Below are positions 1 through 64,000 of a DNA stretch of 64,000 nucleotides, piece after piece. Below the pieces are notes generated by a model, which searched no databases, had not been told where the DNA came from, and saw nothing but the letters and a program-made list of their open reading frames with translations. The stretch is taken from contig NC_135184.1 in NCBI RefSeq assembly GCF_041146795.1, positions 5,779,467 through 5,843,466 of the forward strand. Direction: 5' to 3'. Every line of letters starts with the position of its first letter. Position 1 is the stretch's first letter. The position numbers were made by a program, and so were the translations under genes. This DNA is from Maylandia zebra. Taxonomy: Eukaryota > Chordata > Actinopteri > Cichliformes > Cichlidae.

Positions 1-445
1 AGGCCCCACGGCTACTAGCTTATCCTACTTTTAAACCTGTAATAGGACACTTACCACCAGGCTCATTGCTCACAGTCATACAAGAAGAACTACTAAAATC
101 TACTCCAAGCATTTTAAAACATCACACATGCTTTTAAAACAAAGAAAATAAAAAATACACAAGTCAAATAGTAATTTACACTCCACAGGTGAATGATGGT
201 TGTTATAACTGATCCTAGCACAAACACACTTTGTGCTAGAACACAATGCAGCATGGGGCCATCTGTGGCGACTGGAGCAAGTCAAACAGACAAATAGCAG
301 ATGTAAGCAGACACCAGCAAGACACACGTGAAGAGATCCTTCGAACCCAACGACGTAGGCAAAACAGAAATATAAGAATCAGAATTGTGTTTATTGGCCA
401 TGTATATGTGCGGTAGATGGTGACTCACAAGCACAGCAATGTAAA

Positions 446-520
<75 letters not shown>

Positions 521-1065
521 AAATTAAGGATTGTACATTAACATATGTTATTGTGGAAACTGCTATCGGGACCATACTGAATTTAACCAGATAAATATTT
601 GATATAGTGAGAGAAAGAGAGTAAATGACAAACAGCCATTATAATTCATCATACACTGAGAGTAGCAGACAAATCAATAAAACACCTCTTCCAATTAATC
701 TAATAATTCATTCAGCGTCCATCTGTTTGTTTTTTATGAGCTTTGTTTGATTTGATAAGTATCTGAGGCTGAGACCACAGGACTGTAAAATCGAATAAAT
801 ATTATGCTGAACAGTCCAAAAGATTCAATAATCTTTTAATCTTTTGGAAATTTTCCCAATTTCTACTAATGAATGTTACCTTGTTTCAGGATACATAATA
901 CCTGCCGTTATCTAAAGACACATCTGCTTACCTGTATCGTTTGCTTGTTTCTCCTTTTCTGTTTTTTTCTAAACCAAGGACCTGATGGCTTTGACCTTTT
1001 CTTGTCCATTTTTGTCCATCAGGAATTTTTCACTCCAGCATCAACACCTAATAGACCTACACCTT
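1..1065. other. Non-coding DNA with hAT-like relic
   Basis: I see no gene here. A stretch at about 735-830 (key words GATTTGATAAGTATCTGAGG and CCACAGGACTGTAAAA) recurs at 46985-47035 inside another repeat, so it is a dispersed element relic, probably hAT-derived. The short open frames look like chance. Confidence 0.4.
447..519. repeat. (CA)n microsatellite
   Basis: An uninterrupted CA dinucleotide run of about 36 units. An antisense frame reading Cys-Val repeats across it is only the microsatellite translated. Confidence 0.97.
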
Positions 1066-1186
1066 GTGGCCCCTAGAGACAAAGCAGCACGTACAAACTC
1101 CAAAACACGTACAAAACACAACGGAAGTGCTCCAGGATGCTAGGGGCAATGTTGAGCTTTGTACGTGATTTGTCTCTAGGGGCCAC
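1066..1186. mobile_element. Short palindromic MITE
   Basis: The 121-bp block starts GTGGCCCCTAGAGACAAA and ends with the near-perfect inverted complement. Both arms continue into CACGTACAAA with small differences. A foldback of this size with no coding content is typical of a miniature inverted-repeat transposable element. The superfamily is not clear because I see no convincing target duplication. Confidence 0.75.
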
Positions 1187-1371
1187 CGTCTATATTTATA
1201 TGTAAACATATATAAATAAAACCACAATCTTTTTTACATTAGTAATTCCTTTTGTGCATAATTTCATATTTTTGTTGATAAGAAATTAATTAAAGCAACA
1301 AAACAACCTGAAGAGCCGGTTAGGAGCCAAAAGAGCCGGTTCTCTAAAAACAGCTGGAATTTCCATCACTA
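1187..1371. mobile_element. Relic of hAT-type element end
   Basis: AT-rich DNA ending in repeated AGAGCCGGTT words and TCCATCACTAG, a style seen at the ends of teleost hAT elements. It stops exactly where the 1.5-kb duplicated flank begins (AGCCCTGTGG), so it may mark the insertion point or duplication edge. Family assignment is tentative. Confidence 0.35.
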
Positions 1372-1863
1372 GCCCTGTGGTGGTATAACGTGGTGTGGAG
1401 GTGTGTATGCAGCAGCACCGAGGTCCTCAGCTGATTTTAATTTCAAATATGTGTCTTGGGCGTAACTTTGTTTATGGCAGCCTGTGTGATTCATGCTGTA
1501 TTCACCTTGCACGCTAAGGTGCTGGCCAATTAAATCATCAGGAAGGCCGATGAACACCCGCCAGGCAGCATAAAGTTTGATTAAAATCTGCTGCAGAACA
1601 TAACTGTGAATTCTGACAGCCAATTTCAAATGTTAGTGTTTCAGTCACTAAAGACTGGCAGTAAATGGAAATGTCAAATGATTCATTACAAGGAGCTGCC
1701 AACTTTAGAGGTTAATCGTGACAAATCTTTTCCTTCACTCAGGTTAGCTAGTAGATTGCGGCTCAAGCAGTGAACACATGTTATCTCTATTCGGACTTTC
1801 CCAAGTGTTCTTTATTTTTTGCTCTTGCTGTTTTCTTTTATTAAGCAGCTTTAATCTTGTCCC

Positions 1864-2110
1864 AGCTGTGGTTCAGGTGGTACAATTGGTACCAGTCACA
1901 GGGTCAGTGGATTGGTCCACAGTTTCCTCCAGCCCACATGCCAAAGTATCCTTGGACAAGACACTGAACCCCAAGTCCATCAGCGTGTGTGAATGTTGGC
2001 TAAAGCCCTCAGGCACAGATAGAAGTGCTGCATGAATGTGTGTGACTGGGTACATGAGACATGTAGCAGAAAGTGCTGTGAGTAGACAGGACCTATGCAA
2101 GTACGACATC
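1864..2110 (+). mobile_element. tRNA-derived SINE (diverged)
   Basis: An A-box-like start (GCTGTGGTTCAGGTGGTA) is followed by the hallmark body of a widespread fish SINE: CCTTGGACAAGACACTGAAC, CCCAAGT, then GTGTGTGAATG. The copy is diverged and is duplicated with its flank at 52815-53061. Confidence 0.7.
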
Positions 2111-2876
2111 ATTTACAAACAACCAACACTTTTCATTTTCACTTTTTTCACTTTCATTGTGTTTTTATTTTGCCAGGGTGCATGCCTTAATTTCTCTCAT
2201 CCAGTGTTATGTTGAATTATTCATCATTCAGTCTTACGTGGAGTTCAGGTCCAGAGATCATAATTGAGGCCAAACGCCACTTTTAAGATATAGGGTATAA
2301 AACTTTATTTTTAAATAAAAAGGGCAGTGATGCTAAACCAGCCTTTAGTTATGCTGCTATCTCCTTAAATCTAGTGTTGCTAGCTATTTCCCAGGCTAAC
2401 TGCTGCTCAGTTCCCCAAAACAAACAACCACTGAAAAGTTAAAAATGTGCTCTGATGAAATGATCAGTTTGGCTGGACTCTCTGCTGTTGCAATAAAGTA
2501 ATAATGTCTTAACATCCATCCATCCAGGGTTTCTGGAGATGAGAGGATTTAGAGGTTAGCAGTGAAATAGCTCGATAAAGGAGAATCCATGTTCTAGTAT
2601 TTCTGAAACAAACAAACAAAAACATGGAAAACCATCCAAACTTTGTATGAAATGTAAGGAAAGTTGTGTCTGGTCATTTATTTGTTTGTTGTAAAAATGC
2701 TTCTTGGCAACAAATCTTATGTCAGTTTACCTAATATGACATATGTAGTAGCAAATAATAAATAAATAATAACCTGTGGTATGCTTACACTTGATCTACA
2801 TGCAACTATACAAACATGTCAGGATTATTATATTGACTGCTTGATCTACTGCAGTGACAACACTGAGGCCTCAAAC

Positions 2877-3046
2877 CTGTCACGATCCTGGATCATTGAC
2901 GCAGCGTTTTCAGTTTTCTTGTGTTTTGATGTCATTTTGTATTATGTTTCATGTTTAAGTCGTCTTTGGTTAAGTTGATTCTCTAGTGCCGAGGTTGTCC
3001 CTGTTTAGATTTGTATTAGTTAGTATTTCCCCCCTTGTGTCTTTGG
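2877..3046 (+). mobile_element. LTR-like repeat, 5' fragment (fossil)
   Basis: The first 170 bp match the longer copy at 54425-54593 and then end abruptly where the TRIM unit begins. It is an incomplete fossil of the TGTCACG... solo-LTR-like family found at several places in this window. Confidence 0.55.
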
Positions 3047-3130
3047 GGGTGACTTTCCCCTGCAGGCTCATCTTCTCCAGAATTGTCCTGATCACACACA
3101 ACAAATAAGAGACGAGAAAAAATTGTACAA

Positions 3131-3143
3131 CCACCAGATGGCG
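3131..3143 (+). promoter_or_regulatory. CTCF-like core motif, site 1
   Basis: CCACCAGATGGCG fits the CTCF core consensus CCASYAGRKGGCR. It lies beyond the 3' end of gene A and recurs at 13477, 31804, 41729 and 45935. Binding is inferred, not shown. Confidence 0.4.
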
Positions 3144-4686
3144 AAAGAGTCCCACTGCAACTTTAAGCCATGAAGGATGTGTCTTGATGTTTGCTTGTGA
3201 TAAATCGGCTTTATGTGAGTCTTTTTCAGAAAGTAACAGTAACACAAATGTAAAAGGAGCCAGTTTTTATTTCTTCATTTTTAGATGTATTCACTCAGGA
3301 TCAGTTTGAAACCATTGGTTGAGACAGTATGTAGTTTAAATTTAAATATTCACCTGAAAGCTCTGAATTATTCACCTGAATAAAATAAATATGAACTCTT
3401 TAGAATACTGGCTTCTGTTTGTTTGAAAAAAAAGCTTTTGAGCTTCAGATAAGATCAAAGATAAGGCAACCGCTGCATCACAAACACAGACATTAGAATA
3501 AATAATTAAAATGTATTATTTATTAATTAAAAATATTTAAAAAACAAAAAGAACAAAAGCTAAACCTGCAAAATTCAAGCACCCAGAAATTTCCCTCTGT
3601 ACTGTGATGTATTATATATATGAAGAAGTGCGGTTATTGTTCATCAGCTTTGAACTGATGTTCATTATATGTCTTTAATCAGTAAAGTCTCGCTTTGCTA
3701 GAAATAAATAAATAAATAATAAAATTGTAAACATGCAGCTGTATGTTAGAAGTCAAAGGGTCCTTAAGTCTTCTGTAAATTGACGGGGATCAAATGAAGG
3801 ACACAAGTATCTGTTCGTACTCTAATAAATGCTGCTTTAATATCCAACAGACTATTTTCCTTCCTCATCAGCAGTAAACAGCTCGACTGCGTCTGTGCAT
3901 TTGTGTCCTCCATACTTGTTTCCACAGACATCTCAGGCTTGATGCCACGATGCAGTGTAGAAACCTGACAACCCTCTGACTCATGTTCAAATGTTCAAGG
4001 ACATTTCTCAGGATCATGTATGACCCCTTTTTGACATTTGGACTTTCATTAATAATATTTGTGTTTCTGAGTCATTTTTGTGGAGACTTCTGTCCAACGT
4101 AGTGTCCAAATGAAGCCTGAAGCTTTTCTTCACCCTCTTGTCAGATGGTCAGCAACAAAACTCTGTTCCAACCAATGTCTGATAAGAGATGAGACACAGC
4201 AGCTGAGCAAATGATCATTTCATGCTGAAGACATCCTCAGACAAAATTAAATACATACATAAACACAGCCTGGTGCCAATAACACAGCTAATGACACTGC
4301 TGTATCACTGGCTTTACTGATTAAAGACCATATCTGAAGGAAATCTTTGAACACAACAGAAAGTGACCTTTTAAACCTGCGACACTGATGCTGCATTCAA
4401 GGACGATTAAAAACATCTGAAAGGACTTAAGAACATCAAGAAAATGTGACTTGTTTCTCTGTAATGAAGCTGTTTTAGTGAAGAAAGTTGAAAGGTCACA
4501 GAGCGACTGCTGAATCTTCTGCTCTAAACATGAACTCTGAACTTTGTGATGCTTCAGGAGGAAAACTGCTTCAGTTATTCTCTCAGATTAGTTTCATATT
4601 TTCTGCATCAGATTTGAGTGAGATCCTGGAATGAAGACAGAAGAAAAGACTTTGTTCAAAGTTTGATTTATAGTCAAACCTTCCAG

Positions 4687-4692
4687 TTTATT
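4687..4692 (-). terminator. Poly(A) signal of TRIM A
   Basis: AATAAA on the minus strand, about 430 bases past the stop codon of gene A. It is conserved at the equivalent place in all four copies and so probably defines the 3' UTR. Confidence 0.6.
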
Positions 4693-5119
4693 CACACAAT
4701 AAAACATCAACACAATATATGAATTCATTCATTAAAATCACAGTTTTTCCTCATTTGTTTGATGATTTTGACAAAAACAAACACAAACACACACACATGG
4801 TCTGCCATACTCATAAAGAGAAATGTCGACATTTTTCAATACAAATATTCCAGAAACATTTAGAGGATAGAGAAGTTTACATTTTCATGTGGAGAAATAT
4901 TTTAGTAAATCAAAATGATGATGAGCAGTGATAGCCTCCATAAACAGTCACAGGAAAGATCTCCTTTAAAAACTGAGAAACATCAAGAGAACAACTAGAA
5001 GATGTGGAGGTACCACCCATAATGTTTGACTGACAGCTGATCTCTGTGCAGAAATGATGGAGAGAAACTAAAATGAAACTAAAACACAGATTTAAACCCA
5101 CAATATGAAAGACTTCAGT

Positions 5120-6790
5120 CTATTTGAGCTTAATCAACTCAGCAGTGGCTCCATAATAATAAGGCGACAGTCCAGCATAGAGCGGCTGAGTGAATGTGGT
5201 CTGGACTCTGTGGAGGAGAGTCATGGTTTCAGAGACACTGTAGAAGGACAAAATACCTGCTCTGTGATCCAGGTACACTCCTACTCTGGAGGACTGAGGA
5301 CCTGAGACAGGAGTTTGGATGTTGTTGTACCAAAATGTATAACTGTTGTTGTTACAATCTAATGACCAAGATTTGTCATTACATCCAAATTTACATTCAT
5401 TACCCTCTCCTTTTCTGCTGATATTCTTGTATGCGACTGCTACATCAACTCCTTCCCCTCTCCACTCCACCTCCCAGTAACAACGTCCAGTCAGACTCTC
5501 TCTACTCAGGACCTGCCACCATCTAGTGAATCTGTCTGGATGATCAGAATAAGACTGTTGTTGTTTCATTACTGTTGCTTTTCTGTTCCCCTCTGATAAT
5601 AACAGATGTGTGTTTGCTGTGTTTGGATCCAGTGTGATTTCACATGAATATTTTAAGAATCCAGCTCTGGTCTTTGGCTCTGCTGGTGGATCTGACAGTA
5701 AAACATCCACTTCAGTGACTGTCAGTGAGATGTTTGTCCATTCCTCTCTCAGAATGTCCTGTAGTTTATCTCTGACCTCTGACACAGCTGCTGTCACATC
5801 CTCAAAGTAGCTCAGAGGACGGATATTGATGCTGGGTGAGTCTGTAGACTCACTGAGTGCTGACAGTGAGGGGTAGTTGTGTAGAAACTGGATGTGATCC
5901 TCTGTGTGTGAGAGCTGCTTCAGCTCAGCATCTTTCCTCTTCAGCTCAGTGATCTCCTGCTCCAGCTTCTCCTGAAGCTCTTTGACTCGACTCACTTCAG
6001 TTTCCTGCTGGGATCTGATCTGCTGCTTCACATCAGAGCTTCTTTTCTGGATGAGATGGATCAGCTCAGTGAAGATCTTCTCACTGTGCTCCACTGTTTG
6101 ATCAGCAGACTGATTGATGGCCTCCACCTCCTGTTGAAGCAGCTTCACATCTTTCTCTCTGTCCTGGATTCTCTGCTGGATGTTTTGTCGACTCACCTCC
6201 AGCTCTCTCTGCCTCTCAGTCCTTTCTGCTGCAGCTGAGACTGTGTCGTGGCCTTTATGTTCATCCACAGAGCAGAGATAACAGATACTCTGCTGATCAG
6301 TACGGCAGAACATCTTCATCACCTCATCATGACGAGAGCAGATGTTCTCCTGGAGCTTCTTGGAGGGCTCCACCAGCTTGTGTTTCTTGAATGAAGCTGC
6401 AACAATATTATGAGTCTGAAGGTGTTTCTCACAGTAAGATGCCAGACAGAATAAACAGGACTTGAAGGCTTTCATTTTTCTTCCAGTGCAGACATCACAG
6501 GCCACATCTTCAGGTCCAGCATAGCAGTGATCAGCAGGAGCAGCTTGGAGTCCAATCTTCTTCAGCTCCTCCACTAAATCTGCTAACATGGTGTTTTTCA
6601 TCAGGACAGGCCTCGCTGTGAAAGTCTGTCTGCACTGAGGGCAGCTGTAGATTTTCTTCTCTTCCTCTTCATCCCAGAAGCTTTTAATACAGTTCATGCA
6701 GTAGCTATGTCCGCAGGGAATAGTCACCGGATCCTTCAGTAGATCCAAACAGACTGAACAGCAGAATTTTGTTTGATCCATTTGATTCAT
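5120..6790 (-). CDS. TRIM E3 ubiquitin ligase, finTRIM/TRIM16-like (copy A)
   Basis: Single-exon gene for a 556-residue tripartite-motif protein. The RING (C11, C14, C26, H28, C31, C34, C50, C53) is complete. B-box 1 spans about 89-137 and B-box 2 about 151-181 (C151, H154, C162, D165, C170, C173, H178, H181). A glutamine/glutamate-rich coiled coil follows at about 190-300, then PRY/SPRY at about 375-556 (LDPNTAN, LTGRCYWEVEW). Such proteins transfer ubiquitin through RING, dimerise through the coiled coil, and use SPRY to bind targets, often viral; that role is inferred from the family. The start MNQMDQ is shared by all four copies and has an in-frame stop upstream. B-box 1 is type I (CTGRKMKAF), like copy C. 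A has one extra residue before the PRY (DPPAEPKT). The exact orthologue is unclear, so no symbol is given. Confidence 0.95.
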   Translation of the reverse strand: MNQMDQTKFCCSVCLDLLKDPVTIPCGHSYCMNCIKSFWDEEEEKKIYSCPQCRQTFTARPVLMKNTMLADLVEELKKIGLQAAPADHCYAGPEDVACDVCTGRKMKAFKSCLFCLASYCEKHLQTHNIVAASFKKHKLVEPSKKLQENICSRHDEVMKMFCRTDQQSICYLCSVDEHKGHDTVSAAAERTERQRELEVSRQNIQQRIQDREKDVKLLQQEVEAINQSADQTVEHSEKIFTELIHLIQKRSSDVKQQIRSQQETEVSRVKELQEKLEQEITELKRKDAELKQLSHTEDHIQFLHNYPSLSALSESTDSPSINIRPLSYFEDVTAAVSEVRDKLQDILREEWTNISLTVTEVDVLLSDPPAEPKTRAGFLKYSCEITLDPNTANTHLLLSEGNRKATVMKQQQSYSDHPDRFTRWWQVLSRESLTGRCYWEVEWRGEGVDVAVAYKNISRKGEGNECKFGCNDKSWSLDCNNNSYTFWYNNIQTPVSGPQSSRVGVYLDHRAGILSFYSVSETMTLLHRVQTTFTQPLYAGLSPYYYGATAELIKLK

Positions 6791-6831
6791 GTGCTGTGCC
6801 GTTTCACCGTCTCTCAGTGACTGTCAGACAG

Positions 6832-6841
6832 TTTCACTTCC
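6832..6841 (-). promoter_or_regulatory. ETS-IRF composite element upstream of TRIM A
   Basis: On the minus strand the sequence reads GGAAGTGAAA, a perfect match to GGAANNGAAA, 42 bp upstream of the ATG. IRF4/IRF8 with PU.1 bind such sites, and the GTGAAACTG context also resembles half an ISRE. It is identical in all four copies. It could lie in the 5' UTR, because a splice-acceptor-like TTTCCTGTAG sits about 70 bp further upstream. Confidence 0.45.
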
Positions 6842-8934
6842 TCTGAACAGAAACAACCTCTGTGCTCTGAAGGGAAACAGATCTCTGCTCTTGTTCACCT
6901 CCTACAGGAAATGAGGCTCACCAGCAACTGCATTTACACCATGTTGTTTAGACCCATCCTGATACAGACACATCTGTGAAGGGAGGCACTAAAGAAATAT
7001 TCTTACAGAGCGACCAAGAGCCAATCACATGATGCAGGGTGTGGTATGTTTGGTTACAGCATGCAGTAACAAGTCTGACCCAGTTAAACTTTAACAATTC
7101 ATTTCTTCATGGTGCAAATATATAGTAGACTCAGGAGTTTAACTCAGTTTTCTTGGCCTTTGTTTATCGTTTCATTTAAAATCTTAATGGGTAAAGATCA
7201 TCATAATTACATATGAAATTATATGTACAAATTATATGTTCCATTACACTATTAACAGCACAGATTATACAGCAAACATCAGATTCATGGATGGAGCCAG
7301 AGGCTAAATGACTGTTCAGTCCTCTTTAGGAAACGATCTTCATATGACGACAAACACGACAACAATCAGCTGTCAAACTGTACAAGAAGTTCACAGTAAT
7401 GTAAAAGAAGTTATATCACTTTATTTTTAAACGTACGCACTCAGGGTCAGGACTGAAGACACTGATCGAGAAAATACTCTAAATATAAATATTCACCTAA
7501 ACATTCAAAATTATTCAATTGCATGAAAAGAAATATGAACTCTCTACAATACTGGCTTCTGATTGGTTGAAAAAGCAGGTGCTGAACTTCAGAAGAGCTA
7601 AAGCTGCAAAACTGTGTAAACCCAGAGTGGATGCTGCCCTCTGACCTTTCAGAAGTACGATCTTTTTATGAAGACACAGAGGCAGAGTTATTATTCATCA
7701 CTTTAAAGATGATATTCGTTACATGTTCTTCACTCGTTGTCTAGTAAAGTCCAGAGAATGAGACACATGATTTCAAAACATACAGCTGCATGTTAGAGAT
7801 CACAGAGTTCTTCAGTCTTATGAGAACTCATGGAGACTAAATGTCAGACACATCAACAGTAAATGTCGTTCCTCCCCCCGTGAGTTTGTGTCCTCCACAC
7901 TTGTTTACACAAACATCTGAGGTTTGAACAGTGTGCAAAACCACATGTTACAAAGCTGCTGAGCTACTGAATACTGGAATATTTCATTCAATATCACCAT
8001 CTGACCAAAGGACAAACACAGAGAGGATTAGAGCGCCAAACTTTGTTTCAAACTGTTTCAGATTTTAGAGGCAAAAAGCAGAATTTCTACCTGGACAAAG
8101 AAATCAAAGCAGGAGAAAAACCAGCTTTTTACATTTATTCAAAGGCATTATGTGAATGTACTCTGAGCCACAGCCTCCTAAAGTAAATACATTTGATCAT
8201 CTAAACCAGACAGAGTCATGTTTTCAGCAGTGTCTGTATCCTCCATATAGACCATGCCATGGTCCACCTAGGGTGAGCAGGTGTCTGACTTTATGTGGGA
8301 CTACACAGCGCTCAGTCCTTGTTTGCCTGTGCCACACACACATTGAGCCAATGTCCAGTTTTTTTATTGACTCTAGTTTCTGTCGATCGGTAGGCCCACA
8401 AAAAAACCCTGTACAGGAAGTAGATTTCATCTCTCTGATAAAAGGAGTTCTAATCCCTGATCCTATGAGTCTGACCCAGTAGATAATATTGATATGATCA
8501 TATTTATGCCTTTGTTGTTTCACAAAGGGTTAAAAACATTCACAGGTTGGACTGTGGTTCTCCTTTTAGCGTCTCTGCTGGAATTTTAACTGTGAACCTC
8601 TTAGATCCAAACTTCTGAACTGCTCATCTCACAGAGGACAAAAGGGAAGAACCCCGAATCTCTTCTTCACCTCACTTTTATACCTGCTCACCCTTTCTCC
8701 CCCCTTCCCTCACTGGACGTCACATCTTCACACTTGGGCCAATCAGGTTGTTGACATTTGATCATCTGATGTGCACCCACACCTCATCTCTCTCTCTCTC
8801 TCTGACTTACAAGATTTAACACAAAGTTTAAACTTTAAAATCACTTCATTACATTTTCTTTGTTATTCTTAACACAGAAAATTCACATTCAAAAACTTAA
8901 CACAGAATAAAACAGAGTAGCCAGTAGTGGGACA

Positions 8935-9275
8935 TGGTTCCAGCAACTCTGATGGTGACGGCCCGTTTGAAGCTGAAGCTCCGGCACGTGTGTCAAAAAA
9001 TCAACACACTGCTTCAGAAACGCTGTGCTGAGGCTTGGTTTGACTGAACAGAGTCACGTGATCAATGACGTCTGAAGCTTCATTCAGCACGTCACTGCTT
9101 CAGTACCTGATTCAAAGATTTATAAGGAATTGAACCATTGGTGGGATTTGTGCTGTGTTTTGGTGATTTTGTGTGAGCGAATCAGTGTGTGACATAATTA
9201 TAGACATGGAGCCAGGAAGAGAGGACGCTCTGCCTGTTCCTCAATAAAAACCAGTTCATCAGCATTTCTGCTCCC
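8935..9275 (+). mobile_element. Possible hAT transposon 5' relic
   Basis: GAAGCTCCGGCACGTGTGTC, GCTTCATTCAGCAC and a short reading frame starting MEPGRE resemble the 5' part of teleost hAT elements, where a transposase start follows such GCTTC-rich DNA. No transposase domain follows. The same relic is in the other spacer at about 37180-37520. Confidence 0.3.
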
Positions 9276-9417
9276 AGGTCTAAAATGTACATAAGAAATA
9301 TGATGTACACATAATTATAATGATATAACTTATAGTATATTATATATAAACGTACCAGTCTGCTGGTTAATTACATAATCAGGTGGAGGCAGTGACCTCA
9401 CAACCTCCTATAAGCTT

Positions 9418-11340
9418 TAAGTTAAGGTTACTTTATTTATACCCACAGGTAAATTTGCTTTACAGAACAATGATAGCATTTGGCCTCCCTTCACAAACAC
9501 ACACACCTAATGAAACCTGACAAAACACATATTTTAATTAAACAAAGTGAATCAAATCAAAAACAATTCTTATTGAGTTCAGTGACATCAGCAGGGACAA
9601 AGCTGTTTTTATAATGCTTTGTCCTGCATCTTGGAACTAGAAACCTCCGTCCTGAAGAAAGAAGCTAAATCCACCCCGTAGAGGATGGGAACCATTTTTA
9701 AGGATTGATTAAGCATCTGTGGTACCTGTTTAGAGTACAGGGAGTCTAAACAGGCCTGTGACTCATCTATCAGACGACTGGACCATCTCACTCACTAATT
9801 CAGTCAATTTTTCTCTGTGACAGAGGTCTGACTGAACCATGGCACCAAACAAAAAGATAAAACAGACTCAATAAAAGAACAAGAAAACAAAGTTCAAATC
9901 TTTCGCTCAATGTGGAAATGAGCAAGTTTCCTGAGGCAGTAAAGGCACTGGTGACCCTTTTTACAGACCGATTTGCAATAAAAGTTCAGTTTTTCATTGA
10001 TTATGGTCCCAAGATATTTATATGATTGCACTTGCTCTATTTTCTGACCTTTAATTAAAGTGACTCTGTGCCCATTTAGTTGTTTCCTAAAATCAATAAC
10101 CATATCTTTTGTTTTAGATATGTTCAATTGGAGATAAGACTCCTCCCACCACTGAACAAAGCCATCAATGATTGGACTATGGTGAGTTTCACCCTCTTTC
10201 AGTAAGCTGACAATAACAAAGTCATCTGTAAATTTAATGATGGCCCTGTTTTCATATCTGCTCTGACACGTGTTTGTAAAGAGAATGAATAATAAGGGCG
10301 ATAAGAGACACCCTGGAGGAGAAGCTGTGGAGGAGAACACTGGGTCAGACAGAACCCCATTTATTCTCACTCTTTGTGACCTGTCAGTTAAAAGATCTAA
10401 AATCCAGCAAACCAGGTTTTTCCTGATTTCAAACTCTTCTAAAAGTCTTTTCATTAAAATATGGGGCTGTATTGTATTAAAAGCAGAAGAAAAATCAATG
10501 AAAAGAAGTCTTGCAAAAGTCCCTTTACTCTCTACATGTTTAAGAATCAGATTTAGTCCAAAGCGCGTCCTGCACTCCTCTGTTGGGCCTGTGCGCAAAC
10601 TGCATTGGATCCAGCTGATATTCAATCTCTTCCATAATCACATTTCTGATGATTTTTTCAGACTTTCATGACAACTCAGGTGAGGCAACAGGCCTGAAGT
10701 CATTCAGGACGTTTGGACGACTAGATTTAGGGACATGAACGACGACAGCTTCCTTCCAAAGCGAGGGCACATTTTGTATTTGAAAGGATTTATTGAAAAT
10801 AAGCTGAAATTTAGGACTGAGCTCTTTAGCACAAGATTTAATTAGGCGGCACTAATGTTATCAGGGCCCTGGCTCTTGTTCACATTAACTGTATGAAAGG
10901 CCTTTTGGACATCGCTGAGTTCAGTGATGAAGTGTTGAGTATCTTTCAGTTTCTGTTTCAGTTCAGAAGAACTAAAACGAGCATCAAGCATATTCAAATC
11001 TCTGTCTGACTTAAAACCGTCTACAATGATCTGACTGCTGCTCTGGGGATTTTGAAACCCTGATATGGTTTTCATACAAGTCCAGGCAGACTCAAAACGT
11101 TTTGCAGCAAATTTTCTTTCAAGAAGGTTTTTGTAGATCTGTTTTGCTTTCAAGAGCTCGATTTTCAAGTCTTTGGTGACTGCCTGAAAGTCAGTAACAG
11201 CCCCCTCTTTAAAAGCCTGTCTCTTTTTCCTTAAACAGGATTTGATGCATTTGGTGACCCATGGCTTATTGTTAGGGTACACTTTAGCACGCTTAAGGGG
11301 TATAATCATGTCTTTACAAAAACTGCATATGAGCTAACAT
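9418..11340 (-). mobile_element. 5'-truncated LINE (Rex1/L2/CR1-like), copy in A-B spacer
   Basis: Three consecutive minus-strand coding blocks belong to one LINE ORF2. The pre-RT linker is at 10842-11309 (NKPWVTK, KSQGPDNI). The reverse transcriptase at 9894-10625 shows FIDFSSAFNTI, the B motif SPPGCLLSPLLF and a catalytic FTDD. The post-RT tail at 9609-9791 includes WSSRLIDESQACLDSLYS. The endonuclease end is missing and the blocks lie in different frames, so this copy is dead. The 3' end lies near TTAAGGTTACTTTATTTATA. The same copy sits at the same place in the C-D spacer, so it inserted before that duplication. Confidence 0.85.
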
Positions 11341-13471
11341 CCACCAAAGCATCAAGGCTGAATAAAAACTTCCCAATCTGTAAATTGAAAACATTCCTGC
11401 AAGGTAAGCACAGATTCTTCTGACCACATGATTGATTGATGATAACATAATTTTTTCACCCCCCAAAAATTCACGTTCAAAGCAACATATCAGCCCGATA
11501 TCACACAGAACTGTCACATGACATCAAACACAAGCTGTCAGCTCTGCAGAGTGGGCAATCATAATGAAGCAGTTCATTATAAGCTGCAGACTCAAGCTGC
11601 TCTTCATATATTTGCCCACCAGATGTCACCAAAGAGGACTGTGATGAAAGCTTCGAGTAATGAACCGTTTTTCATTACAAGCTTGGCCAACTGACTACAA
11701 TCTACAATAAACTAATATGGCTTTTCAATCCTCTCTTCAATCACTTGGTACCACCAGGAACCTTTAAATGGGCACTCAAGCTGCCTGGAGACTGTTTTGT
11801 CGTGCACATCAGAGAAACCACAGGTAAGACAATCTTATCCAAAAGGTCAGTGTAACAGTATTGTTTTCCACCAGCTTAACCAAACTCCCCACACTAACTG
11901 AAATTTCTTTTCCCAGGCAAACATTAAACAGCAGCAGCTGGAAAACTGGAAAACCTAAAGCCAAATAATCAATAAAACATAACAAACTTTTGTATGAGTG
12001 AGTATTGATAAACTGAGCAGAATTAAACCTCAGTGAAACCACATATAAGTTCTGGTAACTGGCACATATTTATGTTTAATATGTTGTTTTATATTTTGAT
12101 CAGTTTCAGGTGTTTGTGCGACTGTGTTAACCATCAGTAAAACCACATATAAATCACACTTCTGTGTTTAACAATTACAACACTTGATGCTGTTTTTCTG
12201 ATTCAGGATTGTGTGTGTGATGAGTTGGCCACACAGTTCTTATCTTTCTGCTTCAGACACACACAAAACTGCCGAGGTTGAAGCTTCAGTCTCTTTCTAC
12301 CCCAGGTCTCACCACATTTCCAAAATGTAAACTCTGAGTCTCATAAGAAATGTGGTTCAAAAAGATGTGCTGATCTATGAATGCATCCTTACTGAAAGCT
12401 AAAGATGTCCAGCAGACAAAAACAGCAGCTGAATGAACAGTTATCATGAGCGAGTGTACAAACACTATCACAGGAAATAACAGAAATAAACTGTAGTTTC
12501 CATTTATACCTGTAGTATTTTTTCAGCTCCATGTCATCTTCCAATATGTCAAAATATGATTTCATTGTATCTTAAACAAATACAAACTTCTTTCTTCCCC
12601 CCAGAGAGCCAACAGTTTACTATCAGAACTGAGGCTGATCATTAACAGGGAGCAGCAGGTAACAAGGTCATCAGCAGTGGAGGAAAGTATGGAAGTAATA
12701 CTCAGCTTCATATTTGAAGATACTCGAGTATCTTAGCTGCAGGTCTGGAACAATGGTTTTATTTCCTTTCCCATTAAACATCTCACACAGCCCCTCATCT
12801 GTGACCCTTAGCAAACCCACTGGATATCTACCTGCACATAAAGGAGATCAGATCAGTTCCATCTAGAACAGCTGTAACAGGAAAATGCTGCTTACACTTT
12901 GATGCATCACTTTCAGTTTGTCATATAAGACAATATATCAGATTGAGGCATTATTTTCCTGCAGTGAGTAAATCTACTTTGTACTTTACTCTTTTCTTTT
13001 AGGTAAAGGCTCTAAACAGTACGTGTACACTGTGGAAATCCCATAAGAACGTCTCCTGAACTCTGAAAAATAACAAAACAAAGACTAAAAGGAGGTCATG
13101 GGTGCTGATGATGATGATGCTGATGATGATGAGGAGTAGCATGCATTTAAAAAGTGACTGATGTCCTAGAATACAACAGAACAGTGTCTCTACAAACTTA
13201 TGAAAACATGACAGTCTTGCATTAGTTTGTATTCTTATGATTTCAAAAAACGAGGGAAAAATCTCCTTGAAATGCACAATTCCTTTTTGTTATTTCTTAG
13301 TGTGTGACATATTTTATTGGCTTTATGATTGGTGCAAACAGTTTCCTGATTCATAATGGAAATAGATTTTAGACACAGGAGGAACACGCAGTGATCAGCA
13401 GGAGCAGCTTGGAGTCCAGTCTTCTTCACACTGAGGAGGGACATATATGCAGGAACAGTTGTCATAACTGT
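11341..13471. other. Duplicated spacer, distal part
   Basis: Nearly identical to 39593-41723, and from 12149 onward also to 30476-31797. No gene is recognised. It holds a GAT-type trinucleotide tract (13107-13133) whose length differs between copies, and a 41-bp fragment of TRIM coding sequence (13388-13428). Confidence 0.6.
13388..13428 (-). pseudogene. 41-bp TRIM coding relic 1
   Basis: These 41 bases are identical to TRIM coding DNA for KKTGLQAAPADHC (residues about 77-89, the RING to B-box linker). They lie in the same orientation as the genes and about 50 bp from the CTCF-like motif. Repeated at 31715-31755 and 41640-41680. Confidence 0.7.
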
Positions 13472-13476
13472 TACAA

Positions 13477-13489
13477 CCACCAGATGGCG
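13477..13489 (+). promoter_or_regulatory. CTCF-like core motif, site 2
   Basis: CCACCAGATGGCG, between gene A and gene B. See site 1. Confidence 0.4.
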
Positions 13490-14614
13490 AAAGAGTCCCA
13501 CTGCAACTTTAAGCCATGAAGGATGTGTCTTGATGTTTGCTTGTGATAAATCTGCTTTATGTGAGACTTTTTCAGAGAGTAACAGTAATATGTCTGATTA
13601 TATGTCTTTAATCAGTAAAGTCTCGCTTTGCTAGAAATAAATAAATAAATAATTGTAAACATGCAGCTGTATGTTAGAAGTCAAAGGGTCCTTAAGTCTT
13701 CTGTAAATTGACGGGGATCAAATGAAGGACACAAGTATCTGTTCTTACTCTAATAAATGCTGCTTTAATATCCAACAGACTATTTTCCTTCCTCATCAGC
13801 AGTAAACAGCTCGACTGCGTCTGTGCATTTGTGTCCTCCATACTTGTTTCCACAGACATCTCAGGCTTGATGCCACGATGCAGTGTAGAAACCTGACAAC
13901 CCTCTGACTCATGTTCAAATGTTCAAGGACATTTCTCAGCATCATGTATGACCCCTTTTTGACATTTGGACTTTCATTGATAATATTTGTGTTTCTGAGT
14001 CATTTTTGTGGAGACTTCTGTCCAACGTAGTGTCCAAATGAAGCCTGAAGCTTTTCTTCACCCTCTTGTCAGATGGTCAGCAACAAAACTCTGTTCCAAC
14101 CAATGTCTGATAAGAGATGAGACACAGCAGCTGAGCAAATGATCATTTCATGCTGAAGACATCCTCAGACAGAATTAAATACATACATAAACACAGCCTG
14201 GTGCCAATAACACAGCTAATGACACTGCTGTATCACTGGCTTTACTGATTAAAGACCATATCTGAAGGAAATCTTTGAACACAACAGAAAGTGACCTTTT
14301 AAACCTGCGACACTGATGCTGCATTCAAGGACCATTAAAAACATTTTAAAGAACTTAAGAACATCAAGAAAATGTGACTTGTTTCTCTGTAATGAAGCTG
14401 TTTTAGTGAAGAAAGTTGAAAGGTCACAGAGCGACTGCTGAATCTTCTGCTCTAAACATGAACTCTGAACTTTGTGATGCTTCAGGAGGAAAACTGCTTC
14501 AGTTATTCTCTCAGATTAGTTTCATATTTTCTGCATCAGATTTGAGTGAGATCCTGGAATGAAGACAGAAGAAAAGACTTTGTTCAAAGTTTGATTTATA
14601 GTCAAACCTTCCAG

Positions 14615-14620
14615 TTTATT
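14615..14620 (-). terminator. Poly(A) signal of TRIM B
   Basis: AATAAA on the minus strand at the place conserved in all four copies. Confidence 0.6.
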
Positions 14621-15047
14621 CACACAATAAAACATCAACACAATATATGAATTCATTCATTAAAATCACAGTTTTTCCTCATTTGTTTGATGATTTTGAC
14701 AAAAACAAACACAAACACACACACATGGTCTGCCATACTCATAAAGAGAAATGTCGACATTTTTCAAGACAAATATTCCAGAAACATTTAGAGGATAGAG
14801 AAGTTTACATTTTCATGTGGAGAAATATTTTAGTAAATCAAAATGATGATGAGCAGTGATAGCCTCCATAAACAGTCACAGGAAAGATCTCCTTTAAAAA
14901 CTCAGAAACATCAAGAGAACAACTAGAAGATGTGGAGGTACCACCCATAATGTTTGACTGACAGCTGATCTCTGTGCAGAAATGATGGAGAGAAAATAAA
15001 ATGAAACTAAAACACAGATTTAAACCCAAAATATGAAAGACGTCAGT

Positions 15048-16709
15048 CTATTTGAGCTTAATCAACTCAGCTGTGTCTCCATAATTATAGTAAAGCCAAA
15101 GTCCAGCATAGAGCGGCTGAGTGAATGTGGTCTGGACTCTGTGGAGGAGAGTCATGGTTTCAGAGACACTGTAGAAGGACAAAATACCTGCTCTGTGATC
15201 CAGGTACACTCCTACTCTGGAGGAACGAGGACCTGAGACACGAGTTTGGATGTTGTTGTACCAACATGTAAAACTGTTGTTGTAACACTCTAATGACCAA
15301 GATTTGTCATTACGTGCAAATCTACAATCACTCCCTGTTCTGCTGATATTCTTGTATGCGACTGCTACATCAACTCCTCCCCCTCTCCACTCCACCTCCC
15401 AGTAACAACGTCCAGTCAGACTCTCTCTACTCAGGACCGACCACGATCCAGTGAATCTGTCTGGATGATCAGAATAAGACTGTTGTTGATACACTACTGT
15501 TACTTTTCTGTTCCCCTCTGATAATAACAGCTGTTTGTACGCTGTGTTTGGATCCAGTGTGATTTCACATGAATATTTTAAGAATCCAGCTCTGGTCTTT
15601 GGCTCTGGTGGGTCTGACAGTAAAACATCCACTTCAGTGACTGTCAGTGAGATGTTTGTCCGTTCCTCTCTCAGAATGTCCTGTAGTTTATCTCTGACCT
15701 CTGACACAGCTGCTGTCACATCCTCAAAGTAGCTCAGAGGACGGATATTGATGCTGGATGAGTCTGTAGACTCACTGAGTGCTGACAGTGAGGGGTAGTT
15801 GTGTAGAAACTGGATGTGATCCTCTGTGTGTGAGAGCTGCTTCAGCTCAGCATCTTTCCTCTTCAGCTCAGTGATCTCCTGCTCCAGCTTCTCCTGAAGC
15901 TCTTTGACTCGACTCACTTCAGTTTCCTGCTGGGATCTGATCTGCTGCTTCACATCAGAGCTTCTTTTCTGGATGAGATGGATCAGCTCAGTGAAGATCT
16001 TCTCACTGTGCTCCACTGTTTGATCAGCAGACTGATTGATGGCCTCCACCTCCTGTTGAAGCAGCTTCACATCTTTCTCTCTGTCCTGGATTCTCTGCTG
16101 GATGTTTTGTCGACTCACCTCCAGCTCTCTCTGCCTCTCAGTCCTTTCTGCTGCAGCTGAGACTGTGTCGTGGCCTTTATGTTCATCCACAGGGCAGAGA
16201 TAACAGATACTCTGCTGATCAGTACGGCAGAACATCTTCATCACCTCATCATGACGAGAGCAGATGTTCTCCTGGAGCTTCTTGGAGGGCTCCACCAGCT
16301 TGTGTTTCTTTAATTGAACCACATCATAATGTGGCTGAAGGTGTTTCTCACAGTAAGAGACCAAACACACTAGACAGGATTTCACAGCCTTTAGCTTCAT
16401 GCCAGAGCACAGATCACAGGCCACATCTTCAGGTCCAGCATAGCAGTGATCAGCAGGAGCAGCTTGGAGTCCAGTCTTCTTCAGCTCCTCCACTAAATCT
16501 GCTAACATGGTGTTTTTCTCCAGGACAGGCCTTGCTGTGAAAGTCCTCCGGCACTGAGGGCAGCTGTAGATTTTCTTCTTTTCCTCTTCATCCCAGAAGC
16601 TTTTAATACAGTTCATGCAGTAGCTGTGTCCACAGGGAATAGTCACCGGATCCTTCAGTAGATCCAAACAGACTGAACAGCAGATTTTTGTTTGATCCAT
16701 TTGATTCAT
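15048..16709 (-). CDS. TRIM E3 ubiquitin ligase, finTRIM/TRIM16-like (copy B)
   Basis: A 553-residue RING, B-box 1, B-box 2, coiled-coil, PRY/SPRY protein; all zinc ligands listed for copy A are present. B-box 1 is type II (CSGMKLKAV, then HYDVVQ), shared with copy D and not with neighbours A and C. B-box 2 reads CPVDEH as in D. In this copy the frame stays open for 36 more codons upstream (to 16817), because a TGA found in the other copies is CGA here. I chose the inner ATG at 16709 because it aligns with the other three starts and the extension covers the shared ETS-IRF element. SPRY loops differ from the other copies (VVYQQQSY, GSWSVLS, SRTGSDCRFAR, AGLWLYYNYGDT). Presumed cytoplasmic antiviral or signalling ligase, by family. 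Confidence 0.94.
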   Translation of the reverse strand: MNQMDQTKICCSVCLDLLKDPVTIPCGHSYCMNCIKSFWDEEEKKKIYSCPQCRRTFTARPVLEKNTMLADLVEELKKTGLQAAPADHCYAGPEDVACDLCSGMKLKAVKSCLVCLVSYCEKHLQPHYDVVQLKKHKLVEPSKKLQENICSRHDEVMKMFCRTDQQSICYLCPVDEHKGHDTVSAAAERTERQRELEVSRQNIQQRIQDREKDVKLLQQEVEAINQSADQTVEHSEKIFTELIHLIQKRSSDVKQQIRSQQETEVSRVKELQEKLEQEITELKRKDAELKQLSHTEDHIQFLHNYPSLSALSESTDSSSINIRPLSYFEDVTAAVSEVRDKLQDILREERTNISLTVTEVDVLLSDPPEPKTRAGFLKYSCEITLDPNTAYKQLLLSEGNRKVTVVYQQQSYSDHPDRFTGSWSVLSRESLTGRCYWEVEWRGGGVDVAVAYKNISRTGSDCRFARNDKSWSLECYNNSFTCWYNNIQTRVSGPRSSRVGVYLDHRAGILSFYSVSETMTLLHRVQTTFTQPLYAGLWLYYNYGDTAELIKLK

Positions 16710-16750
16710 GTGCTGTGCCGTTTCACCGTCTCTCAGTGACTGTCCGACAG

Positions 16751-16760
16751 TTTCACTTCC
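16751..16760 (-). promoter_or_regulatory. ETS-IRF composite element upstream of TRIM B
   Basis: GGAAGTGAAA on the minus strand, 42 bp upstream of the chosen ATG, identical to the other copies. Confidence 0.45.
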
Positions 16761-17093
16761 TCTGAACAGAAACAACCTCTGTGCTCTGAAGGGAAACAGA
16801 TCTCTGCTCTTGTTCACCTCCTACAGGAAATGAGGCTCACCAGCAACTGCATTTACACCATGTTGTTTAGACCCATCCTGATACAGACACATCTGTGAAG
16901 GGAGGCGCTAAAGAAATATTCTTACAGAGCGACCAAGAGCCAATCAGTTGATACAGGGTGTGGTATGTTTGGTTACAGCATGCAGTAACAAGTCTGACCC
17001 AGTTAAAGTTTAACAATTCATTTATTCATAGTGCAAATATATAGTAGACTCAGGAGTTTAACTCAGTTTTCTTGGCCTTTGTTTATCGTTCAT

Positions 17094-17711
17094 TTAACAC
17101 TAGGAGTCCCAGGCTTCTACCTTTCTACCTTTAAAACCCGCCACCAGCCAAATGGCTGGTAGGCTTTTAGCTAAGCTTTAGCTTCAGCCAAGTGGAAGCT
17201 AAATTGGCTAGTCATTCATATGTAAATTGGGTTGTTAGCTGGGAATTCTGGAGGGAGGGGAGTGGGGGTGTGTGGATGAGGGGGTGGGGGAGCTGCTAAA
17301 AGCTGTGAACTTCCTTTTGTGTTTCATCTTGATGCATTCTCAATCATCCAGGGAAATAAATCTCCAAAAGTCACCAACTTGGAGTGTTTCAGTTTGCCAT
17401 CTTAGGGAGAAATCAACACACATGGGTGTAGGTCCTTTGTTGCTGAGATTTATTGATAAAAACAGTACAAAAAACCAACCATTTGTACACATATTTACAA
17501 ATAAGAAGTTCAAGTTCAAAAGAACTGAATTTAATATTGGTTTCATGTCTTTACCGGATGAGCTAAACAAATTCTTCGCTCGCTTTGAGGCACAGACCTT
17601 CACCCCCGCACAGAGGACCCCCCCAACGATCGGGTGGTGAGACTATCCCCAGACAGTGTGTGGACGTCCCTTTAAGAGAGAGCTTCACTGCTAAGCTCTC
17701 ATCTGTGTGGG
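17094..17711. other. Left edge of the 13.4-kb replaced segment: piggyBac-like end and LINE scrap
   Basis: Homology with units A and C stops at a TTAA (17094-17097), and the foreign DNA starts CACTAGGAGTCCC, as expected for a piggyBac-type terminus. No matching right end is visible. At about 17545-17640 the plus strand reads LPDELNKFFARFEA, a phrase from the EN-RT linker of a CR1/Rex1-type LINE. The short frame does not continue into a domain, so this is a fragment. Confidence 0.45.
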
Positions 17712-18221
17712 TGTCACGGTTCGCTTGAGGACTCACACGCAGGACTCAGAGGCACAGTCAGTATTTATTACAGTTCCACCAGGTGTATATACAAACAGTG
17801 CAGGGGATAGTGCTATATACAAAGCGGTGACAGGGAAAAGGCTCCGGGGAAATCCAGGTAGGGAAAAGACACTTGCTCCTCTCCAAACACTCACACAAAA
17901 AGGGAATCCGCTCGGGGAATGCAGAGTCGGGTCCAGGGGATCTATGTACAGAAGGAAACACACGTTAGAGGTTTTGCACAGGGAAGCAAAAGAGAACTTG
18001 CTCAGAGCCGGGCTGCACTGACGCGAGTCACACACAACGATCCAGCGATGAGTAGAAGCCACTCCCTGGCTTAAATGCTGGCTGCACTGATGAGGCCCAG
18101 GTGTTTCCTCTTCAGAGGGGCGTGGCCCGAGGGCGTGAACCCACCATGAGTTCCGCCCTGGCGAGAGAGCGAGAGAGAGAACACTACTAGTCAGCGGCCT
18201 GCTGATCCCCTGGCCGTGACA
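17712..18221 (-). mobile_element. Solo-LTR-like repeat (fossil)
   Basis: A 510-bp block bounded by TGTCACGG and CCGTGACA and flanked by a perfect 5-bp duplication GTGGG (17707-17711 and 18222-18226). TG...CA ends with a 5-bp duplication fit a solitary LTR of a Gypsy-like or ERV-like element. A minus-strand AATAAA near one end suggests minus orientation. No internal genes remain. Confidence 0.6.
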
Positions 18222-18623
18222 GTGGGGTTCAAATCCCTTATTCAGATTAAGATTTTATGTGACATTACATTGGCAAAAATTAAATTTACTTGAATAATGT
18301 GAGTATTGGAGTAAGTACTTGAGTAATTTTTGAATAACTTTAATTTTGTAATGTGCATATTTTATGAATAATGATGTTTCAATACTTTAATCTACTGAAT
18401 AAGTAAGAATTAGACTTAATAATCTTTTTACTTTAAAAAGGGAAATTGTGTACAATCTTTTATTCTCCAGAATGCACATAATAAAAATGTTTTGGGGAAT
18501 GTATATGCTTTTTAAAAACCAATTGCTTCTTACCTGATGCATGCTATAACTTTCAGCAAAACTGAACTAAAATTTGTTAACAAGCTTACCAAATAAGAAA
18601 TGTTTTGTGAATTTTCTTTGCAG
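18222..18623. other. AT-rich intron-like DNA
   Basis: No gene seen. It ends in a pyrimidine tract and a clean splice acceptor (TTTTCTTTGCAG) for the following exon. Confidence 0.4.
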
Positions 18624-18826
18624 AGCGACTGGAAAGCCGGCTGTTATCAAAGCCCACATGCCCTAAAAAGGAGGGCGCGCTGGCCAGTAATGAGTTCATC
18701 ACTAAGTTTAAGATAAGAGTTGATCAGAATAGAGGCGATGATGAAAGTCTGGAGCATCAGTTGGAGGCTGCCAACCTGTCTGATGAATCGTTCGAGGCCC
18801 AGACAGAAGTCAACGGACAAATATGA
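18624..18826 (+). CDS. Orphan terminal exon of unidentified gene (partial)
   Basis: After TTTTCTTTGCAG the plus strand stays open for 66 codons from RLESRLLSK to EVNGQI and a TGA. The composition is protein-like: charged, heptad-friendly (SLEHQLEAANL), with no low complexity. A poly(A) signal AATAAA follows at 18996-19001. The GC content is above that of the surroundings. I do not recognise the protein and find no upstream exons; the nearby upstream DNA is transposon. It may be the last exon of a gene captured or broken by rearrangement, or a gene whose other exons lie across a large intron. Either AG (18622-18623 or 18624-18625) could be the acceptor. Confidence 0.45.
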
Positions 18827-19820
18827 TCACAGACATTTTAAAAACGCGAGTTGAGAGTTAAGGGGGAAAAATATTGTAATAAGTATATATTTGAATTGCA
18901 CACTAAGCTATAAAGTGATGGCAGCGAGCACAGTGTTGCAGGATTTAATTAAAAACACATCTGACTAAGACCAACTGAAATTTAGAGTTGTGTATAATAA
19001 AGTTTATTCATGATTAATAAAACAAATCTGTAATATTTTTCTTTCTCTTTTGTCCATTTGAATCTCGCTACAGCTTAAATAAAAGAAAAGAATGTGTTTT
19101 GAATAAATTAAACTCTATTCTCTCTTTTTCTTTCTTTCTTTTTTTCTTGGTGGGTTTTCATTTGCAATCAAACGCAACATTATACAATTATATAGTATAG
19201 TAAGAAATATCCTTTAACTTAATTTAGTATTTGTTTTTTCATTTTTGTTTTTATTGTTTCCCCTTCAGTTTTGTGCTTATAACATGTTCTAATCTGACAT
19301 ATTATGCAGTAAATTATTTTTGCAATAATTTAACAGGCCATTGTGGGAGCCAACATTCACTTATCAAAGACATATTTGTATATTCTGTGGGCTGCTTTAT
19401 GGTTGTGTCATTTAGAAACATAAGCCACAACAGACTTCCACCGGAGAGTACTTAAAAATGTATTTTTATGTAAAGATATTTTAATTAACTACTATATTAA
19501 GAGAGAACCTATTGTTACATGGATGAATTGTACAAACTGTAGAGAAATAAGTTTAAGCGTGCAACTTTTTATTCATTTTTAACTGTATTAATGTTTTTAT
19601 GTTGATACAGCCGCCTCATATCTGTTTCCTCAGTGTTTTTTAAACCATGTACTCCATCTATGAGTAAGAACATGAATAAATTCCTTTCCAAATTTGTAGT
19701 TCTTTTTTCCAACTGTTTTTAGTATATATGTAACATTTCTTTACACACAAATGCAGGTATTCTTTTGCACCAAGACGTTAAAGAAATGCTAAGAAAAAAT
19801 GAAAATACTACATTGCAACC

Positions 19821-19851
<31 letters not shown>

Positions 19852-20275
19852 CTGTATCTATATAGATATAGATATATATGTGTATTCGTACCCTTTTTCA
19901 TCATCTAGTTTCCTGTGCCAGATCTTCTACTGATCCACTGAGGCAGACATGTAAAAAACATGAACTAAAGCATATTTCTGTATATAAACAGGACTTTAAA
20001 TCTTTATCAACAGCTACTTTAGAGGAAATTCTTCAATAAACTGCAACCAAAGGCTCAACTCAGAGGACAAAATCCAACCTGTTATAAATAGTGTGACAGC
20101 AAACTTTCTCTTGTGTAAAGTTACAAATAGGAGTAATTATCCACAGGAGCTTTTATACATAATGAAGTTATAATTCATCCTGTAGAAATTGTACATTTAA
20201 GCTATATAGTTCCCGCTGTGATAACTCTGCTATGAATGCCTGTTATTAACTTTTATGCTTTTACAACCCACTATG
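18827..20275. other. AT-rich non-coding DNA
   Basis: 3' UTR-like start, then AT-rich sequence with no recognisable gene. A TG/TA microsatellite lies at about 19821-19880. Open frames here are short and uninformative. Confidence 0.5.
19821..19880. repeat. (TG)n/(TA)n microsatellite
   Basis: A TG run passes into TATATA and then repeated TATAGATA words. Confidence 0.9.
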
Positions 20276-20760
20276 AGCAAACACTCAGCAACAGTGGGAA
20301 GGAAGAACTCCCTTCTTGAAGGAAAAAACCTCTGGTAGAACCAGGAAATCTGTCTAAACTAGTTGGGGGTTAGAGCAACAGATGCAAGTCTTCAGATCAT
20401 TTGCAGTGTGACTGTCTTTGTGCACACTTTAACCTGATTCAGTTTTCTTATTTGTCAAAATGCACCATGGGTAAAAACAAAACAAAACAAAATAGTAATG
20501 AAGGAGAATCCTCAGCAAAGATGAATTAAACAAGTTTTATTCTGATCCAATTTTACTTTAAGTAAAACACATCTTTATTTGATGACTTTAATGTCATCAA
20601 ATAAAGACAGTTTTGATGGAGCTCCTGACCCAGCCCAAGCTCTCTATGAAGACGAGGAAAAACTCCCCAGGGGGCCAGATCGATGGGAAGAAACCTCGGG
20701 AAAGCCCATTCAAAGAGAGATCCCCTTTCCTGGGATGGCTGGGGGGGTTACAGGAACTCC
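20276..20760 (+). mobile_element. Dispersed fish repeat fragments
   Basis: Two stretches resemble a common teleost interspersed repeat: AAGAACTCCCTTCTTGAAGG with CTCTGGTAGAACCAGG (20300-20350), and GACGAGGAAAAACTCCC, GGGAAGAAACCTCGGG and CCTTTCCTGGGATGGC (20650-20745). They are short and broken; the family is not named with confidence. Confidence 0.4.
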
Positions 20761-20774
20761 AAAAAAGCTAAACT

Positions 20775-20780
20775 TTTATT
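20775..20780 (-). terminator. Poly(A) signal of the PIM-like gene
   Basis: AATAAA on the minus strand about 120 bases past the stop codon of the kinase gene. Confidence 0.5.
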
Positions 20781-20896
20781 TATTATTTTTTAATATTGAC
20801 CCATTCTATCTACTCCTGTCCAACAGAAAAAAGGAAGGAAGTTACTACAACGTATCATACTTATATGATGAGGTGTGAATTGTGTGTTTGTGTGTG

Positions 20897-23246
20897 TTAT
20901 CTTAGCCAGGGGTGAAGCTGGAGCTCCTCCAGTGTTGGGCGCTTCTCCGGGACTAAAGCTAAACATGCGTCCAAGAAATTCCGGCATTCTTGAAAGAAAG
21001 AAAAGATCAAAAAGATGAAGATGATAGTTCTAGTGATCCAAGGCATCAGTGAATCTGGAAGTGTGAAGTTTTCTTACCTGTGGACAGACGCTTTTTGATG
21101 CTCAGTTTCTTTGTGAGGAACCTCGCGGTACTAAAGTATCGTGCATGAAGCGCTTCATACAACACCACTCCCATTTGCCACACCGTGGTGGGTCCACACC
21201 TGTAGCAGCTCCTAATGTACCACTCGGGAGGGATGTGAAGAGGAGTGCCTAACAAACAGACACAATTGCAATTTCTTCTAAAACAAAAGACACAAATTGT
21301 TACATCTGTGAAAAGCAGGAGCAGAATATGTTACCATAGAAGATGCGATACAGAGATCGCTGCTTAACAAAGCAGCTCAGTCCAAAGTCAATGATGCGAA
21401 CTCGAGGCACATCTGAGCCGGTCTCAATCAGAATGTTTGGTCCCTTGATGTCCCGATGAAAGATGTGTTTATCCTCAAGTTCCTTTACAGCATCAACTAG
21501 TTGCTTCAGAATGACCTGGAAAAGATGAAAAACACAATAATGAGTTAATGCTTTTCTGCCTTGATTGAATGCTGTACAGTCTAAGGCTCTCCCAGTCAAC
21601 CTACCTTGGCCTTGTCCTCTGTTAAAGTTCTTCCATGTTCTGCTTTGTATTTTTGCAGGTCCACAGCGGGGACAGGTCTCTCCAGCACCAGGATCAGCTC
21701 TTTGCCAAGGTCGAACCACTCCAGCAAGGACACAGGTGCAGATATTCCCACTGACCCTTCTGCTTCACCTGCAAGTTTAACCATAATGGCCACTTCCACT
21801 GAGAGCTTCTTCCCGCTTTCATCCTGAAATATTACAACAAAGTGGATGATGAGGAACGCCGCATTCAATCCAGTAATGTAAAACTGATTCAAGTGTTGGA
21901 TGCTTACCGCCACTTTGCAGTAGACTTTATTTTTGGGAATGTGTTTGATGGCAACCTAGAAGACACAGAGCATTGGTGAGCATTTCCTCAGTATGACATA
22001 ATGAAAGGTGGAAACACAGCAGACGTCTCAGTTTACGATATTATCCATTATCTGCGTTACTGCCTGTCTTACTACCATCATCTGAACACTTACTGGAAAA
22101 CGATCTTCTATCCGGTAGCCAGCAAACACTGCTCCGCAGCCTCCTTCTCCGAGCTGGTGCTCCTCCACATATCTGGCTTGGAATTCACCTGAACAGACAA
22201 AACAACAAATCTTGTTTTATTACAGCTGTGACACAAATTACTCTCCTCTGTAGCATAAATGTTCCTTTTGCCCTTCCCCTGAATATAAAACCCAAGCTGC
22301 TTGCTACTTACGTTTTTGGTCTGCCACTGATTTTTTGTCCTGGTCCACATTCCTTTTTTTTTTCTTGGGTGGCTCTCTGTTGTCTCCCGTGGCCTTTCTT
22401 TTGCCATTTTTTGCACACACCTGTTTGTTGTTCAAGTCTGGAGATGTGGAAAACACCAAAAGCACATCAGCTCACTGGATGATAGACACAAACACTAAAC
22501 ACTAATATCTTAAACCTAGCAACCACACTTAATCTACCCCCTTATTCAACTAATTAGCCTACCTTTACCAGAGTCCAACAAGGAGGATGCTTGCTCCTTG
22601 TCACCGCTCATATGGTCGAGAAGTTTAGCCTTCTTTGCTTTCTTTGTTGTGCCCTCTTCATCTTGCACAACCTTGCGCTTCACTCCTTTGACCACATCTG
22701 AGCTGGTGGAAGGACCAGCCTGCTCAGCGACCCTCCTCCTTTTTATTGGGGTCTTCTTTTCAGGACTGGCCTTTCTTTTAGCAGTCCTGCTCTTACAATC
22801 TATAAACAACAACAACACAGTGGTGAAAAAGAGTCCCCGACATCAGGACTGGAAGCAGTTTGGCAAAGAATTTGAAATTGCTTTTGCTTAAATTATCACA
22901 AGTTTATTCTTGGGATAAAAAAAACTGACCAGTGCGAATTGATACTAGGTTTACTAAGTCTTAGATCTTGATGACACTTGTTGGTCTGTTTTTACTGTTG
23001 AGTCCAAGAATAAACTTATTACATTATTTTACCAAAAGACCGGTAACCTTTCTTTGATTAGACATCTTGTATTAAAGCTATTTTCAATCAAACATATGAT
23101 TCAATTGCTCTAAAAGTGATTCACACAGTGTCAACGTTTCTAGGATTTGGATTTTACCAGGATTTGATTTTATTATTTTACTTACCTTGATCTCCTGAAT
23201 CTTTCTTATCGGCTGGAGTGGTAATTTTCCTTGTTTCCCTTCTCAT
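20897..23246 (-). CDS. PIM-family serine/threonine kinase, intact nine-exon gene
   Basis: Nine coding exons, 5' to 3' on the minus strand: 23246-23186, 22799-22563, 22437-22312, 22188-22094, 21955-21908, 21823-21605, 21515-21335, 21248-21078, 20988-20897. Every junction has GT/AG and the phases join without a break, giving 1230 nt (409 residues plus stop). Residues 1-140 are lysine-rich with NLS-like KRRR and KKKKR. The kinase domain follows: glycine loop GEGGCGAVFAGY (about 156-166), VAIK lysine K177, helix-C E199, the PIM hallmark hinge ERPVP, HRD 282-284 with N289, DFG 305-307, and PPEW. It ends at the usual PIM terminus (LQLHPWLR). It should be a constitutively active, probably nuclear kinase, inferred from family. 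It belongs to the expanded fish pim group, so no symbol is given. It sits in DNA that replaces the normal TRIM spacer. Confidence 0.93.
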
Positions 23247-23640
23247 TGTAATTTCGGAGAACTTTTAAACTCGAAAATGTAAACCGTAATGAGTTAATAT
23301 TGAGTTAATACTCCTTCAAATGTGCGCCCTTCAAATGCTTGACTTTTCTAACTGAATTCTGTAAGTGAGCTTTATAAGTAAACTCTGGAAACTACGGCAA
23401 CACAACATAGAATCTTGCCTTTCAGTGACTTCACTGACTGCCAGTAGTTCAAAGTAGTTTACAGAAAAACACTGGCAGACAAAGCCATAATATTTCATAT
23501 AATTCAATCATTTCATATCAATTAAACAGTTTCTTTCATTATCTTTCATCGTTTGTATAAAGACCTCATGTATGGATGACAGTATGAAGATTTGTGGTTG
23601 ACCACACACTAATAAACACAGTGTCAGCTACATTGTCATC
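22938..23640 (-). repeat. PIM promoter/exon-1 duplication, proximal copy
   Basis: About 700 bp containing exon 1, its donor and the upstream region. It is homologous to 24272-24985 in direct orientation with moderate divergence. Confidence 0.85.
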
Positions 23641-23673
23641 TGATTTAAAGTATTTATTATTGTACATTTAACT

Positions 23674-24271
23674 GTCATGGTAGTGAGTCTGTGACCCAGT
23701 GTTTTGTGTTTGTTCATTTATATTCATTGATTATTCTTATGTATGTTTATGGTTCTCTTTATTGTTTTCTTCTTGTGTTATATTCTTAGGCTTTAGGTTT
23801 CTGTTACTTTGCCTTGCCCCTGTGTCCCACGTGTCATGTCTAGTCACTCTTGTTTCCATGTTCCCCAATTTCTCCCCAGTCAGTCATGTCTCTGTGTCAA
23901 CTCTGTGTCTTTGTAAAAGTCTCTTGTTTGCTGTTTTACTTTGATAGTCTTGTGTGCTATGTTAGTGTTTTCATGTCTCTGGAGGTTCTCAGTCATCTAG
24001 GTCATCGTAGTCTAAGGAGTTTGGAAAGAAAGCGTCTGGACTTGAAGTTGCTTGAAGATGTTTCACCTTCTCGGATGAAAAGAACTTCAACTTTGCTTGA
24101 ACGTCTTCAAGCAACTTAAAGAAGTCCAGACGTTTTCTTTCTAAGCTCCTTAGACTATGTTAGTGTTTTCAGTTTTCCTTCCCCATGGTCTTGTTGTTTG
24201 TGATTTCTCGCAGCTGTGCTCTCATCCTGTGTCTTATTCCCTCAGTTATCCCTCACACACACCAACACGAG
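23674..24271 (+). mobile_element. LTR-like repeat between the two PIM first exons (fossil)
   Basis: Starts TGTCATGGTAGTGAGTC and continues with the pyrimidine-rich TTTCCATG and CATGTCTC words of the TGTCACG family found elsewhere in the window. It is interrupted by a 181-bp insertion (23974-24154). It is an incomplete copy. Confidence 0.4.
23974..24154. mobile_element. Foldback insertion, Penelope-like candidate
   Basis: A 181-bp insertion flanked by a perfect 17-bp duplication, CTATGTTAGTGTTTTCA (23957-23973 and 24155-24171). Inside is a hairpin of about 150 bp whose arms begin TAGTCTAAGGAG and end CTCCTTAGACTA, each containing GAAGTCCAGACG-type sequence very common in fish genomes. Long variable target duplications with inverted partial copies are known for Penelope-like elements. 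The family call is inference. Confidence 0.5.
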
Positions 24272-24985
24272 TCCATACTAGGTCTACTAAGTCTAGATAC
24301 TGATGACACTTGTTGCTCTGTTTTCACTGCTCAGTCCAAGAATAAACCTGTCACATTATTTTACCAAAAGACAAAGTGCCCCAGTAACCTTTCTTTGATT
24401 AGACATGTTGCACTTACGTTAGTTTCAATCAAAACCAGGATTTAAATCCTCTAAAAATGAATCATTTTATACACAGAGCCTCAACCTTGTTAGAAATGTA
24501 GATTCTGTTATTTGGGGGATTTTTTTTTTTTTTTTTTACTTACTTTGATCTCCTGGATCTTTCTTATCTGCCTCAGTCGTAACTTTTCTTGTTTCCTTTT
24601 TCATTTTAATTTTTTGAGAACTTTTAAAATAGAAAATGTCACCTTAATGAGTGAATAGTCCTTCAAATGTCTGGATGCTTGACTTTTCTAACTAAGCTGT
24701 ATAAGTCAGTTCTGTAAGTGAGCTTTAAAAGTCAACTCCGGAGACTATGGCAACACAACATAAGAAGCTTGCCTTTTAGTGACATCACTGACTGCCAGTA
24801 AAAGTGCTCCAAGTAGTTTAAAGAAAAACACTCTGGCAGACAAAGCCATAATATTTCATATAATTCAGTAATTTCACATTAAACTTTCTTTCATTATCCT
24901 TTCATTATTTGTTTAAAGACTTGATGTGTGGATGCTACTATGAAGACTTCTAGTTGAGCAAACACTAATAAACACTGACTAGTTT
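24272..24985 (-). repeat. PIM promoter/exon-1 duplication, distal copy
   Basis: Direct duplicate of 22938-23640, including exon 1 and the sequence upstream (AACACAACATA, CAGACAAAGCCATAATATTT). A poly(T) run precedes the exon donor. Confidence 0.85.
24544..24604 (-). CDS. Alternative first exon of the PIM-like gene
   Basis: A second 61-nt first exon, about 1.36 kb upstream of exon 1. It encodes MKKETRKVTTEADKKDPGDQ against MRRETRKITTPADKKDSGDQ in the proximal copy, with the same length, the same donor phase and an intact GTAAGT donor. It could splice to exon 2 (22799) and give a near-identical N terminus, so the gene may have two promoters. No transcript evidence is available here, and it may be silent. 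Confidence 0.5.
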
Positions 24986-25009
24986 ATCTGAGATAAAATA
25001 TAACTGACT

Positions 25010-25335
25010 GCAGCCTTTATTCCATGTGTTTTGTCTGTGAATGCCCCCATGTACACATGTAACCTCCACCCACTGCAACACCAATAATGTCCCGGGGCAA
25101 AGCGGGGTTTGGTGAACCAGGAGCTGTGCGCAGCCCGTGTCCACCAAAGCCTGGTGTATACCCCCTTGACACCTTATTAGGATGCTGTACCTCCATGACT
25201 GCCTGGCATGCTCTGCTCCTTCTGCCCTGGCAATCAGATGATCCTCAGCCAGGGTGGCTTGCTGGTCAATGGCAGGGAACCCCTCGGGTGGGCCACTTTG
25301 TCCAGCAAACCAATGACTGTAGAAAACATGGATGA
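25010..25335 (-). mobile_element. Gypsy-type retrotransposon protease-region fossil
   Basis: The minus strand carries a VDTGCAQ aspartic-protease signature followed by V-V-T-C-V-H-G spacing typical of fish Gypsy polyproteins. The piece is short and broken; no reverse transcriptase or LTR is attached. It is an old fossil. Confidence 0.5.
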
Positions 25336-25612
25336 TCTAACAGTTCTCCAAAAGTACATAAAGTACTTACCTAAAAAGCAGTTAATGTCATGTTGCATTT
25401 ATTTATTGTTATTACATTGTTTTACAGCAGCTAATTAAAAACCATCATCTTAACTACATGTTTTGTTTTTTTGTTCTTTGTTGTTGTTGTTGTTGTTTTG
25501 CAGTTGTCCTGTAGGTGATGGTGTAGCACAGAGACTGAACTAGTGGCTAGCTAACATAAGAAGGATGTACTTGAAATGTACTGTACTTGAAACTTGCATC
25601 TCATCTTTGCAG

Positions 25613-25652
25613 CGTTCACTTTGAAGAGAATGTCTTTACCAAGGACTCACAG
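25613..25652 (+). pseudogene. Possible THAP-domain exon fragment
   Basis: A 40-nt segment between a good acceptor (CATCTTTGCAG) and a GT donor encodes VHFEENVFTKDSQ, like the C-terminal part of the THAP zinc-finger motif (C-x-x-H-F). THAP domains occur in host genes and P-element-like transposases. No partner exon is recognised. Confidence 0.3.
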
Positions 25653-27087
25653 GTTAAGTAACTTTACAATTGTCATATTACAATATATAATTTTAGAGCA
25701 TGATTACAGCTCTGCCATCTTGATTGAAAATTAAATACATCTGGAATACGAACAGCTGATCGGATCGGCAAAGCGTGTTTCTGGAATATTATGTTTTTGT
25801 TACTGCAAGCGCTTTTTATGCAATTTTTGCAAAGCTATATGTGGAAGGAAACTGTGACCTAGGACAAGCTGATGGCATAAGATGTAAGTACAACTCCTCT
25901 GGATTCATATGCAAAAAAATTATTGCGCTAGCTTACGCGGTTCCCGGTTCTACAGGGATTTAAAAATAGTTACGCAAAACAGAGCGTGCCCGCTCCGACC
26001 GGCTTTAAAGAGTTAAACATGTAACAATCGAATTGCATCTTTCCATTGCCAGCCATCTCATTTTGTACAAATCCAGTCAACTCTTCCAAGTTTGTGTATT
26101 TTTTAAACCCTTACAAGAATTGAAATGTGTCCCAAATATCTGGATCCCATCAGAGGCAAGTTTCTTAAAGGAGAGGTAGTAGCTGCTCCACCATAGGACC
26201 AGTAGGACCTCCAGCACACAATGAACACTTAATTAACATTAACACATTTATTAAAACACAATTTTAAACAATAACCCTTTTCTTTTAGTGTGTTTCAATT
26301 TGTTCCTACCACTCCATTGGAACAGTGTACTATCCAGTAACAGCATCCAGCTGGCAGAAGCATACACCTGCAGCAAGGAGAATCTACCAGGCAGGATAGC
26401 GCAGCGGAGTCATCAGATGAGGATGATCATGAAGTGGTTCATCCAGCAGGAACAGGATACCAAAAGGGGAGGGAAAAAACACAGAAAGCATAGTCATGAC
26501 TAACTCAGTGTCACTAACAGCTCATCTAGCAGTCTTAACATCATAAAGGTACAGGCTGGTCCATATAAAAAATATTAACAGAAAAAATAAATGCTGTTAA
26601 CCAAATTTTCTTAGGCAAAAGCACATAATCTTGATATTTGACCTTGTATCAGCCGCCATATTGGAAAGGTAGCCAGGTTTCCTTAGCTGCTAGCTTGCTA
26701 ACAGTCTGCTATCCAGCCCGGTAATAACTTCATTCACGTATTTTACAACATTTAGCTTTCTTCCTTAACAAAAACATCGCAGTTGTGGATTTGAATCTCG
26801 CTGCAACATAATAAGACCCAGAACATTCAATTTGAACATGTGCTGCAAGCTAACTCCCCAGAGGAGTTCATGCAATGGCCAATGCCTGTCGGATTCGGCT
26901 CATGACTTCTCTGTCTAACAACACATTAAAACATCAGTTTCAAGTACAAATGTTTCATAAACTTATCTACAGCGGCTCATATTAAATGTACCCAAGTTTC
27001 CAGCTGGCAGTGGGCACAAGAACAACACTCCTCATCAGATCAAGGGAGGAAAAGAAAATTCTAGAGCTGGGCTGGGTGGCTGCTATG
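25653..27087. other. Non-coding DNA, unassigned
   Basis: No gene is supported. GC-richer patches (25890-26000, 26640-26720) with words such as GCCGCCATATTGGAAAG look like transposon or old promoter debris. A D/E-rich frame at about 26385-26430 is too short to call. Confidence 0.4.
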
Positions 27088-29106
27088 TAGGGTTGCCAAC
27101 TCCCTGAAAAATAAATAAGAGACACCTCGTGGCCAGGGCCGGGCAACCCAGTTCACCCTTCCCAGTGTGGTGAATTTTGTAGCCCTTTTTTTGTGTGTGA
27201 AATTATTTTTTAACCATTTGACTTGAATTTGATTTAAGCAGATGCATATTCTTTGTGATATGACCATATGGGAAACAAATGATCATTTAGCCATTTATTT
27301 TTAGCTCAAAATGACAACATTAACACAGTAAAACAGGTCTCTTTCTTAAATAGAAGCCTGTCATGCTTAACTTTTGAGAATATAAGTAAATCTTTCTTTA
27401 AAAGAACTCTGTCCTGCTTAACTTAAAATTATATAAATTAATAGAAAACAATAGAACGAAAAATATTCTTGTAACAGTGCACATATAGTGCATTTAGTAC
27501 AATTGGCTTCAGTTGAGGTATTATTTCAGCTTTTCTAATGCTAATCAGCTGCTCCTGTTTGTAAACCCACTTGTTCCCATGATTACACATCATAACTCAT
27601 CATCATTATTAATCTATGTATTACTTTTATGTATTAGTCACCTATTTGTTGTAATCATCTATCCTTGCAGTTGTTTATTACACAAAATAAATTATATTAT
27701 CACACTTCTGGCCACATAGCGCTGATATTCACTGCACATGCCCATATTAACCTTAACCAGAGGGTTTGAAAAAAACAAACCAGTGTTTACATACCATATC
27801 TGCTTCTGCCGTGGCCTGGTGGACAAAAAATTGGTTAAGGGTTCTCCGAGCTTTCACGCCCCTAATGTTCTTCATGTGCCCACCACTAGAAGCATGCCTA
27901 TGGAAAAAGTGCGCCGGCACACAGTGCAGTGCGCTTTATAGGTGTTATCGTGCATTTTCCCAGCCAGGTGTTTTCCTTTTCCCATTCCTCCCTGTACTTT
28001 TGCAGCCTTTTTTTTCTTTGTCTGAACAAACAAACATTGCTGCTCTAATGCTGGGCTTACACTGTGCGATTTTTGGCCCATTTTGAGCCGACTTTTGAGT
28101 CGTGCGACCGATTTGGCGATCGGCCCGATTTGGGCCTTCATCGTGCATCGTGTAGTATACGTGGGGTAACGAGAAGCGATTAACACCTCACGACCAGCTC
28201 CCGATATCAATCGCTCGTGAGCCGCTAACACTGCTCACGCGCAAACACGTAAACGTCGGTGAAAAAGATGGAGCAGCACGGCTGTGCAGCGTGTGAACTG
28301 GACACAAGCGATGGAGGCACAACTTGTAGAACTTTGGAAAGCTCATCCGAGCCTTTTCGATGTGGCATCACAAAATTATCACGACCACAACAACCGTGAA
28401 AATAGTTGGATTTACATTGCTGCTCAATCACAGCTGCCTGATCATGTTTTTCATTAGCAATTTAGCAAAGTTGATGTTGGTGGTGTGCGTGTCTGTGTGA
28501 GTGAAAGACAGAGAGAGCGAGCGACAGATTTTCTGTTATAACCTTCATTTTATGGACGCACAGTGTGAGCACTCAGGTCGCATCAGAGCATCGGGCGGTA
28601 TAGTGTGAGACCCTGCATCGTGACCTACCAACTTCTAACCCCTGCGCGTCAATCGTGCAGTTTGAGCAGGAGCTGAATAACGTGACTGAAAAAAATCGCA
28701 CAGTGTCTGCCCAGCTTTACTGCCCAGGTGTACTGTCGTCCGAGACTTGCACCGCAGTGTCGGCGTTTGTTTCCCTGTTGGCCATGCTTGTTGTTGTGGT
28801 CATCTGTTGTCTTCCGGTATTTTCTCCGTAAGCGACCTTTCCTCGACCAATGAGATGAGCGGTAATCTGAATTGTCATACTCGAATTGTCATAAGTGTGC
28901 TGTCAGCTCATTGGTCACAAAGCAGGAGAGGGGCTGGGAATTATGTTTTCAAACAAAGCGTTAATTCCATTAACATTTATAGACTACTTTTGATTCTCAC
29001 TGTATTACGGGACAAAGTGCGTCCCTTATTAGCTCAATACGGGACGTGTACTTTTGTTTCGAAATACGGGACGATTCCGTTTTTTAAGGGACGGTTGGAA
29101 ACCCTA
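27088..29106. mobile_element. Non-autonomous TIR DNA transposon, 2.0 kb
   Basis: Starts TAGGGTTGCCAAC and ends with the inverted GTTGGAAACCCTA. Internal to each end are related CTCCCTGAAAAATAAATAAG and TTTTTTAAGGGAC sequences. If the outer TA is the target duplication, it would suit a TA-inserting superfamily; this is uncertain. No transposase frame is present. A second transposon (28050-28715) is nested inside. Confidence 0.65.
28050..28715 (+). mobile_element. PIF/Harbinger-like element with MADF fragment, nested
   Basis: About 666 bp bounded by GCTGGGCTTACACTGTGCGA and its inverted partner (TCGCACAGTGTCTGCCCAGC). The plus strand from 28311 encodes MEAQLVELWKAHPSLFDVAS, then NYHDHNNRENSW. 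This matches the MADF (Myb/SANT-like) domain of Harbinger-associated proteins (hydrophobic start, HPSLFD, RE-x-x-W). The frame stops after about 43 codons, so only a fragment remains and the element is non-autonomous. Confidence 0.6.
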
Positions 29107-29443
29107 TCTGCATCACAGGTGACTCCACTCATCCGTCCAACACCTTCTTCAGTTTGCTGCCATCAGGAAGGAGACTGAACAGCCTTCGGGCCAGAACCAG
29201 CAGACTGAGCGACAGCGTCATCCATCAGGCTGTCAGGATGCTGAATTCACTCCCTGCTCTCACACACGAACTCCAGACCTGCATTAACCTCTTTCCTCTG
29301 AACCCCCCACCCCCCAAACATATGAACTCTGACCCAACACTATTACTTTTTCACTGTCCGCCCCACCCCCACTTGCACACAAACTTGTCCACAATCACTA
29401 TGATTGTGTTGGACACTGCTGTTTAAATAACTGTATAGTATTG
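29107..29443 (+). mobile_element. LINE 3' end, part 1 (CR1/Rex1-like)
   Basis: The plus strand encodes LPSGRRLNSLRARTSRLSDS and then QAVRMLNSLP, the conserved C-terminal tail of fish CR1/Rex1-type ORF2, followed by a 3' UTR. The element is split by a solo-LTR-like insertion and resumes at 30314. Confidence 0.75.
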
Positions 29444-30313
29444 TGTAACCGAGGACAAGGGATGAGTAAACAGGGCAAAGAAATAATTGATCATTTATTT
29501 ATTACATAAGTTAAACATACAAATTCCCAGTCGTTTCCAGACAGGACTTACAACACATCCTGCCGATATCCCAGCTGCGCATGAGACTTACCACACAAAC
29601 GGTGCGAAATAACACTACAACCCGTCACACCCCGCTTAGTGACACTGCAATCGTGGCACACACTGCAAACAATTCGGGTCTCAGCGCAGCTGGGAATCAG
29701 TGCTATGTATGGCCTGTGATCTGAGAGATAAAGGGAAGTGGCACAAACAATTAAAATAAAAAAAACAAAAGAGAGGTTAGTCCGCCCTTACAAAACTTAC
29801 TCTCAATCAATAACCGCCTCTACGGCTGGACGGACTAACCAAAACAAAATTACAAATCAATCAAAAGAACAAAAAAAAGGACAGCAGAGACAGCACAGCT
29901 GAAAAACAAACAACATTATCAATTAAAATATTACCCAATAAAATAGCAATTTTATAAAACCATTCAAAATCATGAAACTAAAACAAACACTCAATATACC
30001 TACAATATTGATCAGTTTCCCTGCGCGCAGTCGATCTAGGGCTTGATCAATTCTTCTATTAAAATTCGTGGTCACACTAAAAAAGTCCAATGACACATTA
30101 AAAAATAGGCACATGCAATAGCAAAAGATCCAAACAAAAAATGGCAAAAGTCTCTTACCGACAGTATACCCACTCGCACCTGAGTGAATTAATTGCCTCT
30201 GGTTTTTTCCACAGAAGAGCGCTGACTTCACCCCACACACCCACTACCTTTTCACAGCTCTTCAGCCAATCACCTGGCAGCGAGCAACAAACTGCCAGGT
30301 GACACTTGTTACA
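29444..30313 (-). mobile_element. Solo-LTR-like repeat inserted in the LINE (fossil)
   Basis: An 870-bp block with TGTAAC...GTTACA ends and a 4-bp duplication ATTG on both sides (29440-29443 and 30314-30317). A minus-strand AATAAA near one end suggests orientation. No internal genes; a solitary LTR is the simplest reading. Confidence 0.5.
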
Positions 30314-30475
30314 ATTGTATTGTGTTGTGCATAAAACTTTTATTTTATTTTTATCCTTTTATCTTTATATTGTTTTAGTGTACACTGGGGGCCATGGGAG
30401 GATTGCAATTTCAAATTCTTGTGTATGACTGTATGTATATGGTCCTTGACAATAAAGCTGACTTTGACTTTGATA
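30314..30475 (+). mobile_element. LINE 3' end, part 2 (tail)
   Basis: Resumes the LINE 3' UTR and ends with the typical tail CAATAAAGCTGACTTTGACT. The tail abuts the TRIM-unit homology exactly at 30476, so it forms the right edge of the replaced segment. Confidence 0.7.
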
Positions 30476-31797
30476 TAAATCACACTTCTGTGTTTAACAA
30501 TTACAACACTTGATGCTGTTTTTCTGATTCAGGATTATGTGTGTGATGAGTTGGCCACACAGTTCTTATCTTTCTGCTTCACACACACACAAAACTGCCG
30601 AGGTTGAAGCTGGCTTCAGTCTCTTTCTACCCCAGGTCTCACCACATTTCCAAAGTGTAAACTCTGAGTCTCATAAGAAATGTGGTTCAAAAAGATGTGC
30701 TGATCTATGAATGCATCCTTACTGAAAGCTAAAGATGTCCAGCAGACAAAAACAGCAGCTGAATGAACAGTTATCATGAGCGAGTGTACAAACACTATCA
30801 CAGGAAATAACAGAAATAAACTGTAGTTTCCATTTATACCTGTAGTATTTTTTCAGCTCCATGTCATCTTCCAATATGTCAAAATATGATTTCATTGTAT
30901 CTTAAACAAATACAAACTTCTTTCTTCCCCCCAGAGAGCCAACAGTTTACTATCAGAACTGAGGCTGATCATTAACAGGGAGCAGCAGGTAACAAGGTCA
31001 TCAGCAGTGGAGGAAAGTATGGAAGTAATACTCAGCTTCATATTTGAAGATACTCGAGTATCTTAGCTGCAGGTCTGGAACAATGGTTTTATTTCCTTTC
31101 CCATTAAACATCTCACACAGCCCCTCATCTGTGACCCTTAGCAAACCCACTGGATATCTACCTGCACATAAAGGAGATCAGATCAGTTCCATCTAGACCA
31201 GCTGTAACAGGAAAATGCTGCTTACACTTTGATGCATCACTTTCAGTTTGTCATATAAGACAATATATCAGATTGAGGCATTATTTTCCTGCAGTGAGTA
31301 AATCTACTTTGTACTTTACTCTTTTCTTTTAGGTAAAGGCTCTAAACAGCACTTGTACACTGTGGAAATCCCATAAGAACGTCTCCTGAACTCTGAAAAA
31401 TAACAAAACAAAGACTAAAAGGAGGTCATGGGTGCTGATGATGATGCTGATGATGATGAGGAGTAGCATGCATTTAAAAAGTGACTGATGTCCTAGAATA
31501 CAACAGAACAGTGTCTCTACAAACTTATGAAAACATGACAGTCTTGCATTAGTTTGTATTCTTATGATTTCAAAAAACGAGGGAAAAATCTCCTTGAAAT
31601 GCACAATTCCTTTTTGTTATTTCTTAGTGTGTGACGTATTTTATTGGCTTTATGATTGGTGCAAACAGTTTCCTGATTCATAATGGAAATAGATTTTAGA
31701 CACAGGAGGAACACGCAGTGATCAGCAGGAGCAGCTTGGAGTCCAGTCTTCTTCACACTGAGGAGGGACATATATGCAGGAACAGTTGTCATAACTG
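30476..31797. repeat. Spacer homologous to 12149-13471
   Basis: Near-identical to the distal part of the A-B and C-D spacers, including the GAT-type tract and the TRIM relic at 31715-31755. No gene. Confidence 0.85.
31715..31755 (-). pseudogene. 41-bp TRIM coding relic 2
   Basis: Same fragment as at 13388-13428. Confidence 0.7.
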
Positions 31798-31803
31798 TTA
31801 CAA

Positions 31804-31816
31804 CCACCAGATGGCG
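31804..31816 (+). promoter_or_regulatory. CTCF-like core motif, site 3
   Basis: CCACCAGATGGCG, between gene B (with its PIM-containing upstream DNA) and gene C. Confidence 0.4.
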
Positions 31817-32944
31817 AAAGAGTCCCACTGCAACTTTAAGCCATGAAGGATGTGTCTTGATGTTTGCTTGTGATAAATCTGCTTTATGTGAGTCTTTTTC
31901 AGAGAGTAACAGTAATGTCTGATTATATGTCTTTAATCAGTAAAGTCTCGCTTTGCTAGAAATAAATAAATAAATAATAAAATTGTAAACATGCAGCTGT
32001 ATGTTAGAAGTCAAAGGGTCCTTAAGTCTTCTGTAAATTGACGGGGATCAAATGAAGGACACAAGTATCTGTTCTTACTCTAATAAATGCTGCTTTAATA
32101 TCCAACAGACTATTTTCCTTCCTCATCAGCAGTAAACAGCTCGACTGCGTCTGTGCATTTGTGTCCTCCATACTTGTTTCCACAGACATCTCAGGCTTGA
32201 TGCCACGATGCAGTGTAGAAACCTGACAACCCTCTGACTCATGTTCAAATGTTCAAGGACATTTCTCAGGATCATGTATGACCCCTTTTTGACATTTGGA
32301 CTTTCATTAATAATATTTGTGTTTCTGAGTCATTTTTGTGGAGACTTCTGTCCAACGTAGTGTCCAAATGAAGCCTGAAGCTTTTCTTCACCCTCTTGTC
32401 AGATGGTCAGCAACAAAACTCTGTTCCAACCAATGTCTGATAAGAGATGAGACACAGCAGCTGAGCAAATGATCATTTTATGCTGAAGACATCCTCAGAC
32501 AAAATTAAATACATACATAAACACAGCCTGGTGCCAATAACACAGCTAATGACACTGCTGTATCACTGGCTTTACTGATTAAAGACCATATCTGAAGGAA
32601 ATCTTTGAACACAACAGAAAGTGACCTTTTAAACCTGCCACACTGATGCTGCATTCAAGGACCATTACAAACATTTGAAAGGACTTAAGAACATGAAGAA
32701 AATGTGACTTGTTTCTCTGTAATGAAGCTGTTTTAGTGAAGAAAGTTGAAAGGTCACAGAGCGACTGCTGAATCTTCTGCTCTAAACATGAACTCTGAAC
32801 TTTGTGATGCTTCAGGAGGAAAACTGCTTCAGTTATTCTCTCAGATTAGTTTCATATTTTCTGCATCAGATTTGAGTGAGATCCTGGAATGAAGACAGAA
32901 GAAAAGACTTTGTTCAAAGTTTGATTTATAGTCAAACCTTCCAG

Positions 32945-32950
32945 TTTATT
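32945..32950 (-). terminator. Poly(A) signal of TRIM C
   Basis: AATAAA on the minus strand at the conserved position. Confidence 0.6.
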
Positions 32951-33377
32951 CACACAATAAAACATCAACACAATATATGAATTCATTCATTAAAATCACA
33001 GTTTTTCCTCATTTGTTTGATGATTTTGACAAAAACAAACACAAACACACACACATGGTCTGCCATACTCATAAAGAGAAATGTCGACATTTTTCAATAC
33101 AAATATTCCAGAAACATTTAGAGGATAGAGAAGTTTACATTTTCATGTGGAGAAATATTTTAGTAAATCAAAATGATGATGAGCAGTGGTAGCCTCCATA
33201 AACAGTCACAGGAAAGATCTCCTTTAAAAACTCAGAAACATCAAGAGAACAACTAGAAGATGTGGAGGTACCACCCATAATGTTTGACTGACAGCTGATC
33301 TCTGTGCAGAAATGATGGAGAGAAAATAAAATGAAACTAAAACACAGATTTAAACACACAATATGAAAGACTTCAGT

Positions 33378-35036
33378 CTATTTGAGCTTAATCAACTCAG
33401 CAGTGGCTCCATAATAATAAGGCAACAGTCCAGCATAGAGCGGCTGAGTGAATGTGGTCTGGACTCTGTGGAGGAGAGTCATGGTTTCAGAGACACTGTA
33501 GAAGGACAAAATACCTGCTCTGTGATCCAGGTACACTCCTACTCTGGAGGAACGAGGACCTGAGACACGAGTTTGGATGTTGTTGTACAAAAATGTATAA
33601 CTGTTGTTGTTACAATTTAATGACCAAGATTTGTCATTACGTCCAAAAACACATTCACCTCCTTCTCTGCTGATATTCTTGTATGCGACTGCTACATGAA
33701 CTCCTCCCCCTCTCCACTCCACCTCCCAGTAACAACGTCCAGTCAGACTCTCTCTACTCAGGACCTGCCACGATCCAGTGAATTTGTCTGGATGATCAGA
33801 ATAAGACTGTTGTTGATTCATTAATGTTACTTTTCTGTTCCCCTCTGACAATAACAGCTCTTTGTTTGCTGTGTTTGGATCCAGTGTGATTTCACATGAA
33901 TATTTTAAGAATCCAGCTCTGCTCTTTGGCTCTGGTTGTGACAGTAAAACATCCACTTCAGTGACTGTCAGTGAGATGTTTGTCCGTTCCTCTCTCAGAA
34001 TGTCCTGTAGTTTATCTCTGACCTCTGACACAGCTGCTGTCACATCCTCAAAGTAGCTCAGAGGACGGATATTGATGCTGGATGAGTCTGTAGACTCACT
34101 GAGTGCTGACAGTGAGGGGTAGTTGTGTAGAAACTGGATGTGATCCTCTGTGTGTGAGAGCTGCTTCAGCTCAGCATCTTTCCTCTTCAGCTCAGTGATC
34201 TCCTGCTCCAGCTTCTCCTGAAGCTCTTTGACTCGACTCACTTCAGTTTCCTGCTGGGATCTGATCTGCTGCTTCACATCAGAGCTTCTTTTCTGGATGA
34301 GATGGATCAGCTCAGTGAAGATCTTCTCACTGTGCTCCACTGTTTGATCAGCAGACTGATTGATGGCCTCCACCTCCTGTTGAAGCAGCTTCACATCTTT
34401 CTCTCTGTCCTGGATTCTCTGCTGGATGTTTTGTCGACTCACCTCCAGCTCTCTCTGCCTCTCAGTCCTTTCTGCTGCAGCTGAGACTGTGTCGTGGCCT
34501 TTATGTTCATCCACAGAGCAGAGATAACAGATACTCTGCTGATCAGTACGGCAGAACATCTTCATCACCTCATCATGACGAGAGCAGATGTTCTCCTGGA
34601 GCTTCTTGGAGGGCTCCACCAGCTTGTGTTTCTTGAATGAAGCTGCAACAATATTATGAGTCTGAAGGTGTTTCTCACAATAAGATGCCAGACAGAATAA
34701 ACAGGACTTGAAGGCTTTCATTTTTCTTCCAGTGCAGACATCACAGGCCACATCTTCAGGTCCAGCATAGCAGTGATCAGCAGGAGCAGCTTGGAGTCCA
34801 GTCTTCTTCAGCTCCTCCACTAAATCTGCTAACATGGTGTTTTTCTCCAGGACAGGCCTCGCTGTGAAAGTCCTCCGGCACTGAGGGCAGCTGTAGATTT
34901 TCTTCTTTTCCTCTTCATCCCAGAAGCTTTTAATACAGTTCATGCAGTAGCTGTGTCCACAGGGAATAGCCACCGGATCCTTCAGTAGATCCAAACAGAC
35001 TGAACAGCAGAATTTTGTTTGATCCATTTGATTCAT
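33378..35036 (-). CDS. TRIM E3 ubiquitin ligase, finTRIM/TRIM16-like (copy C)
   Basis: 552 residues with the same RING, B-box 1, B-box 2, coiled-coil and PRY/SPRY order as copy A, and complete zinc ligands. B-box 1 is type I, as in A. RING details (KKKIYSCPQCRRTF, VLEKN) follow B rather than A, and the pre-PRY linker (LLSQPEPK) follows D, so the gene is a mosaic. SPRY loops are its own: TLMNQQQSY, DKFTGSWQ, SREGGECVFGR, AGLLPYYYGAT. The flanking non-coding DNA is far more similar to unit A than the SPRY segment is, which points to selection or gene conversion acting on SPRY. The role is inferred as for copy A. Confidence 0.95.
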   Translation of the reverse strand: MNQMDQTKFCCSVCLDLLKDPVAIPCGHSYCMNCIKSFWDEEEKKKIYSCPQCRRTFTARPVLEKNTMLADLVEELKKTGLQAAPADHCYAGPEDVACDVCTGRKMKAFKSCLFCLASYCEKHLQTHNIVAASFKKHKLVEPSKKLQENICSRHDEVMKMFCRTDQQSICYLCSVDEHKGHDTVSAAAERTERQRELEVSRQNIQQRIQDREKDVKLLQQEVEAINQSADQTVEHSEKIFTELIHLIQKRSSDVKQQIRSQQETEVSRVKELQEKLEQEITELKRKDAELKQLSHTEDHIQFLHNYPSLSALSESTDSSSINIRPLSYFEDVTAAVSEVRDKLQDILREERTNISLTVTEVDVLLSQPEPKSRAGFLKYSCEITLDPNTANKELLLSEGNRKVTLMNQQQSYSDHPDKFTGSWQVLSRESLTGRCYWEVEWRGGGVHVAVAYKNISREGGECVFGRNDKSWSLNCNNNSYTFLYNNIQTRVSGPRSSRVGVYLDHRAGILSFYSVSETMTLLHRVQTTFTQPLYAGLLPYYYGATAELIKLK

Positions 35037-37663
35037 GTGCTGTGCCGTTTCACCGTCTCTCAGTGACTGTCAGACAGTTTCACTTCCTCTGAACAGAAAC
35101 AACCTCTGTGCTCTGAAGGGAAACAGATCTCTGCTCTTGTTCACCTCCTACAGGAAATGAGGCTCACCAGCAACTGCATTTACACCATGTTGTTTAGACC
35201 CATCCTGATACAGACACATCTGTGAAGGGAGGCACTAAAGAAATATTCTTACAGAGCAACCAAGAGCCAATCACATGATGCAGGGTGTGGTATGTTTGGT
35301 TACAGCATGCAGTAACAAGTCTGACCCAGTTAAACTTTAACAATTCATTTCTTCATGGTGCAAATATATAGTAGACTCAGGAGTTTAACTCAGTTTTCTT
35401 GGCCTTTGTTTATCGTTCATTTAAAATCTTCATGGGTAAAGATCATCATAATTACATATGAAATTATATGTGCAAATTATATGTTCCATTACACTATTAA
35501 CAGCACAGATTATACAGCAAACATCAGATTCATGGATGGAGCCAGAGGCTAAATGACTGTTCAGTCCTCTTTAGGAAACGATCTTCATATGACGACAAAC
35601 ACGACAACAATCAGCTGTCAAACTGTACAAGAAGTTCACAGTAATGTAAAAGAAGTTATATCACTTTATTTTTAAATGTACGCACTCAGGGTCAGGACTG
35701 AAGACACTGATCGAGAAAATACTCTAAATATAAATATTCACCTAAACATTCAAAATTATTCAATTGCATGAAATGAAATATGAACTCTCTACAATACTGG
35801 CTTCTGATTGGTTGAAAAAGCAGGTGCTGAACTTCAGAAGAGCTAAACCTGCAAAACTGTGTAAACCCAGAGTGGATGCTGCCCTCTGACCTTTCAGAAG
35901 TACGATCTTTTTATGAAGACACAGAGGCAGAGTTATTATTCATCACTTTAAAGATGATATTCGTTATATGTTCTTCACTCGTTGTCTAGTAAAGTCCAGA
36001 GAATGAGACACATGATTTCAAAACATACAGCTGCATGTTAGAGATCACAGAGTTCTTCAGTCTTATGAGAACTCATGGAGACTAAATGTCAGACACATCA
36101 ACAGTAAATGTCGTTCCTCCCCCCGTCAGTTTGTGTCCTCCACACTTGTTTACACAAACATCTGAGGTTTGAACAGTGTGCAAAACCACATGTTACAAAG
36201 CTGCTGAGCTACTGAATACTGGAATATTTCATTCAATATCACCATCTGACCAAAGGACAAACACAGAGAGGATTAGAGCGCCAAACTTTGTTTCAAACTG
36301 TTTCAGAGTTTAGAGGCAAAAAGCAGAATTTCTACCTGGACAAAGAAATCAAAGCAGGAGCAAAACAAGCTTTTTACATTTATTCAAAGGCATTATGTGA
36401 ATGTACTCTGAGCCACAGCCTCCTAAAGTAAAGACATTTGATCATCTAAACCAGACAGAGTCATGTTTTCAGCAGTGTCTGTGTCCTCCATATAGACCAT
36501 GCCATGGTCCACCTAGGGTGAGCAGGTGTCTGACTTTATGTGGGACTACACAGCGCTCAGTCCTTGTTTGCCTGTGCCACACACACATTGAGCCAATGTC
36601 CAGTTTTTTTATTGACTCTAGTTTCTGTCGATCGGTAGGCCCACAAAAAAACCCTGTACAGGAAGTAGATTTCATCTCTCTGATAAAAGGAGTTCTAATC
36701 CCTGATCCTATGAGTCTGACCCAGTAGATAATATTGATATGATCATATTTATGCCTTTGTTGTTTCACAAAGGGTTAAAAACATTCACAGGTTGGACTGT
36801 GGTTCTCCTTTTAGCGTCTCTGCTGGAATTTTAACTGTGAACCTCTTAGATCCAAACTTCTGAACTGCTCATCTCACAGAGGACAAAAGGGAAGAACCCC
36901 GAATCTCTTCTTCACCTCACTTTTATACCTGCTCACCCTTTCTCCCCCCTTCCCTCACTGGACGTCACATCTTCACACTTGGGCCAATCAGGTTGTTGAC
37001 ATTTGATCATCTGATGTCCACCCACACCTCATCTCTCTCTCTCTCTCTGACTCACAAGATTTAACACAAAGTTTAAACTTTAAAATCACTTCATTACATT
37101 TTCTTTGTTATTCTTAACACAGAAAATTCACATTCAAAAACTTAACACAGAATAAAACAGAGTAGCCAGTAGTGGGACATGGTTCCAGCAACTCTGATGG
37201 TGACGGCCCGTTTGAAGCTGAAGCTCCGGCACGTGTGTCAAAAAATCAACACACTGCTTCAGAAACGCTGTGCTGAGGCTTGGTTTGACTGAACAGAGTC
37301 ACGTGATCAATGACGTCTGAAGCTTCATTCAGCACGTCACTGCTTCAGTACCTGATTCAAAGATTTATAAGGAATTGAACCATTGGTGGGATTTGTGCCG
37401 TGTTTTGGTGGTTTTGTGTGAGCGAATCAGTGTGTGACATAATTATAGACATGGAGCCAGGAAGAGAGGACGCTCTGCCTGTTCCTCAATAAAAACCAGT
37501 TCATCAGCATTTCTGCTCCCAGGTCTAAAATGTACATAAGAAATATGATGTACACATAATTATAATGATATAACTTATAGTATATTATATATAAACGTAC
37601 CAGTCTGCTGGTTAATTACATAATCAGGTGGAAGCAGTGACCTCACAACCTCCTATAAGCTTT
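35037..37663. repeat. Duplicated spacer upstream of TRIM C (proximal part)
   Basis: Near-identical to 6791-9415, including the old TRIM-unit ghost (about 35690-36200), the shared non-coding frames at 36401-36768 and the hAT-like relic. No gene. Confidence 0.85.
35078..35087 (-). promoter_or_regulatory. ETS-IRF composite element upstream of TRIM C
   Basis: GGAAGTGAAA on the minus strand, same place as in the other copies. Confidence 0.45.
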
Positions 37664-39592
37664 AAGTTAAGGTTACTTTATTTATACCCACAGGTAAATT
37701 TGCTTTACAGAACAATGATAGCATTTGGCCTCCCTTCACAAACACACACACCTAATGAAACCTGACAAAACACATATTTAGTAATTAAACAAAGTGAATC
37801 AAATCAAAAACAATTCTTATTGAGTTCAGTGACAGCAGCAGGGACAAAGCTGTTTTTATAATGCTTTGTCCTGCATCTTGGAACTAGAAACCTCCGTCCT
37901 GAAGAAAGAAGCTAAATCCACCCCGTAGAGGATGGGAACCATTTTTAAGGATTGATTAAGCATCTGTGGTACCTGTTTAGAGTACAGGGAGTCTAAACAG
38001 GCCTGTGACTCATCTATCAGACGACTGGACCATCTCACTCACTAATTCAGTCAATTTTTCTCTGTGACAGAGGTCTGACTGAACCATGGCACCAAACAAA
38101 AAGATAAAACAGACTCAATAAAAGAACAAGAAAACAAAGTTCAAATCTTTCGCTCAATGTGGAAATGAGCAAGTTTCCTGAGGCAGTAAAGGCACTGGTG
38201 ACCCTTTTTACAGACCGATTTGCAATAAAAGTTCAGTTTTTCATTGATTATGGTCCCAAGATATTTATATGATTGCACTTGCTCTATTTTCTGACCTTTA
38301 ATTAAAGTGACTCTGTGCCCATTTAGTTGTTTCCTAAAATCAATAACCCTATCTTTTGTTTTAGATATGTTCAATTGGAGATAAGACTCCTCCCACCACT
38401 GAACAAAGTCATCAATGATTGGACCGTGGTGAGTTTCACCCTCTTTCAGTAAGCTGACAATAACAAAGTCATCTGTAAATTTAATGATGGCCCTGTTTTC
38501 ATATCTGCTCTGACACGTGTTTGTAAAGAGAATGAATAATAAGGGCGATAAGAGACCCTGGAGGAGAAGCTGTGGAGGAGAACACTGGGTCAGACAGAAC
38601 CCCATTTATTCTCACTCTTTGTGACCTGTCAGTTAAAAGATCTAAAATCCAGCAAACCAGGTTTTTCCTGATTTCAAACTCTTCTAAAAGTCTTTTCATT
38701 AAAATATGGGGCTGTATTGTATTAAAAGCAGAAGAAATATCAATGAAAAGAAGTCTTGCAAAAGTCCCTTTACTCTCTACATGTTTAAGAATCAGATTTA
38801 GTCGAGTCAAAAGCGCGTCCTGCACTCCTCTGTTGGGCCTGCACGCAAACTGCATTGGATCCAGCTGATATTCAATCTCTTCCATAATCACATTTCTGAT
38901 GATTTTTTCAAAGACTTTCATGACAACTCAGGTGAGGCAACAGGCCTGAAGTCATTCAGGACGTTTGGACGACTAGATTTAGGGACATGAACGACGACAG
39001 CTTCCTTCCAAAGCGAGGGCACATTTTGTATTTGAAAGAATTTATTGAAAATAAGCTGAAATTTAGGACTGAGCTCTTTAGCACAAGATTTAATTAGGCG
39101 GCACTAATGTTATCAGGGCCCTGGCTCTTGTTCACATTAACTGTATGAAAGGCCTTTTGGACATCGCTGAGTTCAGTGATGAAGTGTTGAGTAACTTTCA
39201 GTTTCTGTTTCAGTTCAGAAGAACTAAAACGAGCATCAAGCATATTCAAATCTCTGTCTGGCTTAAAACCGTCTACAATGATCTGACTGCTGCTCTGGGG
39301 ATTTTGAAACCCTGATATGGTTTTCATACAAGTCCAGGCAGACCCCAAATTTTTTGCAGCAAATTTTCTTTCAAGAAGGTTTTTGTAGATCTGTTTTGCT
39401 TTCAAGAGCTCGATTTTCAAGTCTTTGGTGACTGCCTGAAAGTCAGTAACAGCCCCCTCTTTAAAAGCCTGTCTCTTTTTCCTTAAACAGGATTTGATGC
39501 ATTTGGTGACCCATGGCTTATTGTTAGGGTACACTTTAGCACGCTTAAGGGGTATAATCATGTCTTTACAAAACCTGCATATGAGCTAACAT
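37664..39592 (-). mobile_element. 5'-truncated LINE (Rex1/L2/CR1-like), copy in C-D spacer
   Basis: Duplicate of the LINE at 9418-11340. Coding blocks: 39094-39561 (linker), 38499-38921 (first half of RT with DPMQFACRPNRGVQDAL and FIDISSAFNTI), 38141-38605 (second half with FTDD), and 37856-38038 (tail). This copy keeps the RT start in frame where the A-spacer copy is shifted, but it has its own frame change in the middle. The two therefore decayed separately after duplication. Confidence 0.85.
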
Positions 39593-41723
39593 CCACCAAA
39601 GCATCAAGACTGAATAAAAACTTCCCAATCTGTCAATTGAAAACATTCCTGCAAGGTAAGCACAGATTCTTCTGACCACATGATTGATTGATGATAACAT
39701 AATTTTTTCACCCCCCAAAAATTCACGTTCAAAGCAACATATCAGCCCGATATCACACAGAACTGTCACATGACATCAAACACAAGCTGTCAGCTCTGCA
39801 GAGTGGGCAATCATAATGAAGCAGTTCATTATAAGCTGCAGACTCAAGCTGCTCTTCATATATTTGTCCACCAGATGTCACCAAAGAGGACTGTGATGAA
39901 AGCTTCGAGTAATGAACCGTTTTTCATTACAAGCTTGGCCAACTGACTACAATCTACAATAAACTAATATGGCTTTTCAATCCTCTCTTCAATCACTTGG
40001 TACCACCAGGAACCTTTAAATGGGCACTCAAGCTGCCTGGAGACTGTTTTGTCGTGCACATCAGAGAAACCACAGGTAAGACAATCTTATCCAAAAGGTC
40101 AGTGTAACAGTATTGTTTTCCACCAGCTTAACCAAACTTCCCACACTAACTGAAATTTCTTTTCCCAGGCAAACATTAAACAGCAGCAGCTGGAAAACTG
40201 GAAAACCTAAAGCCAAATAATCAATAAAACATAACAAACTTTTGTATGAGTGAGTATTGATAAACTGAGCAGAATTAAACCTCAGTGAAACCACATATAA
40301 GTTCTGGTAACTGGCACATATTTATGTTTAATATGTTGTTTTATATTTTGATCAGTTTCAGGTGTTTGTGCGACTGTGTTAACCATCAGTAAAACCACAT
40401 ATAAATCACACTTCTGTGTTTAACAATTACAACACTTGATGCTGTTTTTCTGATTCAGGATTATGTGTGTGATGAGTTGGCCACACAGTTCTTATCTTTC
40501 TGCTTCAGACACACACAAAACTGCCGAGGTTGAAGCTTCAGTCTCTTTCTACCCCAGGTCTCACCACATTTCCAAAATGTAAACTCTGAGTCTCATAAGA
40601 AATGTGGTTCAAAAAGATGTGCTGATCTATGAATGCATCCTTACTGAAAGCTAAAGATGTCCAGCAGACAAAAACAGCAGCTGAATGAACAGTTATCATG
40701 AGCGAGTGTACAAACACTATCACAGGAAATAACAGAAATAAACTGTAGTTTCCATTTATACCTGTAGTATTTTTTCAGCTCCATGTCATCTTCCAATATG
40801 TCAAAATATGATTTCATTGTATCTTAAACAAATACAAACTTCTTTCTTCCCCCCAGAGAGCCAACAGTTTACTATCAGAACTGAGGCTGATCATTAACAG
40901 GGAGCAGCAGGTAACAAGGTCATCAGCAGTGGAGGAAAGTATGGAAGTAATACTCAGCTTCATATTTGAAGATACTCGAGTATCTTAGCTGCAGGTCTGG
41001 AACAATGGTTTTATTTCCTTTCCCATTAAACATCTCACACAGCCCCTCATCTGTGACCCTTAGCAAACCCACTGGATATCGACCTGCACATAAAGGAGAT
41101 CAGATCAGTTCCATCTAGACAAGCTGTAACAGGAAAATGCTGCTTACACTTTGATGCATCACTTTCAGTTTGTCATATAAGACAATATATCAGATTGAGG
41201 CATTATTTTCCTGCAGTGAGTAAATCTACTTTGTACTTTACTCTTTTCTTTTAGGTAAAGGCTCTAAACAGTACTTGTACACTGTGGAAATCCCATAAGA
41301 ACGTCTCCTGAACTCTGAAAAATAACAAAACAAAGACTAAAAGGAGGTCATGGGTGCTGATGATGATGCTGATGATGATGATGAGGAGTAGCATGCATTT
41401 AAAAAGTGACTGATGTCCTAGAATACAACAGAACAGTGTCTCTACAAACTTATGAAAACATGACAGTCTTGCATTAGTTTGTATTCTTATGATTTCAAAA
41501 AACGAGGGAAAAATCTCCTTGAAATGCACAATTCCTTTTTGTTATTTCTTAGTGTGTGACGTATTTTATTGGCTTTATGATTGGTGCAAACAGTTTCCTG
41601 ATTCATAATGGAAATAGATTTTAGACACAGGAGGAACACGCAGTGATCAGCAGGAGCAGCTTGGAGTCCAGTCTTCTTCACACTGAGGAGGGACATATAT
41701 GCAGGAACAGTTGTCATAACTGT
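39593..41723. repeat. Duplicated spacer upstream of TRIM C (distal part)
   Basis: Near-identical to 11341-13471; holds the GAT-type tract and the third TRIM relic. No gene. Confidence 0.85.
41640..41680 (-). pseudogene. 41-bp TRIM coding relic 3
   Basis: Same fragment as at 13388-13428. Confidence 0.7.
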
Positions 41724-41728
41724 TACAA

Positions 41729-41741
41729 CCACCAGATGGCG
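41729..41741 (+). promoter_or_regulatory. CTCF-like core motif, site 4
   Basis: CCACCAGATGGCG, between gene C and gene D. Confidence 0.4.
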
Positions 41742-42867
41742 AAAGAGTCCCACTGCAACTTTAAGCCATGAAGGATGTGTCTTGATGTTTGCTTGTGATA
41801 AATCTGCTTTATGTGAGTCTTTTTCAGAGAGTAACAGTAATATGTCTGATTATATGTCTTTAATCAGTAAAGTCTCGCTTTGCTAGAAATAAATCAATAA
41901 TAAAATTGTAAACATGCAGCTGTATGTTAGAAGTCAAAGGGTCCTTAAGTCTTCTGTAAATTGACGGGGATCAAATGAAGGACACAAGTATCTGTTCTTA
42001 CTCTAATAAATGCTGCTTTAATATCCAACAGACTATTTTCCTTCCTCATCAGCAGTAAACAGCTCGACTGCGTCTGTGCATTTGTGTCCTCCATACTTGT
42101 TTCCACAGACATCTCAGGCTTGATGCCACGATGCAGTGTAGAAACCTGACAACCCTCTGACTCATGTTCAAATGTTCAAGGACATTTCTCAGGATCATGT
42201 ATGACCCCTTTTTGACATTTGGACTTTCATTAATAATATTTGTGTTTCTGAGTCATTTTTGTGGAGACTTCTGTCCAACGTAGTGTCCAAATGAAGCCTG
42301 AAGCTTTTCTTCACCCTCTTGTCAGATGGTCAGCAACAAAACTCTGTTCCAACCAATGTCTGATAAGAGATGAGACACAGCAGCTGAGCAAATGATCATT
42401 TCATGCTGAAGACATCCTCAGACAGAATTAAATACATACATAAACACAGCCTGGTGCCAATAACACAGCTAATGACACTGCTGTATCACTGGCTTTACTG
42501 ATTAAAGACCATATCTGAAGGAAATCTTTGAACACAACAGAAAGTGACCTTTTAAACCTGCGACACTGATGCTGCATTCAAGGACCATTAAAAACATTTG
42601 AAAGGACTTAAGAACATGAAGAAAATGTGACTTGTTTCTCTGTAATGAGGCTGTTTTAGTGAAGAAAGTTGAAAGGTCACAGAGCGACTGCTGAATCTTC
42701 TGCTCTAAACATGAACTCTGAACTTTGTGATGCTTCAGGAGGAAAACTGCTTCAGTTATTCTCTCAGATTAGTTTCATATTTTCTGCATCAGATTTGAGT
42801 GAGATCCTGGAATGAAGACAGAAGAAAAGACTTTGTTCAAAGTTTGATTTATAGTCAAACCTTCCAG

Positions 42868-42873
42868 TTTATT
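42868..42873 (-). terminator. Poly(A) signal of TRIM D
   Basis: AATAAA on the minus strand at the conserved position. Confidence 0.6.
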
Positions 42874-43301
42874 CACACAATAAAACATCAACACAATATA
42901 TGAATTCATTCATTAAAATCACAGTTTTTCCTCATTTGTTTGATGATTTTGACAAAAACAAACACAAACACACACACATGGTCTGCCATACTCATAAAGA
43001 GAAATGTCGACATTTTTCAATACAAATATTCCAGAAACATTTAGAGGATAGAGAAGTTTACATTTTCATGTGGAGAAATATTTTAGTAAATCAAAATGAT
43101 GATGAGCAGTGATAGCCTCCATAAACAGTCACAGGAAAGATCTCCTTTAAAAACTGAGAAACATCAAGAGAACAACTAGAAGATGTGGAGGTACCACCCA
43201 TAATGTTTGACTGACAGCTGATCTCTGTGCAGAAATGATGGAGAGAAAATAAAATGAAAACTAAAATACAGATTTAAACCCACAATATGAAAGACTTCAG
43301 T

Positions 43302-44960
43302 CTATTTGAGCTTAATCAACTCAGCAGTATCTCCATAATTTAACCAAAATGTTAGTCCAGCATAGAGCGGCTGAGTGAATGTGGTCTGGACTCTGTGGAG
43401 GAGAGTCATGGTTTCAGAGACGCTGTAGAAGGACAAAATACCTGCTCTGTGATCCAGGTACACTCCTACTCTGGAGGAACGAGGACCTGAGACAGGAGTT
43501 TCAATGTTGTTGTTCCGAAATGTATAACTGTTGTTGTAAAAATTTAATGACCAAGATTTGTCATTACGTCCAAACACACATTCACTCCCTCCTTTTCTGC
43601 TGATATTCTTGTATGCGACTGCTACATAAACTCCTCCCCCTCTCCACTCCACCTCCCAGTAACAACGTCCAGTCAGACTCTCTCTACTCAGGACCTGAAA
43701 CCAATTGGTGAATCTTTCTGGATGATCAGAATAATGTTGTGTTCTCACGTATGTTACTTTTCTGTTCTCCTCTGATAATAACAGCTGTTTGTTTGCTGTG
43801 TTTGGATCCAGTGTGATTTCACGTGAATATTGTAAGAATCCAGCTCTGGTCTTTGGCTCTGGTTGTGACAGTAAAACATCCACTTCAGTGACTGTCAGTG
43901 AGATGTTTGTCCATTCCTCTCTCAGAATGTCCTGTAGTTTATCTCTGACCTCTGACACAGCTGCTGTCACATCCTCAAAGTAGCTCAGAGGACGGATATT
44001 GATGCTGGATGAGTCTGTAGACTCACTGAGTGCTGACAGTGAGGGGTAGTTGTGTAGAAACTGGATGTGATCCTCTGTGTGTGAGAGCTGCTTCAGCTCA
44101 GCATCTTTCCTCTTCAGCTCAGTGATCTCCTGCTCCAGCTTCTCCTGAAGCTCTTTGACTCGACTCACTTCAGTTTCCTGCTGGGATCTGATCTGCTGCT
44201 TCACATCAGAGCTTCTTTTCTGGATGAGATGGATCAGCTCAGTGAAGATCTTCTCACTGTGCTCCACTGTTTGATCAGCAGACTGATTGATGGCCTCCAC
44301 CTCCTGTTGAAGCAGCTTCACATCTTTCTCTCTGTCCTGGATTCTCTGCTGGATGTTTTGTCGACTCACCTCCAGCTCTCTCTGCCTCTCAGTCCTTTCT
44401 GCTGCAGCTGAGACTGTGTCGTGGCCTTTATGTTCATCCACAGGGCAGAGATAACAGATACTCTGCTGATCAGTACGGCAGAACATCTTCATCACCTCAT
44501 CATGACGAGAGCAGATGTTCTCCTGGAGCTTCTTGGAGGGCTCCACCAGCTTGTGTTTCTTTAATTGAACCACATCATAATGAGGCTGAAGGTGTTTCTC
44601 ACAGTAAGAGACCAAACACACCAGACAGGATTTCACGGCTTTTAGCTTCATGCCAGAGCACAGATCACAGGCCACATCTTCAGGTCCAGCATAGCAGTGA
44701 TCAGCAGGAGCAGCTTGGACTCCAGTCTTCTTCAGCTCCTCCACTAAATCTGCTAACATGGTGTTTTTCACCAGGACAGGCCTCGCTGTGAAAGTCTGTC
44801 TGCACTGAGGGCAGCTGTAGATTTTCTTCTTTTCCTCTTCATCCCAGAAGCTTTTAATACAGTTCATGCAGTAGCTGTGTCCACAGGGAATAGTCACCGG
44901 ATCCTTCAGTAGATCCAAACAGACTGAACAGCAGAATTTTGTTTGATCCATTTGATTCAT
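43302..44960 (-). CDS. TRIM E3 ubiquitin ligase, finTRIM/TRIM16-like (copy D)
   Basis: 552 residues; RING, two B-boxes, coiled coil and PRY/SPRY complete. B-box 1 is type II as in copy B, and the RING end (CRQTFTARPVLVKN) is closest to A. D has the most distinct PRY/SPRY: YSREITLD in place of YSCEITLD, TYVRTQHYSDHPERF with a shorter loop, NWFQVLS, RKGGSECVFGR, FRNNNIETPV and AGLTFWLNYGDT. The coiled coil is the same as in the other copies. D is the most upstream gene of the array in transcription direction, and its upstream DNA leaves the shared homology at about 45262. Function is inferred as for copy A. Confidence 0.95.
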   Translation of the reverse strand: MNQMDQTKFCCSVCLDLLKDPVTIPCGHSYCMNCIKSFWDEEEKKKIYSCPQCRQTFTARPVLVKNTMLADLVEELKKTGVQAAPADHCYAGPEDVACDLCSGMKLKAVKSCLVCLVSYCEKHLQPHYDVVQLKKHKLVEPSKKLQENICSRHDEVMKMFCRTDQQSICYLCPVDEHKGHDTVSAAAERTERQRELEVSRQNIQQRIQDREKDVKLLQQEVEAINQSADQTVEHSEKIFTELIHLIQKRSSDVKQQIRSQQETEVSRVKELQEKLEQEITELKRKDAELKQLSHTEDHIQFLHNYPSLSALSESTDSSSINIRPLSYFEDVTAAVSEVRDKLQDILREEWTNISLTVTEVDVLLSQPEPKTRAGFLQYSREITLDPNTANKQLLLSEENRKVTYVRTQHYSDHPERFTNWFQVLSRESLTGRCYWEVEWRGGGVYVAVAYKNISRKGGSECVFGRNDKSWSLNFYNNSYTFRNNNIETPVSGPRSSRVGVYLDHRAGILSFYSVSETMTLLHRVQTTFTQPLYAGLTFWLNYGDTAELIKLK

Positions 44961-45001
44961 GTGCTGTGCCGTTTCACCGTCTCTCAGTGACTGTCAGACA
45001 G

Positions 45002-45011
45002 TTTCACTTCC
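45002..45011 (-). promoter_or_regulatory. ETS-IRF composite element upstream of TRIM D
   Basis: GGAAGTGAAA on the minus strand, same place as in the other copies. Confidence 0.45.
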
Positions 45012-45262
45012 TCTGAACAGAAACAACCTCTGTGCTCTGAAGGGAAACAGATCTCTGCTCTTGTTCACCTCCTACAGGAAATGAGGCTCACCAGCAACTG
45101 CATTTACACCATGTTGTTTAGACCCATCCTGATACAGACACATCTGTGAAGGGAGGCACGAAAGAAATATTCTTACAGAGCGACCAAGAGCCAATCACAT
45201 GATGCAGGGTGTGTTATGTGTGATTACAACATGCAGTAACAAGTCTGACCCAGTTAAAGTTT

Positions 45263-46576
45263 AATAGTTTATCTTTACTTGGTCCCTTGAAATGTGACAG
45301 TCAACACTCAGCGAGTTCATTTTATATTTCAAAAAGTTCAGCAAAGTTTAGGATGCTGTGATGAATAAAAATAAATCAAACTTTATATTTTGACATTTTC
45401 TAATCTTAGTTCATTCTCACACTTACAGAATGATGCATGGGAACAACTGACTCCACTAAATCAAACCTATGTTCAAATGAGATTACTGTACAAGACAGGC
45501 AGCAAGCTTGATGTCTTGATTTTTTTTTAAAATAATAAAATATATGTAAAACTATTTAAAAAACAAATACAGATAGTGTTCTAATTCTACATTCTTTAGT
45601 AATGTTTCCTGTGTACCTCCATGGATTTCGAAGCAATACATTAATATGTGCTTTAAATGCAGACACTCAAATATAACTCAACATTTACACTGAAGATACA
45701 CAGTAGACATAAGAATCAGTTTTCATGCCCTTTGTTTATTCTTTCATTTAAAATCTTTGTGGTAAAGATCATCATAATTACCCATTAACTTTCATGTACA
45801 TCTTAAATGTTACACTGTTGGCAGCAAAGATTACACCGCAAAGCCGATTAAACTAGAAGCTAAACGACTCTTCAGTCCTCTTTTGGAAGCAGTCTTTAAA
45901 TGACAAGCATTAACTTTTGTCATAAACTGTATAACCACCAGATGGCGATATTAGCTTGTAAGTAATAAAACGGCATCAAAACAAACCTCTAGTCCGACCT
46001 GAGACCCAGCTCCTGATCGAATGATTATTTCATGGTGAGGAGATCCTCAGACAAAATGAACTTAAATACAGATTAATAACAGTTTGCTAAAGATGGAAAC
46101 TCACTGCAAGGACAGAGAACTGCGTTTTTTTCACTTTAACATTTTTGTTTTCACATTGAACTTGAACATTTTTCTGTTATTTTGCAAATTCTCCTATTTT
46201 ATATATTTAAATAGAAAACGGAGGAGAAATTCTTTGGTAAGTTAAATATTTTTTGGCAATTAAACTTTTTTTTGAGGGCAAAGCCAAATATTCATCCAAT
46301 TTCACCACCTGAGAAACATCCCCATAGCAAACAGGTTTCACAAATTCACATTTCTCAAAAACCTCCCAAAAGTCTTTACACGTCTCTTCTGTTAATCAGT
46401 GTCCAAAAGTAAATCGACACTTTTAAGGTGTATTGCTACTCTCAAGTGTCAGTGAAATATTTAATCTAATTTTACATGTTTTTGTTTTATGAAAGTATGT
46501 TTTGTGACCTTCAGTAACTCCATATTGTGGACAAAACCTCCACCAACAGCAGGGAACAGTTTCAATAATTTAACAC
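45263..46576. other. Upstream DNA with diverged remnant of a fifth unit
   Basis: AT-rich, no gene. At 45720-45960 it again resembles the TRIM upstream DNA (CCTTTGTTTATTCTTTCATT, AAAGATCATCATAATTAC) and ends with the CTCF-like motif, at much lower identity than between units A-D. This looks like the oldest edge of the array. Confidence 0.5.
45935..45947 (+). promoter_or_regulatory. CTCF-like core motif, site 5
   Basis: CCACCAGATGGCG in DNA otherwise clearly diverged from the other four sites. Confidence 0.4.
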
Positions 46577-47737
46577 TGTCTTGGTCATGATGTGCTGTGC
46601 AGCAGACAGAGGCATAAACCCAATATGCAGATACTCAGATGCAGAAGTGAACCTAAAAGGCAGCTTTATTGCTGGACTTGCAGGAAACCATAGTACAAAG
46701 AACTTCACTAGGAAGCTAGACTACAACACAGACAAGACACACAGCAAGCGTGAGCTCATGACAAGGGCTGTATCCCAATAAAGTAGGCAGCCTTAACGGT
46801 CCTCAAGGTCCGCGTACTCAAAGACCGCTAAGACCGGAAGTGCGAGGCTTGTAGGCTTGTTAAAGCCTCCGTCGCGCTGCCCAGGTTGCCTAGCAACCAT
46901 GATACTAACAGCTGGAAACGTTTCATTCAGCTTTGTTTGACAGAAATGAAGGAGAAGATATTTTGTTCATTTGTTTCTACATGAGCTCTGTGTGATTTAA
47001 TAAGTATCTGAGGCTGAGACCACAGGACTGTAAAACATGATTGTTGGGCTTCATTTCTGTACTGAACGGTCATTTTAAGATTAGCTAGTAAATAACAATT
47101 AGCTAATGTTGTTCATGAGACTAAAGTCATCTCACTTTGGTAATGTAAATATAATATGGCCAATATTAAAGTTATTATATTAATCATTATTAGTTATTAC
47201 AGCAGTGAGTTTGAACTCTGTGTCAAATACTGAGCTTCAGTAAAGATTCAAGTTGCAGTTATTTATATTTCCTGTCACCTTAAATATTCACTCAAAGACA
47301 AGTATCTTTGACAGTGTATATATAGATGTATCATATATTGTTCGTTTAATATGTTGGCATGACTAAATGTGGCTCAGCTATAGGAGACAGAAAACGAACA
47401 AAATAAAGCAGCAAGTGATGCACACTGAGACTCAGACATGTAAGCTTGATACTGGGGAATAAACAGACCTGGAGACAAAAGGACAAAACACAGATGATAG
47501 AGAGACAGAGAGACGAGAGACGACAACAGGAGAGACTAAAGACAACACAAAGATGAGACAAATACAGACTAGACATGAAAAGGGGACAAACATGAACAGA
47601 AAAAGGAACCAACTAGAAACATAAGCAACAAAACTCAGAGGCTCTCAAAACCTGAACCTAACTATTTCATAATTCTGAAGAATGAATAAAATGTCCAACA
47701 AACTCAAAAACCTGGGTCAAATTCCCAGGAGCATGAC
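46577..47737 (-). mobile_element. LTR-like repeat interrupted by a hAT-like relic (fossil)
   Basis: Read on the minus strand it starts TGTCATGCTCCTGGG and ends with AATAAAGCTGCC and ATCATGACCAAGACA, the same plan as the copy at 54425-55098. The middle (about 46766-47350) is a different element starting AGGGCTGTATCCCAAT, with words shared with 738-830. Both parts are incomplete. Confidence 0.45.
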
Positions 47738-48137
47738 AGTCAGACATTAACCTTTTTCATTGAAAGGTATTCTGTAAAGTTCAGTTTTCAGATTCCACTT
47801 GAAGAGTCTCTTAAAAGCACCTGAAGGTAACTTCAGATTATCTTCCTGTTTCTAGGGCAGAATGATAGTCTTGTGTTATCAAACCTCAGGCTGGTGCCTC
47901 CAGTGTCCATGCATGCAGAAGCTTCTGGTTCATGTGTCAAACCATCCAAAACAGGAGTTTCCAAAGCTGCCGGGGTGCAGTCTGTTCAATGTTTCATGTC
48001 ATCCCTGCAGAGCCAGAGCACCAGGCCTCCTATTTTCAGTCAAGGAAGGTGAGACAAAACCAGTAACCATAGTGCTCTGTGTCAAATATTTTCTATTGTT
48101 TCTTTTCTATTCTGTCACTGTGTGTTAACCCTGTGCA
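47738..48137. other. Non-coding DNA
   Basis: No gene or repeat recognised; the 88-codon open frame here has no recognisable domain. Confidence 0.4.
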
Positions 48138-48145
48138 GGGTGAAC

Positions 48146-50147
48146 CAGAGGCGGAGCCAGACATTTGAAACACCCGGGGCTTAGCCCAAAGGGTAGTATG
48201 CATGTGGGATTTTTCTTTTTTTTTTTTTTGGGGTGGGGGGGGGGGGGGGGGGTGTAGAAATGACTGAAAGATTAATAGGCTCTGTTTTGAGTTTTGTTCA
48301 AAAAAGAATGACTTCATATAGGGAAAAATATATATCACATGTGCAGGACACCTTAAACTAGTTTTTTAATTAAGCAGCGAGGCAGAACAAGGTCAGGGCT
48401 GCATCAAGACACAGGGACTAAACCCCAATTCAACCAGACCCAGAACTGATCCAGAATTAAAACAGGACTACAACAGTTCAAAATCAGGACTACTGAGGAC
48501 TTAACCAAGACAGAACCACAATCAGAACTAGATGATAGCACTAAAAATCATCATAGACCTGCACTACACTTGTTTTTTAATTCTACCAAAGTACAATATT
48601 TAGATTGAGAAAAGTTTATATAATTATTTAGCCTTGTTGTGCAAACAAGCCTGCAGAACTTAATAAATACAGAATTTGAAAAATAACAAACCTAAAAAGA
48701 AACACTAGGTACGAGATACATGAGTACCTATGATACGGTGATACTTTTGGTAAACAACCATTTGACTAACATGTGTGTCTCACCTGCTCTTGTTCCACCT
48801 CTGTTCTGTCCTCGTTCTCCTCTCTCTCCCTCTTTGTGCTGACAATCATCAAATATACAGTTGAAACCAGATATTTACTCTTCATATAAAAACACTTTTT
48901 AAATTGTAACATCAAATCAGACAAAATGTTTATTTTTTTAGATTGATAAATATAAAAAACATATCTGTTAACTTTAAGAGTAAAGAGAGACACTATCTGT
49001 ATTTCTTAATAGCAAATGGCACCAAATTGTATTCAAACTTGAGCCACACTTATGGAGCTCCACAGTTCTTTTCCTGGTGTTTTGGTTGATATCTCTTGAT
49101 TTTCCCATGTCACAGAAACAGGCTCTGTGTTTTGCCTTATATGCATCCACAGGTGTGCCACCAACTTAGTCACATGGACTCTACTAACCTATCAGAAGCT
49201 TCTTCAGCTCAGAATGGAATGTCTGGAGTTTTCTTATTAATTAAGAATAAACTTAGTGTATATGTACTCCTTAATATGATGAAAGTGATAATAAATAGAC
49301 AGCTCTGTCTCTCTTTATTCTGACATTTAACTAATTCAAAATATATTTCAATATTTATCTAAAACAAAAGTTTACTCTAAATTGATGTTGTACAGTAAAA
49401 ATGCTTTATGTTTTCTCCCTAAAGTGTAAATATCTGGTTACAAATGTGAACATCCTGCTGTGTACTGAAATCCCTCTTGTTTTGCATAGAAATATACTGA
49501 ACAACATACAAAACATAATATATAAAATAACATTTACCTGAGTTTTTTCTTTGAAAGAACCCTCTAATGTCCATTCTTATATTTCAGTGCATAACTGAAA
49601 CCGATTTAGTCGGGGAGGGTAAGAACTGAAAATATGAAATAAACACACGTAAGCTAAGACTCTCTAAAAAAAATAGCATTTGTTCGGCTTTTCATTTCGC
49701 CATTTGTTGATTCACTCGAAGAGCAAGTAACGTAATATTGGTCAAGTGATCAGTTTGATATCAATCTTTCGTGATTCACCGTCATATTTACATTATTTGT
49801 ACGGTACGAATGATTTTCTTTGGTACCTGCTCAAACTTAAGCTCTCCTTAGTATGGCTGGCTCCGTTTCTCCAACAGCGCACTCACTGCTGGCAGCAGCT
49901 GTCCCGCCCCCTCGCTCAGTCGCTTAGTGCCTGAGCTCGGATCATACCAATATCAGGGGGGATTCACGCACAGTCGTAAATTCCCACAGTGTGCACTATG
50001 TGCTTCGAATATTGTGTGTACTTTTTGTTTTATACAGTTGTCAGCCAGACATCTAACTATGAAAAAATTACACTCCAAAAGACCCCGGGCTTCTGACAAA
50101 ACAACCCGGGCTTAAGCCCAGTAAGCCACCCCCACGCTCCGCCCCTG
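48146..50147. mobile_element. Non-autonomous hAT (Tip100-like) element
   Basis: 2.0 kb bounded by CAGAGGCGGAGC and GCTCCGCCCCTG and flanked by a perfect 8-bp duplication GGGTGAAC (48138-48145 and 50148-50155), the hAT signature. Sub-terminal CCGGGGCTTAGCCCA and GGGCTTAAGCCC are also inverted relatives. No transposase is visible, so it would need a partner for movement. A T-tract and G-tract lie at 48210-48252. Confidence 0.85.
48210..48252. repeat. Poly(T)/poly(G) tract
   Basis: A run of T followed by a run of about 20 G with one interruption; on the minus strand it gives an artificial Pro/Lys frame. Confidence 0.9.
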
Positions 50148-50234
50148 GGGTGAACGCTGCCTTTTGCCCAGTGAAACCTGAGGTTGATGGATGTTACTGA
50201 GTATTACTAATCATGTCACAGAATCTATAAGACA

Positions 50235-50345
50235 GGGATGTCAAACTCATTTTACACTGTGGGCCACTTACAGGTAACTTTGATCATAAGTGGGCCGGAC
50301 ATGTGAAGCTGCACGATTAATGTGTAAAATTACAGACAAGTTCTT
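50235..50345. mobile_element. hAT-type element end (relic)
   Basis: CAGGGATGTCAAACTCATTT followed by GTGGGCCAC is the well-known terminus of hAT/Charlie-like elements. The opposite end is not recognised. Confidence 0.5.
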
Positions 50346-52111
50346 TTAGTTGATTCCCCAGACTGTCCTGTAATTATAAAATATAAAGTCTTTCATTAAC
50401 TTAAAAATAATGTCCTATTTTTCAAGAATCCACTATAAAAAAAAAAAAGACAAAGAAATAAATTAAAAATTTAGTGGAAAAAAAACCCAGGAACTTTAAT
50501 TGTTTAACTGTCACCTCTTTGGTGTAGTATGAATAGCAACTAAGGGGGATTCTTTATAATGTCAAGAAAACCTAAAATTGTTATTATTATTAGTAGTAGT
50601 GATAAATGTTAAAATTGTATGCATTTCACATTTTCCAGTTTCTGTAGGCTGATTCTGCCCCCGAGCTTTATGTTTGAAACCTTTGTTATAAGGGATCTAA
50701 ATATAATAAATGAGGAATAATCATCGCCTTTATCAGAAAAAATTATATTGCTATACAACATGTGCAGGTACAATTTAATAAATTTTAAAAGATTTTTTGC
50801 AAAAAATAAGACATAAGTGATGTGATTATATTGTATTAATAGAAAAAATGCTTTACATAAATAAAAATTAATTACAAAAATTAATTAATTAATTACAAAT
50901 TCCTCCAGCCAACCTAAAAAAATACCTTGCGGATAAATTTAGGCCCCTGCAGGTCAAAAAGGATCTCGCCTTATAGGAAAGTCTTATTTGGTTAATCTGC
51001 TCTTTATTTTCTCAATTAATCTCTTCACCGGCTGGTCTAAGGAACTGATCTGTTTCATCCAACCTTCAGTGCAGTACACACTCCAACATGCACAATGAAG
51101 CAAAGAACTAAAGAAAATCTGCAGGATTTAGATTTGAGGAAGCAGAAATAGAGAAAAACTATTCAAACAATAAACTCGGTCATAAAAATTGAGGCAGATT
51201 AATTTTCTGGCTGTAAATTAACTGATTTATCTCATAATCATTTGAGTTATTCTGATGTTTTTGTTTTTATTGAATGAACTGAGTTTGACAGAGCAGGTGG
51301 ATTTAAGTAAATACTTTCCATTTTCATGTATAAGCTTTAAACTGGAGATGTGCTGATAGGACTGGAGGAGAAAAGAGCTCGTCTGTAGTCTGTGGATTCT
51401 GACTCTGACAAACTCTTTGAGCTCCAGGAAAAAAACAAATGTTTATACCTCTGGAGTCCTCAGCAGGAACTGAAAGACTGAAGATTTCTTTCATAAAACT
51501 GAGCAGGCACTGAGTCGTCTCCAGCTACGGTACATTTCTCATCTGCTCTGAGCTGCTTCTCAAAAGCCTGCTGATGGATTAAATTTCCTTTAATTGTAGC
51601 TAAAGGCACTGACTTTTTGTTGGATGCGACAGGCGCGATCTAAAGCAACTGTTGCCGTAAACGCCTTTATTTTCCATAAACCTGCAGACGTTGAGCTGCA
51701 GCCGTCTGCAGAGGCACGGTCATGTTAAAGCTACATCTGATAAAATGAAGCGCTCACAGCAGCAGCATGGGGATGTGCAAAAGTCTCCTCAACTTCTGCC
51801 TCAAAACTTTTAATACTCAGTGATAAAGTTTTATTGAGAAAGTAACTTCCCAAACTGGGTCACGTTCTTTTCTTTTTTACTTTAAGTACAGCTGCATGAA
51901 AAAAGTTATTTATACTTTATTAAGTATATTTTACCGCTTTCTGATTGTAGCACAAAAAAGAGATTAAAGATAAAAAGAGTCATTTATGGGAAATGACAGA
52001 GACAGACACCTTTTTATAGGCTCACTATATTAAAACCCAGCAGCACTGTCACCAAAGCACTTGCTCATAAAGGTCATATGATTGCTGGGGTTTTCTCTGT
52101 TTTCTGTATTA
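50346..52111. other. AT-rich non-coding DNA
   Basis: No gene supported. Short A-tracts and ATTA-rich stretches only. Confidence 0.5.
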
Positions 52112-52201
52112 TTGTAGGTTCTTTACTTTACAATAGAAAAGGCATTGATGCAACTGTAGTTGTGATTTGGTGCAATATCAATAAAACTGAATTGAATTGA
52201 T
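52112..52201 (+). mobile_element. LINE 3' tail
   Basis: TATTATTGTAGGTTCTTTAC, TTTGGTGCAATATCAATAAA and a terminal TGAATTGAATTGA tail are the 3' end of an abundant teleost LINE. Only the tail is present. Confidence 0.65.
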
Positions 52202-52315
52202 AATGATTTGTAAAAAAAAATCTCTTAAATACTTTTAAACTTACTTAAAGAACATCAATCTCTAATTCCAGAAAGAAAAACAACATATTTTCAGTCGTCT
52301 GGCTCATCGTGATGA

Positions 52316-54593
52316 GCCCTGTGGTGTTCAGGTGTATAACGTGGTGTGGAGGTTTGTATGCAGCAGCACCGAGGTCCTCAGCTGATTTTAATTTCAAATA
52401 TGTGTCTTGGGCGTAACTTTGTTTATGGCAGCCTGTGTGATTCATGCTGTATTCACCTTGCACGCTAAGGTGCTGGCCAATTAAATCACCAGGAAGGCCG
52501 ATGAACGCCCGCCAGGCTGCATGAAGTTTGATTAAAATCTGCTGCAGAACATAACTGTGAATTCTGACAGACAATTTCACATGTTAGTGTTTCAGTCACT
52601 AAAGACTGGCAGTAAATGGAAATGTCAAATGATTCATTACAAGGAGCTGCCAACTTTAGAGGTTAATCGTGACAAATCTTTTCCTTCACTCAGGTTAGCT
52701 AGTAGATTGCGGCTCAAGCAGTGAACACATGTCATCTCTATTCGGACTTTCCCAAGTGTTCTTTATTTTTTGCTCTTGCTGTTTTCTTTTATTAAGCAGC
52801 TTTAATCTTGTCCCAGCTGTGGTTCAGGTGGTACAATTGGTACCAGTCACAGGGTCAGTGGATTGGTCCACAGTTTCCTCCAGTCCACATGCCAAAGTAT
52901 CCTTGGACAAGACACTGAACCCCAAGTCCATCAGCGTGTGTGAATGTTGGCTAAAGCCCTCAGGCACAGATAGAAGTGCTGCATGAACGTGTGTGACTGG
53001 GTACATGAGACATGTAGCAGAAAGTGCTGTGAGTAGACAGGACCTATGCAAGTACGACATCATTTACAAACAACCAACACTTTTCATTTTCACTTTTTTT
53101 CACTTTCATTGTGTTTTTATTTTGCCAGGGTGCATGCCTTAATTTCTCTCATCCAGTGTTATGTTGAATTATTCATCATTCAGTCTTACGTGGAGTTCAG
53201 GTCCAGAGATCATAATTGAGGCCAAACGGCACTTTTAAGATATAGGGTATAAAACTTTATTTTTAAATAAAAAGGGCAGTGATGCTAAAGCAGCCTTTAG
53301 TTATGCTGCTATCTCCTTAAATCTAGTGTTGCTAGCTATTTCCCAGGCTAACTGCTGCTCAGTTCCCCAAAACAAACAACCACTGAAAAGTTAAAAATGT
53401 GCTCTGATGAAATGATCAGTTTGGCTGGACTCTCTGCTGTTGCAATAAAGTAATAATGTCTTAACATCCATCCATCCAGGGTTTCTGGAGATGAGAGGAT
53501 TTAGAGGTTAGCAGTGAAATAGCTCGATAAAGGAGAATCCATGTTCTAGTATTTCTGAAACAAACAAACAAAAACATGGAAAACCATCAAAACTTTGTAT
53601 GAAATGTAAGGAAAGTTGTGTCTGGTCATTTATTTCTTTGTTGTAAAAATGCTTCTTGGCATCAAATCTTATGTCAGTTTACCTAATATGACATATGTAG
53701 TAGCAAATAATAAATAAATAATAACCTGTGGTATGCTTACACTTGATCTACATGCAACTATACAAACATGTCAGGATTATTATATTGACTGCTTGATCTA
53801 CTGCAGTGACAACACTGAGGCCTCAAAGCCTTAATTCAAAGCATTGATTCAGTGCTGGAGTGATCCAGGTCTTGGGTACTAAAAATCCCCCCAACCTACC
53901 ACCAGTTTTCTTTCACTTTAAAGTATAAGGAATATACAATTATGCTAAGAACATTTGTACTAAAAAATGAAATGTCTAGAGCATCTTATCCAATTTTTAC
54001 ATGAAGCAACAACAAGATGAGATTTCTTTAAACTTGTTCCTGTTTGTTTGTATTCAGGTCCCAGCTGAGTTGAGAGAGCTGACTAAAAGAAAGAACAGAT
54101 TACTTTCCAATTACCCAGACGGTTACAGCTTCCTCCTATAGGGAGGGCTCCCTCATGCAGTGAAGCAAAACTATGATCTTTGTGTCTCATTTTCTCTGCT
54201 GCCATCAACAATTCAGCTTTACAGAAGCAACTAAGTGAGTAAGAGTGAGTGAAAGGCTCCCACTGTTTCAGGGAGAGAGTTCATTAAACACAAACTGTGA
54301 AAACCGTTATCAGAGAATATGAACTGACATGAATACATGGCACAAAAAAGAGAAGGTGATATAAATGAATACTTGTCACATGCAAAAGGGTTATGGCAAA
54401 AAAAGGGAACATGTCTCTCACTTCCTGTCACGATCCTGGATCATTGACCCAGCGTTTTGAGTTTTCTTGTGTTTTGATGTCATTTTGTATTATGTCTCAT
54501 GTTTAAGTCGTCTTTGGTTAAGTTGATTCTCTAGTGCCGAGGTTGTCCCTGTTTAGATTTGTATTAGTTAGTATTTCCCCCCTTGTGTCTTTG
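52316..54593. repeat. Right copy of cluster-flanking direct duplication
   Basis: Homologous to 1372-3046; includes about 596 bp (53828-54423) missing from the left copy. It contains the same SINE. No gene. Confidence 0.85.
52815..53061 (+). mobile_element. tRNA-derived SINE (duplicate copy)
   Basis: Duplicate of the SINE at 1864-2110, with the same A-box-like start and CCTTGGACAAGACACTGAAC. Confidence 0.7.
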
Positions 54594-55098
54594 CCCTCTG
54601 TGTCTCCCTCTGTGTGGCTGTGATTGTCTTTGTTGTGAGTTCCTATTTCCCTCATGTTTCCTTCTGTGTTCCCCTTCCTGTCATGTTATCCATGTTTCCC
54701 CAGTCATGTTCTCGTTGCATGTGTTAGCCATACTTCCTGTTTTATTTTGGTAGTCCCCTGTGATTTGTTGTTTTGCTCCTCTTACTTTGAAGGTATCTCG
54801 TCTCATGTGTTATGTTTAGTTTTGCTTCCCCTGTCTGGTTGTGGTTATTTGCTGTGTTCCTCATGTGTTCTCATTTCCTCGTTATCCTTCTGTGTATTTA
54901 TCTCAGCGTCTCCCTCTGTCCCGTGTTGCGATCTCCCTCATTCTGTGCTGTATGTTCTGCCTGTCTAAACCTTGTTACTATTTCTAGTTTAGTTTGTTTC
55001 CTGTTTTTCCTGCCACCAAGTAATAAATCTAAGTCTTTAGTTCATGTTTGCCTCCCGGAGTCTGGATTTTGGGTCTTCCATTCCTGCCTGCCGTACAC
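54425..55098 (+). mobile_element. LTR-like repeat (fossil)
   Basis: Begins TGTCACGATCCTGGATC and is pyrimidine-rich inside. It has AATAAA at about 55022 and ends GTCTGGATTTTGGGTC then CTGCCGTACACA. No coding content. The same family appears at 2877, 23674 and 46577-47737. Confidence 0.5.
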
Positions 55099-55857
55099 AG
55101 CACTTGATGCTTCCAGTGCATTTCAAAATAGTATATAAAGTCATCTAAAATAGAAATGACACTCTGGGGTTTGTTATAAGATGTTTGAAGTAATTCTACT
55201 GCACTAAGAAAGATTACTCACAAGTGAAACACACTCAAATCAGCTGATGGTCTTTCCATAAGTGGAAACCCCAGCAAATTCATCCTGAAAATCCAACTCT
55301 GCAATACAAAGAGGAAAAGCCCAAGATTTACATTTCAGACTCTACAGGCCTCAGTTAGCAAGTCAAATGTTAAAGTTCATAACAGTTCAATTAGAAAAAT
55401 GTTAAAAGGGTCAAATGTTAGGCCGTCTGTCCTACAGTTACAGCTTGGCCCAAATCTACAGCAGAATGTCTGAAACAGAAAAGAATCAAGGTGGTGTGGT
55501 GGCCTTTATCCCCTTCCTAAACCAAGTAGTTGCATAACCCTAACCAGGAAGTAAAAGTGCATGCAAACTTATAAGGAACTCCAAGGAAAACACAACACAG
55601 CTTCACAGCCTGTATCACTGTCTTGTGCTTTGTGACCCACTTTTTCAAACTTCTTATGACCCCAGGGCAAAACAGTCTTCATGTTTCTGAACGTGTCGGA
55701 GTTTTAAAGAACAGCTTTGAAATTCTCATGAGCTGTTCGCACAAAAGAAAAACCACCATCATAATGTGGCTATCCTTTTGGCGCCAGCTGTGGGCTCATA
55801 GCTGGAGCTGAACAAAACTCCCTGATAACAACTGTGTTTAGACTGTTCTTCCCACTC
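55099..55857. other. Non-coding DNA
   Basis: No gene or clear repeat recognised. Confidence 0.45.
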
Positions 55858-56406
55858 TATGCAAGGTCACCTGGGTTGGCTGGTAGACTGCTTACTTAGC
55901 CTGGCAGGGCGAAGGACACTATCTCAGCTGAACTATGGACACGCACACACATATACTTACACTGATAAGCACTCACTCATCCCCCCTCCCCTTCCAACGC
56001 CTTCGATGCTTGTATCCTCCTGGGGAACACGGTCGGGTTTGGGCCCCCGCTGGAGAGTCGGCGCACTGGCAGGATGGCTGCTGTGTTGCCTAGGATTACT
56101 CCTCATCCCCTACCCACCCCTGTTGCTGGTCACGTGCTCTATAATGTTGTACTGTGGACATTTATGTGCTTTCTGTGCAGAGGAGTTTTTTTGTTTCCTG
56201 TTCTCATGCTGTCCTCCTATAGCCCTTTTTTCCCTCTTGTACTTTCCCATTGTAGTGTACATTTCAGTGGTTTTTCTGTAATGCAACCGTTCTCTGACTT
56301 GTATCCCCATGTGATGTCTGTGTTGTGTGTGTAAGGTCGGGGGCGGGTTCATTCCACTGCAGGGCCACCTGCCACTGCATGTGGCGAATAAAAATTTGAA
56401 CTTGAA
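55858..56406 (+). mobile_element. LINE 3' UTR and tail
   Basis: The block ends TGCATGTGGCGAATAAAA then TTGAACTTGAAC, and has GTGTAAGGTCGGGGGCGGG before it, the 3' end of a common teleost LINE. No ORF2 remains; the open frames across it are chance. Confidence 0.6.
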
Positions 56407-58439
56407 CATGACACACTTTTGTGTTCTATTTTTCAGTGGAAGCACTTTTATGGAAATTAAGATATTTTAAAGCCAAATAGCAGCTACTTTTAGCCATGCT
56501 GGCATGGCGGTGTCAGTCAGTTGGTCTGCCACTTTCACCACGACAGTTGTGCAGACTTTTGTGCTGCCCAGAGAATTTAGCGGGTTTTTGTTCTGTCAAA
56601 AAACTTGAAGGTGAATGGGTGCAAATATCGACAATTTTATCTTTTAACAATTTTTGATGCATTTCCTGCATTATTGTTGAGTTTGTATTCACAGCTGAAA
56701 TCCATCCCTGGATGCTGTGGTTGCAAGGTAAGTGTCATATCTCCCAAAAAGCCCACCGAAAACATCTTTGTATAACCTACTGAGCATTCAACACATCTGT
56801 CAGCTGCTGATAAACAGTTAGAAACTACATTCAAAAAGTTGAGGCCCCAGAAACACAGGATGGAACAAGTACAGTTTTTAAGAAGAAGAAGCAGCTAAAA
56901 ACACAGCCCGTAAACCTGCCCCGAGTTCGTACTGTGAACAGTTTTTGTCATTTTAACATAAAACCTCTTATAAAACTACAGCAACTGTTTATTGTTACCA
57001 ATTAGGTTAATTTGTTGCAGTCTAAGGCAGATGTGTATTTCAAGAGTGTGGAAGGCAACACGATGAGCTAAATAACCTACATTATATTTTAAAAAGGAGA
57101 CAAATATTAGCTTGGAGGCCTGTCTGATGAGATCTGTAATGTGCAAACTGGGACTTGGAAAATGAGATCATTTACTTTAAACTCATAAAAAGAAATATGC
57201 AACTTGTGACTTATTTAGGTCGTTGTCATTCCCAGGGCATGAGTTAATACAGTTAATAATGTTTTGTTAAAGCAATTGGTGTCGATCATTTACCCACAAA
57301 ATGTTTTTTGGTGGAAATGCTTCATGCACAAGTATTATTATACCATATATTAATATTTATGTCAGTTTTCCAGTGTGAAGTGGTACCGATGAGAAACTGA
57401 TATTTTTAATTCAGTAGTTTCTATAGATTCAATCTAATAGCTGTTAGCTCTTTGACCTAGCCAGAAGGTAAAGAAAGTAAAAAGCAAGTGAAAATAAAAT
57501 GAAATAAATCCGCAACTGGACAAAAAAAGCAAAACATAAAATCAAGGTCTCCTGGCGGACCAGTTTATTTCTTTGTGGTCAGTATCATCATGTTTGACAT
57601 GTCAAGGCACCAAACTAAGACAGAGGTGGCTTATAAAACACTACACTACATCAGCTTATATGGACCTGTGCACGCTCATTAATAAGAAAAAATGTTTCTA
57701 CATTGTGAACAAATGTGACAACGTTGTCAGCTTTTACCAACTCAGATGTCTTCAGTCTGAACTTACTGTTATTACACTTTAGAAAGTTGCCTTTGAGCAA
57801 ATGTACCACCCCACAAGTCTCGACCTGGATGGACCGAACTGGAAGCTGTTTCTCCATCTTGCTTTGAAGTTGTGTTTGTTTCAGACACCCCCTGAAAACT
57901 GCCCACCTATACTGTTTCTTTCTTCCCCCTTTTCTCCTGTTTAATTCATGTACAGCGGGACACTTTTGTCTTTGGGGATGAGCTGAATGGTGATGTGTTC
58001 TTCCTCTGGGTTGTCCCAATTTTGGTTATTTGGAGAGACTGCAGACCATTTTGACTGCATACCACCCTTCTTTTCAGCAAACAATATAAGTTGAGAGTGC
58101 TCAAGAATATGGGAGAATATAGAGGATGTAACCTTAAAAAGGCTTCCAGCCAGTTGTGTTGAAATAGTGATTTAACCTTGAGAGACCACATTACTTTAGA
58201 GGCAGAGCAGGGACATTTGTGACTTCATGGCTCTGTTTGCATTCATCATACCAAAACAGTGCTTACCTTAATGTAAGCACTTTTGATTTTTCATTTTTAT
58301 GTTAAAACAAGCTTCATCATCACACTTCAAACTGATCTTTGTGCCATGTTTGGCTGCCTGAGAAAGGACTTATCCCTTGAAACTGGACTTGCTGGACACT
58401 TCATTGTTTACCAGAGATCAGTACCAGAGATATAGTATT
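56407..58439. other. Non-coding DNA
   Basis: No gene supported on either strand. Frames at 57651-58019 and 57946-58191 (minus) show no recognised domain. Confidence 0.45.
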
Positions 58440-59233
58440 TGGGTACATGTTTATTTGTCTTTTTATAAGGAACCCCATTAGCTTCCACTACAGTGGTTGC
58501 TAGTCTTTCTGGGGCCCAAACTATCAAATACAATCAAATAAGATATTACACAATAAAGTGGATACTAAATATCCGCATAACTTGACTCTTACATCCACAG
58601 TAAGGTTTTACAGTTGTGAAGCATATAAATATTTATATTTATATAATAATAACAAGTTTCCATTACAAATGACATTGCCCTTTTACAGTATTTCTAATAA
58701 ATTAAATTTAAAAGCTGCCTAAATAGGCTTTTAAGTGATTTTTAAAATTATGAATAGAAGCCAATTCTCTAATTGCATAAGGCAACTTATTCCAGTGAAA
58801 AGATGCTCTAAATATAACAGAGTTTTTCAAAAAGTTACTTTTAACTCGAGGAGTTAGTAAATTGCGGTTTGTTGAAAATCGTGTACTGATTATGTATTTC
58901 ATCTGGATGCTGCGACTGAGCAGAAAAACAATATGGTGTGTTTAACAGTATTGCTTTCTTTAAAAATACAAGTAAGCCATAGTATAATTTAGCTTGTACA
59001 GAAAGCCAAGAAAGTTTATCATGGATTTTATTGATATTTGTATAATATGAACACCTTAACACTAATCTGGCCGCCTTGTTCTGGACTAACTGAAGTCTGT
59101 TCAGATCGGTCTTATTAGCTGCTGACCAAATGATTGAACAGTACTCTAGATGAGATAATACTAGTGCATTAATGACATTTTTCATAACTGAAGAAGTAAT
59201 ATAAAAGCTTTTCCTGGCCATAGCTATGCCCTG

Positions 59234-59322
59234 TGCAGGAACTCCAGCAACACTTGAGGTAAGATGAACACTTTAATAATTGACCAACGCGTTTCGGCTT
59301 GTGGCCTTCATCAGGGTCATAA
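59234..59322 (-). mobile_element. 89-bp Penelope-like insertion with hammerhead-like sequence
   Basis: Flanked by a perfect 13-bp duplication TAGCTATGCCCTG (59221-59233 and 59323-59335) inside the LINE. It carries the hammerhead-like core at 59281-59319. Penelope-like elements are known to carry hammerhead ribozymes and to leave variable-length duplications; that identity is inference. Confidence 0.55.
59281..59319 (-). ncRNA. Candidate type I hammerhead ribozyme
   Basis: On the minus strand: stem I UGACC, core CUGAUGA, an extra A, stem II GGC/GCC with loop CACAA, then GAAA, stem III ACG/CGU from the palindrome ACGCGU, U at the cleavage position, and GGUCA closing a 5-bp stem I. The palindromic short stem III suggests a dimeric form, as in Penelope-element hammerheads. 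The unpaired A before stem II is a weakness. Confidence 0.5.
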
Positions 59323-59370
59323 TAGCTATGCCCTGCCCCAATTTTAATAGTCAATGTGCTGAGACCATGA

Positions 59371-61960
59371 AAGGTGGTGGTTTATGGTATGGTAAGTAAT
59401 TTAATCTGGGTGACCTGTTCTAATACCTGTGTCCACCATCGTTGAAAGGAACTGGTTGGTTACAGCATCAACTATCAGCCATCTACGATGAAGTCTTGAG
59501 ATACTTTTCCAGGTCTTTCAACCCCCACTCACATCAGTTGACCTCAAAAGCTGGCATAAAGTCTTACAGAGGCTTCACATGTTTGCCCCGGTGATGGTGA
59601 CCTAACATTTTTCCCATCCTGGCACTTGACGACTAACATGATTGATAGTGGGTCACTCACCCTCAGGACAATCTCAGGGCTCCCCATGAGCTGTTTTACA
59701 AGTGAAAAAACATATTGATGAACCTACAGATGCATAGTTCTCTTTTTAAAGCACTCAAGATGACTGCGACCTGGATGACTGAGAACCTACACAGACACGC
59801 TCCATCATCTTCTGTCTCCATTAGTTGTGGTGATGTGGGCTATTCTTAGTGTGCTTTTTTTCTTCATCCCGTCCATTTAGCCATGCTTTCAGAGGAATCT
59901 CATTCAAACTTTTTTGTCCAATCAGCTATCTGAAGACATTCTTAGAGCCAATCAGCCCCCTTCTTTGAATGCATCATATCTGTCTGCGCTGTGCCTGTCA
60001 CTCCTTCTCAGGCGTCTGTCTGTGCAGCCTCGCTGGTCTCCACCTTTGCTCCCTTTGGGTTATTTCCAAAATCTCAATCAGCCATCTGCTTATGCCGCTC
60101 CATCACCACCCACATGTAGACTGTGGGGAGTCTCATCACCATCTCCTGCCTTCATCTGTGATTCTGTTCTATGATGCTGCTTCTCACAGGAGTCTAACCA
60201 CAAAATGTAGCGTTTTGCATCTTCTCATTTTTAATTTACATTTTAACCTTTTCTTATAAATGATAGATTCAAACCAGCATCTAACATTTCCTATATAATC
60301 TGCACAGCTCGGGGGTGGTCATATGAAACATTGAAACCGCACAGAAGTTTCAAGAGAGTTTAATTAAAAAACAAAAACTGGTATTTATAAAAATACTTTA
60401 ATGTGAGGGATATTCATATCTCAGAAATTATTGCTCATTTCAATTATTTAGCATTGTTTGATCACTGATGTTGCTTACCTGCAAACTTTTAAGCCTAACG
60501 TGCAGATTAATGCTGTCGCTGTGTTCTCACTGCAGGTTTTCTGACAAAAGGTGGACAAAGAAATGAGAATTTCAAGAGCGAGGAACATTTGTTAGTAATT
60601 CATCCTTTGATAATACATATTGCGCTTGTTCTTTCATGTGCGTTGTCTCTCTCTGGGTTGTATTTTTCACATTGTTATGCATTTTATTGTAAGTATCATT
60701 TATAGAATAGCAGAAGAATTCAGAGAAAAAATTTTATAATTGTAAGTGGCAACTATAATAAACTCTCGATGTTATTAAATGTTAGATACAGTCTGTCTTG
60801 TACTTATTAAATCAGCAATGATAGACTAAAGGCACCTTCAGAAGCTTTATAGGGCACATCTTTCCACAGAGAACAGAATCTCCTCTTTTTCTCAGAGCTC
60901 CCTGCCAGGAGGTACTAATTTGCTGTCAGACAGCTCTGAGGGACCATCCATAATCAGAGAAAAAAGATTCTTTCATGTGTGACAGCGACAGTGAGTGGTG
61001 ATGTTATCCTGAGGACGCCAGCCAGGCCTGTGTGTGTGTGGTGTGTGTGTCTACCAAAGACATATTGACTCTAACGCAGTCTGACATGAGAATCCAGCAG
61101 GCTTCACTGCAGTTACAACACAGACTTCCCATCTATCACTGAAATGTTTGATAGCCAATTTGGACTGAGTGTTTGATGCCTTTTCCATAATCTGTCCTCA
61201 TCTTTATGGGAAGTACACAACCAGAGACAGGCTGCAGCTCATTTTCATCCTGAGGCATTCGTCGATGTTTTTAGTTTTACTGTTACGTACAGCGCCTTTA
61301 CATATTGACCACCAAGAGATACAGGCCGTGTTTCAGAAGTCTGCAAAGGCTCTTTCACAGGAGGTGGTGGCAGGTTTATTAGTCCGGTCACAGCTTTGTC
61401 AGCCAGCTGAGTTTGGTTTGCATCACATTTGGACAGTTTGTGTTTTCACTTAGGTTCATCTTCTTCCACTTCCTTTTTTACTTGTGTCAACAACACTTTT
61501 ACTAGCTGACTAGATCTTGGCATTAAAATGAGTTGGATAAGGTTAGAGAAAAAAACAAAAACAAAGCAATAGCATTCACTGACGTGTAAAAGCTGGAGAT
61601 ATTCACTCATGCTATAACGTCACATGCTGCCATGCTTCTCAGAATCTTATTCTATCTTACATTTATCTCATTTAGCCTATAGGAACACCTCATGATCCCA
61701 CAGGAGGCACCGGAAAACTTTGCAGTTCTTTAGATGTTGTTCTGGGTTCTTTTGTGGCCTCCTGGATGAGCTTGTTGATTATTCAAAGTACTTTCGAACT
61801 GTTTGTCAAGGAACAGAATTTAGATTTTAAAAAATGCTCACACAAACTGTGGGGAAATTATAACTAATATGGTTAAAAATACGTTTTTATGTGATAACTT
61901 TTGGCTTCATCACGTTATGTACAAAAAGTGAAAGACCTGGAGGAAGTACAATCACATCAG
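59371..61960. other. Non-coding DNA
   Basis: No gene supported. A GT-rich microsatellite lies at 61027-61050. Overlapping frames at 59914-60259 have no recognisable domain. Confidence 0.45.
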
Positions 61961-61965
61961 CAGTG

Positions 61966-62040
61966 TGATGATGCTGTGGTTAGCTCTTGTGCTGCACAGC
62001 AAGAAGGTCCTGGGTTCTCCTCCCACTGCATAAATAGGCT
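61966..62040 (+). mobile_element. SINE relic
   Basis: TGTGGTTAGCTCTTGTGCTG followed by CACAGCAAGAAGGTCCTGGG is the tRNA-like head of a very common fish SINE; only about 75 bp remain. Confidence 0.6.
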
Positions 62041-64000
62041 GTTTTGCTTATACATACATGTTGCAGTTTCATTTAAAACAATTTTAAAGATGCAAATTTA
62101 ACAGATTCTGCATGCAAATGGCTTAATTTAGAGCTCAGCAAACCAAATGGACAGTCTCTTTTTTTTCCCTTTTTCCCCTTTCATCGATGTCCAAGATACA
62201 CCGAATAGAAATGAGACTAAAATTGAAAAATCAGTATTACTCTCTTTCCTCTGCATACAAAATATGTATTTCACTGCTGTTCCAAAAGAAGCTAAATTTA
62301 AATCTAAAAAGCCTTTTTGCCGTTTTCACTGCACTTGATGCTTGTTCATTTGAATTTCTGTTCACTTTGCAAAAGGCTCACAGAGATCCTTGAAGAAAAG
62401 GATGTAACAGCCCCATTTGTTGACAGGGCCAAGGTCAACAGAAACACAGAGAACAAATCTGACTTTCATTTGAATCGATTGGTTTGAACTTGCTGCAAGG
62501 TGATGAGGTAGAGTGTTGACTCAAATGATTGACAGTCGCCTGATAGTTGCAGGTTTGGCCACGGTCTCAGACACTTCTCAGCTGTCATTGGCTGAAACAG
62601 AGTGACAGCTCACCCTACGACCCCTCTGGTCTTTACCATAACAACGTGTTCCCGCACGTGACCTTTGAACCCTGGCAATGTCAAGCGTCCACCAGCCAGG
62701 GACTGCCCACGCCGGGCTGTCAGACTTATAAACCATTCACTGTTGCATGCTCAAATACATGCCATCTCGTCCCCTCAGAGCTCTCTTAGACTCACATTAT
62801 TCAAGTGACATGCAGAGATCACATCAGAGAAAAGAGCGCTGGCTGAAACGTCTCCTTTTCTTAAGTGTTATTTCCGGTGTTCCAGTGTGACCGGGAGTGA
62901 GAGTGCTCTCAAACCAGCACTGCAAATTTTAAACCCTAACCTCATATTTTTGGCCTGTTGTTCTAATTTTACAAACTAAACATGCCTGCTGGGTTTGAAA
63001 TATTATCTTACTGCTTGCTGATCAAAACAAATGCAGCCGTGCATTGATAAATAAAAGTCTGGCTGAAGGCTGTGTAGAAAAGAAAGAGATTGGCAGAATT
63101 TCAAGAAGTCACAGGCATCTAATATCCGCTCCCTGCACCTGCTTATGCAGTGGAAATGATGCATTTTGAGAGATAATGGCATCCATCACATCACGTCCTC
63201 TCTCATTACATCCTGTCAGTTCATGTTAACAGATACCAACACAGAGATAAAGCTGTAAGTGTATAAAACACTATTACAACTTACAAAAATAAATGACCTG
63301 GTTTTACTGAACAGTAGGTGACAGCAGATGACTCATAACTCATAACAGTTATATGGATGCATGAGTGTTTTTTTTATGATTGTTTTCAAGCACGTGTTGC
63401 TTTCATTTCACAGACACAATAGAGAAATACTGGATTTACAGAGAGTCTAAACTGTATGATAGCCATCACAGAATAAATGGAGAAAATGATCCTAATGTAA
63501 AACTTTTGTAAAGTTAGAAAACAAGGAAATGATCATTTCTCTACAAATCTCTTATATTTTGCAAAACATCAGTTACTCCAAAGTTACAACTGAGGTTATT
63601 ATTAATCTTTGTAATAAATATGATGTAGTGCATCTAATAAAAATTATTTATATGCTATTATAAAATTGAAACCAATCTTTTAATACCAGTTTTGAATAAA
63701 CATGTATATGCAAGCAGGTGGGATGACGGCAGGGGCAAAACTGAAGTGAAGACCAAAAATGCACGCTGTTTTGTTTGATTCTTATTTCTCCGACTGTTTC
63801 TAACATTTAGAGATCAAGACTGTGTTTGAACTAGTTTTCAGGAGAAAATGTTGATTTGGGTCAAAATATGAAGGGTTTGGGAGTGAAACTGGTCTCATTA
63901 TTGCCACAATGAATATGCTACATGATCCTAACTAAAGGACGACCTGTCTTTATCTCTGAAACTGAATTATTGCTGTTGTTTATTAAGTCAGCAGCATCAC
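62041..64000. other. Non-coding DNA
   Basis: No gene or repeat recognised. The frame at 62547-62789 shows no domain and is not supported. Confidence 0.45.

Follow-up and report, generated by a model that had tools for sequence, protein, structure and literature searches.

A finTRIM-like gene array in Maylandia zebra with divergent coding islands, a near-invariant coiled coil and apparent short-tract exchange among copies

Four intronless TRIM genes in two duplicated blocks

The window, a 64,000-nucleotide stretch of Maylandia zebra contig NC_135184.1, carries four full-length, intact, intronless finTRIM-like TRIM open reading frames, designated A to D, all of which lie on the minus strand and within two duplicated blocks:

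5120..6790, minus strand: TRIM gene A, single exon, 556 residues (open reading frame list and Pfam)
15048..16709, minus strand: TRIM gene B, single exon, 553 residues counted from the ATG (open reading frame list and Pfam)
33378..35036, minus strand: TRIM gene C, single exon, 552 residues (open reading frame list and Pfam)
43302..44960, minus strand: TRIM gene D, single exon, 552 residues (open reading frame list and Pfam)
3658..17013, no strand: duplicated block AB, 98.4% identical to 31915-45264
31915..45264, no strand: duplicated block CD, 98.4% identical to block AB

The listed open reading frame of gene B extends to 16817, past its ATG at 16709. RING, B-box, TRIM_CC, PRY and SPRY exceed the Pfam cut-offs in all four genes, with the finTRIM domain order of RING, B-box, coiled coil and PRY/SPRY (B30.2), and we take the N-terminus to resemble that of ftr. 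In a search confined to the PDB, the best chains for gene A are TRIM25 (2.1e-63) and TRIM16 (2.5e-40). No relatives were found in plasmid, viral-contig or GTDB collections. The motif GAAA-N2-GAAA is absent from the upstream stretches scanned, which contain two matches with a one-base spacer.

Fourteen further copies with distinct coding sequences lie beside the window, upstream of genes A to D, bringing array I to 18 copies, which span about 250 kb and are all in minus-strand orientation; a large cluster in one orientation is a finTRIM trait. Array II, about 1 Mb away, contributes seven copies. Among the matches listed, at least 40 on contig 18 are near-full-length and fall on both strands; B and D are not among them. 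The analysis used permutation tests together with codon models, implemented in Python.

Divergence among the four genes falls into coding islands

The segments compared are as follows:

6389..6790, minus strand: RING to B-box1 island of A (residues 1-134), 46/399 variable sites among the four genes
16311..16709, minus strand: RING to B-box1 island of B, from the same variable-site count
34635..35036, minus strand: RING to B-box1 island of C, from the same count
44562..44960, minus strand: RING to B-box1 island of D, from the same count
5747..6370, minus strand: frozen B-box2 and coiled coil of A (residues 141-348), 2/642 variable sites among the four genes and low silent divergence to array II
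15669..16292, minus strand: frozen B-box2 and coiled coil of B, from the same count and array II comparison
33993..34616, minus strand: frozen B-box2 and coiled coil of C, likewise
43920..44543, minus strand: frozen B-box2 and coiled coil of D, likewise
5120..5680, minus strand: PRY/SPRY island of A with hypervariable patches, from variable sites and codon models
15048..15605, minus strand: PRY/SPRY island of B, from variable sites and codon models
33378..33932, minus strand: PRY/SPRY island of C, from variable sites and codon models
43302..43859, minus strand: PRY/SPRY island of D, from variable sites; for two of its segments, none of 27 other copies is a close match

In the linker and PRY/SPRY, 73 of 610 sites vary among the four genes, compared with 17 of 1381 in the 3′ flank (Fisher P = 5e-24). 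The region from RING to B-box1 forms a second divergent island (46 of 399 sites; P = 4e-18). The preliminary description did not mention this island. B-box2 and the coiled coil vary at only 2 of 642 sites, and the near-identity previously claimed for the four proteins from B-box2 to the linker is borne out by residues 141-366, where three positions vary (174, 319 and 351). Clustered differences had also been described in PRY/SPRY. The named clusters are found at alignment codons 405-413, 419-426, 460-470 and 541-550, with further patches at 392-401 and 478-494, and variable and invariant codons form 49 runs where 70.3 are expected (P = 0.00005, four genes). Faster change in SPRY than in spacer between A and C, likewise noted before, was recovered: one SPRY bin holds 9 differences in 94, whereas spacer bins mostly hold 0 or 1 per 100, with one at 5.

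Silent sites in the islands are raised as well. Between B and D, 11.2 of 123 silent SPRY sites have changed against 0.85 expected from spacer (P = 2e-9); between A and C the values are 4 of 121 against 0.83 in SPRY (P = 0.01) and 4.5 of 34 against 0.23 in RING (P = 1e-4). The preliminary description had held that synonymous and spacer divergence equal to SPRY replacement divergence would speak against its reading. In pairs of genes A to D, divergence in SPRY is indeed similar at silent (3-9%) and replacement (6-11%) sites, but that of the spacer is far lower than either.

Sites that divide the four genes two against two favor different pairings along the coding sequence: AD|BC at 5 of 5 sites in RING, AC|BD at 27 of 27 in B-box1, and no single pairing in linker plus SPRY, where the split is 5:4:4. 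Silent changes adjoining replaced codons are in excess among the four copies (7 of 9, P = 0.003) and lose significance among 18 (10 of 17, P = 0.085). Because this adjacency signal weakens with more copies, it was dropped as proof of loop-sized conversion tracts, which are not proven.

Two arrays share one pool of variants

The wider genome accounts for this pattern better than the window by itself. Among the 18 copies of array I, gene A matches U07 exactly at codons 405-413 but U09 and U14 at 422-426, B matches U11 at 405-413, and C matches U05 at 541-550; exact matches were found for some loops of A, B and C and for one of D. Segments 405-416 and 541-556 of D have no close donor among 27 other copies.

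Arrays I and II share 80 polymorphisms and have 15 fixed differences, the excess of shared over fixed sites that is a hallmark of interlocus conversion. Fourteen of the 15 fixed differences lie in codons 1-13 and one at codon 71, with none in codons 72-556. By permutation, the arrays are not differentiated in B-box1 (P = 0.55), codons 135-348 (P = 0.27) or codons 371-500 (P = 0.30). They do differ in codons 14-60 (0 of 5000 permutations) and 349-370 (P = 0.0002), so mixing is incomplete in places. Silent divergence between the arrays is 0.003 in the coiled coil (codons 191-348) compared with 0.553 in codons 1-13. Coiled-coil silent sites are nonetheless able to change, since the contig-3 group differs from array I there by 0.077. 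Within array I, coiled-coil silent codons show only a trend toward deficit (1 versus 4.2 expected at the flank rate, P = 0.08), and for this reason we base the claim of coiled-coil homogenization on the comparison between arrays.

The flanks of the two arrays are mostly unalignable: alignment of the 3′ flank covers no more than 277 of 1400 bases, at 77%. Array II shows the same island pattern as array I. The mean difference among the flanks of four of its copies is 0.14%, against a dS of 0.032 in SPRY and 0.18 in B-box1.

Linkage decays over tens of bases

Linkage decays on an overall scale of about 10-60 bases. In RING to B-box1, r2 falls from 0.62 below 10 bases to 0.05-0.06 beyond 60, and in SPRY it falls from 0.18 to background beyond 10 bases. 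A PHI-like test gives only P = 0.037 for SPRY, where repeated parallel substitution could be an alternative source of low linkage. In the 3′ flank (pi 0.9%), recurrent mutation should be rare. Among 15 of the 18 copies, 52% of 122 pairs of informative flank sites more than 120 bases apart are incompatible. Site incompatibility with linkage decay at low divergence, another hallmark of interlocus conversion, is thus present. In the seven copies of array II alone, decay is unclear (P = 0.088).

Together, these comparisons show that recently duplicated units, near-identical in their flanks, contain coding segments with much older silent sites, and that variants common to copies and to both arrays reassort over tens of bases. 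The four genes probably belong to a large intronless finTRIM-like family on one chromosome, evolving as a shared pool.

Model-dependent evidence for selection in PRY/SPRY

Comparison of models M1a and M2a gives 2dL of 40.5 for PRY/SPRY in four copies and 240.8 in 18 copies, with omega2 of 8.6 on 19% of codons, with the caveat that a single tree is assumed and that M2a can be inflated by recombination. The result remains significant when each half of PRY/SPRY is given its own tree (2dL 142.4 and 93.0). Positive selection in B30.2, a finTRIM trait, is present under the one-tree assumption, and diversifying selection in PRY/SPRY is supported in a model-dependent manner. With a single ratio, omega across the four SPRYs comes to 1.46, indistinguishable from 1 (P = 0.17), and pair counting gives a piN/piS of 0.68 for the C-terminal segment with the most variation (541-556). 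The four coiled coils contain only two changes, too few to estimate omega (fitted value at an extreme, P = 0.10).

Greater divergence in coding sequence than in spacer had been taken to suggest selection or conversion. By itself it is not evidence of selection here, as RING to B-box1 also exceeds spacer with a one-ratio omega of 0.30-0.40. Nor are codons with omega above 1 confined to SPRY loops, as had been predicted; a few occur in RING and B-box1. A SPRY binding face of the TRIM5alpha kind would place the variable sites on surface loops. The structure model of PRY/SPRY, built from four near-identical sequences, is poor (pLDDT 42.8), and by its strand assignments positions with at least three states are equally frequent in strands (14 of 82) and elsewhere (18 of 104; P = 1).

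Explanations for the pattern

The preliminary description offered selection or conversion as alternatives. Both seem to be needed, with strong evidence for conversion, and evidence for selection from M1a-M2a subject to the one-tree caveat; conversion from paralogues with coiled-coil homogenization, which it had also proposed, agrees with the silent divergence, shared loops, two-array pool and linkage decay. From one genome, we judge it probable (roughly 0.8) that dozens of copies undergo frequent short-tract conversion together with diversifying selection on loop variants. Interlocus conversion is indicated by the older silent sites in the islands, the sharing across arrays and the reassortment at tens of bases. 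Such conversion would move coding pieces from gene to gene, evening out the coiled coil and, within each array, the flanks. Diversifying selection would retain alternative residues at PRY/SPRY patches and at a few RING and B-box1 residues, and the selected patches would thereby escape homogenization and recombine into new combinations. The PRY/SPRY loops might bind varied, probably viral, ligands, with RING, B-box2 and the coiled coil as a common ubiquitin-ligase and oligomerization scaffold.

A stronger version, in which the array serves specifically to generate diversity in the germline through unusually frequent, loop-sized conversion in coding regions, is unlikely. If true, the effector scaffold would stay constant while loop combinations differed from fish to fish, as an innate parallel to antibody repertoires built by conversion.

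Also unlikely is a history of old duplication in which flanks and coiled coil were homogenized while selection alone guarded old island variants, with no transfer of new variants into copies. M2a-marked sites do fall in the islands, and flanks are near-identical within each array. However, exact loop haplotypes occur in differing combinations, and sharing between arrays with mostly unalignable flanks implies that the variants themselves were transferred. This alternative departs from the favored explanation chiefly in emphasis.

Diversifying selection on point mutations that arose once the duplications had occurred, the copies exchanging little or nothing, would suit the significant M2a result and the 22 replacement changes in 389 A-C SPRY sites, where 2.7 are expected from spacer. 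We reject this as a sole explanation and consider it very improbable, because silent divergence in SPRY, RING and B-box1 is raised above spacer too; B and D differ in B-box1 codons 100-134 by four silent changes and no replacement, and the arrays share 80 polymorphisms. Locally raised, hypermutation-like change at both ends of the coding sequence would lift silent and replacement changes in the same islands, as observed, but it is still harder to credit: variants are shared exactly between copies and arrays, indels in the aligned coding sequences of A to D comprise whole codons, and SPRY codons 501-540, lying between raised segments, have a silent divergence of 0.016. Least credible is misassembly of two haplotypes of one locus in tandem as AB and CD, for which their noncoding divergence (62/8991, 0.69%) would suit heterozygosity but against which, within the assembly sequence, the regions beyond the blocks differ at both ends and the upstream region holds 14 more copies, each distinct in its coding sequence.

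Conversion coupled with selection would leave dozens of near-identical antiviral-type TRIM genes alike in core and surroundings and very different in the parts likely to bind targets. The data suggest that fast change lies in loop combinations, not in single loops. In immune gene families, positive selection is often confused with the import, by conversion, of older sequence. The two can be told apart here: flanks within an array act as a clock, and the pair of arrays, mostly unalignable in their flanks, gives a natural control for exchange. Selection scans that rely on a single tree are unsafe for such TRIM clusters.

Comparison with known systems

A literature search of titles and abstracts, covering few subscription papers, found no report of comparable exchange within an array of intronless finTRIM genes. 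The comparisons below draw on the available portions of the cited papers, among which a cichlid study merely mentions duplicated finTRIMs (PMC3944005). In teleost finTRIM (ftr) genes, van der Aa et al. (2009; PMC2657112) report TRIM16 and TRIM25 as nearest mammalian relatives, same-orientation clusters, intronless medaka copies in 47 of 55 cases, and positively selected sites in B30.2 along with a few in RING/B-box. The present genes are similar in their RING-B-box-coiled coil-B30.2 order, TRIM16/TRIM25 likeness, clustering, intronless copies and selected sites in B30.2 and, more sparsely, RING/B-box. In that study GARD placed a single breakpoint in the B30.2 of zebrafish group A, and the word "conversion" is absent from its main text as available; here, by contrast, pervasive exchange at tens of bases is indicated by flanks, the second array and the decay of linkage. 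Zebrafish btr (TRIM39-like) genes, a different TRIM group, similarly combine a recombination signal with selection in B30.2, having GARD breakpoints inside B30.2 and positive selection in two of three segments (PMC3137616).

In zebrafish NLR-B30.2 genes, conversion keeps NACHT alike within groups, B30.2 is exchanged across groups, and hypervariable regions are under positive selection (Howe et al. 2016; PMC4852459). The likeness would lie in a homogenized conserved part, an exchanged B30.2 and selected hypervariable regions; the proteins differ, and the inference there uses domain-wise dS and trees where ours uses flanks and linkage. In Arabidopsis RPP8, loci about 2 Mb apart share polymorphism through intergenic conversion, with balancing selection (MacQueen et al. 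2019; PMC6771003). Both systems have polymorphism common to distant loci, through intergenic conversion in RPP8 and probably here as well, but RPP8 comprises three plant loci analyzed with population data, whereas the TRIM arrays comprise dozens of animal loci in one genome.

Four tandem finTRIM-like genes

The four TRIM genes are each carried in a duplicated unit:

5120-6790, minus strand: TRIM gene A, intact single-exon ORF
15048-16709, minus strand: TRIM gene B, intact single-exon ORF
33378-35036, minus strand: TRIM gene C, intact single-exon ORF
43302-44960, minus strand: TRIM gene D, intact single-exon ORF

RING, B-box, TRIM coiled-coil, PRY and SPRY domains score above Pfam cut-offs in all four, and among solved structures gene A matches TRIM25 and TRIM16 best; the single predicted model was poor. 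PMC2657112 names TRIM25 and TRIM16 as the closest mammalian relatives of finTRIMs, and places the whole ORF in one exon in 47 of 55 medaka finTRIM genes. On features such as these, A-D are putatively named finTRIMs.

Block AB (3658-17013) is duplicated as block CD (31915-45264) with 98.4% identity. Noncoding divergence between the blocks is 0.69% (62/8991), with 0.81% (30/3699) in the LINE-bearing part, and over ∼1450 bases of 3′ flank every pairing of the four units shows a difference of 0.6-1.0%. LINE-like open frames occupy both spacers (9894-11309 and 38141-39561), and the frame at 9894-10637 matches Pfam RVT_1.

The preliminary description held that the coiled coil is frozen while PRY/SPRY diverges beyond the spacer, and the alignment bears this out: 2 of 642 sites vary among A-D in B-box2 and the coiled coil, versus 73 of 610 in the linker and PRY/SPRY. 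Its four PRY/SPRY loop clusters are present, together with extra variable patches at alignment codons 392-401 and 478-494. These variable patches may be comparable to the variable regions of TRIM5alpha. A second divergent island, from RING to B-box1 (46 of 399 sites variable), had been overlooked.

Copies and fragments elsewhere in the genome

A DNA search of the 962-Mb genome (window at contig 18, 5779467-5843466) gave at least 40 near-full-length matches (the best 40 of 721 candidates), a lower bound since B and D are absent from those listed; all listed lie on contig 18, 4.10 to 5.82 Mb. PRY-domain matches number at least 150 (the best 150 of 746 candidates), with clusters among those listed on contigs 3, 6, 12, 18, 22 and 23, among others. 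The upstream 200 kb (5569001-5769000) holds 14 further full-length copies, with the ATG intact in 13 and replaced by GTG in U12; these and A-D constitute array I in all counts. Two comparison sets were taken from the listed PRY matches: array II, seven copies at 4.2-4.6 Mb of contig 18, six oriented opposite to the window's genes and one (L029) in the same direction, and a contig-3 group of three. Counts exclude two more copies: L046, located between the upstream 200 kb and the window, and L047, at 4.98 Mb.

Window segments 1-3045, 17671-23619, 24275-29249 and 52315-53827 are repeated at 96-98% in the upstream 200 kb, so the duplicated segments are larger than the gene units; 1379-2878 also recurs within the window at 52331-53831. 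A protein kinase domain fragment lies at 21300-21764, minus strand (Pfam Pkinase 1.2e-11; weak PDB kinase matches).

An isolated 41-base fragment, identical to bases 227-267 of the B and C CDS (RING/B-box1 linker), occurs on the minus strand in the noncoding 3′ flanks of B, C and D (13388-13428, 31715-31755, 41640-41680) and has seven matches within the upstream 200 kb; it resembles a templated insertion. Some 0.5 kb upstream of genes in array II lies a 73-base fragment of the coiled coil (CDS 676-748, 95% identity), with six occurrences among the DNA-search matches listed:

L043:115-187, 73-base coiled-coil fragment
L044:123-195, 73-base coiled-coil fragment
L045:114-186, 73-base coiled-coil fragment

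The encoded C-terminal loop of L046 looks doubled, and U01 (contig 18, 5574265-5575950) carries an 8-residue insertion near codon 480 that resembles the adjoining segment; both might be products of imprecise recombination.

Probable selection on the divergent islands

The site models used here take one tree for all sites, and for that reason all their omega values are indicative. For PRY/SPRY in the four copies, the M1a-M2a comparison gives 2dL 40.5, with omega2 9.2 on 21% of codons; the one-ratio omega, 1.46, does not differ significantly from 1 (P = 0.17). In the 18 copies of array I, 2dL reaches 240.8 and the one-ratio omega 1.52 (P = 0.0019), and M1a-M2a is significant in both halves of the domain pair, each with its own tree. 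Omega above 1 had been expected in SPRY only; the site models do place it in PRY/SPRY, but RING-B-box1, with a one-ratio omega of 0.30-0.40, also has a minor set of codons above 1 (55, 64, 129 and 132-134 over 0.95 in the site model). Zebrafish finTRIMs likewise have selected sites in RING-B-box, according to PMC2657112. Pair counts put piN/piS at 1.59 for codons 371-500, 0.16 for 500-540 and 0.68 for 541-556; the ratio also exceeds 1 in codons 61-99, 191-348 and 349-370, segments with very low silent counts.

Selection acting on point mutations does not suffice as the full cause, as silent sites are raised within the islands and the favoured pairing of genes shifts along the gene. Silent divergence between B and D is 11.2/123 in SPRY versus 0.85 expected from the spacer, and 4/56 versus 0.39 in the B-box1 region; between A and C it is 4.5/34 versus 0.23 in RING and 4/121 versus 0.83 in SPRY, with no elevation in the A-C B-box1 region (1/55, P = 0.32). 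Segments with raised silent divergence coalesce earlier than the duplicated units bearing them. RING favours A with D and B with C (5 sites), B-box1 favours A with C and B with D (27 sites over 105 bases), and the linker and SPRY split 5:4:4 among pairings.

Probable exchange between copies and arrays

Within array I, loop haplotypes are held in common by partners that change from loop to loop: A, for example, equals U07 at codons 405-413, and U09 and U14 at 422-426. Gene D has no close donor among 27 other copies at codons 405-416 (nearest, 9 differences) or 541-556 (nearest, 11 differences).

Arrays I and II have 80 shared polymorphisms and 15 fixed differences, counts in which within-locus polymorphism and between-locus differences are not separable, all copies being from one genome. 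Fourteen fixed differences fall in codons 1-13 and one at codon 71, with none in 72-556. Silent divergence between the arrays is 0.553 in codons 1-13 and 0.003 in the coiled coil; it about equals that within array I in B-box1 (0.176 vs 0.217) and codons 371-500 (0.060 vs 0.056). Codons 14-60 and 349-370 are differentiated. In the 3′ flanks no more than 277 of the 1400 bases can be aligned (77% identity), and in the 5′ flanks tested 41 bases. The contig-3 group is distinct: within codons 135-348, 34 fixed differences set it apart from array I and 34 from array II, and its coiled-coil silent divergence from array I is 0.077; silent sites there are therefore able to change.

Array II replicates the pattern of array I, with near-identical flanks and divergent PRY/SPRY and B-box1. 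The 3′ flanks L039-L042 (genes L030, L031, L032 and L034) diverge by 0.14% on average; mean dS and dN in PRY/SPRY of these genes are 0.032 and 0.059, and mean dS in B-box1 is 0.18.

Linkage decays over short distances. In the RING to B-box1 island r2 is 0.62 for sites less than 10 bases apart and 0.05-0.06 for sites separated by more than 60 (PHI-like P = 0.0005); in SPRY it starts at 0.18 and is already at background past 10 bases (PHI-like P = 0.037), a signal to which parallel substitution may contribute. SPRY decay is not clear in the seven copies of array II alone (P = 0.088). The cleanest sign of exchange comes from the array I 3′ flank, where parallel adaptive change is not expected and a pi of 0.9% should leave little room for recurrent mutation. 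There, of 122 pairs of informative sites separated by over 120 bases, 52% are incompatible (18 sites in 15 of the 18 copies; U06, U11 and U13, with interrupted or shorter flanks, are omitted). Support for loop-sized conversion tracts is mixed.

Comparison with known systems

On the grounds of shared variants and flanks, the intronless TRIM array appears to be a single pool that recombines almost freely and combines a frozen scaffold with hypervariable patches. Positive selection on the finTRIM B30.2 domain was already known (PMC2657112), as was the joint action of conversion and selection in the NLR-B30.2 genes of zebrafish (PMC4852459) and in RPP8 of plants (PMC6771003). What is new here is the nucleotide-level anatomy of a pool-like intronless TRIM array, with flank controls.
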